Source: Terramyces sp. JEL0728
Taxonomy: Eukaryota; Chytridiomycota; Chytridiomycetes; Rhizophydiales; Terramycetaceae
Assembly: GCA_027603945.1 (NCBI GenBank)
Contig: JADIIU010000083.1
Span: forward strand, 1 to 59,564
Reading direction: 5' to 3'
DNA length: 59,564 nucleotides
Numbering within the stretch: position 1 is the first letter of the stretch; each line of letters begins with the position of its first letter. This document shows, in pieces, positions 1-59,564 of this stretch. The position numbers and the translations under genes are program-made. The notes beneath the pieces were generated by a model. The model did no database searches and was not told where the DNA came from. It worked only from the letters and a program-made list of their open reading frames with translations.

Positions 1-372
1 GGCTTGCTTTGCACCATTGTTTGCAGCAGCGGCTCCAGCATTGTTTTGAACAGCAGCGGTCTTTCCACCAAAGAAAGCATCAGCTTTTGGAGATTTTACC
101 AAAAAAGTTCCTTTTCCACTGTTTCTTGCAGCAAAATCAATGGTCAATCCATTGTGGCAGAATTCAGCATCAGATTGGAGAGCCTCTGGGTTTCTACATT
201 TATTGTTTTGTCCACAGCAACCAGTTTGACACTCCTTGTCAGCTTGACACGGACCAGTAGTGAATTGGGTACCTTTTGGCTGAGTGTCAAAGAAAGAAAG
301 TGCAACGTCGCCAGCTGGAATAGCTTGGGCAAGAGTGAGAGCAGGAAGTACAGCTAATAAATATTTAAACAT
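1..372 (-). CDS. Small secreted Cys-rich protein, 3' end outside window
   Basis: The frame from the ATG at 372-370 stays open to the window edge, giving 124 residues with no stop. The N-terminus (MFKYLLAVLPALTLAQA) is a clear signal peptide. The mature part has a Cys cluster with the core CQADKECQTGCCGQNNKC and a later Cys near an FCHNG stretch, then an Ala/Asn-rich tail. The Cys spacing recalls the small secreted BAS2-like proteins of filamentous fungi, but that resemblance is from memory and weak. No function is assigned. The gene points out of the window and has a 374-bp gap before its divergent neighbour. Confidence 0.75.
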   Translation of the reverse strand, partial: MFKYLLAVLPALTLAQAIPAGDVALSFFDTQPKGTQFTTGPCQADKECQTGCCGQNNKCRNPEALQSDAEFCHNGLTIDFAARNSGKGTFLVKSPKADAFFGGKTAAVQNNAGAAAANNGAKQA

Positions 373-746
373 TTTGTAGATGCTGATCATATCTACTGAT
401 TATTTATACATCTAGGGAGCCGGTTGGTGTGGAGCCAAGTGGACGTTCTGGCTCAACCTCATACAAATCCTTTGACATAATGTGCCCGAACCAAGTGAAG
501 TCATTTATTCAGGACCTATCTGAACAATCATCTACTGATTGACGGCTTCAGTTTGCACCAATGAATTAGCAAAAGCCCACTTTCGGTGGAACCATCCTGT
601 CAGTGAATACTTGGCATACAGACCATCCACTGTGGAATGCGTTTACTGTGGTCCCATCACTATCCTGATGAAGCAATTAGATTGTACTCATCTTACACTT
701 GTGACTCAAAAAGTTGATAAAATTTAGCGAAAAATTCCTTCTAAAA
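373..746. other. Intergenic, divergent promoter region
   Basis: No supported gene lies between two divergent starts at 372 (-) and 747 (+). The 62-codon open frame at 539-727 has no recognisable content. A short inverted pair GAGCCA...TGGCTC (about 435-457) is present, but its role is unknown. Confidence 0.5.
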
Positions 747-2407
747 ATGAATTTAAATTATAAGCAGCAAATCACAAATCAAGTAAAACAAAATATCAAA
801 AAACTAGCTGTATTTGACTTTGATTCCACTCTATTTAAATCTCCGCTTCCAAACCCAGAAATTTGGTCCAGTCGACTCTTAGGTGATTATTAACTGACAA
901 AGGCAAAATTATATCAGATTGTCAGTGGTTTATGGATAAGCGCACCCTCGATTCTCCATATTTGCCTGAGACTCCAGGTATTTCGAATAATTAATGCAGG
1001 ATTGGAATGGTGGAACGTCCCAATTCTAGAAGAAGCAAATAGAAAAATAGCAAATAGCGATTACTTGGTGATCATGATGGTGATTTCGAGTTAACGCAGA
1101 CTGGAAGGCGAAAGGATTTGTTCCACGATCGATTGGTACACCTTTGTCAGTCAATTGGATTGCATTTTGATTTCTATTTCCTCAAGGAAAACGTAGAATG
1201 CCAATTTCCTACTACTCTAGATTACAAATTCGATGTTTTGAAAACAATATTTTCAACTTATCAGATTGAATTTGTAGATTTGTATGATGACAGAAAGGGG
1301 CATGTTCACAAATTCAAATTATTCCTAGAAACCCATTCGCTTCCACATACCGTACACCATGTAATCATTCCAAAGCACGAGGAGGTGTACATTGAGAAAT
1401 CATTAGAGAAAGAATTGGTTTTCGACCTTATCCAAATTTGCAATGATAGAATCAATAATTACAGACGCACCGTTAGCCAAAGAAGTCTCAGTAGAAATAA
1501 CATCAGCAGTCAATCAATTATAGAAGAAAAAAAAGTTAGTTTTGGAGATGATCTTAATTTGGTTGAAGATCCAGAATCAAGCCCACGAACAACTGATAGT
1601 GCAAAAGCTGTTGATGATTCCCAGCCAGAAGCAAGACACATTCGATTTGATTCACTTGGTGGTGAAGAGGCTAGGAAAAGCCAAGTGACCGAAGAGCAAA
1701 GAAATACCAGAAAGAGTTTATATACTGCTGATAAATTGACTCAAAAGCTAAGCAGTATTTCTGCAAACGATACCACAGGCGATTGTCCGCCTCCGCGAAG
1801 AATCAGTATAAGTATGTTTAGAAAACTCATTGAACTCACCGAAGAAGTTCATTATACCGCGGTGGTCCTAGAAGATCCATCCAGACAGGAATTAATCAAC
1901 AAATTTCAGTGTCCAGAATCGTGGACAACAAAGTGCGAACGAATGACTATCTGCTATGGAAAAGAGGATTTAGATGCAATGAAATACTATGGCAAAGAAG
2001 GCTCCTTGGTTGAATTAGAGGCTACACATGTGTCAAATACTGACCAAGCCATCTCTTGCAAGATCAAAACTCACCTTCCAGATATGCATATTATTGTTCA
2101 TACGAACCCTGATGCTATCCCATCTGATTTTGTATGGCAGAAAATTAGCCCAATTCAGCTGAAAGGGCGGTTGACAGTAAAGAAAACAATAGGAATTAAA
2201 GAAGAAAAATCCCAAAAAAAGGAGGTGGTTTCTATTGGAGGGCTGATCAAGAAACATTATCCGTCTTTGACTGGAAAAGAAATCAAGGTTTTTAAAGAAA
2301 AAGTACAGGAAATGATGAGCAAATCGTTCATGGAGAACAGTGACTCGAACAGGGCAAACATTGAATTCTATATCAAGACTGTAGATTTGAATATTATTTT
2401 TAATTGA
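747..2407 (+). CDS. Swiss Army Knife (SAK) RNA-repair-like protein, HAD domain
   Basis: Four exons (747-882, 903-977, 1000-1079, 1100-2407) encode 532 residues. The introns are 20, 22 and 20 nt. The HAD phosphatase motif I is FDFDSTLF (D24 and D26), followed by SPLPNPEIWSS, a MTGRR motif II-like segment and a YDDRKGHVHKF segment, the layout of the fungal HAD_SAK_1 family. A low-complexity linker (about residues 215-315) leads to a C-terminal part beginning HYTAVVLEDPSRQEL, which resembles the tail region often attached in this family. The family is inferred to act in RNA end repair from domain associations, and no substrate is proven. The first Met at 747 gives an intact motif I only 23 residues in, so the start is well placed. 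Confidence 0.8.
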
Positions 2408-2499
2408 ATAAATAGTTGTAATTGGCAAGAGCATCTATTTGTGAGCACTGCAAATGACATCACGTCAAAAATGTCAAAAAATCTCCGCTTCAAATAGGA

Positions 2500-5280
2500 A
2501 TGCTAAACAATTCGCTGCCCCCACTTCCAGTATCTCAGAAAGGAGCCGTGCCACCAGGAGAGGAAAATATAACATTTCCGGCTATAGAAGACGAGGATGT
2601 GTACCAAAATCACCTTTTGCGTGTTCAAGAAACAATATTGGCATCCACTGATGCCCAACTGGAAGAATTCGCTTCCAAATTTAACGAAACTCAAGTGCTT
2701 TTAAAAAGGACAATGGACGAAAAAGCAAATACTGGGATTGAATTGTACAGAAGCAGAAAAGAACTTGGAATACTGAACAAACAGTTGTCCAAATCGTATA
2801 TGATACTAATATAGACGCTCGATAGTCGAAAAGAGCTCAGCAGAGCAAACAATCCTCAAACAAGAAATTCAGTCGTCCGAGAAAACCATTCAAGAGTACG
2901 AAAGAGAAGTTTACAATCTACAGCAGGAAAATAGAGAAACCAAACGTCAACTAGATGCTTCGCAAACAAACCTGCTGCAAATGCAAGAAATTACCGGAAA
3001 TTACACTTCAGAAGTCAAAATTCAGAAACGGATTTCGACAAAACTACAAAAAGAAATGAGTATTGCTGAACAAAAGTACAAAGAGTCCGAGAATAAATTG
3101 ATTGAAGAAAGAGAACGCAATGAGATCTTGTTTAATGCTCGTAAAGCAGCCGAAGGTGCTTTTGCTCAACAACAATCGGAAGTGCGTGCTGCTCAGCATA
3201 CGATCAATATTCTTCATAAAGAAGTCCGGGAAGTCAATGCTGCTAAACAAGCCATAGAAAAGCAATGGGAAGAAGCGCTGAGTGCAATGTCAAATAGAGA
3301 CAAATCTATACAGCAAATGGCAAATACATTAGAAAAACGAAAAACTGTGCTGATTGAAGCACAAAATGTGAATAAAGTGTACAAGAAAGAAACAAGCGAG
3401 CTCTCGTCCAATTTGGCAAAAAAAGAACAAGAAATCGAAGAATTGAAAAGACAGGCAGCCAATTCACAGTCCTCGTTAGAGTCTACGCAACACAACTACA
3501 ACGAGACTAATCTTGCACTTAACCAAGCAAAACAAATCCAAGACATGCTAAACAAAGAACTCGATGTGTACAAAAAGTTGGACCGGAAAAAGGATGACGA
3601 TATTGAACGAGGAGTAGAAACAGTTGCATCTTTGAAATCTAAAATTGATCGAATGCAGGTTGAGTTTGAAGAAAAGCTTCGGTTCTACATCCCAGTGGTA
3701 AATAAATATTTATTGTAGGAAAAAGCCTTTAAACAAGAAGAAGCAGTTCAAATAGATGCACGGAAAAGGATTAAAGATATTTTGCACGACGAAGATGCCA
3801 AGAACCTGGATTTACGGCATGAAAATGCAAAGTTAAAAATCGCACTGTCTGCAAAGGAAGACGATTTCAAGATTCTCCAAAACACACACAACTCGCTGAA
3901 AGATCAGAATGATGAAATTAATGAGCAATATTCCAGGTTGACAGAAGAAGCAAAGCAAATGGTGTATGCACTTGAAAGAAAAGAACATGATTTGAATTTA
4001 TTCAGAGCTAAAGCTGCTGAAAAAGAAGATGACTACAAGGAGACTTTCCATCTTGCTATTGCGGAACTGCGAGATGATTTGAAGAGCTGCAATATCGAAA
4101 AAGACAGACTACAAACTCTGTGGTTGCAGTCCCAAAAAGAATTAGTCAGCGAGCAAGCAAGATTCCAAAAACTAAAATCTGAAAACGAATTATTAACGAC
4201 CAAACTTGGGATTTCCGAGTGTGTTAAAATCAAAACAGACAAAGGACTGAACGAAATAAAGGTAGAATCACACGAGCATAAACTGGAGACGGCAAAATTA
4301 TACAATGAACTAAAAAGATTACGACCAGTAATTGCCGAACTACAAGAAAAAAATGTAAATTAAAAGTAATTTAGAAAAAACTTGAACACCAATTGCAAGA
4401 AGCTCAATTGAAGTTGGATGAATCAGTACAAAATAATGTCACAACCAAGCAAATGCTGAGAAATGAAATTAGAAGGCTAAGCCAAGACAGAAGCATTTTG
4501 CGCCAAGAGAGATCTGAGCATGACAGAACATTGCTCCATGTGGAAAAAGATGTAATTGTCTACAAAGAGATGATTGATAAACTCAAATCAGAGCGATACG
4601 ATTTGCAGCGGGAAGTATTTACACTAAAAAGACGAACAGAAGAGACAGAAAGAAAGTTTTACGATTATAAACTAAAAACCCGCAAAGTGGAAAAGATTGA
4701 CCAAAAGAAATCATCGTAATTTTTACTAACCTCAGTGTTGAAAATATAGAAAAACAATTCTTGAAACTGGGCCAAGTAAAAGCTTCTATGGAAAGTCTGA
4801 ATTCCGAAGGACGGCAAAGTGTGGTTCCAAAGAAAGAGAAAATAGTCAAAGAGCTGCCTGACTTTGATTCGTGGAGATTAAGAATCGATAGTTTAACCAA
4901 TGAAAAGAAATTCTTGGTCAATGAAAACAGCACTCTAAAAGACCAACTTGCAGAGGTACAGGAATATTCATGTAGATAACGGCTAAAGTGTCGTCAATCC
5001 AAATATCACTAAAACAAACGCAAGAAGAAAACAAGAAACTCGTTGACGTAGAAAACCAAAATATTGAAAAACTAAAGACTTTGGACTTGAGATATGCAAG
5101 AGCAAAGAAAGTCGCTGCTCATATGGAAAAACAAGTCAAAGACGCAAAGCCAAACATTAAAATCGACTATCAATTACTTGAAACCAGCGAACCATCCACA
5201 CAGCTGTTGGCAGCCATTTTAGCAAAGGTATTTCATAGTAACTGTAGGATGTAAAGCAAAACACTGAAATTAAAACTTAG
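2500..5280 (+). CDS. CCDC40: CCDC40 / FAP172-like axonemal ruler coiled-coil protein
   Basis: Seven exons (2500-2795, 2815-3697, 3719-4354, 4375-4715, 4736-4955, 4976-5227, 5248-5280) give 886 residues, nearly all long coiled coil. All six introns are 19-21 nt and the joined frame is continuous. Family landmarks are TGIELYRSRKELGILNKQL (compare the GVELYG...L..LQ motif of CCDC40), SEVKIQKR, and AIEKQWEEALSAMSNRD (compare the conserved QQW..SL..M.RRDEA block). CCDC40 pairs with CCDC39 to form the 96-nm repeat ruler of motile axonemes. Identification is from motifs recalled from the family. Another ciliary coiled-coil protein such as CFAP58 is possible but fits less well. The next gene is also flagellar. 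Confidence 0.68.
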
Positions 5281-5359
5281 ATATTTATAAATTTTATGTA
5301 CCTTTAAATTTCCGAAGTTGACGTATCAACCTGTCAGCAAAAACTTGTGTAATTTTTAA

Positions 5360-6516
5360 ATGCCGCAATTATTTGCAAGACTAATTGTCAATTACAAATC
5401 CGAAATTATCGCTGAATATTTCGAGAGATCAAAGTAGGTGTGTTTAACCATAGGGAAGCTGAATCAAAGAGAGAGAGAGAATATCTTGCGGCTATACAAA
5501 TCCAGAGAATTTGGAGAGGAGCAATCGTAAGAAGCAGGATATCCAAGTTGGAGTAACCATTATTAACAAAGAATGGTTGCACGAAAGATCCAGTGTTTCT
5601 ACAAAGATTACTTGTTCAGGAAATGGCAAAAAATACTCGAGATAGAAAGACAAAGACAAAAGAGAGCAAATGAATATGGGGTATTCGCAGTTATGATTCA
5701 GAAAATGTAATCAAGGCTAATACTAGTTGGCGCGGATATCGATCACGCAAATACGTCTTTGATTTCCATGTCAGGCAGGAGCATATCGAAATGGTATTGG
5801 AAAGAGTAGGAGCAATTAACATAGATGGACAAGATGCGGGTGTTTGTAGCAGAAAAAAATGAACACGTAATGGGAGAGCGACACATCATTGAAAGAGTAA
5901 AACGACTGGCAAAAATCGACAGGTATGCCCGCAACAACCACCATTTACTTGGAACCAAAAATGTTCCTGGGGTTCCGCTAATGAACAATTATTTGCCTGA
6001 AATTCTCAAAAACAACTCTGGAATTCAAGAGTGCATTGCAAAGATTGGAAAGAATCCACGGAAAATTATAATCAAGCAAAAAGAAATTGTTCCTCATTCG
6101 CCAAAAGATTTGGAAAAGAAATCACAGGGACCATTCTTGGTAAATTTAACTTACACAGCCAGCCTACAAGTTGAATCTGGTATTGAAGAGACCGTTTAGA
6201 CCGTCGTTAAGAGTACAGACGGATTATTATTGTGAGCAAGAAGCTGCAAAGGAGGAATTCAGACAAACTATTGCTCTGCGATGTAAGACCTCTTTAAAGT
6301 TAGTGAAACGGAAGCCAGATGTCCATGACAAGAAATACCAAGCTTGGCCCGAAATGACAAGTATGTTATGCAACGAACCCTACACACCAACAGACAGCAG
6401 GTAATAGGGGCTAATCTAGGCCATTCAGGAAAAATGGGTTTGAGCAGCCTAAAGATAAACTGAGGATGAAGACTGTTCTACCTCGTCTAGTTACTTTTGA
6501 CGAGCTACACTATTAA
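5360..6516 (+). CDS. SPATA17: SPATA17-like IQ-motif flagellar protein
   Basis: Seven exons (5360-5433, 5454-5552, 5572-5706, 5727-5805, 5825-6139, 6159-6400, 6420-6516) join to 346 residues, close to the roughly 360 of the animal protein. Three IQ motifs appear only after removing the 19-20 nt introns: AAIQIQRIWRGAIVRSR, VARKIQCFYKDYLFRKW and MIQKIWRGYRSRKYVFDF. The family blocks HHLLGTKNVPGVP, SQGPF...RPFRPSLRV and KTVLPRLVTFDELHY follow in the expected order. SPATA17 is a calmodulin-binding axonemal (central apparatus) protein. It lies 79 bp downstream of CCDC40 on the same strand and converges on gamma-tubulin with a 26-bp gap. Confidence 0.85.
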
Positions 6517-6542
6517 ATATATTCAAAAATAAACTAGTTATA

Positions 6543-8088
6543 TTAGTCAAGACGAGTAGTAAGATCAATTGGAGTGCTTTTGGTTGGTCGATTATTATTT
6601 GACAATCCCTGCAGTTAATTCAAGTTACCCAGTTTAGATAGTCTGGAGATTCACAAGCAACGTACTCGTTGATCAAGTTCTGGACCACTTCTCTAGAATC
6701 TTGAAGTTCTTCAAGCACGTCTAGACTTGCAGATTCTCGTTTATACTGCTCTATGAACGCATTACGTTTGCGGAGTTTATCAAATTGGTCGCAGGTTCGC
6801 TTAAAGAGCTGATATTAACAAGGATTACCGAAGATATGCTGGTGTTGTTTGCCAGCATCAATCCAGATACACGGTGAGGTGTTTGTACATATGGACTCTT
6901 TTTAGATAGCGCAACTTGAATTGAAGCTGGACCCCATGGAATAAATTGTGCTAATCTACGTTCTCTGATCCTTAAAAGAGATTTGTGGACCTTGCATTTA
7001 GCATTGATATTACTTCTGTAGGATCTACTTCCCCTTGAATAATATTTAATATGGAAATATAACAGTTCTTGTTTGACGATGCGGTGGATACCATCTTGTT
7101 TTTAGGTTGAAGCAGCCGTCTCATGACATCCAATACCGACGTTTTTCTTACACTTTTGGACTGGATTATTCATAAATTACTAGATCAATATTTTCGCCAG
7201 TGAATGGAGTGTAACTAGTCTGCAAAAAGTGGCATCTTGGAGTAGGAATCAATGAGGCGATTAGCCCCACTAGATCGTTATTCATGTATCCTGGATACCG
7301 CAAAGTTGTAGTACTGGCACTCATCACTGTAGAAACCAGCTGGTTAGTGTGTGCAAATGTTGGGGTTTCGATATGCAATAGATCTGTAACAATTCTGTAC
7401 AAAGCAGCGTTATCCAACACAACCACTGAATCCGCATTTTCAGTTAATCTCTTTAGGGTAAGAATAGAGTTGTAGGGCTGAACAACAACGTCACTGGTTT
7501 CAATACTGTTTGGAAAAACCGAATAAGTCTGTGTAAGTTTCTTTGGATAGCGGTCTGAAATTGCTTCCAATAAATATGAACCTAAACCACTACCAGTACC
7601 ACCAGCAATAGAATGAAGCATCATAAATCCCTGTATTAAATAAATTGTACTTCAAGTGAATCAGATCCGTCAGCTTCACGATCAATCATTTCAATAATTT
7701 CTTCTTGAATACGCTCCCCTCTTGCGTAACCAAAAGCCCAGTTATTGCCAGCACCTCCCCCATCTTTCGACAGAGAAATGTTTTCTGGATTGAACAAGTT
7801 TGAATATGGCGACTGAAGGATATTATTGATTACTCGGGGCTCTAAATCAACCAGGATAGCTCTAGGAATATAGTGTGCATCGTCGGCCTGTATTAAGTAA
7901 GAGTACTTGGTAAAAGAAAACATCTTTTCTGTCTCCGCCTTCAGTTGCAAAATCCTGCAATATACCATCTGGTCTTATACCATGTTCCGCACACAGTCTA
8001 CTCCAGAATTCATGCCCAACTTTTGTTAGTGATTGTTACTCTGATTCCCGCACTGTCCAACTTGAAGTGTGATGATCTCTCTTGGCAT
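6543..8088 (-). CDS. TUBG1: Gamma-tubulin
   Basis: Eight exons on the minus strand (8088-8040, 8019-7907, 7887-7651, 7630-7181, 7160-7014, 6990-6829, 6808-6629, 6608-6543) encode 467 residues. The protein starts [18 protein letters not shown] and carries the tubulin GTP loop [41 protein letters not shown] and the gamma-specific [19 protein letters not shown] and [14 protein letters not shown]. Introns are 19, 20 or 23 nt. Gamma-tubulin nucleates microtubules at the spindle pole body and basal body. It sits tail to tail with SPATA17. The start is fixed by the invariant MPREI N-terminus. Confidence 0.96.
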
Positions 8089-8801
8089 GTTGCAAAGTTT
8101 TCGGACAAATCTTGAAATATTGGTTTCTACACTTTGGGGATACCAGATAGAGCAGCAAGAGTTTCGAATGAGCTACTTGCCTTGCACTGCAGGTTTTCCT
8201 CTGCTTGAGATCTCACGATGGGCTCGCCTTAAGTCTGATGGTAGAGTTGTAACAAGGAATGAAAATAACTATTATTCCTATGGTGAGCCAGATCAATAAA
8301 TCTGGAATATTACCCTTGCCAATGAACTCCATCAGCTGAAACTGTATTCGCTATCGTTGTGAAATTCACTGTTTCAAGGGGAGTTCGATTTCACGGTTGA
8401 TGAAACAACTGAATAAAACTCGGGTTAATAATCCTCTGATGGAAATTTAATTCCAGCACAAAATTGGACGCTTTTGCCTAAATTATGCGTGGTTGAATGA
8501 TGGAATATCAGATGTGCGGGGTTTCATTCATGGCCAAAATAGTTTTTGTGGGCTCGTGGTTGAGGCTGTCAACCTTCATACCCAATATTCTAAAAAACAT
8601 GGATGATTCATTCTAATTGCTCCGCCCTTGTTCCACGCCAACTCGCATGAGTAGATTTGATTTGTTCCTTGCGTTATTTTCTTGTGTTGATTATGAAGCG
8701 CTGCTTAAATCAAAGTCCGCTATGTGAGGCGACGAAACTATAGAGCCCAAAGAGTTAAAACCCAACACCTCCAAGTTCATTCAGTTTGAAAAAGTCTGTA
8801 A
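8089..8801. other. Long intergenic region
   Basis: This 713-bp gap between divergent genes is the longest in the window. The open frame 8069-8299 (+) largely overlaps the antisense of gamma-tubulin exon 1 and its promoter and looks like chance. I see no RNA gene or conserved coding block. It probably holds the two divergent promoters. Confidence 0.5.
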
Positions 8802-10268
8802 ATGAAGCTGACAACTCTCTGCTTAGCATTCCATGTCCAAGCTCAACTTTTTGGTGGATCAAATGGAAATGGAAACTCCAACAGCAACTCCAATTCAAAC
8901 AGTATATTTGGTGGGGTATTTGGAAATAGTAATTCTAATTCAAACAGCGGAAACAGTAACAGTGGGAACAGTAACAGCGGAAACAGCAACAGCGGTACCA
9001 CAACCACAACAAACAACGGAGTTCAAATTGTCAACACAAATAGCGGCAACACAGGTACTACTGGCCAAACAGTTGACCAAGGCACAGATAATACTGGAAC
9101 TGGCCAAGACAATACTGGCCAAGGCACAACTGGCGGCAACACACAAAATGGAGGAACTGATGGTGCAACTGGTCAAGGTTCAACACAAGTTTCAAACAAT
9201 ATCACCGTAACTACTACTGCCAGAGCGCCTAAAGCAACTGCCAATGTTACAGTAACCACCATTGTCAGCCCAACTGCTACAACCCCTGCTACAGCAGCGG
9301 CATCAAGCTCGGCTGGAAACAATATCGGCACTATGGCTGGCATTGTTGGTGGCATTGTAGGTTCTATAGTATTGCTGTTTGCAATCGGCTCTTTCCTCAG
9401 ATATATGCAACTTGAAAGAGAAAATCAAGAACAAGAAAAAATGGGCAACAGGCTTACTCTACAGCTGAAGGCAGACTTGGAAGCACCTGTTGAGCACCCG
9501 CCTGCTGTAGCTGTATACGAAGATTGGACACTAGATCGCGGCACTTTGCGGAAACAAGAGGAAGAATATTATTCAATCACTGAATCTTACTATGCCACTT
9601 CTGAAAATGAATTATTGTCTGATTCGCGAGATGCCTTGATACCTCCAAAAGATGTTACAGAACCTGCTGCGCTTTACAGTGTCCCAAAAGATGGTACAAA
9701 TGAACGTCAAAGTGCTTTGTCTGCAATCTACAATGACATTATAGTAACTGAACAAGAACTCACTAAAAACCAGTCATCAGAAAATTCAAATTCTCAAATA
9801 CCAGAGCTGACACAAGTTACACAAGAACCAGGGGCTGGCATTGCTGCTCAAAAAGAAGCGAAAGTTACTAGACCAGTTATCCCTGTAGTATCTGCCAATA
9901 GTGCTTCTCCAAAAAGCCCTCTTGTTGATGTTCCAAAAGCTATAATCCAAGAGAAAAAATCTCCAAGCCTTCTTGTTGCTGTCCCAAAAGCAATTGTTCA
10001 AGAAGCAAAACCAATTGTCCCAGCTAGCATTCCGATCCCTGCTGGACCAAAAGCACCAGTGATACTGCCAGCACGGAAATCATCAAAAAATATATTAGTT
10101 GACGAACTACCTCCGCCAAAAGTCGAATCTGAACTAAAAGACAAACCTTTACCGCCGGTTGTTGAATTAGCTTCGCCAGCACCTTCTGTTGAAACTGATA
10201 TCACTCCAGGTGAAAGAAGACCAAGCGCATTGTCTATAGTATATGACGGTATTTTGGATGAAGAGTAA
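8802..10268 (+). CDS. Mucin-like single-pass membrane protein
   Basis: A single exon encodes 488 residues. A short hydrophobic N-terminus ending VQAQ is a likely signal peptide. Next comes a low-complexity Asn/Ser/Gly region with GNSNSG repeats (about 20-65), then a Thr/Gly/Ala-rich, O-glycosylation-prone stretch. One membrane span (about 178-198, GIVGGIVGSIVLLFAIGSFL) precedes a basic stop-transfer and a 280-residue Pro/Lys/Glu-rich cytosolic tail. Two similar PSALS.VYDGILDEE / QSALSAIYNDIIV segments sit in the tail. The build resembles fungal wall-stress sensors, but there is no WSC domain, so that role is only inference. Confidence 0.75.
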   Translation: MKLTTLCLAFHVQAQLFGGSNGNGNSNSNSNSNSIFGGVFGNSNSNSNSGNSNSGNSNSGNSNSGTTTTTNNGVQIVNTNSGNTGTTGQTVDQGTDNTGTGQDNTGQGTTGGNTQNGGTDGATGQGSTQVSNNITVTTTARAPKATANVTVTTIVSPTATTPATAAASSSAGNNIGTMAGIVGGIVGSIVLLFAIGSFLRYMQLERENQEQEKMGNRLTLQLKADLEAPVEHPPAVAVYEDWTLDRGTLRKQEEEYYSITESYYATSENELLSDSRDALIPPKDVTEPAALYSVPKDGTNERQSALSAIYNDIIVTEQELTKNQSSENSNSQIPELTQVTQEPGAGIAAQKEAKVTRPVIPVVSANSASPKSPLVDVPKAIIQEKKSPSLLVAVPKAIVQEAKPIVPASIPIPAGPKAPVILPARKSSKNILVDELPPPKVESELKDKPLPPVVELASPAPSVETDITPGERRPSALSIVYDGILDEE

Positions 10269-10501
10269 ATACATTCAACTTTTAATCGCTACATTTTTCT
10301 TTGAGTCGAGAACTCGACCAGCACTAAAAATACCACAGGAGTGCAAGCGAGACACTTTTGCACCAGCTGAAATCCACTGTAAATACTCCTAGTTGCTACC
10401 AGTGATCCTTTGTTGAGTCTTTGTGTTGTTACAAAAGGTCCCTGCTGAATCTCCGAATATGGGAATCTCGATTCTCCGAAGACGAAAAAAGAAACTTTGT
10501 C

Positions 10502-11370
10502 ATGAATTGGCTATTCCTCCTCCAGAGCTCAGTGTCAGCACTAACAATCGCCCAAACAGGTGGCATTTGCGGATCACAATCTGCCTCTGCAGGTTCAGCT
10601 GCAGCCTGTCCCCAGCGTCAATGTTGTTCAGCAAGCGGATACTGGTATTGCCTATTTAATTTAGTGGAGCTGATATCGCTCATTGTGGGGTTGGCTGCCA
10701 ATCTGGATTTGGACTATGCCAAAACGATGTTATTACAGCGAACCAAACAAATTCGCCAATTCCAGTAGAATCAAATGTGAATACTGACCCACAGTCAACT
10801 GGGTCTGATACAAGCAACATTGACAATAAACCTACAAGAGACGCACCTGGAGAACCTAGTTTAGGAACAAAATTCCTGGTCTCTGCACTTATTCTAGGCG
10901 GCCTTCTTGCATTTATTGGAGTTCTAAGTACAGTCTTGTACATGTCGAGTAAAAAGAAGAAGGATGCTGTTCCGTATTTCGACAAGGAAGTGGAAACTTA
11001 TCCTGACAATGATAAACCTAAATACAGTCCGCCACCGCCAAGTAGTCCTCGTAGACCAGGCCAAGTTTCTCCAGCAAGCTCTCCACAGAGTCTTAGCCAA
11101 GTATCCCCGGCAAGAACGCAAGCACCTTCAGTAGCCTACACACAAAATACAATAACAAGTTCAATTCCATCACCGCCAAAAGACGACTACTACAACCAAG
11201 ATTATAGACCTTACTCTCCATCTGCGCCTTCAACAGTGGTGCTATCAGAAGACGCACAGAAAATATTGCTAAAGAGAGCTTTACAGCAAAAGAATGATGA
11301 TTTAGATAGACAGGAAACAGCCAACTCTACTCAAGCTAATTATGCCAAGAGTGAACACGGCAATCAATAA
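10502..11370 (+). CDS. Membrane-anchored CBM18 (hevein-type chitin-binding) protein
   Basis: Two exons (10502-10644, 10665-11370; intron 20 nt) encode 282 residues. After a signal-like N-terminus comes one CBM18 domain whose Cys pattern (GGICG..., CPQRQCCSASGYCG, HCGVGCQSGFGLCQ) is completed only by splicing: the intron splits the second Cys of GYCG. A Pro/Asn/Thr linker leads to one membrane span (about 125-147, FLVSALILGGLLAFIGVL) and a Pro/Ser/Gln-rich cytosolic tail. CBM18 binds chitin, so a cell-wall-facing adhesin or sensor role is plausible. An upstream in-frame Met exists, but it would add a poor signal sequence. AATAAA overlaps the stop codon. Confidence 0.85.
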
Positions 11371-11492
11371 AATGTATCTTGTTTTGTGGTTGATGAATTT
11401 TGCAGATTAGGGTTGAATTCCGAATCTCAGTTACTTGTCAAAGCTGTTTCCCACCAAGCTGCTATTTCAATCTTGACGCGTAATTTTGACAA

Positions 11493-12179
11493 ATGTTTTC
11501 TGATTTATTCTCCAGCTTAACAATAGTGCTACTAGGAGCTCTGAATATACATTCATTCACTATATCAGCGTTCTTTTTAATTGTCACCTATGATTTGCAA
11601 GTCAGACTAACCATGGATTTCACGTATGCCTACATTATATTCGATTTGTTATCTGTATTCTTCTTGTTCAATTTTAACAAGTATTATTGGACTGTGCCTG
11701 TATTGTATTGCGGGTATAACGTTTACGATCTAGTACTGCAAGATTATTCAACGTACTTTGTGGGAAACTGCGGAATAGGCGTACTTGGGTTGCTACTGGG
11801 CATCAACAAAAAGTACAAATCGGCTGTATTTGGAATCGCGTATACTTTGGTTTGTTTATGGGCATACCTGGATCCGAATGTGGGCAAACCGCCTGTACTA
11901 TTCACACGAGCAATTTGGTACTATGTAATCAGAGCAGATCATTCTAAAAAGATGGTTTCCAAGACCAAAGCCTCAAAAAGATTGTCTTTAAGGAAATCTA
12001 AACCTGCCAAGAATTCAAGTAGTACAATTTCAAAAGATTTTGAAATTACCTCCAATGACCTGCCCCAGCCGGATATTCCAGAGACAGAAACAAGCGCTGC
12101 AAGTATTCCATCTGCAACCATGGCCGACGGTGGATCCCAGTCTATTGAAAATCAACAATCCTCTGACGAATTGAATTGA
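11493..12179 (+). CDS. Multipass membrane protein, unknown function
   Basis: An intronless 228-residue protein. Roughly five or six hydrophobic segments fill residues 5-150 (for example FTISAFFLIVTYDL, YAYIIFDLLSVFFLF, CGIGVLGLLLGI, AVFGIAYTLVCLWAYL), followed by a basic Ser-rich cytosolic tail. The family is not recognised. It ends 35 bp from the convergent uS3m gene. Confidence 0.65.
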   Translation: MFSDLFSSLTIVLLGALNIHSFTISAFFLIVTYDLQVRLTMDFTYAYIIFDLLSVFFLFNFNKYYWTVPVLYCGYNVYDLVLQDYSTYFVGNCGIGVLGLLLGINKKYKSAVFGIAYTLVCLWAYLDPNVGKPPVLFTRAIWYYVIRADHSKKMVSKTKASKRLSLRKSKPAKNSSSTISKDFEITSNDLPQPDIPETETSAASIPSATMADGGSQSIENQQSSDELN

Positions 12180-12214
12180 CAAATGAGTTTAAATATACCC
12201 AATAAACGTTAAAT

Positions 12215-12670
12215 TTATTTTCCATAAGCGACCCACACTTTAACACCAGTAACACCTCTCTTGGTAGTAAAACTGCTCTTTCCAAAGTCAACCATTGTGC
12301 CTCCTAACTTGGCAATATTACCCGCATCTATAGACCCATACCTATATTCTCTCTTCATACTTCTAGCTCCGTTTCTACCTTTGACTTGGATACAAAAACC
12401 TTGAATTCTGCCAATTGAAGTCTCGTTTTCCAAGTATTTCATTGGCTGCAACACATGTCTCTTGATCGCATCTGGAATAGGAATTCCTTGGTATTGAAAT
12501 GCTTCCGATTTGGTTTTGTTTAGGAGGTTGAATGGATTCTGTGGTGCACTTGTCTGTACCGGCGATGTAATCATTGTATGCAGGTTGTAGAGTTTTGGCG
12601 GCTCTGGCCCTAAATGTGCGATTTTCCCCACTTCTTTCAGGAAGGTTGTATATAAATTTGATTTTGACAT
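12215..12670 (-). CDS. Mitochondrial small-subunit ribosomal protein uS3m (C-terminal domain form)
   Basis: A single-exon, 151-residue protein. The last 60 residues (IQVKGRNGARSMKREYRYG..., TKRGVTGVKVWVAYGK) match the C-terminal domain of uS3, including the KGR.NGA start and the GV.GVKVW end. The N-terminal KH domain of bacterial S3 is absent and the N-terminus is basic and unstructured, as expected for an imported mitoribosomal protein. In many fungi uS3 (rps3/VAR1) is encoded in the mitochondrial genome, so a nuclear copy is notable. The stop codon overlaps AATAAA. Confidence 0.8.
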   Translation of the reverse strand: MSKSNLYTTFLKEVGKIAHLGPEPPKLYNLHTMITSPVQTSAPQNPFNLLNKTKSEAFQYQGIPIPDAIKRHVLQPMKYLENETSIGRIQGFCIQVKGRNGARSMKREYRYGSIDAGNIAKLGGTMVDFGKSSFTTKRGVTGVKVWVAYGK

Positions 12671-13035
12671 TGGATGAAAAAAAAATTTGGAGTTAGGATT
12701 TGCTTATGGTAAACAAGAAAATTAAGGATATCGCACGGTGGGATTATCCGTTGCATAAGCATCAGATTTATCCTTCTGGAATTCATGTGGCATCGTGAGA
12801 ACTGTGTTTGCCCTGCAAGAGATCTGCAGTCTCTGTAGCGCGGAATACGACCTGCCCAATCAGAGCAGTTTGTTGAACTGATAGGATTCCTAAACACCTA
12901 AAGCAGGATAAATCATGGACAGCTATTCTGCCACACCAACAGTCTGCCGTTTTCAACGGTCTGTGCTTCGAACCCCTAGCTCTTGTGCTACAATGAAAAA
13001 CGAACCGAAGAAATTTCTCTTTTGAAAAAAAAGAG
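12671..13035. other. Intergenic, divergent promoters of uS3m and TUP1
   Basis: 365 bp between divergent genes. A plus-strand frame opens at 12706 and runs 31 codons before a TGA, but I could not join it to later frames by a plausible short intron. No RNA gene is seen. Confidence 0.45.
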
Positions 13036-15405
13036 ATGTCGTCGAACCAAGCCTACAACCAACGACACCCTCAACAAGCTCCACCGCATGGAAATCTACC
13101 ACCAACCCACTCTCCAAAACACCAGATACACCATCAAAGTCCACGTATAATGGAGTTGTTGGAAGCACTTCGCCATGAAGTTGATATTCTTCACGAAGAA
13201 AGCACCTTTTCAAAGCACCATCGCAAAGATTTAGAATCCAAACGTAAGTGCCATTTAACGTAGTTGCTTCTCAAATTACGGAAATGCAGGCTATGCAGCA
13301 GTCTATATATGATCTAGACCGTATGCATCAGAAAATCAAAATGCAGTATGAAGAAGAGATTATGAGGCTAAGAAGAGAATTGGAAAGCAGAGGGATCCCA
13401 GTACCACCACCTGTTGTACAAGATGTGCGTGCTTACAGGAAGCAAAGTATTGTTCCTGATGGAATTCCTCCAAATATTCCTCCTCCTCAGAGACAGCCTG
13501 CTATTGGAGCATTTGGAAACATCCCGCCTCAACAAGGCAACTACCCTCCTCCGCATTATCAAGGTAAGAATTTAAATTTCCCTCAGTGGAAACCACTGTT
13601 CACTTGAATGGGTCTAATTTTAGACAAGCAAGACCCTTCTCATCTTCAAAAGAGACAAAAGATCCAAGATCCACCTTCTGGGCAAAGAGATATGGCACCA
13701 TCTCCACACCATCCAAACATGAGACACAGAGACTCTATTCCAAACGTAAACCTCAAGCCAGTTCAGCAACAGCAAAAAAGACCTGAAGAGTATCGCCAGC
13801 AGCCTCCCCATGATTTCAGACCGTCGCAGTACAATACCCAACAACGTATGACCCCACCTACTCAGCAACAAATACCTCCTCAACAACCCACACCAGCTTA
13901 TCCGCCACCCCAAAATGGAGATGCAGTAAAGCAGTCAGATGATTTAACTGTTGTTATTAATCCAAAACTCGCAAAGGCAAACCTCTCTGTTGATTTATTG
14001 CACAGTCTGGATCATTCAAGTGTAGTATGTTATGTAAAATTCTCTCCAGATGGAAAATATTTGGCAACAGGATGTAAGCACTATGCACAAATATTTGATG
14101 TTGCTACTGGGCGAAAGATATTGTAATTTTTTTTAATCAAAGAGCATTGATTGATGAAACAATGCCGCAAGAAGATATGTACATCAGATCAGTCTGTTTC
14201 TCTCCGGATGGCGTATATCTGGCCACTGGTGGTGAAGATCGTTTGATTCGTATCTGGGATATTGCAAAAGGATCTGTTAAAATGAAGCTCAGTGGTCACG
14301 AGCAAGATATTTATTCGCTTGATTGGTCAAATGAAAACAAAATAATAGTCAGTGGGAGTGGAGATCACACCGTCAAAGTAATTTTTATTAACAAGGTATG
14401 GGATGCAGAAACCGGTAAATTATTACGAACCCTATCTAATGATGATGATACCAGTGCAGCAAAGAATGGTAAAGAAGCCGGAGTTACTTCAGTTGCTATT
14501 CGCCAAAATGACTGCAAATGTATTGTAACTGTAATCTATTTATAATTTCAGGGATCACTGGATGATTATGTGCGTGTATGGGATTTACGTACTGGATATT
14601 TACTCGAAAGATTCGAGAGCCATGAAAAATCAGTTTACTCAGTGGCATTTTCCCCAGATGGTTTATCGCTTATCTCTGGGTCGTTGGATCAAACTCTGAA
14701 GATCTGGGACATTGATCAAAAAACTTTGGCCATTTTAAATAATCCACCGGGTGCTAAGGTCGAAACCATTGTGACCAAGAACTGCAGACACTCCTTCAAA
14801 GGTCATCAGGACTTTGTCCTATCTGTGTGTTACCCTGGAGTACAGAGCTCAATAGGCCGCGTAGACAGTGCCGGTAAGGCAATACAAGATCCAGCGTTTG
14901 ATGTCGATTGGATTGTATCTGGAGGCAAAGATCGCCATGTACTTTTCATGGATGCCAAAGATATGGTGCCAGGAGCGCAAACTACCACTCCGCTACTTTC
15001 AATGTCTGGTCACAAGAACTCTGGTAATCCTTATTAATTTTAGTTATCAGCATTGCTTGTGGGTTATTTGGTGGTATTATTGCTACTGGCTCAGGAGATA
15101 ACAAGGCAAGAATATGGAGAATCAGCCGTCAAGCTCCACAATGGCCAGCAAGAAAAGAGCAAGCTCCACCAGTACCGTCTCCTAAACCAACACAGCCAAT
15201 ACATCAACCGCCGCCAAGACACGAACCACCTCCTCAGCCGGTCCAACCCCCTCCTACTCAACCAGCACCAAGTCAATCACCTCAACTCAGCAAACAACCG
15301 GTTTTATCGTTACCGGTAATGAAGCCACAGCGACCTGCTGAAACTCCTATTAAATCTCCACCTGAATCTAAAGAGAAGTCTAGCGATTCTATGGAAACGG
15401 ATTAA
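13036..15405 (+). CDS. TUP1: TUP1 general transcriptional co-repressor, WD40
   Basis: Seven exons (13036-13243, 13264-13563, 13624-14122, 14143-14377, 14396-14530, 14552-15023, 15044-15405) encode 736 residues. The N-terminal tetramerisation helix contains [16 protein letters not shown] and [17 protein letters not shown] Pro/Gln-rich spacer follows, then a seven-blade WD40 propeller (about 300-640) with [40 protein letters not shown] and [13 protein letters not shown]. An extra Pro/Gln-rich tail follows. Tup1 works with Cyc8/Ssn6 to repress promoters in the nucleus. Intron sizes are 20, 60, 20, 18, 21 and 20 nt. The 18-nt one is stopless and in frame, and the 60-nt one is the only long intron found here. 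Confidence 0.95.
13564..13623 (+). other. 60-nt intron in TUP1 (length outlier)
   Basis: Joining ...HYQ to [12 protein letters not shown] needs removal of 13564-13623. An inner acceptor at 13586 would give a usual-sized 23-nt intron but shifts the frame into a run that stops at 13786, before the WD40 region. The inner site may be used for a non-productive isoform. Confidence 0.7.
14378..14395 (+). other. 18-nt stopless intron in TUP1
   Basis: GTAATTTTTATTAACAAG interrupts a WD blade between HTVK and VWDAETG. It is a multiple of three without a stop and reads VIFINK if retained. Length, donor, TTAAC branch and AG all match the other introns here. WD40 blades do not carry six extra residues at this strand. 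Confidence 0.85.
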
Positions 15406-15495
15406 TAATAAATTCAATCTTGCCGTGCAATTTCTAGTGTGTTCCAACGTCAGTTATTTTGGTTGTCGATAATTTATTTTTTTTTGCAATTCAAA

Positions 15496-16264
15496 ATGTC
15501 TTCGCTAAGGAAAGCTGCACCAAGAAGAACACACAAGGAGCGTTCGCAACCACAGGCTAGACAGCATTTAGGACTCCTAGAGAAAAAGAAGGACTATGTT
15601 TTAAGAGCAAGAGATTACCACCGAAAGGAAGACACTCTCCTAAAACTTAAACAAAAAGCAGCATTCAAAAACCCTGATGAATTCTATTTCGGAATGATAA
15701 ATTCAAAGACAAACAAAGGCCAGCATATCCTCGAACGAAATGAAAAGTTTGACCATGAAACACAGCAGTTGATGAAGACCCAGGATTTGAATTACGTCCA
15801 GTACCAACAATCGATAAACAAAAAGAAAATAGAAAAGTTGAAGGAAGGAATACATATTATTGATGAGTCATTGCAGCCTAGCCACACCATATTCGTTGAT
15901 ACTGAAGATGAAATCAAGAATTTTGACGTGGTAGAGCATTTTGACACTGTGCCAGCGTTGCAGAGCCGTACAGTTAATAGAATAAGAAGAAAAGACTTGG
16001 AGAGTGTGCTAATCGCAAACCAAGATTTATCAGTACTTTTCGCTAACTGTAGGAAATCGTCAAACAGAGGGAAAAGCGAGCTGTTGAAATTGGACAGCGT
16101 ATTGACCGTGATGACAAATTGGATACAGCTCGTATGGAGATGGAAATGCAAAAGAAGCTCATGGTAATTCCTTTTAATTGTAGGGTAAAGGCCAGCGCAA
16201 AAAGATTGGAGTCGACAAGAAAGGATTGCCAGTGTACAAGTGGACCGCCAGAAGGAGCAAATAA
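15496..16264 (+). CDS. UTP11: UTP11, U3 snoRNP / SSU processome protein
   Basis: Three exons (15496-16032, 16053-16163, 16184-16264) encode 242 residues. The family N-terminus is very clear: RRTHKERSQPQAR, LGLLEKKKDYVLRARDYHRK and NPDEFYFGM. The end reads KGQRKKIG...GLPVYKWTARRSK after removal of two 20-nt introns. Utp11 is needed for 18S pre-rRNA processing in the nucleolus. The start at 15496 matches the family MSSLR N-terminus, and the in-frame non-ATG extension upstream is ignored. AATAAA follows the stop. Confidence 0.95.
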
Positions 16265-16613
16265 GTGTAATAAAATATTTAAGCGAAACGGCAATGTAGA
16301 TTTAGCTGGAATGAGCTCTCATTCTGCAGATTGTGTTATCCAACAACTAGTTGCGCCGGTAACTTTACTGTGGTAAATTCCAAAAGTACAAACACCAGGT
16401 CGCAAATCTGGAATCGTGGAAATTCAAAGCTCAAACGCAACAGAAATGAAAAACAACCCCCGCGACTAAATATCTCAAATTAATCTTGTTTTAATTTGAC
16501 CGTTGAGCAATAGGCTTTGTTCGAGCCATCGTTGTGAAACGCGAGCCCGATCCATTGTCAGGAGGCTTTAGAATAAAAGCAAGCCGACAAAGTTAGCTTC
16601 AAAGATAGACAGG
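16265..16613 (+). other. Intergenic, promoter of first tyrosinase
   Basis: 349 bp between UTP11 and the first tyrosinase on the same strand. AATAAA lies just after the UTP11 stop. No further gene or RNA is recognised. Confidence 0.5.
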
Positions 16614-18053
16614 ATGAAGGGATTCCTCTTGACATCAATTTTCACAGCAGTAAGCGTATTAGCATGCTCTCCCGGGCCTGTTAGACAAGAATGGAAACAG
16701 CTTTCTTCTGGACAGCAACAGGCATTCTTGAATGCAGTAAACCAAATGAACCAACGACAAGACGACACTACTAACGATGCATCAGCACCAGCATCATGGA
16801 GTTTTGAACATTTTGCAATTGTCCATGCCCGTTATCAACAAGCCAACCACAACCAAGGTAGTGTGCAAGCACCACCATTCTTTGCATGGCACAGAATCTT
16901 TTTGCATTACTTTGAAAAGGCCCTTCAATCAATTGATTCTTCAGTAACTTTGCCTTACTGGGATTGGACGCAAGATTCTCAAAACCCACTTTCTTCCGAC
17001 CTTTATGCACAACTAGGTGGGAACGGAGCTGGCTCTAGTGGTTGTATGACTTCGGGTCCGTTTAGTCAATGGCAGTCCGCTGTCAATGGCGGGTGTTTAA
17101 AGCGCTGTTCTGGTGCTGGCCAAACTTTGTATCCAGCTGGTGCTGTTGTTTCATTGATGAATGGCTCGCCAAACTATGCTGCTCTCAACAGGCAAATCCA
17201 AGACGGTCCTCATGGTGCTGTGCACAATGTTATTGGAGGAAGATGCGCCGATGGCGGAGTTGGAGATATGTACACCATGTCTTCTGCTGGCGACCCAATC
17301 TTTTATATGCATCACGGGATGGTTGACAAGATCTGGATGAACTGGCAAGATGCCTGTCCTTCGAAATTCAGCCAGGATTACAGTGCCGCGTTGGGCAGCG
17401 TGATGGCACCATTCACTGAAACTGCCCAAGATGTGCTAAACTTCAAGGCAAACGATGGTGCTTTCTGCTACGGTTATTCCAACTCTGGTCTCAACTCTGT
17501 TCAATTGAATACCTGTGGGGCTACTCCTACTCAAGGAGGTCAAGCATCAGCAGCCCCATCCGCAACTGCTGCTTCCGGCGGAGCTGATGAATACTTTGCT
17601 GAACTCCGCTTATTGGATCTCATTCCAAACTCTGCTAGTTTGTTGCAAGCTCTTTACCCAGGGTTCTCCAATAGCAATATCAACACAATTTCTCACTTTA
17701 TGCACAACTCTGCAAGCAAGGCCAAAGCTAAGCGTGATGTTCCTTCATACAGCAATGGCTCCTATGTTCCGGATGTCATCCCAACATATCAGCTAGATCC
17801 AAAATACACAATCGCAGCTCCTTGCCAGAACGACACCACAGATCTGTACAACCTTCGTCATCCAAGTCCTCTCGACAATGAATATATTAAAATGATGAAC
17901 GTTGATGAAAAGTCTGCTCGTCATATAGAATATCTCGCCAAGCTCGCTGTTGATGACTTGAACAACATAGATGGCTACGTCGCTTACTCTGCCTTGATCA
18001 ACTTTAACCAACACAACAAACTCGGTTTGTTTAAGCCAAAAACCAAAAAATAA
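16614..18053 (+). CDS. Secreted tyrosinase, copy 1 (type-3 copper)
   Basis: An intronless 479-residue protein with signal peptide (cleavage near VLACSPG). The CuA site holds His residues near 71, 79 and 93 in HFAIVHARYQ, NHNQG and FFAWHRIFLHYFE. The CuB site holds H200 and H204 in GPHGAVHNVIGG plus the HH pair near 233 in DPIFYMHHGMVDKIW. The fold marker LPYWDWTQDSQNP is present. Tyrosinases oxidise monophenols and diphenols to quinones on the way to melanin or crosslinked walls. A conserved C-terminal extension follows the catalytic part: EYFAELRLLD, FPGFS-like, ISHFMHNS, then a dibasic KRD and a YNLRHPSPL...YIKMMN segment. The KRD may be a proprotein cleavage point. AATAAA lies within 15 nt of the stop. 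Confidence 0.93.
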   Translation: MKGFLLTSIFTAVSVLACSPGPVRQEWKQLSSGQQQAFLNAVNQMNQRQDDTTNDASAPASWSFEHFAIVHARYQQANHNQGSVQAPPFFAWHRIFLHYFEKALQSIDSSVTLPYWDWTQDSQNPLSSDLYAQLGGNGAGSSGCMTSGPFSQWQSAVNGGCLKRCSGAGQTLYPAGAVVSLMNGSPNYAALNRQIQDGPHGAVHNVIGGRCADGGVGDMYTMSSAGDPIFYMHHGMVDKIWMNWQDACPSKFSQDYSAALGSVMAPFTETAQDVLNFKANDGAFCYGYSNSGLNSVQLNTCGATPTQGGQASAAPSATAASGGADEYFAELRLLDLIPNSASLLQALYPGFSNSNINTISHFMHNSASKAKAKRDVPSYSNGSYVPDVIPTYQLDPKYTIAAPCQNDTTDLYNLRHPSPLDNEYIKMMNVDEKSARHIEYLAKLAVDDLNNIDGYVAYSALINFNQHNKLGLFKPKTKK

Positions 18054-18389
18054 GATTCATAATAAATCATTTTAAAAAGTTTATATGCAGCTTAGTATAG
18101 ATCCTCATTATTTGACCAATAATTTACTGTGTCTTTGTTAAGTTTCAAATGAGCCCATATTAAAATTTCCAAGAATTTCGTCAAAGCGGATATTCAAGTC
18201 CTAAATGCAAGCATGCACTCCTCAATAGAAAAAAGAAGCTCCTAGCCTCTAATCGCTCAAAGTTTCCATTGGAAGACCTGTTATTTTCACAAAGAGATTG
18301 GTCACCTTCCTAATTTAGCCTCTTGCGGCGCACTGCATTCAAAAAGGGCGTTTGCGTTCAGAATTTTCACTAAATAGAAAGACAGCAAA
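18054..18389. other. Spacer between tyrosinase copies 1 and 2
   Basis: 336 bp with an AATAAA just after the upstream stop. It presumably holds the promoter of copy 2. No other feature is seen. Confidence 0.5.
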
Positions 18390-20102
18390 ATGAAAGGATT
18401 CATTTTAGCCTCTGTATTATCAATCGCCAATGTATTAGCTTGTTCCCCTGGGCCTGTTCGTAGAGAATGGAGACAGCTTTCAGGCGGACAGCAACAAGCA
18501 TTTTTGAACGCTGTTAACAAACTAAACCAAAGACAAGACGACACTGGAAACGATTCTAGTAGCCCTGCAGGGTGGAGTTTTGCCCACTTTGCACAGGTTC
18601 ATGCCCGTTATCAATACGCCAATCACAACCAAGGTGGTACACAAGCACCACCTTTCTTTGCATGGCACAGAATTTTCTTGCATTACTATGAAAAGGCCCT
18701 TCAGTCTATCGACCCGTCAGTAACTTTGCCTTACTGGGATTGGTCTCAAGATTCCCAAAACCCTTTGGCTTCTGATGTCTTGGCTCTTTCTTCATTCGGT
18801 GTTTCTGTTGACGGGTCTGGATGTGTAACTGGTGGGCATTTGTCTGGATGGTCTTCTGCTGTCAATGGCGGCTGTCTGAAGAGATGCTCAGCTTCAGGAC
18901 AAGCATTGTATGGCTCCAACTCTGTTGTTTATCTGATGAACAGCTCTCCGAACTATGCCTCGCTCAACAGACAGATTCAAGATGCTCCCCACGCAGCTGT
19001 CCACAATGTTATTGGTGGAAGATGCAACGATGGCGGAGTTGGTGACTTTTACACCATGTCTTCTGCTGGTGATCCAATCTTCTACATGCACCATGCTATG
19101 GTTGACAAGATTTGGATGATGTGGCAAAACACCTGTCCTTCCAAGTTCAACAGTGACTACAGCGGTTCAATGAATGCTCCATTGGCACCATTCAGAGAAA
19201 CTGCCCAAGATGTTTTGAACTTTAGTGCAAAAGATGGTGGATTCTGTTATGACTACTCTTCTTCTGGTGTAAACGGCCCACAACTTACTACTGGAGCTGG
19301 ATGTCCTGCTGCAGGCAATGGCAACAGCAATGGCAACAGCAATGGCAACAACAGCGGTAACAACAGCGGTAACGGCCAAAACAGCAAAGGAGGCTCTGCT
19401 TCTAGCGCTGCTGGTGCAACCCCAACTGGTGCTGCTTCTCCATCTGCCACTGCTTCCGCTCCAGATGGCACTGTTGACCAATACTTTGCCGAACTTCGTT
19501 TGTTGGATCTTGTCCCTGGATCTTCTGCAATCTTGCAAGCCGCGTTCCCTGGATTTTCCACTGACAAAATCAACGTCATTCCTCACTTTATGCACAACTC
19601 TGGCTCCACTGCTGCTAGCAAGGCCTTGAAAAAAGGAAAGAGGGAGTATGTTGTTACAACTACTTCTGAAGCTGCACAAACCACCACTGCCCCAGCTGCA
19701 ACTACTACTGACCTTGCAGTTGCCGTCAACTCCACTACTACTGTTGGCGCAACTACCACCACTCAGCTCGTCAACCCAACCTACTTGCCGCCTATCCCAG
19801 CTGTCATCCCACCATACACACTTAATCCAAACTACACCGTTGTAGCTCCACCCCAAAATGATACTACCAACCTTTACAAGCTTCGTCACCCAGCTGCTCT
19901 TGACCAAGACTTTATGAAAATGATGAACATGGATCAAAAGAGCGCACGCTATCTCGAATATCTTGTAAAAAATTATGTTGATGAGTTGAACAATACTCCT
20001 GGATACGTTGCTCCATCTGCCTTGATTAACTTTACCAAATACAACAAACTTGGCGCATTTGTCCCACCAAAGAAAAAGTGTACCTCGCCGTACGCTCACT
20101 GA
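18390..20102 (+). CDS. Secreted tyrosinase, copy 2
   Basis: An intronless 570-residue paralogue of the upstream gene, same order of parts: signal peptide, SPGPVRREWRQLSGGQQQAF, CuA (HFAQVHARYQ, NHNQGG, FFAWHRIFLHYYE), LPYWDWSQDSQNP, CuB (APHAAVHNVIGG, DPIFYMHHAMVDKIW). It differs by a Gly/Asn/Ser repeat linker (NGNSNGN type, about 310-335) after the catalytic domain, and by a long Thr/Ala-rich stretch after the KKGKRE dibasic site. It ends in the family's LYKLRHPAAL...FMKMMN block and a short Cys-containing tail. Its sequence is closest to copy 1. Confidence 0.93.
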   Translation: MKGFILASVLSIANVLACSPGPVRREWRQLSGGQQQAFLNAVNKLNQRQDDTGNDSSSPAGWSFAHFAQVHARYQYANHNQGGTQAPPFFAWHRIFLHYYEKALQSIDPSVTLPYWDWSQDSQNPLASDVLALSSFGVSVDGSGCVTGGHLSGWSSAVNGGCLKRCSASGQALYGSNSVVYLMNSSPNYASLNRQIQDAPHAAVHNVIGGRCNDGGVGDFYTMSSAGDPIFYMHHAMVDKIWMMWQNTCPSKFNSDYSGSMNAPLAPFRETAQDVLNFSAKDGGFCYDYSSSGVNGPQLTTGAGCPAAGNGNSNGNSNGNNSGNNSGNGQNSKGGSASSAAGATPTGAASPSATASAPDGTVDQYFAELRLLDLVPGSSAILQAAFPGFSTDKINVIPHFMHNSGSTAASKALKKGKREYVVTTTSEAAQTTTAPAATTTDLAVAVNSTTTVGATTTTQLVNPTYLPPIPAVIPPYTLNPNYTVVAPPQNDTTNLYKLRHPAALDQDFMKMMNMDQKSARYLEYLVKNYVDELNNTPGYVAPSALINFTKYNKLGAFVPPKKKCTSPYAH

Positions 20103-20410
20103 TTTAACTGAAATAAAAATGTATTCAATTGATTTGTGATTCTGCGTCGTAAATCATGAGTAAAGTTCGTTGAGAGCCCTCGAAAAATGACTTCGGGACG
20201 AATCCGGAAATTGCTGCTAATCTCGTCCACCTTCAAACCGGCTTCGTAGGTAAATGTCGTGTACACGATCCAAAGGTCATGCTAATAGTTTATTTACGAT
20301 TTCTGCCCGTTTCCCGGTGGATTCTTGGACCAAATTCCGCGATCCCAGAAACGCCACATCCAAAAGTAGTAAAAGCGCAAAATGAAACTTTCAGAATTAT
20401 AGACTTTAGA
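20103..20410. other. Spacer between tyrosinase copies 2 and 3
   Basis: 308 bp. The copy 3 frame is open upstream to 20279, but that extension would bury the signal peptide. No separate gene is seen. Confidence 0.5.
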
Positions 20411-22021
20411 ATGAAGGGATTCATCATCGCATCCATATTTTCCATTGCAAGTGTTTTATCCTGTTCGCCTGGACCGATCCGTAAAGAATGGAGAGAACTT
20501 TCAGCATCTCAACAAAAAGCATTCATCAACGCAATTAACAAACTAAACCAAAGACATGATGATACAAGTGATGATACTACAGACCCCGCTACTTGGAGTT
20601 ATGCCCACTTTGCAATTGTTCACGCTCGTTACCAATTACCAAATCATAACCAAGGGAAAACAGAGGCTCCTCCATTCTTCCCATGGCATAGGATTTTCCT
20701 TCACTACTACGAAAAGGCACTGAAATCTGTTGATCCGTCCATTACTCTGCCTTACTGGGATTGGTCGCAAGATTCGCAAAAGCCGCTAGCTTCCGACTTT
20801 TTTGCTTTGAGTGCCTTTGGTGGTCAGTATCAACCAACCACTGGGTGTGTTGTTGGAGGTTCATTTTCTGGATGGCAATCGGCTGTTAATGGCGGGTGCT
20901 TGAAAAGATGTCCTACTGCAGGTAGCGTGCTGTACTCTTCAGCTGCTACTGTGGGGTACATGAACCAATCCCCAACGTTTTCCCTATTCAATTGGCAAAT
21001 TCAGAATATTCCTCATGCGGCCGTCCACTCTAACATTGGTGGCCATTGCAGTGACGGAAAAGTTGGAGATTTCTTTACCATGTCTTCTGCAGATGACCCA
21101 ATCTTTTATATGCATCACGGTATGGTGGACAAGATTTGGATGTTGTGGCAAGATCAGTGCCCTACTAAATTTGCAAAAGCGTATGATGGTCCGTTAAATG
21201 CTAAAATGGAACCTTTCAAAGAAACTGTAGCTGATGTTCTGGAATTCACTGCTCGCGATGGCAAGTTCTGCTATGGATACACCAAGTCTGGTATTGATCG
21301 CCCGAAATTGACTCAGACCTGTCCATCCAAATCCACTTCTACTGATTCCCCTCAGCCAACTACTACTGGCCAGCCTAAAGCAGACGGATCAGTTGAAGAT
21401 TACTTTGTTGAACTGCGTGTGCTCGATATTGTCCCAGGATCCGCCAAGCTTCTTCAGCAGCGATTCCCCGGCTTTTCCAATGACAAGATCAATACTATTC
21501 TTCACTTTATGCATAGTACTTCTGAGAAGGCCAAAGTTGGAAATGGTAAACGTGATTATATCATTACCAACTCTACCAGTGTTGAAACTACCGCTCCGTC
21601 TTCTACAAGCACCGTCAAAGTGTCCACAACGGCTGCAGATTCCGCAGAAGCGACTACTGCTGTTGCACAAGCTGGTTATCCTGCTCCTGAAAATACTACT
21701 GTCCCTGTCATTCCAGATATATTGCCAGTATACAAACTCAATCCAAACTACACTGTTGAAGCTCCACCTCAAAACGACACCTCGAACCTGTACAAAATCC
21801 GCCATCCTTCTCCAATTTCAGAGAAATATATGGAGATGATGAACTTGTCTAAAGACCAGACTCGTTATTTCGAGTATCTTGGCAAGCAATTTACCGATGA
21901 TGCTAATAATATCCCAGGGTATATTCCACCTTCCGCTCTAATCAACTTTAACAAGTATAATAAGCTAGAGTTGGCTGTTCCAACTCTGCAGAAAGCAAAA
22001 TGCCCTGCTTACTCACAATAG
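20411..22021 (+). CDS. Secreted tyrosinase, copy 3
   Basis: An intronless 536-residue protein from the ATG at 20411, which places the signal peptide (MKGFIIASIFSIASVLS) at the N-terminus as in the two paralogues. An in-frame ATG at 20279 would add 44 residues with no signal character. CuA (HFAIVHARYQ, NHNQGK, FFPWHRIFLHYYE), LPYWDWSQDSQ and CuB (IPHAAVHSNIGG, DPIFYMHHGMVDKIW) are intact. It is the most diverged copy: the Arg of the usual LNRQIQ before CuB reads FNWQIQ, and IGGRC reads IGGHC. The C-terminal extension with a GKRD dibasic site is conserved. AATAAA begins 3 nt after the stop. Confidence 0.93.
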   Translation: MKGFIIASIFSIASVLSCSPGPIRKEWRELSASQQKAFINAINKLNQRHDDTSDDTTDPATWSYAHFAIVHARYQLPNHNQGKTEAPPFFPWHRIFLHYYEKALKSVDPSITLPYWDWSQDSQKPLASDFFALSAFGGQYQPTTGCVVGGSFSGWQSAVNGGCLKRCPTAGSVLYSSAATVGYMNQSPTFSLFNWQIQNIPHAAVHSNIGGHCSDGKVGDFFTMSSADDPIFYMHHGMVDKIWMLWQDQCPTKFAKAYDGPLNAKMEPFKETVADVLEFTARDGKFCYGYTKSGIDRPKLTQTCPSKSTSTDSPQPTTTGQPKADGSVEDYFVELRVLDIVPGSAKLLQQRFPGFSNDKINTILHFMHSTSEKAKVGNGKRDYIITNSTSVETTAPSSTSTVKVSTTAADSAEATTAVAQAGYPAPENTTVPVIPDILPVYKLNPNYTVEAPPQNDTSNLYKIRHPSPISEKYMEMMNLSKDQTRYFEYLGKQFTDDANNIPGYIPPSALINFNKYNKLELAVPTLQKAKCPAYSQ

Positions 22022-22287
22022 AAATAAAAAGCTTTTCTTAATACAGCCATTTATCTTTATACGGACTCGCGCTATTTACCACTTTGAGGTAGATTGAGCC
22101 ATTTCTTTCTCATTATAATGACAACTCTACACAATGCTGCTGCTACAGAATTTCCCAACGGATGGCGGCAGAGTGTCAGACTATCAGGAACGGTACAAGC
22201 GCACTGTATTATAGAGTTGCTTTGTCAATTGCGCGCCAGATTTGATTAGTATCAACCAAAATCTCCGATAGTTATCTGTAGAAATGA

Positions 22288-22464
22288 CCCATTGTCTCTT
22301 CTGACGTATTGATTACCCAGCTGACTGGCAACATCCGCTACGGATTCATTTTCTTGTTCTTTGCGTTTTTTATTCCGATTTACTTGTTCTCCAGAATTGA
22401 TCCTCTGAAAGGTAAAACCCAGGCATTGAAATTTCAAAAATCTTACAAAGTGCATCCGCTATGA
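22288..22464 (+). pseudogene. Relic of the 3' end of an ATG22-like gene
   Basis: A plus-strand frame after a TGA reads ITQLTGNIRYGFIFLFFAFF then IPIYLFSRIDPLKGK and stops at 22464. This parallels the C-terminus of the minus-strand ATG22-like gene nearby (ITQLSGNMRYAFVFLFIIFI, PIYIFSTIDVSKGK). The upstream half of the gene is missing, the frame is closed by TGA at 22285-22287, and the first residues no longer align. It lies in opposite orientation to its intact relative, 460 bp away, so an old inverted partial duplication is the simplest reading. Confidence 0.65.
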
Positions 22465-22493
22465 AGCTTCTCTGTCTGGCGTTATATTCTTTA

Positions 22494-22892
22494 TTATAAT
22501 TCAAACGGCCCTTCAAAATCTACAATTTCAGTAAATTCCAATTTACTATTGATTTCATTGTACAATTTATAATCATTCTGAATGTACTTTGGCTTGATTT
22601 CGCCGAATACAAAGTGCTTGCTTTTTTCAATAAAAGTGTAATAATACTCGCTCAAGTCTCCTTCTTCGACTTTTACAGGTTCTGGCGGTGGCCGGTCCGG
22701 TTGTTGGTATGTAACAGATGCCCTTGGTTTTGTATTTAGAATATCGGAAAAGTTGATTTCAGGTGAAAGGAAATTCGACAGGTCGTTTGTCTGCAGCAAC
22801 TTTTTCATATCTGATTCAGATATATTTAGTTTGTACCGCTGCTGAAGTTCTGCAAGTGCGCTTGTTTCAGTTTGAGATTGGTTTCCCAACAT
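22494..22892 (-). CDS. Small protein of unknown function
   Basis: 132 residues from the ATG at 22892. It contains a predicted helix (ALAELQQRYKLNISESDMKK), a Pro-rich middle (QQPDRPPPEPVKVEE) and an aromatic acidic C-terminus (LSEYYYTFIEKSKHFVF...). No signal or membrane segment. It starts 33 bp after the stop of the ATG22-like gene on the same strand. The family is not recognised. Confidence 0.55.
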   Translation of the reverse strand: MLGNQSQTETSALAELQQRYKLNISESDMKKLLQTNDLSNFLSPEINFSDILNTKPRASVTYQQPDRPPPEPVKVEEGDLSEYYYTFIEKSKHFVFGEIKPKYIQNDYKLYNEINSKLEFTEIVDFEGPFEL

Positions 22893-22925
22893 TTCGGACA
22901 ACTAATCGGACAAATTATAGGTTTA

Positions 22926-24481
22926 TTAATCATGTATTTTAAGATGCTTTTTGGAGAATGCCTTTCCTTGTTCTTTTCCTTTAGACACGTCGATTGTAGA
23001 AAAGATGTAGATTGGAATAAAGAAGATGATGAACAAGAAAACAAACGCGTAGCGCATGTTCCCACTCAATTGAGTGATCAGCCCGACAATCAACGGGCCT
23101 ACCCATGATGAGCCTTTATCTGTAATTTCTACTGTAAAAAACTAGTTACCATATAAGCCAAAGAACTCTGATTCGTGCCCGCGTGGTAATAGTTCACTGA
23201 ATAATACACGGCAGGTAGATTGAGTCGCTCCAAGTAAAAATCCGTGATACATTCCTAATACTGGAATTTCCCAAGTACTTTGCAAACCAAATGATCCTTT
23301 TGGAGTAAAGAACCCTAGCAATCCATAGAGTGGAAGCAAACTGTATAAACCAGCTTGAATCAATAAAACCTGCTTGGAGTGCATGTTGAAACGTTTTTGA
23401 ATTTTTAACCAAACCACATTACCGACACCAGCCATGAGTGGAACAATAATAGCGCTGACTAGTAAGATTGTGGTTGACGCTTTCAATTGGGTTTGTCCGT
23501 ACAGGATCGCAACTGAGCTGACAGTGCTGAATGAATCAGAGTAAATGAACCATCCAATCAGGAATTTGAACAATTCGCCAATTTTAGCCGCATCACTTAA
23601 ACTGTACCAAAGATTCTTGAAAGAATAAGAAAGATAGCTTTCTCCTTCTGGCAACGGAGGGCCTGACGTTAATAACGAGTACCTGGTCTAGCTTTCAAAT
23701 GTCTGTTTGTATATCCTAATAAAACAGCCAATTGCCAAATAGAAGCAAGGGCAACACCGATTTGCAATGGATAAGCAGCAGTCAATCCATAGTTTTCTCC
23801 AGATCCCAAAAACATTGCAATACCAGCAGCAACAATCAATTCACAAACAGCTGTAATATACGAATAAAAGAATCCTTTTCCTGAGATTTCGTTGCTGACC
23901 ATATCCGAAATCGTGTATCTCTCTTCATCGGTCAGCTTTTCATCTTGTTCTGAATCAATTACAGCCTGATCGAATCTAGTTAAAATCGGCACCCATGCGT
24001 AATAGAATACATAGGCAGCGCCATAGGTAGTGTTACTGGCCATATAAATAATGAAAGCCAACCACCACAAAGAATTCTTTGTAACAAATAAAATACACAC
24101 TCCAATGATTGAAGTTGCTACACCAAACATGATTAAAAAGGTTTTTCTATGGCTGCCATGATCCGCCAAAGAGCCTAATGAAACGAATAAAAAGAACTGG
24201 CATAGTACTGAAATTGAAGTTGCGTAAAACACCAGTGCCGAGGTATCGTAAAAGTGAGATCCTATTGGTACATCACATGGATCAGTGTTGCTAACATTAC
24301 ATGGTTTTGTATGGTCGTCGTTTTGATAAGCATTGTATTCAGCTAACGAATTCAGGATTAGGGGAAAGAAAACTGCTGTTGCAAGTGCACTGTAGCCTTC
24401 CGCGGCTACACCAAACGAGTACCATCCGTTTCTTTCTTTAGTCTCGACTGGCGACTGATCTAATTTGTATTCGTCAAACAT
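22926..24481 (-). CDS. ATG22: ATG22-like vacuolar amino-acid effluxer (MFS)
   Basis: Three exons (24481-23683, 23662-23150, 23128-22926; introns 20 and 21 nt) encode 504 residues with about 11-12 membrane spans. Atg22 features are an N-terminal GWYSFGVAAEGYSALATAVF, a loop with Cys residues (KPCNVSNTDPCDVP), and the C-terminal block YEITDKGSSWVGPLIVGLIT, where the second intron splits the codon after FFGLYG. Yeast Atg22 exports amino acids from the vacuole after autophagic breakdown. A relic of a second copy lies downstream. Confidence 0.78.
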
Positions 24482-24880
24482 TGCTCGTCAATGCAATTCA
24501 GTGAATTTAAATAGTCGCTTGACTTGTGAAACACTGATGTGGCTTGACAACTATTTTTGGAGTAAATAAACGATTTGCAGATTTGGATTTGGATTATTTC
24601 CGCGTGGATTGAAAAGAGATTGCTTTAGATTGGTTTGCGGATTGTTCTTTGACTATTCTGTCCTGCCCCTGAAATACTCAGTGTGCAGGCTGATTAGATT
24701 GAAAGGTCAATGTATCGAGAATCAATTAGTGGTAGAAACCATCAAAAAGCCAGTTAAAGTCCATGTAATTGTGAATGTCCAAATATGGAACTAAACTATA
24801 GTGCAGAGCCCAAACAAGAATACTTGGATCTGCAGAATAGAGTTGATGAAAAAGCATTTGAATTCACATTTATAATGGTA
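24482..24880. other. Intergenic
   Basis: 399 bp upstream of the ATG22-like gene. Plus-strand open frames at 24609-24794 and 24785-25003 exist, and a possible 19-nt intron-like stretch occurs near 24562, but no Met-started frame joins them and no family is recognised. I leave it as non-coding or unresolved. Confidence 0.4.
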
Positions 24881-26404
24881 TTAAACTATGAATTTTTTAG
24901 TAAAAAAGGTATACCCATCAACCAACTCGTTGGGACACTTGCAGTTAATCCTCACCTCAATCTCATCGCCTTGTTTATGGTACCCAATAACATGGTCCTG
25001 TAACTGTATATCTACTGTGTTATTGATTGTATTTAATCCAAGATCTTTGAATTGGAATTGTGTATGTTCGTAATATGGGAAATCAAATGAGCAAGAGATG
25101 GAGCAAGTGGGGAAAACTATCTTTGCTTTTTCAATAGTCAGTTCATCTCTGAAATCGGTATACAAAATCAATTTGTTTCCTTTAACTTCCTTGTTGTTGT
25201 ATCCCGTGTGTACTTGCGTCATGTCCACATATTTAGTGAATAATAATTCCACTTTAGAAGTGCGCGAGTTGTAATCAACAGTTTGTTTTTGCGAAATAAT
25301 TTTGTTTTCTGGTAAAAAGTAAATCAACAGCAGCGGAACAAATACCATATTCAGTTTCTTGTTTGGAATAATAGGAATAAAATTGACTATAATCAAAAAC
25401 AAGTTGATTGCATTGTTGTAGTAAAATGAAATGGTCATTGGCTGAAAAATAAATAAGCTGTTGATGAATATTTGTAAATAAATGCCATAATTTCTGTAGA
25501 AATGAATAAAATAATCTGCTTTGTCGTCCAGCGACTTTAACAATTTTCTATACACAATTTCCAATATAAAATTGATTGTGAATGAAAAAAGTTGTAGAAA
25601 GAGAATGCTGTCGTCAATAATTGGTGAAATCAGAATGAAAAACAAATAGATCCCGTCCGGTTTCATTCGTTTTTCAACCATTTCATAATCCTGCTTGTTT
25701 TCATCCAAAAAGTTGATCAGCACCATCAACAAGACGACCAAAAAATAATTGTTTGGATGCAATACAAAGGCAATAATCAAGTAAGTGTCTAGTAAAAGCA
25801 CCAGAACAAACAACGAGCCTGCTGTATCCTTCAAATAATTGATATTGTAGAAATACCCAAGTTTGATTACAAACATGATGATGTTGATGACAAATAAACT
25901 CGTTTTTTGCCTTGTCATTTGATTTTTTAGTATTTCCAGGTTATATTCATTCACAAACGGATGGCTGTCGTCCTTGAAATAAAACATATCCAGGTTCCTG
26001 ATTTTCATTAAATTGTAATTTTTATACAGGTCTTTATGCAGTGGAGATTCAAGCAGATTGAAATGAAAAATAGTCGGATTTGCAGGACATACATGCGAAT
26101 AATCTCGTAGCAGGGATAATAACAGTGAATGCTCTAGTCTATCATTGGCAATATACAAATCCGCATTAGGATCTTCCAAATACGCAACAGACACAAAGCT
26201 GGTTTCGTAAAAAATGTTGGAATCATTAAACCCGCCAGTTTTATGCGTAAAAGTACAATGCGAATTACGAATTATCTGGTCTACTGATTTGATAATGTAA
26301 TCTTTTTTTTCAATGTCGTTGTAGATTTGCATTTCGTTCGAGTCTGTTTTTATGTTGAACCATAGTATGGTGAAAACTACCGCCAGTATCAACAGTTGCT
26401 TCAT
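24881..26404 (-). CDS. Polytopic membrane protein with lumenal ends, unknown
   Basis: An intronless 507-residue protein. An N-terminal hydrophobic segment (MKQLLILAVVFTILWF) is followed by a soluble region of about 150 residues, then roughly 9-10 membrane spans (about 175-370, e.g. LFVINIIMFVIKLGYFY, YFLVVLLMVLINFL, INLFLIIVNFIPII). A soluble C-terminal domain (about 385-507) has paired Cys (FPTCSISCSF, NCKCPNE). The layout resembles ER or vacuolar membrane metallopeptidases that have lost the peptidase part, but I see no zinc motif, so no function is given. Confidence 0.65.
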   Translation of the reverse strand: MKQLLILAVVFTILWFNIKTDSNEMQIYNDIEKKDYIIKSVDQIIRNSHCTFTHKTGGFNDSNIFYETSFVSVAYLEDPNADLYIANDRLEHSLLLSLLRDYSHVCPANPTIFHFNLLESPLHKDLYKNYNLMKIRNLDMFYFKDDSHPFVNEYNLEILKNQMTRQKTSLFVINIIMFVIKLGYFYNINYLKDTAGSLFVLVLLLDTYLIIAFVLHPNNYFLVVLLMVLINFLDENKQDYEMVEKRMKPDGIYLFFILISPIIDDSILFLQLFSFTINFILEIVYRKLLKSLDDKADYFIHFYRNYGIYLQIFINSLFIFQPMTISFYYNNAINLFLIIVNFIPIIPNKKLNMVFVPLLLIYFLPENKIISQKQTVDYNSRTSKVELLFTKYVDMTQVHTGYNNKEVKGNKLILYTDFRDELTIEKAKIVFPTCSISCSFDFPYYEHTQFQFKDLGLNTINNTVDIQLQDHVIGYHKQGDEIEVRINCKCPNELVDGYTFFTKKFIV

Positions 26405-26481
26405 TATTTTTGCGGGGAAAAAAATATCCCGGTTGGGACAAGAATGTGATGCAAACGAATAAATGGTAAATAAAAAGCTCT

Positions 26482-27643
26482 TTATAATTTTCCAATAACT
26501 GCTAAAGTGAAATCAGTTGTAGAATTACGTCCGCCAATATCAGGGGTCAATACAGTACCATCTTTAATAACTTGTAATAAAGCTTCGCTGATTCTGTTTG
26601 CGTGGTCGTTTAATCCAATGTGACGTAACAAGTGGATGGCTGAGAGTAACAAGCTGGTCGGATTGGCTTTATTGGTGCCCATAATATCTTTGCCAACGTG
26701 ACGACATCCAGGTTCGAATACTGCAAAGTCTCTTCCGATATTAGCACCAGGAATCAAACCTGGCCCACCGACTAGAGCAGCACCAACATTGGATAAAATG
26801 TTGCCGTACAAGTTACCACAAACTATAACATCGAATTGAGACGGCTTTGAAACCAACTAATATTAAGCAAAGGTACCTGCATGGACGCATTGTCAACAAT
26901 CATATCATCAGTCTTGATCCCAAACGATTCGTATCTCTTTCCGACTTCGCGACAAGTTCTCAAGAATAGCCCATCGCCCAATTTCATGATATTAGCTTTG
27001 TGGATAATAGTAACCCTCTTTCTGCCATTCTTCAAAGCGAAATCAAACGCGTATTTAGCAATGCGTTCAGTTTTTTGTTGAGTAGAAACTTTTAATGATT
27101 CGACAACACCAGGAACAGGAGAGTGTTCTTTACCACTGTATTCACCTTCAGTGTTTTCTCTAATAATAGCAAAATCAACATTGTTATGACGAACTGGCCA
27201 TTTTCCTGGCAAATTTTTTATGAGTGTTGTTGATGCATAAACGTCCAATTCCTTTCTAACCATTCCGTTCCAAGATACATGACCCAGCTTGTTGATTGGA
27301 GTGTACAACAAACCCTTCAAAGCGACCTGGATTAATTCCATTTACTTTGTTTTTACGGATAGAGTCCATTGCCTGGCGCAAAAGAGTATCATCCTTTGAT
27401 TCGGTATACCCAGTCAAATCAAATTGTTCCCATTCAATTGGAACGTCAGCGGCACGGAAAATAGTCTTGACTGCAATTGCCATTTCTAAACCAACGCCAT
27501 CACCAGGAATTAAAGTTACAGTGTGTTTTCCACCGTATACTGTCCCTGAAGCGGTCAACTATATTAAAGATAATTACTGGGTCGCTTTGTACTAGTGATG
27601 ATTTTGTTGCAATGGAACCAAAAGCTCTCTTTAATCGAAGCAT
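26482..27643 (-). CDS. IDH1: NAD-dependent isocitrate dehydrogenase, regulatory-type subunit 1
   Basis: Four exons (27643-27578, 27558-27346, 27326-26877, 26856-26482) encode 367 residues. Exon 1 supplies a mitochondrial presequence (MLRLKRAFGSIATKSS). The fold follows: TVTLIPGDGVG, IRENTEGEYSG, HKANIMKLGDGLFL, GNLYGNILSNVGAALVGGPG and the C-terminal DIGGRNSTTDFTLAVIGKL, which matches IDH1 rather than IDH2. With IDH2 it forms the octamer that oxidises isocitrate to 2-oxoglutarate in the matrix. Introns are 19, 19 and 20 nt. Isopropylmalate dehydrogenase is excluded by the ENTEGEYSG loop and the presequence. Confidence 0.93.
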
Positions 27644-27966
27644 TTTCGCGATTAAAAAAAATTTTAATTGCACTTATGGCATTTTATTCCCCGATAGGAA
27701 TGAGTATTGCGGGGAATATCATTATTGTGTAGTGGCAGATTAGCAGAACAGTGTTTTTGATTTCCTGCCATCCTAATCGTGCGTCAGTTTATACTATGCA
27801 TTCGTATCGCACGGTATCCCACAGTATCCCATTGTACCGCACAGTATCTCACGGCATCCCACAATATCGCACTGTATCGGCAAAGATGATTGTTCTTACC
27901 AAGATGGCAGTGTTAGTATCTGCAATTTATAGCAATTGCAATTAAATTAATATGCTAAATATATAT
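27644..27966. other. Intergenic with a decamer minisatellite
   Basis: 323 bp upstream of IDH1 and downstream of mL41. It contains the 10-nt tandem repeat listed separately. No gene is supported, and short open frames here are the translated repeat. Confidence 0.5.
27804..27880. repeat. Degenerate 10-nt tandem repeat, about 7.7 copies
   Basis: Successive units are GTATCGCACG, GTATCCCACA, GTATCCCATT, GTACCGCACA, GTATCTCACG, GCATCCCACA, ATATCGCACT and a partial GTATCGG. The unit length never slips. It lies about 160 bp upstream of the IDH1 start and could act in its promoter or be a neutral minisatellite. Confidence 0.85.
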
Positions 27967-28299
27967 TTATTTCTTTGCAAGTTCAAGACACTTGATTCGA
28001 AGTTCTTCCTCCAGCTCTGGATTATAGTATTCTTCAAAGTAGTCAGCAACGATATGCTTATTCCTATACAATTCGTTGGCTTTAGGCGATACGAACGGGG
28101 TTAACTTGAAATCAACCAATTCTGGAATACAAAAGGTGCGTTTTTGTGTTTGTTCGACTACGTAGAAACCTTTACGAGTCCAGTGCCCCATTCTGCCTGA
28201 TCTTTTTCCTTTGTAAAAGTTTTTGTTTCCTTGCTTTGATGTTAGTGGTTTCCTGGCTGCCCCTCTTATCAGTCCTGTTATTGTTTGTGCAATTGACAT
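27967..28299 (-). CDS. MRPL27: Mitochondrial large-subunit ribosomal protein mL41
   Basis: A single-exon, 110-residue protein. The mL41 family core is evident: GAARKPLTSKQGNKNFYKG, GRMGHWTRKGFYVV and PELVDFKLTPFVS. It is a mitoribosome large-subunit protein (yeast Mrpl27). The basic N-terminus fits import into mitochondria. The stop codon overlaps AATAAA. Confidence 0.92.
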   Translation of the reverse strand: MSIAQTITGLIRGAARKPLTSKQGNKNFYKGKRSGRMGHWTRKGFYVVEQTQKRTFCIPELVDFKLTPFVSPKANELYRNKHIVADYFEEYYNPELEEELRIKCLELAKK

Positions 28300-28469
28300 T
28301 TTGAAAAAGTAAAAAAAAATTACAAATGCAATCAGTCTGATGCAATTATTCGGAAGAGATAGCGAGTAGGACAGTGCAGCTATTCACAAGATTGACACAT
28401 ACCTCTCAAGACATGAAATAATCCAATAACATTCGCTGTAAGATATTGATGTTTGATTTTATTCAACAA

Positions 28470-28823
28470 TTAGTGGGCAGCAGCACGACGAGATTCAGCA
28501 ATTACGTTACCCAAATCTTCAATCTTGCGCTTTGCACGTCTCAAAGTTCCCAACTACAATTAATACAAAATTACTCTCTTCTTTGCCAATTTACGGGCAC
28601 GCTTGTCCTTGCTGTTCTTTAACAATTCCATAACTCTCTTTTCGTATGGAGCGAATCCAACTACTTCACGAACCAAGTCACGGACGAATTTAGTTCTCTT
28701 TGAAAGAGCTCCTTTCTTGTTTGATGGTTTTTGAACTGGTTGCTTGACTGTAACAATGTGTCCTTTGTTCAAACCTACAGCGATTCCTGATTTTGGGGTT
28801 TTTTCAAGGTTGAGTTTGCCCAT
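28470..28823 (-). CDS. RPL36: Cytosolic ribosomal protein eL36
   Basis: Two exons (28823-28575, 28553-28470; intron 21 nt) encode 110 residues. Matches to eL36 are [38 protein letters not shown] (in two parts) and the end ESRRAAAH. The splice joins KKR to [10 protein letters not shown], as in the family. It is a 60S subunit protein. Confidence 0.96.
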
Positions 28824-29018
28824 TTGTGATAGTGTAAAGAAAAAAATAGTGTCGAATTCAATGGTTTTTTTGCAAACGTCACACTAAACTGTCACAACAC
28901 ACTGTTTTTATTGGCCTAAAATAAAAAACCCCGATTAGCATAAATGTTTGAGATTGCCAAGCTAAAACCAATCTGTGGTAATGAGAAGCAAAATAAAGGG
29001 TATTTTTATTTTATCAGA

Positions 29019-29234
29019 CTAGCAGTCATATCCTCCCTTCATCTGGTAGGGTGGGAAAGGATCAGCATAGGTGCAAACCAGAGATCCATTGACAGTTGAA
29101 CATCCACAATCAACAAACCCAACCTGATCACAATAATCTAAATCCTTGATATCCAGATCCTTATCATCGTCGCAATCGTCATCCCTGTCAGCAAATACGA
29201 TTTTCAAGAATAGCAAGAGGGTTACGAGCTTCAT
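29019..29234 (-). CDS. Small secreted acidic Cys-rich protein
   Basis: 71 residues. The signal peptide MKLVTLLLFLKIVFA is followed by a highly acidic stretch (DRDDDCDDDKDLD) and a compact C-terminal part with Cys in CDQVGFVDCGCSTVNG, VCTYADPF and a terminal GYDC. Six Cys in the 56-residue mature peptide suggest disulfide pairing. The family is not recognised. It could be an effector-like or wall-associated peptide, but that is only inference. A second secreted Cys-rich protein sits at the left window edge. Confidence 0.65.
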   Translation of the reverse strand: MKLVTLLLFLKIVFADRDDDCDDDKDLDIKDLDYCDQVGFVDCGCSTVNGSLVCTYADPFPPYQMKGGYDC

Positions 29235-29458
29235 CGTCTATTTCTCGATGCAAGAGACTTTGTTTTGTATTTATACGAGGGTGGATATTGTTCCCATAGA
29301 TCTTACATTTCAATGGAACAATACCGTTTCACATCTGAAAGCAAAAAAGAGGCAACCATCAAATGATAAGAGTAATCGTCCAAATATAGAATCTAGATAA
29401 TCGGAGATTAAGCTTTATCGTCGTGATAATCTTCCGCACATTCTTCACGTAACAAAAA

Positions 29459-30541
29459 ATGACGGACACTCTGCGTGAAACTATATCCATAAGCATCGCA
29501 TCATTATCCGTACTCTTAAGCACAGTAACAACATATTTCATTTTGCGTCAATGGAATCTCAGATTCAGAATCACCATTTTATTATCATTATTTCAGCTAT
29601 ACAATCTTGCGTTGCAAATACTATATACCGTGTTTATCGTTACGAATATATCCGTAATTGGAACGGTTTTCGTCCAATGGATAGCAAAACTATTCTTGTT
29701 GGCATTGCTTGTTATTGAATTGGAATTACTGAATTGGTTCTACGTCCTGACTTATTTCTGGACACCAATGCGGGTTAGGATAACGCAATTAATGATACTG
29801 GCGATACATTTTGGATTACAATGGAAGAGTTATTACAATAATTATCATGATATTCAGGGTGATTTCATTGGAACAATTCTGGATAATTTATGGATATGCT
29901 TCTTTGTAGCGGTTAGCATTTCCATTTGTATCTATGTTTCTTACTTGATCTATAGCCACCATAAGAGAAGGATAAAGAACCAGAAAAAGAATGGAGAAGC
30001 GGTTTCTTACAATTGGAACCGACTGATAACATTGGGCTTGGTGATATCTTACATTATCCTACTTGATTTGACTACATTGTATTTGAATTTCGGAAGCAAC
30101 AACAGTGAGATACAAACATATCATTCAAACTGGGCCATTTCCATCTTTGGATTACATTCTTCATCAATCACTTTTGTGTACAAATTACTATTGGATATAG
30201 GAATAAACAAGTCCGCATCTACAGAACTAATTGCGCAATTTGCACCAAACCTAGCAAAAGACCAAATACAAAACGCAAATGTGGAAGTTGCATTTGGAAA
30301 CAGTCCAACGATAAAAAACTTTAACGAAGTCGAACATGTATTATCAAAAAAGCTAAACCAAACACAGTCATTTAAAAAACACAGCAGAAACAATCCTTCT
30401 TCCCCGCATGCTCATCAAACTTATTTCGGATCTACGCCAAAGCATACTGCAATTAGATCAAGTAGTCTGAGGAAAGAATCTATAGTAGATGCAAATAACA
30501 AACCACCAGATACTAGAAAAGAAAAGGTAGTATATCACTAA
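29459..30541 (+). CDS. Seven-transmembrane-type protein, unknown
   Basis: An intronless 360-residue protein with about seven hydrophobic spans in residues 8-250 (for example ISIASLSVLLSTVTTYFIL, ITILLSLFQLYNLALQILYT, FVAVSISICIYVSYLIY) and a roughly 110-residue polar, Ser/Asn-rich cytosolic tail. No GPCR class motif (DRY or NPxxY) is visible. Its build (short N-terminus, 7 spans, long Ser/Lys tail) resembles the gene at 39857-41211. Confidence 0.65.
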   Translation: MTDTLRETISISIASLSVLLSTVTTYFILRQWNLRFRITILLSLFQLYNLALQILYTVFIVTNISVIGTVFVQWIAKLFLLALLVIELELLNWFYVLTYFWTPMRVRITQLMILAIHFGLQWKSYYNNYHDIQGDFIGTILDNLWICFFVAVSISICIYVSYLIYSHHKRRIKNQKKNGEAVSYNWNRLITLGLVISYIILLDLTTLYLNFGSNNSEIQTYHSNWAISIFGLHSSSITFVYKLLLDIGINKSASTELIAQFAPNLAKDQIQNANVEVAFGNSPTIKNFNEVEHVLSKKLNQTQSFKKHSRNNPSSPHAHQTYFGSTPKHTAIRSSSLRKESIVDANNKPPDTRKEKVVYH

Positions 30542-30607
30542 CATAGCTCAACATGATGCAAGTTATAGATGACGACGAAGAAAAAATACCTGGAAATTGC
30601 TTGTAGT

Positions 30608-30823
30608 TTATTTTGCGAATGGATTCTTGTCTTGCGGAACATAAAAGTGATTCCCAGATATTTTTGAATAAAGTACAATGTGAAATTCTTTGTAGCCATG
30701 AATTCGCAATCTTTGACTGGTACCGCTAAACAAAGTCACTATCACTCTCCGCTCCAAGTTAAATGCTAAAGCCGTATCTACAGCTGTTAGGATTGGACAT
30801 GGAACGGAAGGTGTGAGTAGCAT
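30608..30823 (-). CDS. Possible small protein, unknown
   Basis: A 71-codon minus-strand frame. Its C-terminal 40 residues (ending ISGNHFYVPQDKNPFAK) look protein-like, while the N-terminal part reads through one copy of the tandem repeat, where splicing is likely but unresolved. No family is recognised. It may be the last exon of a longer gene reaching into the repeats. Confidence 0.3.
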   Translation of the reverse strand: MLLTPSVPCPILTAVDTALAFNLERRVIVTLFSGTSQRLRIHGYKEFHIVLYSKISGNHFYVPQDKNPFAK

Positions 30824-30911
30824 TTGGACCCACTATCACTCTCCGCTCCAAGTTAAATGCTACTACCGCAATGAGCAGTATATAGGATTGGACATGGAAC
30901 GGAAGGTGTGA
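30737..30911. repeat. Two-copy tandem repeat, 94-bp period, conserved arms and variable centre
   Basis: The units start at 30737 and 30831. In both, the first 31 nt and the last 28 nt are identical, while the intervening 22-23 nt differ. The two arms are also imperfect inverted repeats of each other (CTCCGCTCCAAGT against the complement of ACATGGAACGGAAG), so each unit could fold into a hairpin. On the minus strand the variable centre begins GTCCAATCCTA and ends TAG, which could be an intron inside a duplicated exon. Confidence 0.7.
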
Positions 30912-31176
30912 GCAACTGTCCAAATTAGTAGAGATCCAAGAGATATTTCGTCAGAATGCTACTCGATGGTAGCCACCTCAATTCTGATCTCTATTTATAC
31001 TTTTTTCCACCAGACACTGTCTTTATCGCGTATTTGACGTCACACTGATTTTTAATATAGATCAATAATAAAGGAGAGCGATCTTTTAATGATAGCCTTT
31101 ATTCGAATCGCTTGAGCATCCAGCTGATCGATCAACCTCAGATTTTCGTTCCAAAAAGTTTACATTTTTTTCACAC

Positions 31177-31769
31177 ATGGAAGGCTTGGAATTGAAAGAA
31201 CTGGAAGCGCTCAAAATGAAGCTCGGACTTATCATCGAGTCACTAAATTTAATGTTGATACAAGACCCATCAATCACTAAATGGTAGAAAAAACTAATCC
31301 AGGCCGGATTTCCTACTCCAGTTCAATTCAACTATAGCGAAATACGAATCACTAATTACCGATCTGCAATCATCTAAATACCAGCAAACCATTGTTCTTC
31401 CGCATTTATTGATCAAAGAAGACCCAGAATTCTATCCCCGAGTTTTGCTACGAACCAAGCTAGTGCCTGATGTAACGGATATGCAGGATCAAGTACTGTA
31501 CAATCATATAGATCCAAAAGATAGGGATTATCAAAAAGATGAGCCGGCAATGAAACAAATCGCAAAGTCGTGGGAGGTATTTTGCAGTTAATTCCAAGAG
31601 TAAAGTTGATGATCGGCATTCTATTATTACACAATTGCTGGAAGAGTTGGATGAGCTCAAGGAAGAGCTGGAGCCGTTTTTTAAACCAAAGAATGTAAAG
31701 AAAAGTGTGCAGTCGCAGGGTAAGGAGTTGGAGAAATTGCTGCAGTGGATGTCAAGTGGGCCTTTATAA
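31177..31769 (+). CDS. MED8: Mediator complex subunit 8
   Basis: Three exons (31177-31283, 31303-31576, 31599-31769; introns 19 and 22 nt) encode 183 residues. The N-terminal helix pair (LEALKMKLGLIIESLNLML, WPDFLLQFNSTIAKYESL), the TIVLPHLLIKEDPEFYPRVL strand and LLRTKLVPDVTDMQ match MED8, in which a VVP..LRTK..PEVE motif is typical. A long C-terminal helix follows (ITQLLEELDELKEELEPFF). Med8 belongs to the Mediator head module and bridges activators to RNA polymerase II. The ATG at 31177 gives the expected N-terminal helix. Confidence 0.8.
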
Positions 31770-31938
31770 ATATCGATTCATGACTATTGTGTTGCGATTC
31801 TACGCGAACGACTTTGATTTCTTTCTCGATTGGCATAGTAAAATAAAATCTCGCATTTAGTAAATATACCCTATGAATTTCTGGGTCCAAAGGGCCAGAT
31901 TCTCAAGTAAACTTTGACATCCACGTCAATTTTGACAG

Positions 31939-33316
31939 ATGCTTGGTACACTTCCAGTTGAACTCTACTATGAAATAACCAAACACCTCACATTCCAAGA
32001 CTACCAAAAACTACGACAAATCAACAAACGATTATACAAAATCCCTTCAAAACCAACTCTGACTTTTCCAAACTACAAAAAGTCGGTTTTGCAAAACAAA
32101 AAGTGTTCCGATCTTGTTGATTTAGACCTCGAGGATTTAACTGATGACCAGTTTGAATATTTGGTTGAAGAGCAGTTGTTTTGTCAAGTGCAGAAATGTA
32201 TTGTTCAGAAACGGTCGATTATCTCGAAAAAGAACTTGGAGTTGGCTATGGAAAATGCTGCCAACTATGGATGCATCGAAGTAGTTGCTTTACTATGCAG
32301 GTACATTTGCCCTTCATTCAACGAGAATATGGTGTTTAGATTTGCAGCAAAGAGCGGCCATACCAATATCGTATCTTTTCTGTTAAAAGATCCACGAGTA
32401 GACCCAACTTGTTTAAACCAGTTTCCTATCCGCATTGCAGCCCAGAACGGTCACTTGGAAACTGTGAAACTGCTAATGCATGGTAAAATAGATTAACAAA
32501 GACGCGAGAATAGATCCAACTGCCAAAGATGATTACGCAATTAGGTATGCGGCTTATAACGGGCATTTCAAAGTCGTCCAAGAACTACTTGACAACCCTA
32601 ATGTCAACCCAGCTTCGTTGGACAACTCTTGCATTCAAATTGCTACTTTAAACGGACACCTGGATGTTGTTCATTTGCTGTTGAAAGATGCAAGGGTAAA
32701 CCCAGCAATGAACAATAACAGCGTCTTTAGATTAGCATGTCTGAATGGACATACCGAACTGGTAAAGTTGTTATTGCAAGGTAAATGTTGTTTATGCAGA
32801 TGATAGAATTGATCCGGCATCAGATGACAATTACTCTATCTACATCGCAAGTAGAAACGGTAAGGTGTGACTAACTCTGGCCACATTGAAATCCTTGAAA
32901 TCCTACTAAAAGATCCAAGAGTAAATCCAAGCGCAAGTGAAAATATTGCCATTTGCGCAGCTAGTCAGTTCGCAAGACCTGAAATCTTGAAAATACTATT
33001 GAACGATCCAAGAGTAAACCCAACGGCAAAAAATAACTTTAGTCTATTCATTGCATGCAAAGGCGGACACTTGGAAATCGTCCAGACTCTACTGAAAGAT
33101 ATCCGAATCGATCCCAGCTTTGATGAAAACGCAGCTTTGCGAGTAGCATGCCAATTCGGCCACTACGAAATTGTCCAAGTGCTGCTCCAAGATCCCAGAG
33201 TCGATCCATCTGACAGGAATGACATGGCATGCCGATTAGCATACGATAACCAAAACACTAAAATCTACAAGCTATTACAAACCGACAGAAGGGTAAATTT
33301 CGGCAAGGGAAACTAA
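31939..33316 (+). CDS. F-box / ankyrin-repeat protein
   Basis: Exons 31939-32482, 32502-32780, 32800-32859 and 32880-33316. The N-terminus is an F-box (LPVELYYEITKHLTFQDYQKLRQ). The rest is a string of divergent ankyrin repeats of the form KDPRVNPS..N.AIR.AA..GHLEIVKLLL. The first two introns are ordinary 19-nt GT-AG introns. The third (32860-32879) restores ASRNGHIEIL only if it ends in TG, otherwise the gene carries a frameshift. F-box/ankyrin proteins can be substrate adaptors of SCF ubiquitin ligases. A repeat-only relative lies at 42217-43260. Confidence 0.75.
32860..32879 (+). other. Putative GT-TG 20-nt intron
   Basis: GTAAGGTGTGACTAACTCTG has a perfect GTAAG donor, a CTAAC branch and the standard length, but its last two bases are TG. 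Cutting after that TG joins AAC G to GC CAC and restores the ankyrin motif NGHIEIL. No AG acceptor nearby restores the frame with a normal intron. Confidence 0.55.
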
Positions 33317-33372
33317 AAATACATTTATTTCAATTTATTCTACGACCAGTGTTTGAATACAATTGCGAATAA

Positions 33373-33555
33373 TCACGTTTTTCGAATCGTTTTTGCAGCG
33401 GTGCTGATAATGCTAGGCCAATCAAGATTAAAAGTTTCATTGAGAAACTGTTTGTTTACTGCTTTATAAGTGTTTAAAGTACAATGGGATACGTGGATAC
33501 CATTTGTTTGTAAACACTGGAAAGTTTCTGGATGCGCACAATTCCTAGCCGTCAT
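33373..33555 (-). CDS. Possible small Cys-containing (CHCH-like) protein, 5' end unresolved
   Basis: The minus-strand frame is open well upstream of the Met at 33555: it continues in phase through APQCPGTVIERQ to about 33609, where a 23-nt GTAATT...ATAG intron could join it to a further exon (CYKRLLPVK) that has no clear ATG. Cys spacing (CPG, NCAHPETFQC, HC) recalls small twin-Cys mitochondrial proteins, but the classic CX9C pairs are not exact. The gene would start head to head with NAA35. Confidence 0.4.
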   Translation of the reverse strand: MTARNCAHPETFQCLQTNGIHVSHCTLNTYKAVNKQFLNETFNLDWPSIISTAAKTIRKT

Positions 33556-33741
33556 TTGCCTCTCGATGACAGTACCAGGACATTGCGGTGCAAGAGGGCG
33601 AGTAGAGTTTTTAATGTGCTATTGAGCGTGGACGGAATTACCTTGACAGGCAATAAACGCTTGTAACAAGGCAATGCTATAAAACTGGTTCCATACAAAG
33701 TATCGAGTAAATTTGTTTTCCGACTAATTTTTCAATCACAA

Positions 33742-35483
33742 ATGGAGCCGTTCGCACAGGATATAACAAACGATTTCAAGGAAGCATGCTCCAGTAAACA
33801 ATCATTAACAAGAATTATCCCTAGGCGAGTTGATGTACTCGCAAAAATTCAGTTTCTTTCAGGCAATGACAGCGATTCCCCTGATGGATCCAACTATGGA
33901 CACTGGAATGGACTACGTTTCTGATAAATGGAGTCTGGAGGATGCGCAAAAGGAATTGGACTTATCGCAGTTGGTTGGATTAGTTGATGCCTTGTTTGTT
34001 TCCCTGCTAGATCACCTTACAGGTTGGCTATTATTAACAAGGCCAACCATTTTCTACAACACTTGGGTCTTGTATTTACTTTTTAGCAAACGAAAAAGAC
34101 AAGCATGCAGAGTATTTAGTGGAGATTATAAAAACAGAAGCTGTGCTTGCAAGAGAAATCATTAATTCTTCACAGATATATTTTGAAGAGGATTTCTTTC
34201 CTGAATTACAAGGGATTGATCTAGAAGCTGCAGAGTACGATGAGTTGGCGGAAATATTTGAGCAGTTGAAACCAGGCTTTTTGAAAGGAGATGATAAATT
34301 GACAAACGCTTTAAAGGATAGAATAGAATTCCATTTACAATTTATTCAGATGCTGCAATTAGAAGCAGTGAATGAAAAAACTTGTGGGCTATTCTCTAGA
34401 TTTGATTACACTGTTGGAGCAGATATGCAGGACGCATTCGAATACAAATTTAATAGATATTTATTTACAACCACTACTCCGGATCAAAAGAAACTTTCTA
34501 TTGCAGACGGGTTCAGGCAGTGGAAAGACTTGCTTGCACAATTGGTGTATTTGAACCAGATGAAATCAAACTACGTCAAAGTAAACCCGGTTAATATAGA
34601 TTGACGATGTATTGCCGGAATTGAATATGTTTGGAATGAAACATCCCGGTGCTACAATTTTGCCGCGCTGTTTGCTCTACAAGACAGTTTCAAACGATAT
34701 GAAGGCTTACGGGAAATACCCATTCATCTCCATAGTTAAGCAACTACTAGTGCCTTACAAGGGCTTATCAACATTATCTCTTGATGATTTGCAGAGTGAC
34801 AAGATCGAGCTTGCTATTACAAAAGCATATTGCCAATGTGTTAAAATATTATGTTTCAACAGACCGAGAACAAGAAGACAAATAGTGCATCTAGTTTCCA
34901 ATTTAGACAGTCTCCATGACCAGATACTAGGTTTGCTATATTTAATTAGAATATGAATATTTTGCTGCGTATATAAACGACCTCAAAACTGATTTGATGA
35001 TCAAATGGCTAGAAATAGGATTTGAACTTGAGTTATACAGTCTGCACGAGTACCCAATGATATTTTGCTACATGCACTTTTTGCATAGTATAAATGGTTC
35101 AGAAGAAAAGATTGTCGGGGCAATGTTCAAATTTACATGTTTTTTGGTTAAAGTAGGAGCCATAACGAGTGTACCAAACAAGCTGCTTTACACAAATAGG
35201 TACTTTATACTAATCGAGACTGAAATGGATGGGATACTTGCGCCAAACACCAATACTGCCATTCGACAATTACGAAAAAACATTTTTGGATTTTCAAAAA
35301 TCTGATGAACAGGTGCTCTACATTACTGCACATCAATCAGTAAATGACTGTAAAGACTACTATTTGAAGCAAAAAGATTTGGGGATGATGCGTGTATGTA
35401 TCGCGAATCTCTTGGTTTTAGAAAAGAAGAGTTTTCAAAAAGTTGAATTCGAGTACCATCCTTTTTATCCAACATTTAAATAA
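33742..35483 (+). CDS. NAA35: NatC N-terminal acetyltransferase auxiliary subunit (NAA35/MAK10)
   Basis: Six exons (33742-33793, 33813-34022, 34042-34580, 34600-34930, 34950-35199, 35219-35483) encode 548 residues. All five introns are exactly 19 nt. The family block LGELMYSQKFSFFQAMTAI followed by PLMDPTMDTGM is diagnostic (compare the AM..IE.MDPKMD.GM of NAA35), and NRPRTRR and QLLVPYKGL fit further down. NatC acetylates N-terminal Met before hydrophobic residues on nascent chains, and NAA35 anchors the complex at the ribosome. The gene ends 14 bp from the convergent kinase gene. Confidence 0.9.
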
Positions 35484-35497
35484 GTTTAAAAAGTCAT

Positions 35498-37239
35498 TTA
35501 TTGTAATAAAGTCATTGCTATATCATCCAATTCCTCAAAAATATACTCGTTATCGTACTTGTTTAGCAAATAAAATGTGGTTTGCCAATCCAGCCCATTC
35601 CTAGCAGTAGCAATACGCAAATCAAAGTAATCGACGGGTATTTCATTGTCATCTAGTGCAGGATTAGCAATTTTAAAAGGAATGGATGCACACATTTCGT
35701 TTGTTTTCGTCTCGTCGAAGTCGATAATTTTTCCGCCTTGACGAATGATATTGCCTAGTATCCTCGCATGTGTGTTTTTGAGTGAAGCTTGATGTTCAAC
35801 TGTTACACAAACTGGTGGTCTACCCACTGGATTGTACGGTTCTATCTTTTCTGCCACTGCTTGTTTTATCCTATTCAGCAGACTGTGCTTTTCTTTTTCC
35901 ATTTTTAAAGGTCTTGTCAAATTGTACTTTTTTGGTTGTACATTAACATTAAAACTAGGGATTGTGCGAGGCGTGAAAGCTTCTTGAAGTAAATAATGAG
36001 CAGTCTTGATGGGCGATGGTGATTTTTCATCCTGATATTCTTTGATTTCTTGATCCGTGTATCCGTATTGCCCCAACATTTCCCTTATTTGCGGTGGTAA
36101 TGAAAATGTGTCTGTTGATTGAAATTCAAAGGGCTCCAAATTTTCTGGATTTACCCATTTATCTTTTTTTATATCTTGCAAGCTGAATCTTTTCGTTGGA
36201 TCCGGTTTCAGTATGCTTGATACAAGAAATTTGGCATCTAAATTAATACAGCTCTACCTGCAGATACATGGGTAGGAAATGTAAATTTAGCAGTCATTAT
36301 GGACATGAACAACTTTGATTGCACTTGTTCGCCGAATGGCATGGTACCAGTAAGCATTACATACAGAATTACGCCAAGGGACCAAATATCTACTTCTGGA
36401 CCTACATACTTTTTCCTGGCTATCATTTCTACCGTTAAAAACAAGTGCCTGGTGCAGCATACTCTGGACTACCACAAAATTCCTCTTGGAAACAGTCTTT
36501 TTGCACTATATTTGCAAATCCAAAATCGCAAATCAATAAAGTCTTGTTATTTCCAAGCAAAACTAAATAAATAACAAAATACTGTTTTCAGGCTTTAGAT
36601 CACGATGAACTATATTCTTTGAATGGCAGTAATTAATCCCTGATAAAATCTGCCTGAAAAACAAAACTGATTCAGATTCAGATATTTTGGTATTGTCCAA
36701 AATGTACTTGTACAGATCACCTCCAGGCTGATACTGCATAACAATGTAGATGTCATTAACTGAATTTACGACTTGGAATATTGGACAAATGTTTTCATGG
36801 AATAAATGCCCAAGTAACAGCAATTCACGCGTAACTTGTAATGGGGTGTTCCCCTTTTTCAGCAAATTTTGCTTTTGAAATACTTTGATTGATACCTCCT
36901 GTTAATAAGTTGTACTTTTCGGTTTGTTTTCAAGTGAACGCCAATTCTGACTAAACTGAACGAACCTTCGCCAATCACACTTCCAATTGAAAATCCGTTG
37001 CTGTACAAGAATTCTTTATCTTCATTTAATGCGGACGCAGGTGTTTTTACTGGCGACAAGATATCCAGCACTTGATTCAAATCATTCATTTTCACGTCGT
37101 TCCCCTCATCTTCATTCTTTGTGAGTAACTTTGGTATTTCTTTTAGCTGTTTGAATTTTGTTTGAGGGATATTAACCAGTGTATTTAGTGTAGGTATTAT
37201 CATTTTTGCCAAGTGGAGATTAGCACAATGGAGCTCCAT
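35498..37239 (-). CDS. SNF1/MARK-like Ser/Thr protein kinase
   Basis: Five exons (37239-36916, 36895-36583, 36562-36449, 36428-36258, 36237-35498) encode 553 residues. A kinase domain at about 80-336 has the Gly loop IGEGSFSLVRIG, VSIKVF lysine, YCHSKNIVHRDLKPENILL, CDFGFA, GSPEYAAPE and DIWSLGVILYVMLTGTMPFG. The C-terminal region has a UBA-like segment (LPPQIREMLGQYGYTDQEIKEYQ) and a folded-looking end that may be a KA1-type domain. This is the CAMKL group (SNF1, MARK, KIN1), and the exact orthologue is unclear. The intron at 36429-36448 uses a GC donor and splits the APE motif. The stop codon overlaps AATAAA. Confidence 0.85.
36429..36448 (-). other. 20-nt GC-AG intron in the kinase APE motif
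   Basis: On the minus strand the intron is GCACTTGTTTTTAACGGTAG. Removing it joins GCA CCA G to AA ATG and gives the invariant kinase motif APE, then MIARKKY. No GT donor yields APE here. Confidence 0.8.
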
Positions 37240-37624
37240 GTCAAAAGAATCCTTTCAAAGCAGTCGGAGGGAACAAAGAAGAGATCACTCAGTACGACTA
37301 GCTGGCGCCTGTCAAAATTATATTCTCATCTGAACAAAATCACTCATAAAACAAACCGAGAAACTGGGTAGGACTTATCATATTTTATTGCGGGAGGACA
37401 CTACTCGTTTATATTTGTTGTAGTGGCAATCCCCAAGTTTCTGCTCCAAATCCATACAGTGACTCCAAAGTTGTATTCAATCGAATACATCATTTAAACA
37501 ATACGCAATCGCATGTAAACAAAAAAGATTTTTACAATGCCTTCCACCTGATTTGATTGAAATAATGACAATCGCTATTGTGAGTTTTGGCCTTATTAAT
37601 AGGCAGGACTCAGGATAATCCATC
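37240..37624. other. Intergenic, divergent promoters
   Basis: 385 bp between the kinase gene (-) and a 7TM gene (+). No gene, RNA or repeat is recognised. Confidence 0.5.
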
Positions 37625-38487
37625 ATGGTGCACGTAATTTCCTCATTCTCCAATCTGCTGATTGTCATACTAGTCATGTATTCAATCTTCTGTTCCATTC
37701 AGCTTGCAAATCTGTTTGTGATGATCTTCCACTGGAACAAGCTCAGACCAACATTCAGAACAACGGCACTGTGTGCACTCTTCCCGATGATGGCAAGTTT
37801 TTCGCTGTCCTACTATCTCATTTTGACTTACAATGACCAATCATTTTGCACAGCAGGAAAGAAAATATCTTATGGGCTGATTTACATCAACTACATTGCC
37901 TACGATTACCACCAATTGTTTAAAATCAAACAGATTACTGCTGCCACAGGTGCCAAATTGTATCTATTGTACTTTATGTATGGAGTGCGAATTGCTTCTT
38001 TGATTGTCAGCGAAGCAGAAATCAACGGAGTACTGTCTGGAGTGGTAAATGGAACTGGGTCGTGCGTAACGGTGATGGACACAGCATTTATTATCCAAGA
38101 ACACGGAATCTCTCTCATTTACGAAACGTGCTTGATCAGTATTTTTGCATTGTATGTGCGCGAACACTACAAGACAGGAACTGTCAAGATGGCTGAGTTT
38201 GTAAGAAAATTCCTAGATTTTGAAATCATGACATTTGGAGGATACTTTGCCTGTGAAATTGGATATATTATATGCTATTGGGCTATGCCAAAAGCATATC
38301 TCAGTGCACTTAACACTGTGTATGTAAATCTACCAATCGTCATGTTCCTTTTGAATGCTCTATGGATGGTGAACTGGTACGACAAGAATCAAAAAACCGA
38401 AGATGAGGTAATTCGTTGTTAATTTAGCAACTCAACAAAAATGTGAAGCGAGTTAAAGCTGACAAGGCCGAAGATTTGGAAATATAA
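37625..38487 (+). CDS. Seven-transmembrane-type protein, unknown
   Basis: Two exons (37625-38407, 38428-38487; intron 20 nt) encode 280 residues with about seven hydrophobic spans (for example LIVILVMYSIFCSIQLANLF, FPMMASFSLSYYLILTY, GGYFACEIGYIICYWAM, LPIVMFLLNALWMV) and a short charged tail. No receptor family motif is visible, so it is called only by topology. Confidence 0.65.
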
Positions 38488-38740
38488 AATAGATTCATTT
38501 GTAATTGTGCGCTATACGCGGCGTCTGTGTTATAGTTAGTAACATCATGAGAATACTATTAGATTGAATATTTTGGCTTTACCAAGCCTATTGCTCTCTT
38601 GCGAAAATATCCGAGTTGGCTGAATACTATTGCGATATACTTTCAATACCACGAGAATGAATTTCCTTCAGTTGATTTCTTTATTGATTCACCATTTATT
38701 TCGCTGAAAGCTGAAAATATTTACCTAAATCCAAACACAA

Positions 38741-39793
38741 ATGCCGCTCGTCAGACAAATCAAAAGGTTTATTCCCACATCCGATGGTTACAAGGCAACA
38801 AAAGGACAGGCAGGACGTATTGGAGTTATCGGCGGAAGTATCGAATATACAGGAGCACCGTATTTCGCAGCAATGTAAGCTCCATTAACAAAAGGGCAGC
38901 ATTACGTACCGGGGCTGATTTAGCACACGTATTCTGTGTAAAGGAAGCTGCACCTGTAATTAAAAGCTACTCTCCCGAACTTATCGTTCATCCATACTTA
39001 TTCACAGAACAAGATGCTTCCGGAAATATGCGAGAGAAGACTGATGAATGTGTAATGAAAATTGAAAGGTTATTTGATCGCTTGGATGTACTGATTATTG
39101 GCAAGTTGAAGTTAACTAAGGTCCGGGACTATCCAGAGATACAGTAATTCTCAACACAGTCACCCAGATAATCAAATTGGCAAAGAGAATTGCGAAACCA
39201 ATCATTATTGATGCGGATGGATTATATTTAATTCAGCAGAACCCAGATATACTTGACGAGTACAAGAACTGCGTCCTAACTCCAAATTTCAATGAATTCA
39301 ACAGATTGAAACAAGCCCTGGTAAGCAGTTTTAACTCAGTCAATCTCTGACAAGTTGGAGCGAGATGCAGCCGCGAAAATTATGAGTAAATTGTTGGGTG
39401 GAGTCACAATTATATCCAAAGGAGAAATGGATATTATTGCTTGCGGAGAAAAAGGTAAATGGATCCTAAAAAGTCATCGTCAGCGCAATTAAGGGAACTC
39501 CGAGAAGATGTGGAGGCCAAGGTGATTTGTTGACAGGTATGCTCGCCACGTTCATCTCTTGGGGAATCAAATACAGAGAATTGTAACTTGTTGTTAACGA
39601 AAGAAACGGCCCGTTCGAAAACGATTCGTACATTGAATATTTCTGTGGATATGCGGCTAGTAGGCTCTTGCGAGAGAGCGCGCAAACCACCTTTGAACAG
39701 AAAGGAAGGTCGATGGTGACTGGCGATATTCTAGCCAACATTGGCCCGCAGTTCAGCAAAATATTTGAAGATAATAAACAAGACCGCCAATAA
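38741..39793 (+). CDS. NAXD: ADP/ATP-dependent NAD(P)H-hydrate dehydratase
   Basis: Six exons (38741-38874, 38895-39100, 39121-39320, 39340-39454, 39474-39582, 39604-39793) encode 317 residues. Family motifs are KGQAGRIGVIGGSIEYTGAP, GADLAHVFC, the PGLSRD block (spliced as IIGPGLSRD), IIIDADGLYL, LTPNFNEFNRL, GTPRRCGGQGDLLTG and FEQKGRSMVTGDIL. The enzyme repairs hydrated NAD(P)H together with the NAXE epimerase, in cytosol and mitochondria. The second intron uses a GC donor. The open frame starting upstream at 38599 is in another phase and ignored. Confidence 0.93.
39101..39120 (+). other. 20-nt GC-AG intron in NAXD
   Basis: GCAAGTTGAAGTTAACTAAG, with a GCAAGT donor, TTAAC branch and AG. 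Removal joins ATT ATT G to GT CCG GGA and gives the family block IIGPGLSRD. Confidence 0.85.
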
Positions 39794-39856
39794 CAAATAA
39801 TTTACTCGGGGATGTTTCGCAGCAAAATAGGGTGACGTCAAATTAATTTTCCCTAA

Positions 39857-41211
39857 ATGAATTATCTGTTAATATCCCTGGATTTAATCTCTATACTAGT
39901 TGTACTAATGTTATTATTTGCGATATTTCGGAATCTATTGCCCAACGTTATAATTGCGCGGATTATGCTTATACACACTATATACAACTTATTAAGTAAT
40001 ATCTACATACTGGCACTGCATGTCACATATTTAGGATTACCGAGCTATGTTCCGATGTGGTTATTCAGGATAAATTATCTTATCTTGGTGTTGACAGCGA
40101 CTAGATTTTTAAGGATATTCAGCGTGTTATCAGATAGAGTAAATTCACGCGCAATGACGATTGCAGAGATATGCTTAATATTCTGTCACATAATATGCTT
40201 TGCTTCGTCATATTACAAGGAATACAACGGAATCCCGCATTCCTCATCAGTGAATATAATTAATGGTAGGATGTTATTTCTCAAATAATTGGATTTTGCA
40301 TTACACTGCTTTCAGGCTTGTTAAGCTCGTTACTAGCTTCAAAGTGGGTGATATCGCATACAAAAAGTAAATTGCAAAAGGGGAGTGATGAGTGCCTGCC
40401 AGAAACCATAAAATTAAACCAGCACCAAACCTACTTGACTACCTCACTGATATTTTTTGCGGTTTTCGATGTGATTGTGACTATCTCAATGTCCATAGTT
40501 CTTGCTCCATCCTCATTAAAATCATACGATTTTCCAATATTCATCACGATCAATAGTATAGGGTTATGCATAGTATACAGCCAACTAGTATTTATCGAAT
40601 TCAACATTATTAGAGATGGAAAGATTTCTTTCTCTCTATCAAAAACAAAGAAAGTCAAACGAGAACTCAACTCCAAAATCAAGTCGAGTAAATTATCAAA
40701 AGTAGGGTCTAATGCAATTCGGCTGTCAAGAGGAAAGTCAGTTCACAATACAAGTTTTATTGCTACAACTCATAGAGGCAGTCTAAATAAAAAACCAAAT
40801 ATAGTGAAAAGCCCAACAACAGACACCATTGCCGACGAGCATGTAGAAAAATTAAGGAAACAAAGCTATGCGCCATCTATAGGAACAATTAATGCTCCAA
40901 ACTCACGAATGGACCTCAACATCGAAGAATCGGACTTTGACTTGAGAAAAGCAGACAAGCCAAACAGGAAACCCAGCTTTGCACCTACAATAAACACTAT
41001 ACGTGGACTTGGTGACGATGACATAGTTGTTGAGCATAAACAAAGTACCACTGAGGAAGAATATGAAGATATTGATGATTTTAAGCCAGTGAGGACAAGT
41101 AATTTTCGAAAAGATAAAAAGCTGGGGTTTAAAAATGCCAGTACTCCGAATATCCTTAGTACTGATGCTATTCAGGAGGAAGATGAAGAAGTTTCCGAAG
41201 ATTCAAAATAA
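39857..41211 (+). CDS. Seven-transmembrane-type protein with long Ser/Lys tail
   Basis: Two exons (39857-40249, 40270-41211; intron 20 nt) encode 444 residues. The splice rebuilds a clean membrane span (VISQIIGFCITLLSGLLSSL). About seven spans occupy residues 3-245. A 200-residue cytosolic tail follows, with two similar RK.S.AP.I.TI blocks (RKQSYAPSIGTINAP and RKPSFAPTINTIRG), possible repeated docking or phosphorylation sites. It resembles the gene at 29459-30541 in overall build. The stop overlaps AATAAA. Confidence 0.7.
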
Positions 41212-41444
41212 ACTGCATCTAGATATTTGCGTGGTTTTCAATGAATGCCAACTTCAACTTTGCGCAGGGTTACCTTGGTTGTATCAATGTTATACGGCAA
41301 AGTTAGTCGCTTCTAAATCTATAATGGATATGCATTAATTTCAATTACATCATAAGCGCAATTACTTTGATAATGAGTAGATGGTAAGATCAGGACTGAC
41401 GCGTCAGGACACGTCACGATAAACAAGTTTACAAAATACTTGAA

Positions 41445-42115
41445 ATGGGAGACGCAGTACTTGCTGGATGGTCTAGATTTATTTTGTTGTTGGGTGTTTT
41501 GGCAGGAATATGCTCTCTTGGCGGGGGAGGTACATCAATTCCACCATTTAAATCGTTTGCATGGTTGACAACTTCTTCAACCAATGTCGGCATTTACGGT
41601 GCTTGCAAGAAATCAAACATTAACCAAAACTTTTTCTCAATCAACAGCAATTATGCGCAACTACAAAAACAAGATTGCAGTACTTTGTTCGACTCTGGTT
41701 TAGAAGACAATGTTGGACCTATTGGAAGACGTAAACTTGAACTAACCTAGTATTGCCTAAAGATGAAGTTATGGTCACTGGGCTATTCGCTTTAGGATTA
41801 GTATTCACCATCATCTCATTTTTAATATTAAGAAGAAGAAACCCGCTGCCAGCTACTGTATTCTTGTTTGCTGGGTCTTTGCTTGAAGCAGTTGCTTTTG
41901 CACTCGGCACATGGCTGTTTTACCGAAACTGGGCAGATTTGTCAAAGGGACACGATGATAGACTCGGAAGTGTGTCTGCGGATTCGAATGTTCATTATGG
42001 AATAGGCATGTACCTTGGAGGTGCTTCAACTTTATTAGGGTTTACAGCTGGTAGCTTGTCTTGGTCAGCAATCAAAGACAGAAGAGCAGAGAAATTTGGC
42101 TCTTGGGATGTTTGA
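41445..42115 (+). CDS. Four-span membrane protein, SUR7/PalI (claudin)-like
   Basis: Two exons (41445-41730, 41751-42115; intron 20 nt) encode 216 residues. Topology is one span (FILLLGVLAGICSLGG), an extracellular loop of about 80 residues with two Cys (YGACKKS, QDCSTLF), then three spans (VTGLFALGLVFTIISFLIL, TVFLFAGSLLEAVAFALGTW, GMYLGGASTLLGFTAGSLSW). This fits the fungal SUR7/PalI claudin-like superfamily of plasma membrane and cortical proteins, but no strict motif settles it. Confidence 0.65.
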
Positions 42116-42216
42116 TTCTTAATAAATAATTAATCGTTACTACTGCTTGTGAGTGTTATCACTTGATTTTGAAACGCTTTGTAATCTATCCACGGCCAAT
42201 CTATTTTTCCAGCCCA

Positions 42217-43260
42217 ATGATAGAGCAGCTCTCATTTGATCACCAACGATTAATTGCAGTTTATTTGCCGATACAAATATATCACCAATACCGGTTTAGT
42301 TGGAAAAACAATCTGCCGCCTAGACCAACTGTGAATCCAATCCCTTACTTTGAATCAATGGATGGAATGGAAATATCGAAAAGATACAGCGACCATTTCG
42401 ACTACCTTCGAATTAATCAGCAGCTCGTGACAGACTACTTTGCTTGCAAGATGCTCACCTACTGTCAATACTCTCAGCTGTCAACAATCAAAATCAGCAA
42501 TCTCTCACTAGACACCAAACTACTGCTGGTAGACAATTTTGAAAAGTTTAACCAACGGTTTGTCCTAGAAATCGTGCGTAATGTTGAAAATAAAATATCC
42601 ATCGATAAATACTTGAATTCAGGGGAAATCCCAATTCTTTTCCGTTGGTGTGAAAGTAAATACTTTGAGTGTATCGAGTATTACCTGTCTAAAGGTTATT
42701 CTTTCGATAAAATCCCAATACTTGAATACGCGGTGCAGCACAACGAACCAAAAGTCGTGGATGTGCTGCTGAACCAACAAAATATTGAAAATAGTACTCT
42801 ATTGCGCTGTGTCGGATTAGCGATAAAGCACAAGAGCTGGAGAATTGCAAGCATCCTTTTAAAAGATGCCAGGCTTGGTCCTAGCACAAACCTGGATGAA
42901 ATCCTGCACATGGTAATTGAAACGGGAAAGGGAAGCCAGCTGCTTCAGCAATTAATGGTGGATAATCGGGTAGATCCATCTGCGAAAAACAATTATGCTA
43001 TTAGAATTGCAGCAAAAGTTGGAAACACAGAGAATGTCAAACTGTTGTTACAAAGCCCAAGCGTAGATCCGACTGCAAATGATAACGAACCGATTATTTC
43101 AGCCGTTGTTGCTGGGCATTTCCATATTGTTCAACTTTTGCTGAACGATAAACGGGTTGATCCCCTTGCACAAAACAGTGCAGCAATGTATATTGCCAAA
43201 CAAACCAATCGTAAAGATATAGTCGGATTATTACAGGGCCGTAAACCTTTTCAAATCTAA
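42217..43260 (+). CDS. Ankyrin-repeat protein
   Basis: An intronless 347-residue protein from the first ATG at 42217. The N-terminal 60 residues (QLSFDHQRLIAVYLP...) are F-box-like but degenerate. The C-terminal half carries ankyrin repeats with the local consensus DNRVDPSAKNNYAIRIAAKVG and NDKRVDPLAQNSAAMYIAK. The repeat style (long RVDP spacing) is the same as in the gene at 31939-33316, so they are likely paralogues. Confidence 0.75.
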   Translation: MIEQLSFDHQRLIAVYLPIQIYHQYRFSWKNNLPPRPTVNPIPYFESMDGMEISKRYSDHFDYLRINQQLVTDYFACKMLTYCQYSQLSTIKISNLSLDTKLLLVDNFEKFNQRFVLEIVRNVENKISIDKYLNSGEIPILFRWCESKYFECIEYYLSKGYSFDKIPILEYAVQHNEPKVVDVLLNQQNIENSTLLRCVGLAIKHKSWRIASILLKDARLGPSTNLDEILHMVIETGKGSQLLQQLMVDNRVDPSAKNNYAIRIAAKVGNTENVKLLLQSPSVDPTANDNEPIISAVVAGHFHIVQLLLNDKRVDPLAQNSAAMYIAKQTNRKDIVGLLQGRKPFQI

Positions 43261-43479
43261 AAAGAATCTAAATTTTGGGTAAATAAACGCATATTACGAT
43301 GGATAGTCCTTGGAGTCACATCCTAAATTGCAAGTCCACAGTAACTATCCATGCACTTTTACTTGCTATAATTTCCAGAAATCACATTTAGTCTGCGATT
43401 TCGAAAACAGCAGGGACACTCCAGCGTGGTGCGGGCCCTGCACAAAGGTATAAAAACTTGGATTTTTGAGCAAACTCAA

Positions 43480-46151
43480 ATGAAAATATCTGTTCTGGCA
43501 ACAGCGGCGTCTGCGGTACTATATACGGTAACAAAACCTTCTGCCCATTACAGCTCTCCTGTGCCAAGTGGGAACACCATTAATAATGACTGCAACTCTT
43601 TTGGATGCCAGTTATCTTCGCCAACAAAGAAATACATAGTACCTGTCTTTAACCCTAGGCAGTCATGCAGCATGATTGTTTGATGATGATTTACACTGGT
43701 AACATGAAGAGCGTAATTTGGAAATCAAAAACATGGCAGGGGGATCACGACTGCTTCTTGGCACCACAAACTGATGGACAATTAGTCTTTTATAGGAATG
43801 ACAGCGGTACCATTGTTCCGATTCAATCGCTGAATCCAAACTCTGCTTCAAAGAAAGCAACTTCTTATACTTTGAATATGCAGGATGACGGAAATCTGGT
43901 TTACAAGGCAGATTCTGGTAAAATAGTTTGGTCAAGTGTCCAAGTCAAACCATTGTATACGTACACTCAGCCGTCTGTTTATTTTCCAACTGTGATGCAG
44001 TCAGGAACGACGTTGAATAGCGATTGTAACAATGGCTCTGGATGTTTCCTCGCTTCGCCGTCTCAAGAGTTCAAGTTGGTAATGCAACACGATTGCAAGA
44101 TGATCCTCTTCATGAATGATCCCTTCCAGTCTGTATTTGCAACAAACACTTGGTTGGGCGATGGACACAAATGCTTTATGGCGGCGCAAACCAATGGCCA
44201 ATTAGTAGTGTATAGAAATGATGGTCCAGCTCCTGTAGCAATGTGGACTTCCAATCCAGCACCTGCACAAATCGCAGATGGCTATACTTTGACTCTCCAA
44301 GAAAATGGCAAGCTGATTTGGGCAGACAGCAAGAATAATGTACTTTGGCAAACTGATTCTCAAGTTATTCCCTTGGCAAACAACTATACTCAAGCTGCAG
44401 GCTGCCCATCCACTCCATTTGTTACTGATGCAAGAATTGACTGCAAAGGAACGGATTACCAATCTTGCTATTCAAAGGGTTGTTGCTGGGACCCTCCTCC
44501 AAAAGGACAAAAGGGTATTCCTTGCTATAAAAACACAAAAAACAAATGGTTTGGCATTCCAGGATCGGATACCCCCGTTACTACTGCTGTCACTGCGAGT
44601 AACCCCGGCCGTTTCGATGTGGTAACCACTCTTCCTGTCGCTCCACTTGGAATCTCGCTGATGCCAACCACCAACAATGCGGTTATTCTCGAAAGAATAT
44701 CATGGGGCTATGATTCCACTTATCATTCCTATATAATGGATATGGCCAGTTTCCAACTTTCACCGTTATATGCATACTCTGATATATTTTGCAGTGGAGG
44801 TGTTTTACTTTCAGATGGCACTTTGTTGAATATCGGCGGATGGGTTGGAGATCCATCCTTGAAAGGTGTGCGTTACCTGCCCATTAATGGCGATTGGAAG
44901 CAGAATGCCAAAGTTATGGCTTTGGAAAAAGCACGTTGGTGTAAGTTTTATTTGATTGTAGATCCTTCTGCACTATTACTTCCTTCCGGTAAAGTCTGGG
45001 CTGTTGGCGGAGCTCCGTCTTCATTGAATGGAGTAAATGAGCCAACTGTTGAAATACTCCCTAATCCAAATCAAGATCCAGTTGTATATGTTCCGTTCTT
45101 GGCAGAAACTATAGGCCACAACTTTTATCCTTTCGTTTATTATATTCCTGCCGACCAATACCAGCCAAAACCATTCATATGGCTATTTGCCGGATCTCAA
45201 TCTAAGCTTTATGATCCAGATACTTTTGTTGCATTTGCAAACAACACTAATGTCCCATCTCTATCTGGCAAGAAAGAATACAGAAGTTATCCCTTCTCTG
45301 GCACTTCTTCTATGCTTCCTCTAATTGCTGATGCGGACAACAACAACCCACCGGTACAAATATTGATTTGCGGTGGATCTGATGGAGTAAACGCTTTGGA
45401 TACCTGTGTTACTACCACTCCTTCCCAAGCTGAAAATTCAACTTGGTTAGTGGAGAAAATGCCAATTCCTAGAGTATTGGGTGACTTGGTTTCCCTTCCA
45501 GATCAGACATTCTTGCTGATCAATGGCGCTACTAAAGGTCAAGCTGGATTTGGTTCTCAAAGCAAAGCAACCTTGAATCCAGTGCTATATGACCCAAGCG
45601 CTCCCCTAAACCAAAGATTCACTGTATTAAAAGCATCTCCAATTCAAAGATTGTACCACTCTGAAGCAATGTTGGCACTGGACGGTAGAGTAGTTGTATC
45701 TGGATCCACTCCAAATCAAGACTCTATGGATGATCCTACACTCACTATCCATGAAAATGAGCGCAGAGTAGAAATGTTTACACCTCCATATCTGCTTGAC
45801 GGCAGAAATCCACCACTCCTTTTAAATGCACCAGGTAAATGGGACTACAACAATGAATACACTCTGGATGTTTCCCTTCCATCTGGCAAAACAGATAAAT
45901 TGTCTGTCAGTTTGATCAATCCAGGCTTTGTTACTCACAACAACCATATGGGAAATACTCATTATGTTCTCAAAATCGAATCTGTCAAACAAGACGGAAA
46001 CAAATTTAAATTAAATGTGCGATCGCCAAAGTCGCCTCAAACTGCAGTACCAAGTTACTACCAATTGTGGGTTGTAGATGACGGGAAGCCTTGCAAGATG
46101 GCTACGTGGGTTCAACTGGTTGCTGATACGATCCAATGGCCAAAGATTTAG
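43480..46151 (+). CDS. Secreted glyoxal oxidase (AA5) with B-lectin and trefoil domains
   Basis: Three exons (43480-43638, 43659-44940, 44962-46151; introns 20 and 21 nt) encode 876 residues. A signal peptide is followed by two bulb-type lectin-like repeats (about 25-125 and 130-290; NNDCNSFGC.L.SP and NSDCNNGSGCFLASP), a P-type trefoil domain (about 302-350; six Cys including SKGCCWDPP), then a copper-radical oxidase propeller. Expected active-site residues are Cys about 431 (FCSGG), Tyr about 481 (RWY, formed by splicing), Tyr-His about 712-713 (RLYHSEAM) and His about 806 (VTHNNHMG). Glyoxal oxidases oxidise aldehydes and release H2O2. AATAAA follows the stop. Confidence 0.9.
44941..44961 (+). 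other. 21-nt stopless intron splitting the catalytic Tyr codon
   Basis: The intron is in frame and without a stop, so it reads as coding. Retained, it gives ARWCKFYLIVDPSALLLP. Removed, T joins AT to give RWYPSALLLPSGKVWAVGG, the conserved RWY motif of glyoxal and galactose oxidases, whose Tyr is crosslinked to Cys in the cofactor. Confidence 0.87.
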
Positions 46152-49100
46152 AATAAAAAGTCAAGATTTTAGATTTGGGTGACTCAAAAGGTAGCGTATA
46201 GGAGCTCAGCCAAGAATACAGCAAGATGCATTGATATCTCCAAGTGAGTCATGAAATTCGGAGGCTGAGAATCTCGAGTCAGCCTCATAGTTAAATGTTT
46301 TACCTCAAAATGTTACAAGCCGATTCCCCAATGGAAAATCTAAACAACGACTTGCTAGAAAACAGAATCCTGCACTACCTCAGTGGTATTGATATTTATA
46401 AACTCTCATGTACAAACAAATCCCTGCAAACTCGCCTGTTGCAATTCTACCAATTGGTAACAGAATTCCAAATCCATCCGTCAAACACATGGCCGACACT
46501 AAATCTCATTTCCGCACAAGAACATGCTTTGATTTCCAGCAAAGATCTAAAAAATACCGCAGAGTTTACTGGCGAGTACCTGAAGCGACTGCAAGAAATG
46601 GATTTACAGAAATGGCGGTTTCTGGCAATCAAAATATCCAACACTACCTTTTCCGCAATCGCAGATACAATTCCAAAGACCGAACATTTAGAGCTGGTCT
46701 ACTTGGACTCTTCTGAGCCAAACCAATTTTTGAAACGCCAGGCAAACAAAATCTGCAATTACAAAGTAAAGCTTGGGAACAAGGATGTAGAGAGGATATT
46801 TGACATTGCAAAAGAAAATGAAAGCCTGACCGAATTGCACTTGTCTCTTGAAGACATGAATGGCAAAATGAACCTGTTTAAACACCACTTGCCAAGCTCT
46901 TTTATTACCAATCTGACGCTAAATAACTGTAGCATCAATGACGATCTCATGTCTATTTTGTGCGATGGACTGCGAACCTCAAAATTAAATTATTTAGACT
47001 TGTCGTCTAATTCTATTGGTGATGCCGGTATGGTTACTCTTGCGCCTGTGTTGTTAGAGTGTCAGTTGGAAACGCTTTTGTTGACAAGCAATAGCATCCA
47101 CAAAGAAGGTATCGATATACTTGCAGAATACCTTTTGAATTCAAAGTTGAAATATTTGGATATCCAAGACAATAGCTTTTTCCGCAATGACCTGTCTGCG
47201 TTTTTCATGATATTAAGCAGTACTCGACTGGAAGAATTCCATTACAAGAAATCTATCGGATTGGAGGAACAGCAAGCCTTTGTAATTGGCATTGCCAATT
47301 CCAAATTGAAAAAGGTTACCATTGGACTAGAAAATGAAGTTTTGGATCAATTTATCAAGGCACTACCACTATCCCAATTGACTGATTTTACTTTTGCTAC
47401 TCATATTGGAGACTATGGTTGCAAGCAAATAGCGGACAATATCGATCTCATTACATTGAAAAGAATTTCTTTGTTTGATTCAAAAATCACTGAATTTGGA
47501 ATTGAAATGCTATTTGCCAAGTTACACAGGAACTTTTCAATTCAAGAGTTGGATTTATCCTACAACCAATTTGGCAATTATGGAATTCACTTGATCACTA
47601 AATTCCTGCCTTCTACCAACCTCAAGAGTCTCATTTTAGATACGTGTGCAGCAGACGGCGGATTTGTGAAACTAGCGGCAAGTATACAAAACTCACAGTT
47701 GATTAAATTCAAGATGCGCAATACCTACCTTGGACGGGAAGGAGTCCAAGCTTTTGAGCAAATATTGGGCAAATGCAGCTTGCGATTTGTTGACGTATCG
47801 TGGGGTCCATTTAGTGTTCAAAAGGAAATGTACGGCAAGTTTCCTCAAATCAAAATATGTTGAATAAATTGTATTTGTTTTTACCAGAATTTCACACGCA
47901 TGAGCTTATTGGCATTGTGTGATAGTATTTTGTAAAGTCATGCCAATCAGTAGCACCAAGCGAGCCACAGCTGCAATACTGATATACTACCCTTCCGAGA
48001 TATATAACCACCGAATTTCTTGCTTTTATTTACAAACACAAAAGCATCAAGTGGGAAATTCTCGGATACTGCGTTCCGAACCTTGCAGTGCGGTTTGGAT
48101 CGTGACCCAACTAGTTAAAAAGCTTTTGGTTTGCAGCATGAATTAAAAATAAATGACTGTTGCAAAAGTGCAAATCAAAACAAATTTTTTCAACTATGTT
48201 ACATTAGGATGGTTAACTCCACTGTTATTAAAAGGTAGAAAAACCCCACTTTCTGATATTGATCTGTATGAATTAGCAGAAAAGGACAAGTCAGAAGCGA
48301 TATTGCAAAAATTTCGTATCTATTGGGATCAATTAAAGCGTCACAAGGAGTCTCCAGATACCGCCAAAGCTCCAAACTTTTTCCTTACTTTGCTATCTAT
48401 TTTGATGTGGCCCGTAATTGGAGTGTCGCTGTGTGCAACGGCTACTGTGTTCTTGGGACTGTATACCCCAAAAGCCCTTCAGCAGCTGCTGAATTATGTT
48501 GATCCAAACTTTACCGGATCGTATTGGGTGGATGATGGGATTGGACTAGCTTTTATATTATTCGCTTTCCAAGCACTAGAAGCAATATTTGGAAACCTGC
48601 AGCAAACAGTTTTTAGGAGGGTCGTCCAAATTGCCCATTCAATTACAATTGGCTCTATATACGAAAAAAGTTTAAAGTTATCCACAAAATCAAAGATGCA
48701 ATTCCCCGAAGGAAAGATTTTGAATATGGTCAACCAAGATGCACAAAATATCATTGAAGTGTTGTACTTTCTGCCCCAAATTATCTTGCTCCCAACTCAA
48801 ATCATTTTATCAATGTACTTTTTGGCTGATTTGGTTGGAAAGTCAATTTGGTCTGGAATCGGCGTGTTTGTAGGGATTGCGATCATTGCGCTGGGGTCCT
48901 CTCCGTTCGCTGCAAAAGGTTTCACCAGATGGTACTCTTAAACTTACCTTAGGTTTACCGGGGCTGATAAAAGAATTGGTATCCTTAGAGAAATGCTGTA
49001 CGGGATCAAAATTGTCAAGTTTCAAGCAATGGAAGATTTCTTTAGAAAAAAGATTAACGAAGCTCGTAAAGTCCAAATAGACAGTATCCGGATGGTTGCT

Positions 49101-50641
49101 ATTGTTCTTGGTGGAGTTCAGGGTCTTGCAGATATTGCTCCAACAATTATTTCAGTTACTATCTTTGCTGTTTATGCTAGTTATGGAAATGCAATGTCTC
49201 CAGCAATTATTTTCCCTGCACTAAACTATATATCCGGCGTAGTGGAGCCAATCAATACAATCCAAGCTCTTATTTCCAGCACAATCACTGGTAAGGTTTC
49301 GTTCCAAAGAGTGGGAGAATTCTTGAATGCAGATGAAAATGATAATGCCAGAGAGACTAGTGCACAAGGTGATTCTAAGCCAGCACTTGTTTTGAAAAAC
49401 GTTACTTGGAGATGGGAGGATGCCAACAAGGAAAAGACTAAGGATACGGAGACTGATGAAAAGGAAAGCACGACTTCTTCAGAAGCCTTCCACATGAAAG
49501 AAATTGATATGGTAATCCAGCGTGGAAAGCTTATTGGCGTCGTTGGATCAATTGGCAGTGGAAAAAGTTCACTTTTCTCTGGATTGATTGGCGAATCAGT
49601 TCACATTGGTGGCGACTATGAAATCAATGGTAGAATAGCTTACTGCGCTCAAATTCCTTGGATTTTGACTGGCAGCATAGAAAAGAACATTTTGCTGAAT
49701 CTGCCTCTTGATCAAGCAAAACTAGATAGGGTTGTTGCCGTTAGCGGACTGGAAAGCGATTTAAAAGTATTGGCCGATGGAATCAAAACTGAAATTGGCG
49801 AAAACGGCGTCAACTTGTCTGGCGGGCAAAAAGCGCGAGTATCTCTGGCGAGAAGCTTGTATTCAGACGCTGATATTTACCTGATGGATGATCCTATTGC
49901 TGCGCTGGATGCACAGGTTGGCAGACATGTTTTTTCCAAAGCTGTAAAGGGGTATTTGGCAGACAGGACTGTGCTTCTTGCAACCCATCAGCTGCATTAT
50001 CTTCAAGAAGTAGATGAAATCATTGTACTAGAACAAGGCAGCTTGGTTGAATACGGAACATTTGCCGAGTTGAACAGCAAACCGGATGGCATCTTGTGCA
50101 AGATGTTGGAAGCATACAGATTTGATGAAGAAGTGGAAAAGAAGGAAGAAAAGGAAAAGGTAAAGGAAAAGAAGGAAGAAGTGGAAATAGGCAAAGAATT
50201 TATCGCCAAAGAAGAAAAGAATGATGGCGGAATCAAATTTGAAGTCTACTGGACTTATCTCAAAAACCTGTCTATTCCTATGCTTGCGGTATTGTCTGTT
50301 CTCTACTTTATGTCTCTGGGCATCCAAATTTTCCTTCCAATTTGGCTATCTAAATGGACACAGGATGTTACTGGCGACACCAACCACTATCTTTCGGTTT
50401 ATACAATCTTTGGAGGTGTCTATGCTGTTACAAACAGTAAATATTTTCTAATGTAGCTTCGTTGTTTTGGGCGTTAATCTTCATGTCAATTTTTGCTAGT
50501 ATCAAGTACCACGATGGTGCTATGGAGTCACTGTACCATGCGCCAATGGATTTCTTTGATAGAAACCCTATCGGTAGAATTATCAACCGGTTTTCTGCTG
50601 ACGTCCAATCTCTTGATATCGGTGTTATTTCAGTCATATTG
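46059..50641 (+). repeat. Segmental duplication, copy 1
   Basis: Copy 1 runs from the last codons of the glyoxal oxidase (TACCAATTGTGGG) through the F-box/LRR gene and the first two-thirds of the ABC transporter. Copy 2 is at 50683-55302. The offset is 4624 bp over the LRR gene and 4660 bp over the transporter, so copy 2 carries a net 36-bp gain between them. Confidence 0.93.
46295..47863 (+). CDS. F-box / leucine-rich-repeat (RNI-like) protein, copy 1
   Basis: An intronless 522-residue protein. An F-box-like N-terminus (LENRILHYLSGIDIYKLSCTN) precedes ribonuclease-inhibitor-type LRRs, clearest at about 210-285 (LNYLDLSSNSIGDAGM, LETLLLTSNSIHKEGI, LKYLDIQDNSF) and 400-500 (IQELDLSYNQFGNYGI, LKSLILDTC). 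Met1, Met6 or Met13 could each be the true start. Possibly a ubiquitin-ligase adaptor. It differs from copy 2 by only two residues (T/A in GMVTLAP, I/T in GIDILAEY). AATAAA overlaps the stop. Confidence 0.8.
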   Translation: MFYLKMLQADSPMENLNNDLLENRILHYLSGIDIYKLSCTNKSLQTRLLQFYQLVTEFQIHPSNTWPTLNLISAQEHALISSKDLKNTAEFTGEYLKRLQEMDLQKWRFLAIKISNTTFSAIADTIPKTEHLELVYLDSSEPNQFLKRQANKICNYKVKLGNKDVERIFDIAKENESLTELHLSLEDMNGKMNLFKHHLPSSFITNLTLNNCSINDDLMSILCDGLRTSKLNYLDLSSNSIGDAGMVTLAPVLLECQLETLLLTSNSIHKEGIDILAEYLLNSKLKYLDIQDNSFFRNDLSAFFMILSSTRLEEFHYKKSIGLEEQQAFVIGIANSKLKKVTIGLENEVLDQFIKALPLSQLTDFTFATHIGDYGCKQIADNIDLITLKRISLFDSKITEFGIEMLFAKLHRNFSIQELDLSYNQFGNYGIHLITKFLPSTNLKSLILDTCAADGGFVKLAASIQNSQLIKFKMRNTYLGREGVQAFEQILGKCSLRFVDVSWGPFSVQKEMYGKFPQIKIC

Positions 50642-50644
50642 TAA
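48153..50644 (+). pseudogene. Truncated ABCC transporter, copy 1
   Basis: Exons 48153-48931, 48953-50436 and 50457-50644 encode 816 residues. TMD1 and NBD1 are intact (Walker A GSIGSGKSS, signature LSGGQKARVSLARS, Walker B DIYLMDDPIAALD). The second membrane domain breaks off after DIGVISVIL, where the duplication joint creates a TAA. NBD2 is absent. It is four residues different from copy 2 over the shared part. It could still make a half-sized protein, but ABCC exporters need both halves, so it is probably non-functional. Confidence 0.85.
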
Positions 50645-50775
50645 AATCACCAAAAACCAGTGATATCGCAATTCCGTTGTATTACCAATTGTGGGTTGTT
50701 GATGACGGGAAGCCTTGCAAGATGGCTATGTGGGTTCAACTGGTTGCTGATACGATCCAATGGCCAAAGATTTAG
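50644..50775 (+). pseudogene. C-terminal relic of a second glyoxal oxidase paralogue
   Basis: 44 codons in frame from the joint: KSPKTSDIAIPLYYQLWVV, then DDGKPCKMAMWVQLVADTIQ and WPKI, stop at 50773-50775. The intact gene reads RSPKSPQTAVPSYYQLWVV and then the same. The first 14 residues differ widely while the rest is nearly identical, so this is the tail of a different paralogue or a recombined one. It is cut off upstream by the joint with the ABC copy. Confidence 0.8.
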
Positions 50776-53700
50776 AATAAAAAGTCAAGATTTTAGATTT
50801 GGGTGACTCAAAAGGTAGCGTATAGGAGCTCAGCCAAGAATACAGCAAGATGCATTGATATCTCCAAGTGAGTCATGAAATTCGGAGGCTGAGAATCTCG
50901 AGTCAGCCTCATAGTTAAATGTTTTACCTCAAAATGTTACAAGCCGATTCCCCAATGGAAAATCTAAACAACGACTTGCTAGAAAACAGAATCTTGCACT
51001 ACCTCAGTGGTATTGATATTTATAAACTCTCATGTACAAACAAATCCCTGCAAACTCGCCTGTTGCAATTCTACCAATTGGTAACAGAATTCCAAATCCA
51101 TCCGTCAAACACATGGCCGACACTAAATCTCATTTCCGCACAAGAACATGCTTTGATTTCCAGCAAAGATCTAAAAAATACCGCAGAGTTTACTGGCGAG
51201 TACCTGAAGCGACTGCAAGAAATGGATTTACAGAAATGGCGGTTTCTGGCAATCAAAATATCCAACACTACCTTTTCCGCAATCGCAGATACAATTCCAA
51301 AGACCGAACATTTAGAGCTGGTCTACTTGGACTCTTCTGAGCCAAACCAATTTTTGAAACGCCAGGCAAACAAAATCTGCAATTACAAAGTAAAGCTTGG
51401 GAACAAGGATGTAGAGCGGATATTTGACATTGCAAAAGAAAATGAAAGCCTGACCGAATTGCACTTGTCTCTTGAAGACATGAATGGCAAAATGAACCTG
51501 TTTAAACACCACTTGCCAAGCTCTTTTATTACCAATCTGACGCTAAATAACTGTAGCATCAATGACGATCTCATGTCTATTTTGTGCGATGGACTGCGAA
51601 CCTCAAAATTAAATTATTTAGACTTGTCGTCTAATTCTATTGGTGATGCCGGTATGGTTGCTCTTGCGCCTGTGCTGTTAGAGTGTCAGTTGGAAACGCT
51701 TTTGTTGACAAGCAATAGCATCCACAAAGAAGGTATCGACACACTTGCAGAATACCTTTTGAATTCAAAGTTGAAATATTTGGATATCCAAGACAATAGT
51801 TTTTTCCGCAATGACCTGTCTGCATTTTTCATGATATTAAGCAGTACTCGACTGGAAGAATTCCATTACAAGAAATCTATCGGATTGGAAGAACAGCAAG
51901 CCTTTGTAATTGGCATTGCTAATTCCAAATTGAAAAAAGTTACCATTGGACTAGAAAATGAAGTTTTGGATCAATTTATCAAGGCATTACCACTATCCCA
52001 ATTGACTGATTTTACTTTTGCTACTCATATTGGAGACTATGGTTGCAAGCAAATAGCGGACAATATCGATCTCATTACATTGAAAAGAATTTCTTTGTTT
52101 GATTCAAAAATCACTGAATTTGGAATTGAAATGCTATTTGCCAAGTTACACAGGAACTTTTCAATTCAAGAGTTGGATTTATCTTACAACCAATTTGGCA
52201 ATTATGGAATTCACTTGATCACTAAATTCCTGCCTTCTACCAACCTCAAAAGTCTCATTTTAGATACGTGTGCAGCAGACGGCGGATTTGTGAAACTAGC
52301 GGCAAGTATACAAAACTCACAGTTGATTAAATTCAAGATGCGCAATACCTACCTTGGACGGGAAGGAGTCCAAGCTTTTGAGCAAATATTGGGCAAATGC
52401 AGCTTGCGATTTGTTGACGTATCGTGGGGTCCATTTAGTGTTCAAAAGGAAATGTACGGCAAGTTTCCTCAAATCAAAATATGTTGAATAAAATTGTATT
52501 TGTTTTTACCAGAATTTCACACGCATGAGCTTATCGACACTATTGGCATTGTGTGATAATATTTTGTGAAGTCTGATGCCAATCAGTAGCACCAAGCGAG
52601 TCACAGCTGCAATACTGATATATACTCTTGCCTAGCGTGACTCTTCCGAGATACCTCCACTACCATAACTACCGAATTCTTGCTTTTATTTACAAACACA
52701 AAAGCATCAAGTGGAAAATTTTCGGATACTGCGTTCCGAACCTTGCAGTGCGGTTTGGATCGTGACCCAACTAGTTAAAAAGCTTTTGATTTGCAGCATG
52801 AATTAAAAATAAATGACTGTTGCAAAAGTGCAAATCAAAACAAATTTTTTCAACTATGTTACATTAGGATGGTTAACTCCACTGCTATTAAAAGGTAGAA
52901 AAACCCCACTTTCTGATATTGATCTGTATGAATTAGCAGAAAAGGACAAGTCAGAAGCGATATTGCAAAAATTTCGTATCTATTGGGATCAATTAAAGCG
53001 TCACAAGGAGTCTCCAGATACCGCCAAAGCTCCAAACTTTTTCCTTACTTTGCTATCTATTTTGATGTGGCCCGTAATTGGAGTGTCGCTGTGTGCAACG
53101 GCTACTGTGTTCTTGGGGTTGTATACCCCAAAAGCCCTTCAGCAGCTGCTGAATTATGTTGATCCAAATTTTACCGGATCGTATTGGGTGGATAATGGGA
53201 TTGGACTAGCTTTTATATTATTCGCTTTCCAAGCACTAGAAGCAATTTTTGGAAACTTGCAGCAAACAATTTTTAGGAGGGTCGTCCAAATTGCCCATTC
53301 AATTACAATTGGCTCTATATACGAAAAAAGTTTAAAGTTATCCACAAAATCAAAGATGCAATTCCCCGAAGGAAAGATTTTGAATATGGTCAACCAAGAT
53401 GCACAAAATATCATTGAAGTGTTGTACTTTCTGCCCCAAATTATCTTGCTCCCAACTCAAATCATTTTATCAATGTACTTTTTGGCTGATTTGGTTGGAA
53501 AGTCAATTTGGTCTGGAATCGGCGTGTTTGTAGGGATTGCGATCATTGCGCTGGGTTCCTCTCCGTTCGCTGCAAAAGGTTTCACCAGATGGTACTCTTA
53601 AACTTACCTTAGGTTTACCGGGGCTGACAAAAGAATTGGTATCCTTAGAGAAATGCTGTATGGGATCAAAATTGTCAAGTTTCAAGCAATGGAAGATTTC

Positions 53701-55302
53701 TTTAGAAAAAAGATTAACGAAGCTCGTAAAGTCCAAATAGACAGTATCCGGATGGTTGCTATTGTTCTTGGCGGAGTTCAGGGGCTTGCAGATATTGCTC
53801 CAACAATTATTTCAGTTACTATCTTTGCTGTTTACGCTAGTTATGGAAATGCAATGTCTCCAGCAATTATTTTCCCTGCGCTAAACTATATATCCGGCGT
53901 AGTGGAGCCAATCAATACAATCCAAGCTCTTATTTCCAGCACAATCACTGGTAAGGTTTCGTTCCAAAGAGTGGGAGAATTCTTGAATGCAGATGAAAAT
54001 GATAATGCCAGAGAGACTAGTGCACAAGGTGATTCTAAGCCAGCACTTGTTTTGAAAAACGTTACTTGGAGATGGGAGGATGCCAACAAGGAAAAGACTA
54101 AGGATACGGAGACTGATGAAAAGGAAAGCACGACTTCTTCAGAAGCCTTCCACATGAAAGAAATTGATATGGTAATCCAGCGTGGAAAGCTTATTGGCGT
54201 CGTTGGATCAATTGGCAGTGGAAAAAGTTCACTTTTCTCTGGATTGATTGGCGAATCAGTTCACATTGGTGGCGACTATGAAATCAACGGTAGAATAGCT
54301 TACTGCGCTCAAATTCCTTGGATCCTGACTGGCAGCATAGAAAAGAACATTTTGCTCAATCTGCCTCTTGATCAAGCAAAACTAGACAGGGTTGTTGCCG
54401 TTAGCGGACTGGAAAGCGATTTAAAAGTATTGGCCGATGGAATCAAAACTGAAATTGGCGAAAACGGCGTCAACTTGTCTGGCGGGCAAAAAGCGCGAGT
54501 ATCTCTGGCGAGAAGTTTGTATTCAGACGCTGATATTTACTTGATGGATGATCCTATTGCTGCGCTGGATGCACAGGTTGGTAGACATGTTTTTTCCAAA
54601 GCTGTAAAGGGGTATTTGGCAGACAGGACTGTGCTTCTTGCAACTCATCAGCTGCATTATCTTCAAGAAGTAGATGAAATCATTGTACTAGAACAAGGCA
54701 GCTTGGTTGAATACGGAACATTTGCCGAGTTGAACAGCAAACCGGATGGCATCTTGTGCAAGATGTTGGAAGCATACAGATTTGACGAAGAAGTGGAAAA
54801 GAAGGAAGAAAAGGAAAAGGAAAAGGAAAAGAAGGAAGAAGTTGAAATAGGCAAAGAGTTTATTGCCAAAGAAGAAAAGAATGATGGCGGAATCAAATTT
54901 GAAGTCTACTGGACCTATCTCAAAAACCTGTCTATTCCTATGCTTGCGGTATTGTCTGTTCTCTACTTTGTGTCTCTGGGCATCCAAATTTTCCTTCCAA
55001 TTTGGCTATCTAAATGGACACAGGATGTTACTGGTGATACCAACCACTATCTTTCGGTTTATACAATTTTTGGAGGTGTCTATGCTGTTACAAATAGTAA
55101 ATATTTTCTAATGTAGCTTCGTTGTTTTGGGCGTTAATCTTCATGTCAATTTTTGCTAGTATCAAGTACCACGATGGTGCTATGGAATCATTGTACCATG
55201 CGCCAATGGATTTCTTTGATAGAAACCCTATCGGTAGAATCATCAACCGGTTTTCTGCTGACGTCCAATCTCTTGATATCGGTGTTATTTCAGTCATATT
55301 GT
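50683..55302 (+). repeat. Segmental duplication, copy 2
   Basis: Near-identical to 46059-50641, with scattered mostly silent substitutions. Identity ends after GTCATATTGT in the transporter, where copy 2 continues into the full gene and copy 1 into the glyoxal oxidase relic. Confidence 0.93.
50919..52487 (+). CDS. F-box / leucine-rich-repeat (RNI-like) protein, copy 2
   Basis: An intronless 522-residue near-twin of the gene at 46295-47863. It has the same F-box-like start and LRR layout. Only two amino-acid differences are seen, against more silent ones (for example CTG/TTG and GAG/GAA changes), which suggests a recent duplication under protein-level constraint or gene conversion. AATAAA overlaps the stop. 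Confidence 0.8.
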   Translation: MFYLKMLQADSPMENLNNDLLENRILHYLSGIDIYKLSCTNKSLQTRLLQFYQLVTEFQIHPSNTWPTLNLISAQEHALISSKDLKNTAEFTGEYLKRLQEMDLQKWRFLAIKISNTTFSAIADTIPKTEHLELVYLDSSEPNQFLKRQANKICNYKVKLGNKDVERIFDIAKENESLTELHLSLEDMNGKMNLFKHHLPSSFITNLTLNNCSINDDLMSILCDGLRTSKLNYLDLSSNSIGDAGMVALAPVLLECQLETLLLTSNSIHKEGIDTLAEYLLNSKLKYLDIQDNSFFRNDLSAFFMILSSTRLEEFHYKKSIGLEEQQAFVIGIANSKLKKVTIGLENEVLDQFIKALPLSQLTDFTFATHIGDYGCKQIADNIDLITLKRISLFDSKITEFGIEMLFAKLHRNFSIQELDLSYNQFGNYGIHLITKFLPSTNLKSLILDTCAADGGFVKLAASIQNSQLIKFKMRNTYLGREGVQAFEQILGKCSLRFVDVSWGPFSVQKEMYGKFPQIKIC

Positions 55303-56708
55303 CTACTTTTTTGTCATTCACTCAGGTTTTGGTTTCTGTTGTGATGGTCTGTCAGGCGTCGTTGTACCTGATCAGTAATTAATTGTTGACAATAGTTGCG
55401 TTCGTTGTCATTGCTGCAGTATTCTACATGATCTTTACAGTTTACCAGCCAAACAATAGAGAATTAAAGCGACTGAATTCAAATAGAAGATCTCCACTGG
55501 ACTCTCACATTACGGAGTCACTTGCTGGTACTTCAACTATTGCTGCATACAATGTTCAAAAGGATTTTATCGCCAAACAAAGAGAGCTGACTGATCTATA
55601 CACTGCCAGTAACTATATCTTTCGCTCTGCCAGTATTTGGTTTGCGTGGAGGATTTCTGTACTGTCTTCTGTAATCACTTTGCTATTGGCGATCTTTGGC
55701 GGTATCAGCAAAAACTATTCAGTTTCGCTCGCTGCTTCTGTGGGTCTGGGTCTGTCTTTTGCGACGAGAATGTCCAACAGCATCAACTTTTTCTTGGTTA
55801 GTGTGGGCAATATCGAATCAGAACTCAACAGTGTTGAAAGATTGCACCACTATCGATTCAAGTTGGCATCTGAAGCTCCTTTTACAGCATCAAATGATCC
55901 AAAGGCAGATCAATGGCCAACTAAAGGCGAACTGGAAATCAAAAATCTTGAACTTTGTTACCCAGCCAGACCAGATTTTGCAGTAATCAAGGATCTGTCA
56001 TTTAGCGTCAAGTCAGGTGAAAAAATTGGGGTTGTCGGTAGAACCGGTTCGGGCAAATCAACTTTAGTTTCTGCCTTTTTTAGAATCATTGAGGCTAGCA
56101 AAGGACAAATCTATATTGACGGTCAAGATATTACCAAACTTGGATTGAATACTCTCCGCTCTAGATTGCAAATGATTCCCCAAGAGCCTATTTTGTTTGA
56201 AGGTTCATTCCGTTCCAATTTGGATTACACTGGTACATTCGACGATGAAGAATTATGGAAAGTGTTGGAGTACGCAGGCTTAAAGTCATTTGTATCAGAG
56301 TTTGAAGACAAACTGGATGCCAAAGTCACTCTAAATGGGGAAAACTTGTCTGTTGGACAGCGTCAGTTGATATGTCTTGCTAGAGCTATTCTTAAAAAAC
56401 CCAAATTCATGGTGATGGACGAAGCAACCTCAAGTGTCGATGGTGATTCGGATGAACTTATACAAAAGGCAATCAAGGCACACTTTGCTGACACTACAAT
56501 TATCAGCATAGCTCATAGACTTAATACAATTGCTGAGTTTGACAGAGTGCTGGTACTAGATCAAGGCATTCTGAAAGAATTTGATGCACCGCATGTATTG
56601 TTGAGCACTCCTGGGTCAATCTTTGCAGAGTTGGCCGACGCTTCTGGACCAGCAAATTCACAATTATTACGTGAACTAGCTAAAGCTTACTACTTGTCTA
56701 AACACTAA
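52813..56708 (+). CDS. ABCC (MRP-type) full ABC transporter
   Basis: Four exons (52813-53591, 53613-55096, 55117-55374, 55396-56708; introns 21, 20 and 21 nt) encode 1277 residues. The order is TMD1, NBD1, TMD2, NBD2 without an N-terminal TMD0, as in short MRP/Yor1-type exporters. The N-terminus has the ABCC entry motif LGWLTPLLLKGRKTPL. NBD1: GSIGSGKSS, LSGGQKARVSLARS, YLMDDPIAALD. NBD2: GRTGSGKSTL, LSVGQRQLICLARA, FMVMDEATSSVD. The asymmetric NBD1 (Asp rather than Glu after Walker B) is typical of ABCC. The linker has a Lys/Glu-rich run. It probably exports organic anions or drugs. TAA overlaps AATAAA. Confidence 0.93.
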
Positions 56709-56805
56709 TAAACTAATATTACTGTACTTTTTTGTTCAGCACCGCACGGATTATTCGTATAAAGCTTAGGCTGGCTATTGGCAAATACCAAATACAAAAC
56801 ATATT

Positions 56806-58230
56806 TTATATAACATTCGTAGATTCCAATTTTGATTTTTTGCTGAGTCCTTTCTTGACCATATTTACCTTGGCAAACAATACGGGAAAGTACATGTAGT
56901 ACCATAGAGTGCAGCAGGAGTTGATTGCATGCTGTAATGCAAACATGGAATCATAAACAAGCATCACCTGATCATTTTGAGCGTAAAATGAATACGTAGT
57001 AGCAAGTTGTATATAAACAGCAATGATAAAGTTGATCAGACTGATCACGCAAAGAACCACTAGTTTGTAATCGCTAAACATGAGCACCAATAAAGGAACA
57101 ATTTGCTGTTCATAATCCATCAAGCAGGTTCTAATGATATAAAAGACACACACCCCAGCAGTAATTGGATCAAATGCAAAACAGAATATTTGCCATACCG
57201 GAAAACTGATAGAGTTAAAGTACCAATTAATCCAAATACCCAATGTTGTTTCTTCATCTGTATAGTACCCTGCATACAAGACAAATGGCAGTCCAAACGC
57301 AATTACAACCAACGAAATTACAAAAAACAATAAAATTTTGTGCATTCTTCTAGTTCGAAACACTAATTCGGCTAGGCATTGGCAGTTCAAGAACAAGTTG
57401 ATGATTGACGAGAATCCATACGTTAAATTGACTGTATAAAATGGCAGCGAGAAGGAGGTAAATGTAAAGAAGGTGAAAATGCTTTCCGCAATTGCAAATG
57501 AAAGGCCGAGGGTGAACATTAAGAATTTCGGTCTCTTGTTTACTACGAACTGGTGGATTGACAAGCCAAAATGCAGCAAAATCAGAATGCTAGTCAGAAT
57601 CAGCAGAAACAAAGAGACTGACCACAACTTGGTGAACGGTGGCAGCAGTGATCCACTGGATATAAATGTTGTCCAAACAACTCCCTCTGTAGCTTTTGTC
57701 ACAGTAAAAGTGGAAATGTTAAAGTTGTTTGAGCGCACACTGATTGGCTGGATATCTGCAGTCGAGTTTGTTAGCGTCATAATAGACCCGCTACAATCCA
57801 AAGATTGAAATATTTGCAATCCTAAATCCTGAGTGCAGGAAAATCCATTGTAGCAATAGTTTGACCCAGCAAGCAGCAAAGCAGTTTCATTAACCGATTG
57901 AATGTAGCAATACGACGCATCATTAGCATCTTTAGGAAAAAGCCACTGGTTCGGCGAAGAAGGGATACTATTCAAATAGGAATCTTGAAAACTTTGGAAG
58001 CCACGCGTCATTTGCAAATCTAGTGATGCTGAGCATATTCCGGGATAGCTGCAGTCTTGTATCCATTCCCATCCGCAATATCCAAAGCCAGAAGACACCA
58101 AATCAGAAAAAGGAAGAGTGGAAAATACATCTGTCGTGCCAATAATCAATTGGGGAGCATTTTGGCAATTGTCATGCAGCCAGTGGGACTGGATTGCAAA
58201 AGAAGCGCCAGCATTGATGTTGGAAGACAT
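56806..58230 (-). CDS. 7TM receptor-like protein with Cys-rich ectodomain
   Basis: An intronless 474-residue protein from the ATG at 58230 (the frame is open 10 codons further without an ATG). The N-terminal 200 residues are extracellular-like, with about 10 Cys (for example GFGYCGWEWIQDCSYPGICSA, SYCYIQS, YCYNGFSCTQ) and several N-glycosylation sites, but no obvious signal peptide. About seven spans follow (215-460; e.g. LWSVSLFLLILTSILILLHF, ILLFFVISLVVIAFGLPFVL). A chemosensory or surface receptor role is inference only. Confidence 0.68.
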   Translation of the reverse strand: MSSNINAGASFAIQSHWLHDNCQNAPQLIIGTTDVFSTLPFSDLVSSGFGYCGWEWIQDCSYPGICSASLDLQMTRGFQSFQDSYLNSIPSSPNQWLFPKDANDASYCYIQSVNETALLLAGSNYCYNGFSCTQDLGLQIFQSLDCSGSIMTLTNSTADIQPISVRSNNFNISTFTVTKATEGVVWTTFISSGSLLPPFTKLWSVSLFLLILTSILILLHFGLSIHQFVVNKRPKFLMFTLGLSFAIAESIFTFFTFTSFSLPFYTVNLTYGFSSIINLFLNCQCLAELVFRTRRMHKILLFFVISLVVIAFGLPFVLYAGYYTDEETTLGIWINWYFNSISFPVWQIFCFAFDPITAGVCVFYIIRTCLMDYEQQIVPLLVLMFSDYKLVVLCVISLINFIIAVYIQLATTYSFYAQNDQVMLVYDSMFALQHAINSCCTLWYYMYFPVLFAKVNMVKKGLSKKSKLESTNVI

Positions 58231-58619
58231 TCTGAATAAAGGATAAGTTATTTTTTGCAATTCTTACTAAATTTCATTGTCCGCGAACAATGAGGCTGCA
58301 ATCGTCATCAATGACTAATTGTTTGACTTGTCAAGGATATCAGTGACCGTAATAAAAAACAGCAACTAGATTTTATAGTGGCATATTGCGTATTTTCATG
58401 TATTAGCTTGCAGCCATGTCCAATTCTGATAATGAGCTGTCAAATATGCTTGATATTTCTCTTTTACACAGAAAAAAGTCAATAACAGGATGCTACTTGA
58501 ATGGGTAGTGGCATACTCGCAGCAAGTGTCCTGTTCTCGCAATCAAGATGGGAGGGTTAATTCTCAATTCTATAATCAATGAATATAAAAAATTAATGTA
58601 TTTTCGATTCCATAATTAA
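58231..58619. other. Intergenic
   Basis: 389 bp between two minus-strand genes. AT-rich, with no gene or RNA recognised. Confidence 0.5.
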
Positions 58620-59555
58620 TCAATGAAACTTTTCAACAATCGCATGTAATCGAGAAATGGCATTGTCGCTGCTAAACCTCCATTCAGCAGTAGCATCAAC
58701 CAACTCTAATAAAACCTTTCTTTCATGCTGATTAGGATAATCAAACTTTTTAAATTCTTGTTTGATCCATTCATTTTCAATCTCATCTTGCTCGTCATTT
58801 TCTTCCAATAGATTTTCTTGCAAGTCCATATAACAGGGTCTCGTACCGGCCCATTCCCAGTCTAAAATACAAACCAATTCTTGATCTTTGTAAATCATGT
58901 TTCTGAATGCGAAATCGCCGTGAAACAATACAGTTGGGACTGGTTCTAACCTACTAATGATATCTTGGATTTTAGGTTTCAATTTTAAAAGAAACTCTAT
59001 ATCCATTCTCGACTTTAGTTTTTCCAAGTTCCTATCGTACTCTCCAATAATAAAATCTTTTTCAGAGGGATATTCGTAATTACCATCAAAGTACTTTGCC
59101 AGTACTGGTTTGCCACCATTTAAACCCCATCCAGAAACAGTTGGAAATTTTAACGATTGAATTTCCTCAAGTTGACTGCCAATCTGTTTTACAAGCACTT
59201 GCTTGGTACTCTTGTCCAGATTTCTCCAATCTAGTTCCAGCATTCTACCTTCAATGAACTCCATCAATATCCAATAAACTACTCCAAATCCATAGGAATA
59301 AACGCTTGGGCATTTAATAGTAGTAGATTTCAAGTATTCCAACACGGCGATTTCATTAATAATCTTTTCCTTTGGCCAGGTGGTTTTTGATAGCCGAAGC
59401 AAATAAGATTTGTTTTCAGATGTGATTTTGATGGCTTTGTTGTTCCAGCCAACCGGTATTTCGTAATAATCAGAAACAGGGATTCCAGCCAGTTGCGATA
59501 GAAATTCAGCTGTAATCTGCAAATCAATGTAATGCGGCGAGTTTGGTTCTGCCAT
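58620..59555 (-). CDS. Aminoglycoside phosphotransferase (APH)-fold kinase
   Basis: An intronless 311-residue protein. APH/choline-kinase motifs are VLFHGDFAFRNMI (catalytic HGD....N) and CILDWEWAG (Mg-binding DWE), with an N-lobe lysine region (YLLRLSKTTWPKEK) and EFIEG hinge. Eukaryotic members phosphorylate small molecules or are of unknown substrate, and fungi carry many. Drug resistance should not be assumed. Start at the ATG 59555, 9 bp from the window edge. Confidence 0.85.
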   Translation of the reverse strand: MAEPNSPHYIDLQITAEFLSQLAGIPVSDYYEIPVGWNNKAIKITSENKSYLLRLSKTTWPKEKIINEIAVLEYLKSTTIKCPSVYSYGFGVVYWILMEFIEGRMLELDWRNLDKSTKQVLVKQIGSQLEEIQSLKFPTVSGWGLNGGKPVLAKYFDGNYEYPSEKDFIIGEYDRNLEKLKSRMDIEFLLKLKPKIQDIISRLEPVPTVLFHGDFAFRNMIYKDQELVCILDWEWAGTRPCYMDLQENLLEENDEQDEIENEWIKQEFKKFDYPNQHERKVLLELVDATAEWRFSSDNAISRLHAIVEKFH

Positions 59556-59564
59556 TATTTCCTT

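Follow-up and report, generated by a model that had tools for sequence, protein, structure and literature searches.

Sequence analysis confirmed the pattern of predicted introns of about 20 nt in Terramyces sp. JEL0728 and showed that it extends beyond the window, the 59,564-nt stretch of DNA analyzed here. They are very probably nuclear spliceosomal introns of the U2 type that have shrunk genome-wide to 18–23 nt: on the coding strand they begin with GT or GC and end with AG, and their branch motif is complementary to U2. A sequence-only reading of the window had proposed such a genome-wide system of spliceosomal-type introns in a zoosporic fungus; within our sample, the GT..AG length spike and the end-pair controls bore this out.

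Intron lengths and end-pair controls

We applied a blind gene finder, whose sole requirement was GT..AG ends and which weighted all lengths from 10 to 300 nt equally, to the window, to L001 and to 20 stretches, each of 10 kb. Among the 298 gaps called, 119 were 19–22 nt long (33, 48, 26 and 12 at 19, 20, 21 and 22 nt, respectively), compared with 12 gaps at 10–17 nt, 3 at 18 nt, none at 23 nt and 10 at 24–31 nt. An intron of 18 or 21 nt that lacks a stop is missed by the finder; lookalikes of 21 nt numbered 6 in called coding sequence against 2.1 expected, and those of 18 nt showed no excess (1 against 2.3).

In a control run over 10–100 nt, GT..AG gave 134 gaps of 18–23 nt and each of 11 other end pairs gave 9–24. 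The reverse-strand form, CT..AC, accounted for only 19, indicating that the GT..AG signal is tied to the coding strand. When no end dinucleotide was required, there was no clear spike (8 gaps at 20 nt, and GT..AG in 4 of the 18 gaps of 18–23 nt), and this run was too weak to help. The small size and precise ends of the segments, together with a removal step deduced from sequence, would also suit segments that are eliminated from DNA or bypassed in translation instead of spliced; this is very improbable, given the coding-strand bias, the match of the branch motif to U2 and the presence of splicing machinery. Segments of 18–23 nt with the TA..TA ends of internal eliminated sequences numbered 22, which is background, and the window gave no Rfam match at the gathering score, and so none to the conserved catalytic RNA of group I or II self-splicing introns.

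With motif scoring and no length preference, 205 of 251 introns were 18–23 nt and none was 24–36 nt; with a length preference, 327 of 337 were 18–23 nt. The narrow length range claimed earlier thus held, and nearly all introns lie within a few nucleotides of one another, as in the nucleomorph, mikrocytid and heterotrich types of system at ∼15–23 nt. The run without length preference also gave 44 calls of at least 37 nt, three of them at 37–41 nt, most of which are presumably finder errors. Its calls of 10 and 15 nt are likewise taken for errors.

Across the genome, the pattern GTAAGTN{3,33}CTAACN{2,4}AG matched 63 times, with 50 matches at 19–22 nt and 13 at 23–50 nt. The backwards pattern matched 116 times; therefore, the total is not enriched, and only the lengths are concentrated. 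Extrapolation gives 11,000–18,000 introns in the genome. Between two near-identical gene copies, one tiny intron differs by 1 nt, at 21 nt in one copy and 20 nt in the other.

Intron-bearing genes in the window

The window holds 55 introns of 19–23 nt across 21 gene models. Seven introns in a SPATA17-like gene, two found under relaxed settings in 31177–31769 and one 18-nt candidate bring the predicted tiny introns to 65, eight of them weakly supported, against the 66 claimed originally. The one longer intron, of 60 nt at 13564–13623, agrees with the earlier statement that a single intron falls outside 18–23 nt; calls of 53 nt at 32860 and 167 nt at 11360 look like finder errors. Genes below are on the plus strand unless stated, with intron lengths (nt) in parentheses.

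Several proteins were recognizable once spliced in silico, and Pfam matches were obtained for five of the six examined. Gamma-tubulin (6543–8088, minus strand) has introns at 8020–8039 (20), 7888–7906 (19), 7631–7650 (20), 7161–7180 (20), 6991–7013 (23), 6809–6828 (20) and 6609–6628 (20), and the alignment of its product to a solved gamma-tubulin covers 1–450 and has two small gaps, one of them close to a junction. The deposited gamma-tubulin equals our model minus one 49-residue exon and agrees on five of the seven introns. NAD isocitrate dehydrogenase subunit 1 (26482–27643, minus strand; introns 27559–27577 (19), 27327–27345 (19) and 26857–26876 (20)) aligned to yeast IDH1 over residues 29–367, covering the last two junctions. 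The ATP-dependent NAD(P)H-hydrate dehydratase (38741–39793), supported by Pfam, has introns at 38875–38894 (20), 39101–39120 (20, GC-AG), 39321–39339 (19), 39455–39473 (19) and 39583–39603 (21); its residues 18–310 aligned to a solved homologue across the GC-AG junction. Pfam also supported ribosomal protein L36e (28470–28823, minus strand; intron 28554–28574 (21)) and a kinase domain in the first part of a protein kinase covered by two models (35498–37203, minus strand; introns 36896–36915, 36563–36582 and 36238–36257 (20 each)).

NAA35 (33742–35483) contains all five introns of exactly 19 nt described earlier (33794–33812, 34023–34041, 34581–34599, 34931–34949 and 35200–35218), and its product matched Pfam Mak10 and TPR_NAA35; a homologue search at a 1e-50 cut-off, too strict to inform, returned none. 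For the gene named SPATA17 (5360–6516; relaxed model with a weak score of −1.1), introns were indeed predicted, but seven of 19–21 nt instead of six of 19–20 nt: 5434–5453, 5553–5571, 5707–5726, 5806–5824, 6140–6158, 6283–6303 and 6401–6419. Pfam supported only an IQ motif in this protein (26.4 bits against a cut-off of 20.3).

A WD-repeat gene (13036–15405), which we take to be TUP1-like, carries the 60-nt intron in addition to introns at 13244–13263 (20), 14123–14142 (20), 14531–14551 (21) and 15024–15043 (20). Removing the 18-nt stop-free candidate at 14378–14395 (plus strand), which lies within a WD repeat, restores a WD-like repeat, and this is its only support. An ankyrin-repeat-like gene (31939–33316) has introns at 32483–32501 and 32781–32799 (19 each). 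At 32860–32879 (plus strand), where the finder called 53 nt, a 20-nt segment with GT..TG ends is a further candidate; its donor and branch are in register, and its removal joins N-G-H-I, presumably part of an ankyrin repeat.

The other models comprise a long coiled-coil-like protein (2500–5280) with introns at 2796–2814 (19), 3698–3718 (21), 4355–4374, 4716–4735, 4956–4975 and 5228–5247 (20 each); a membrane-transporter-like gene (22926–24481, minus strand) with 23663–23682 (20) and 23129–23149 (21); a gene presumed to encode an oxidase-like secreted protein (43480–46151) with 43639–43658 (20); and a gene without a Pfam match (31177–31769, relaxed model) with 31284–31302 (19) and 31577–31598 (22). 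Genes without an assigned name lie at 747–2407 (introns 883–902 (20), 978–999 (22) and 1080–1099 (20)), 10502–11370 (10645–10664 (20); another model extends to 12179 through the doubtful 167-nt GC intron), 15496–16264 (16033–16052 and 16164–16183 (20 each)), 29459–30606 (30527–30546 (20)), 37676–38487 (38408–38427 (20)), 40154–41211 (40250–40269 (20)) and 41445–42115 (41731–41750 (20)). Two ABC transporter-like copies, the first truncated, occupy 48153–50775 (48932–48952 (21), 50437–50456 (20) and 50641–50660 (20)) and 52813–56708 (53592–53612 (21), 55097–55116 (20) and 55375–55395 (21)).

The assembly is a 15.0-Mb draft in 231 contigs, so an assembly or sequencing artefact could be suspected; however, 20 stretches taken from other contigs show the motif and length found in the window, and removal of the segments restores known proteins, leaving this explanation with a negligible probability.

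Branch position and splicing machinery

The motif GTAAxT .. YTAAY, 1–4 nt, AG emerged without being imposed, and the base preceding the acceptor AG is mostly T or C. In the run without length preference, the branch A lay at intron position 14–15 in 187 of the 205 introns (range 14–17) and 4–7 nt from the intron end; the length-preference run placed one branch A at position 13. This spacing is partly built in, because motif scores were restricted to 4–9 nt from the intron end and the distance prior was learnt from the same introns; the fixed genome-wide pattern nevertheless agrees. The branch thus lies near the 3′ end, as proposed, but the suggested near-contact between donor and branch does not hold. 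GC-AG introns (8 of the 337 calls in the length-preference run, one being the doubtful 167-nt call) show the same donor-branch-acceptor spacing as GT-AG introns. Three apparent introns of 14, 15 and 17 nt fit lengths of 20, 21 and 23 nt once GC-AG ends are allowed, the SF1 case being the only one checked by orthologue alignment.

A rare class of longer introns measures ∼44–60 nt. Shortening of longer introns by hairpins was rejected: 17 folded sequences showed no general excess over dinucleotide shuffles (lowest p values, 0.04 and 0.05). YTAAY is depleted in coding sequence (586 against 862 in synonymous shuffles), and AATAA, TAAG and reverse-complement words are likewise depleted, but GTAAT is not; we attribute this to a general TAA or codon-pair effect and do not count it as evidence for specific avoidance of intron-like decoys in exons.

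U1/U6 and SF1/U2 may recognize each intron as a single unit, by intron definition. A polypyrimidine tract would hardly fit between branch and AG, so that the first AG beside the branch probably serves as the 3′ splice site; a T-rich spacer upstream of the branch may replace the tract. This spliceosome probably cannot bring the branch A nearer to the 5′ splice site than 14 nt, and with 4 nt after the branch the minimum intron would therefore be 18 nt. It is possible, if not quite probable, that an otherwise ordinary spliceosome does nearly all its splicing here at a hard geometric minimum (no fewer than 14 nt from the 5′ splice site to the branch A and no fewer than 4 nt from there to the intron end), with a dead zone of ∼24–43 nt and a different recognition mode for the 44–60-nt class.

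Inspection of the machinery, as the sequence-only reading had suggested, succeeded in part. U2 and U5 snRNA genes were found with scores well above cut-off, and the GUAGUA stretch of U2, which pairs with the YTAAY branch motif, is intact. Over 86% of the query, SF1 is 96% identical to its Boothiomyces counterpart, and it can also be aligned to those of other chytrids; Slu7 and Prp18 matched their profiles above cut-off. A U2AF-large-like match (positions 68–471 of 510) scored 251.7 bits, below the cut-off of 310.3, and 2 of 14 control genomes also gave weak matches to this profile. Each of the four proteins sought was thus found, U2AF-large below cut-off, in contrast to the loss of many spliceosomal proteins in mikrocytids. 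Models of splicing-factor genes contain tiny introns too. A genome search for U1, and two patterns and one DNA query for U6, gave no match, which is not evidence of absence; two 27-bit U6 candidates below cut-off were two copies of one repeat, with the hit overlapping a tiny-intron candidate, and are taken for chance.

The introns might be real and yet require altered parts for their removal, such as U1, U6, SF3B1, branching factors or an SPF45-like factor replacing U2AF. A normal polypyrimidine tract does not fit after the branch, and U1 and U6 escaped our searches; moreover, Stentor branching factors are reported to lack conservation in regions near the active site (PMC9505925), and the action of human SPF45 on short introns is reported not to involve U2AF (PMC8363638). 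We consider this unlikely in view of the clear U2 and U5 genes, the ordinary-looking SF1 and the presence of Slu7 and Prp18. A modified U2/SF1/U2AF set, as suggested earlier, has so far gained no support.

Comparison with other tiny-intron systems

Chlorarachniophyte nucleomorphs, with ∼800 introns reported at 18–21 nt (cited in PMC10245619), show a near-identical length range, but in a relict endosymbiont nucleus and not a 15-Mb fungal one. Mikrocytid introns are described as highly uniform at 16–17 nt, but Mikrocytos mackini has 224 of them, against the thousands extrapolated here, and a strongly reduced spliceosome with 17–19 proteins found (PMC10245619), whereas SF1, Slu7 and Prp18 of Terramyces look ordinary. 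Stentor shares genome-wide tiny introns and a near-fixed branch A; its introns are given as 15–16 nt, GU..AG, with the branch A at 10–11 and no strong consensus (PMC9505925), in contrast to 14–15 within a clear YTAAY. Short introns are also the rule in Paramecium and Nyctotherus, which are ciliates with slightly longer introns of ∼25 nt (PMC5014332). The earlier statement that fungal introns are usually at least 40–50 nt omitted Encephalitozoon cuniculi, a fungal lineage with tiny introns and strict motifs, but an intracellular parasite with few introns of wide length range (37 reported, 22–76 nt; PMC3629993). Searches of an open-licence literature library did not turn up any description of tiny introns in Terramyces, Boothiomyces, Rhizophydiales or other chytrids.

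The usual minimum-intron settings in annotation and read mapping will damage Terramyces gene models, and the deposited gamma-tubulin already lacks one exon. Terramyces bears on how short spliceosomal introns can become and on whether a reduced or altered spliceosome is needed, as a fungus that combines the 20-nt length and thousands of introns with recognizable SF1, Slu7, Prp18 and U2; the geometry should therefore be experimentally testable. If the two distance limits hold, minimum intron size would be set by the geometry of the core spliceosome and not by genome reduction or factor loss.

Intron length spike and intron anatomy

Terramyces sp. JEL0728 is a free-living member of the Chytridiomycota (Rhizophydiales, Terramycetaceae), and its assembly comprises 15,016,339 bases in 231 contigs, the window being one entire contig. 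To place introns, we used a purpose-written gene finder that learns codon usage from long ORFs and follows stop codons across junctions. In a blind run over the window, L001 (another stretch of the genome) and twenty 10-kb stretches of other contigs, any GT..AG stretch of 10–300 nt could be skipped at the same cost for all lengths. This run placed 298 skips, with 119 at 19–22 nt compared with 12 at 10–17 nt and 10 at 24–31 nt. Calls of 18–23 nt numbered 134 for GT..AG versus 9–24 for each of 11 other end pairs. A GTAAxT donor, a YTAAY branch and the AG acceptor were visible in the short introns, although the finder was given GT and AG only.

We then applied the learnt motif, with GC donors permitted, to 286,467 bases from 29 sources. 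Without a length preference, 205 of 251 introns were 18–23 nt, and the rest consisted of two shorter calls (10 and 15 nt), none at 24–36 nt and 44 of at least 37 nt; with the preference, the tiny (18–23 nt) class made up 327 of 337. The corresponding figures for the 200-kb sample alone were 152/183 and 242/248, and tiny introns occurred in 52/93 and 67/98 of its gene models, respectively. Extrapolation from this sample gives roughly 11,000–18,000 tiny introns per genome. In sample coding sequence, TAA-containing words, TAAG most of all, were strongly depleted relative to synonymous shuffles.

Branch calling was confined to 4–9 nt from the intron end, with a learnt distance prior; under this setting, the branch A of the 205 introns lay at position 14 (100), 15 (87), 16 (15) or 17 (3), followed by 4 (11), 5 (96), 6 (94) or 7 (4) nt. 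The run with length preference added one intron with branch A at 13. T made up 41% of the donor-to-branch spacer. Three outliers below 18 nt are compatible with GC-AG introns of 20, 21 and 23 nt, and in the SF1 outlier the two residues kept by the GT reading are exactly those missing in orthologues.

Across the 15 Mb, the stringent pattern GTAAGTN{3,33}CTAACN{2,4}AG, which permits lengths of 18–50 nt, gave 63 matches (13, 26, 7 and 4 at 19, 20, 21 and 22 nt, and 13 scattered across 23–50 nt). The reversed pattern gave 116, so the total is not enriched and the signal is the concentration at 19–22 nt. Among 44 distinct matches of 19–22 nt, with position 13 permitted, branch A fell at 14 (24), 15 (18), 16 (1) and 17 (1).

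Twelve places were inspected among the 13 matches longer than 22 nt, one being a second copy. The finder called both the 48- and 49-nt introns, with coding frame on either side; the 44-nt match was backed by codon score only, the 31-nt match was weakly supported and the others inspected were not clearly so. Introns of 44, 45 and 53 nt were also found in the 20-stretch sample, and one of 60 nt in the window. Introns of 44–60 nt with strong donor and branch lie at 13564–13623 in the window and, in other stretches of the genome, at L003:4814–4858, L011:2767–2819 and L015:4605–4648 and in L036, L041 and L045. These few cases suggest a rare 44–60 nt class separated from the tiny class by a gap of ~24–43 nt, an apparent gap within which the run without length preference made three tentative calls at 37–41 nt.

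Introns in the window and restored proteins

The standard run placed 55 introns of 19–23 nt across 21 gene models in the window. A relaxed run added seven in the SPATA17-like gene (5360–6516), whose model scored just -1.1, and two in one further gene; a WD repeat holds one stop-free candidate of 18 nt. The resulting 65 closely match the 66 introns claimed by the sequence-only reading, and NAA35 (33742–35483) carries five introns of exactly 19 nt, in line with that reading. No introns were called by the finder in three tandem related genes at 16614–22021, putative secreted tyrosinases by motif. In an ankyrin-repeat-like gene, the 20-nt segment 32860–32879 has donor and branch in register and ends in TG rather than AG, making it a candidate non-canonical intron or damaged allele. 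A gene for a 522-residue protein and an ABC-transporter-like gene are tandemly duplicated (46295–50775 and 50919–56708); 4282 of 4383 columns are identical over the part compared, and all gaps lie between the two genes. The first ABC-transporter-like copy is truncated and shares its final residues with the gene at 43480–46151, where they likewise form the tail.

With introns removed, residues 1–450 of gamma-tubulin align to solved gamma-tubulin, and homologue alignment is likewise restored for IDH1. The alignment of spliced NAD(P)H-hydrate dehydratase runs across a GC-AG junction, and five of six spliced proteins showed the expected Pfam domains. The deposited gamma-tubulin has 418 residues and our model 467, the difference being one 49-residue exon (site, 6991–7180) flanked by two tiny introns; thus a second annotation concurs on five of the seven introns. 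The nearest other named fungal match to gamma-tubulin is from Boothiomyces sp. JEL0866 (98% identity over 96%), and the Boothiomyces protein P0002 terminates in NWVGKR, as if translation had run into an unrecognised donor. Near-identical gene copies on two contigs (L022 and L023) differ in a single case by a tiny intron of 21 versus 20 nt at position 1513; the remaining gaps in their 3.1-kb alignment all lie further downstream.

Splicing machinery and known tiny-intron systems

Genome searches found U2, with its branch-pairing stretch intact, U5, and genes for Slu7, Prp18 and SF1; they did not find U1 or U6, which is not evidence of absence. A U2AF-large-like gene covers positions 68–471 of 510 with a score below the family cut-off, which may reflect the introns that divide it. 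The models of these splicing factors themselves carry tiny introns. Two tRNA genes with the same score (L024:1901–1982 and 2330–2411) adjoin the U5 gene.

Tiny spliceosomal introns per se are already known, with lengths of 15–16 nt for Stentor (PMC9505925), 16–17 nt for mikrocytids and 18–21 nt for nucleomorphs (PMC10245619), and 22–76 nt for E. cuniculi (PMC3629993), and Cryptococcus neoformans, with a mean of 63 bp, serves as a short-intron example in a fungal survey (PMC8476143). The open-licence literature searched yielded no report of a chytrid tiny-intron system with ordinary-looking SF1 and U2, nor one of such tight two-part intron spacing.
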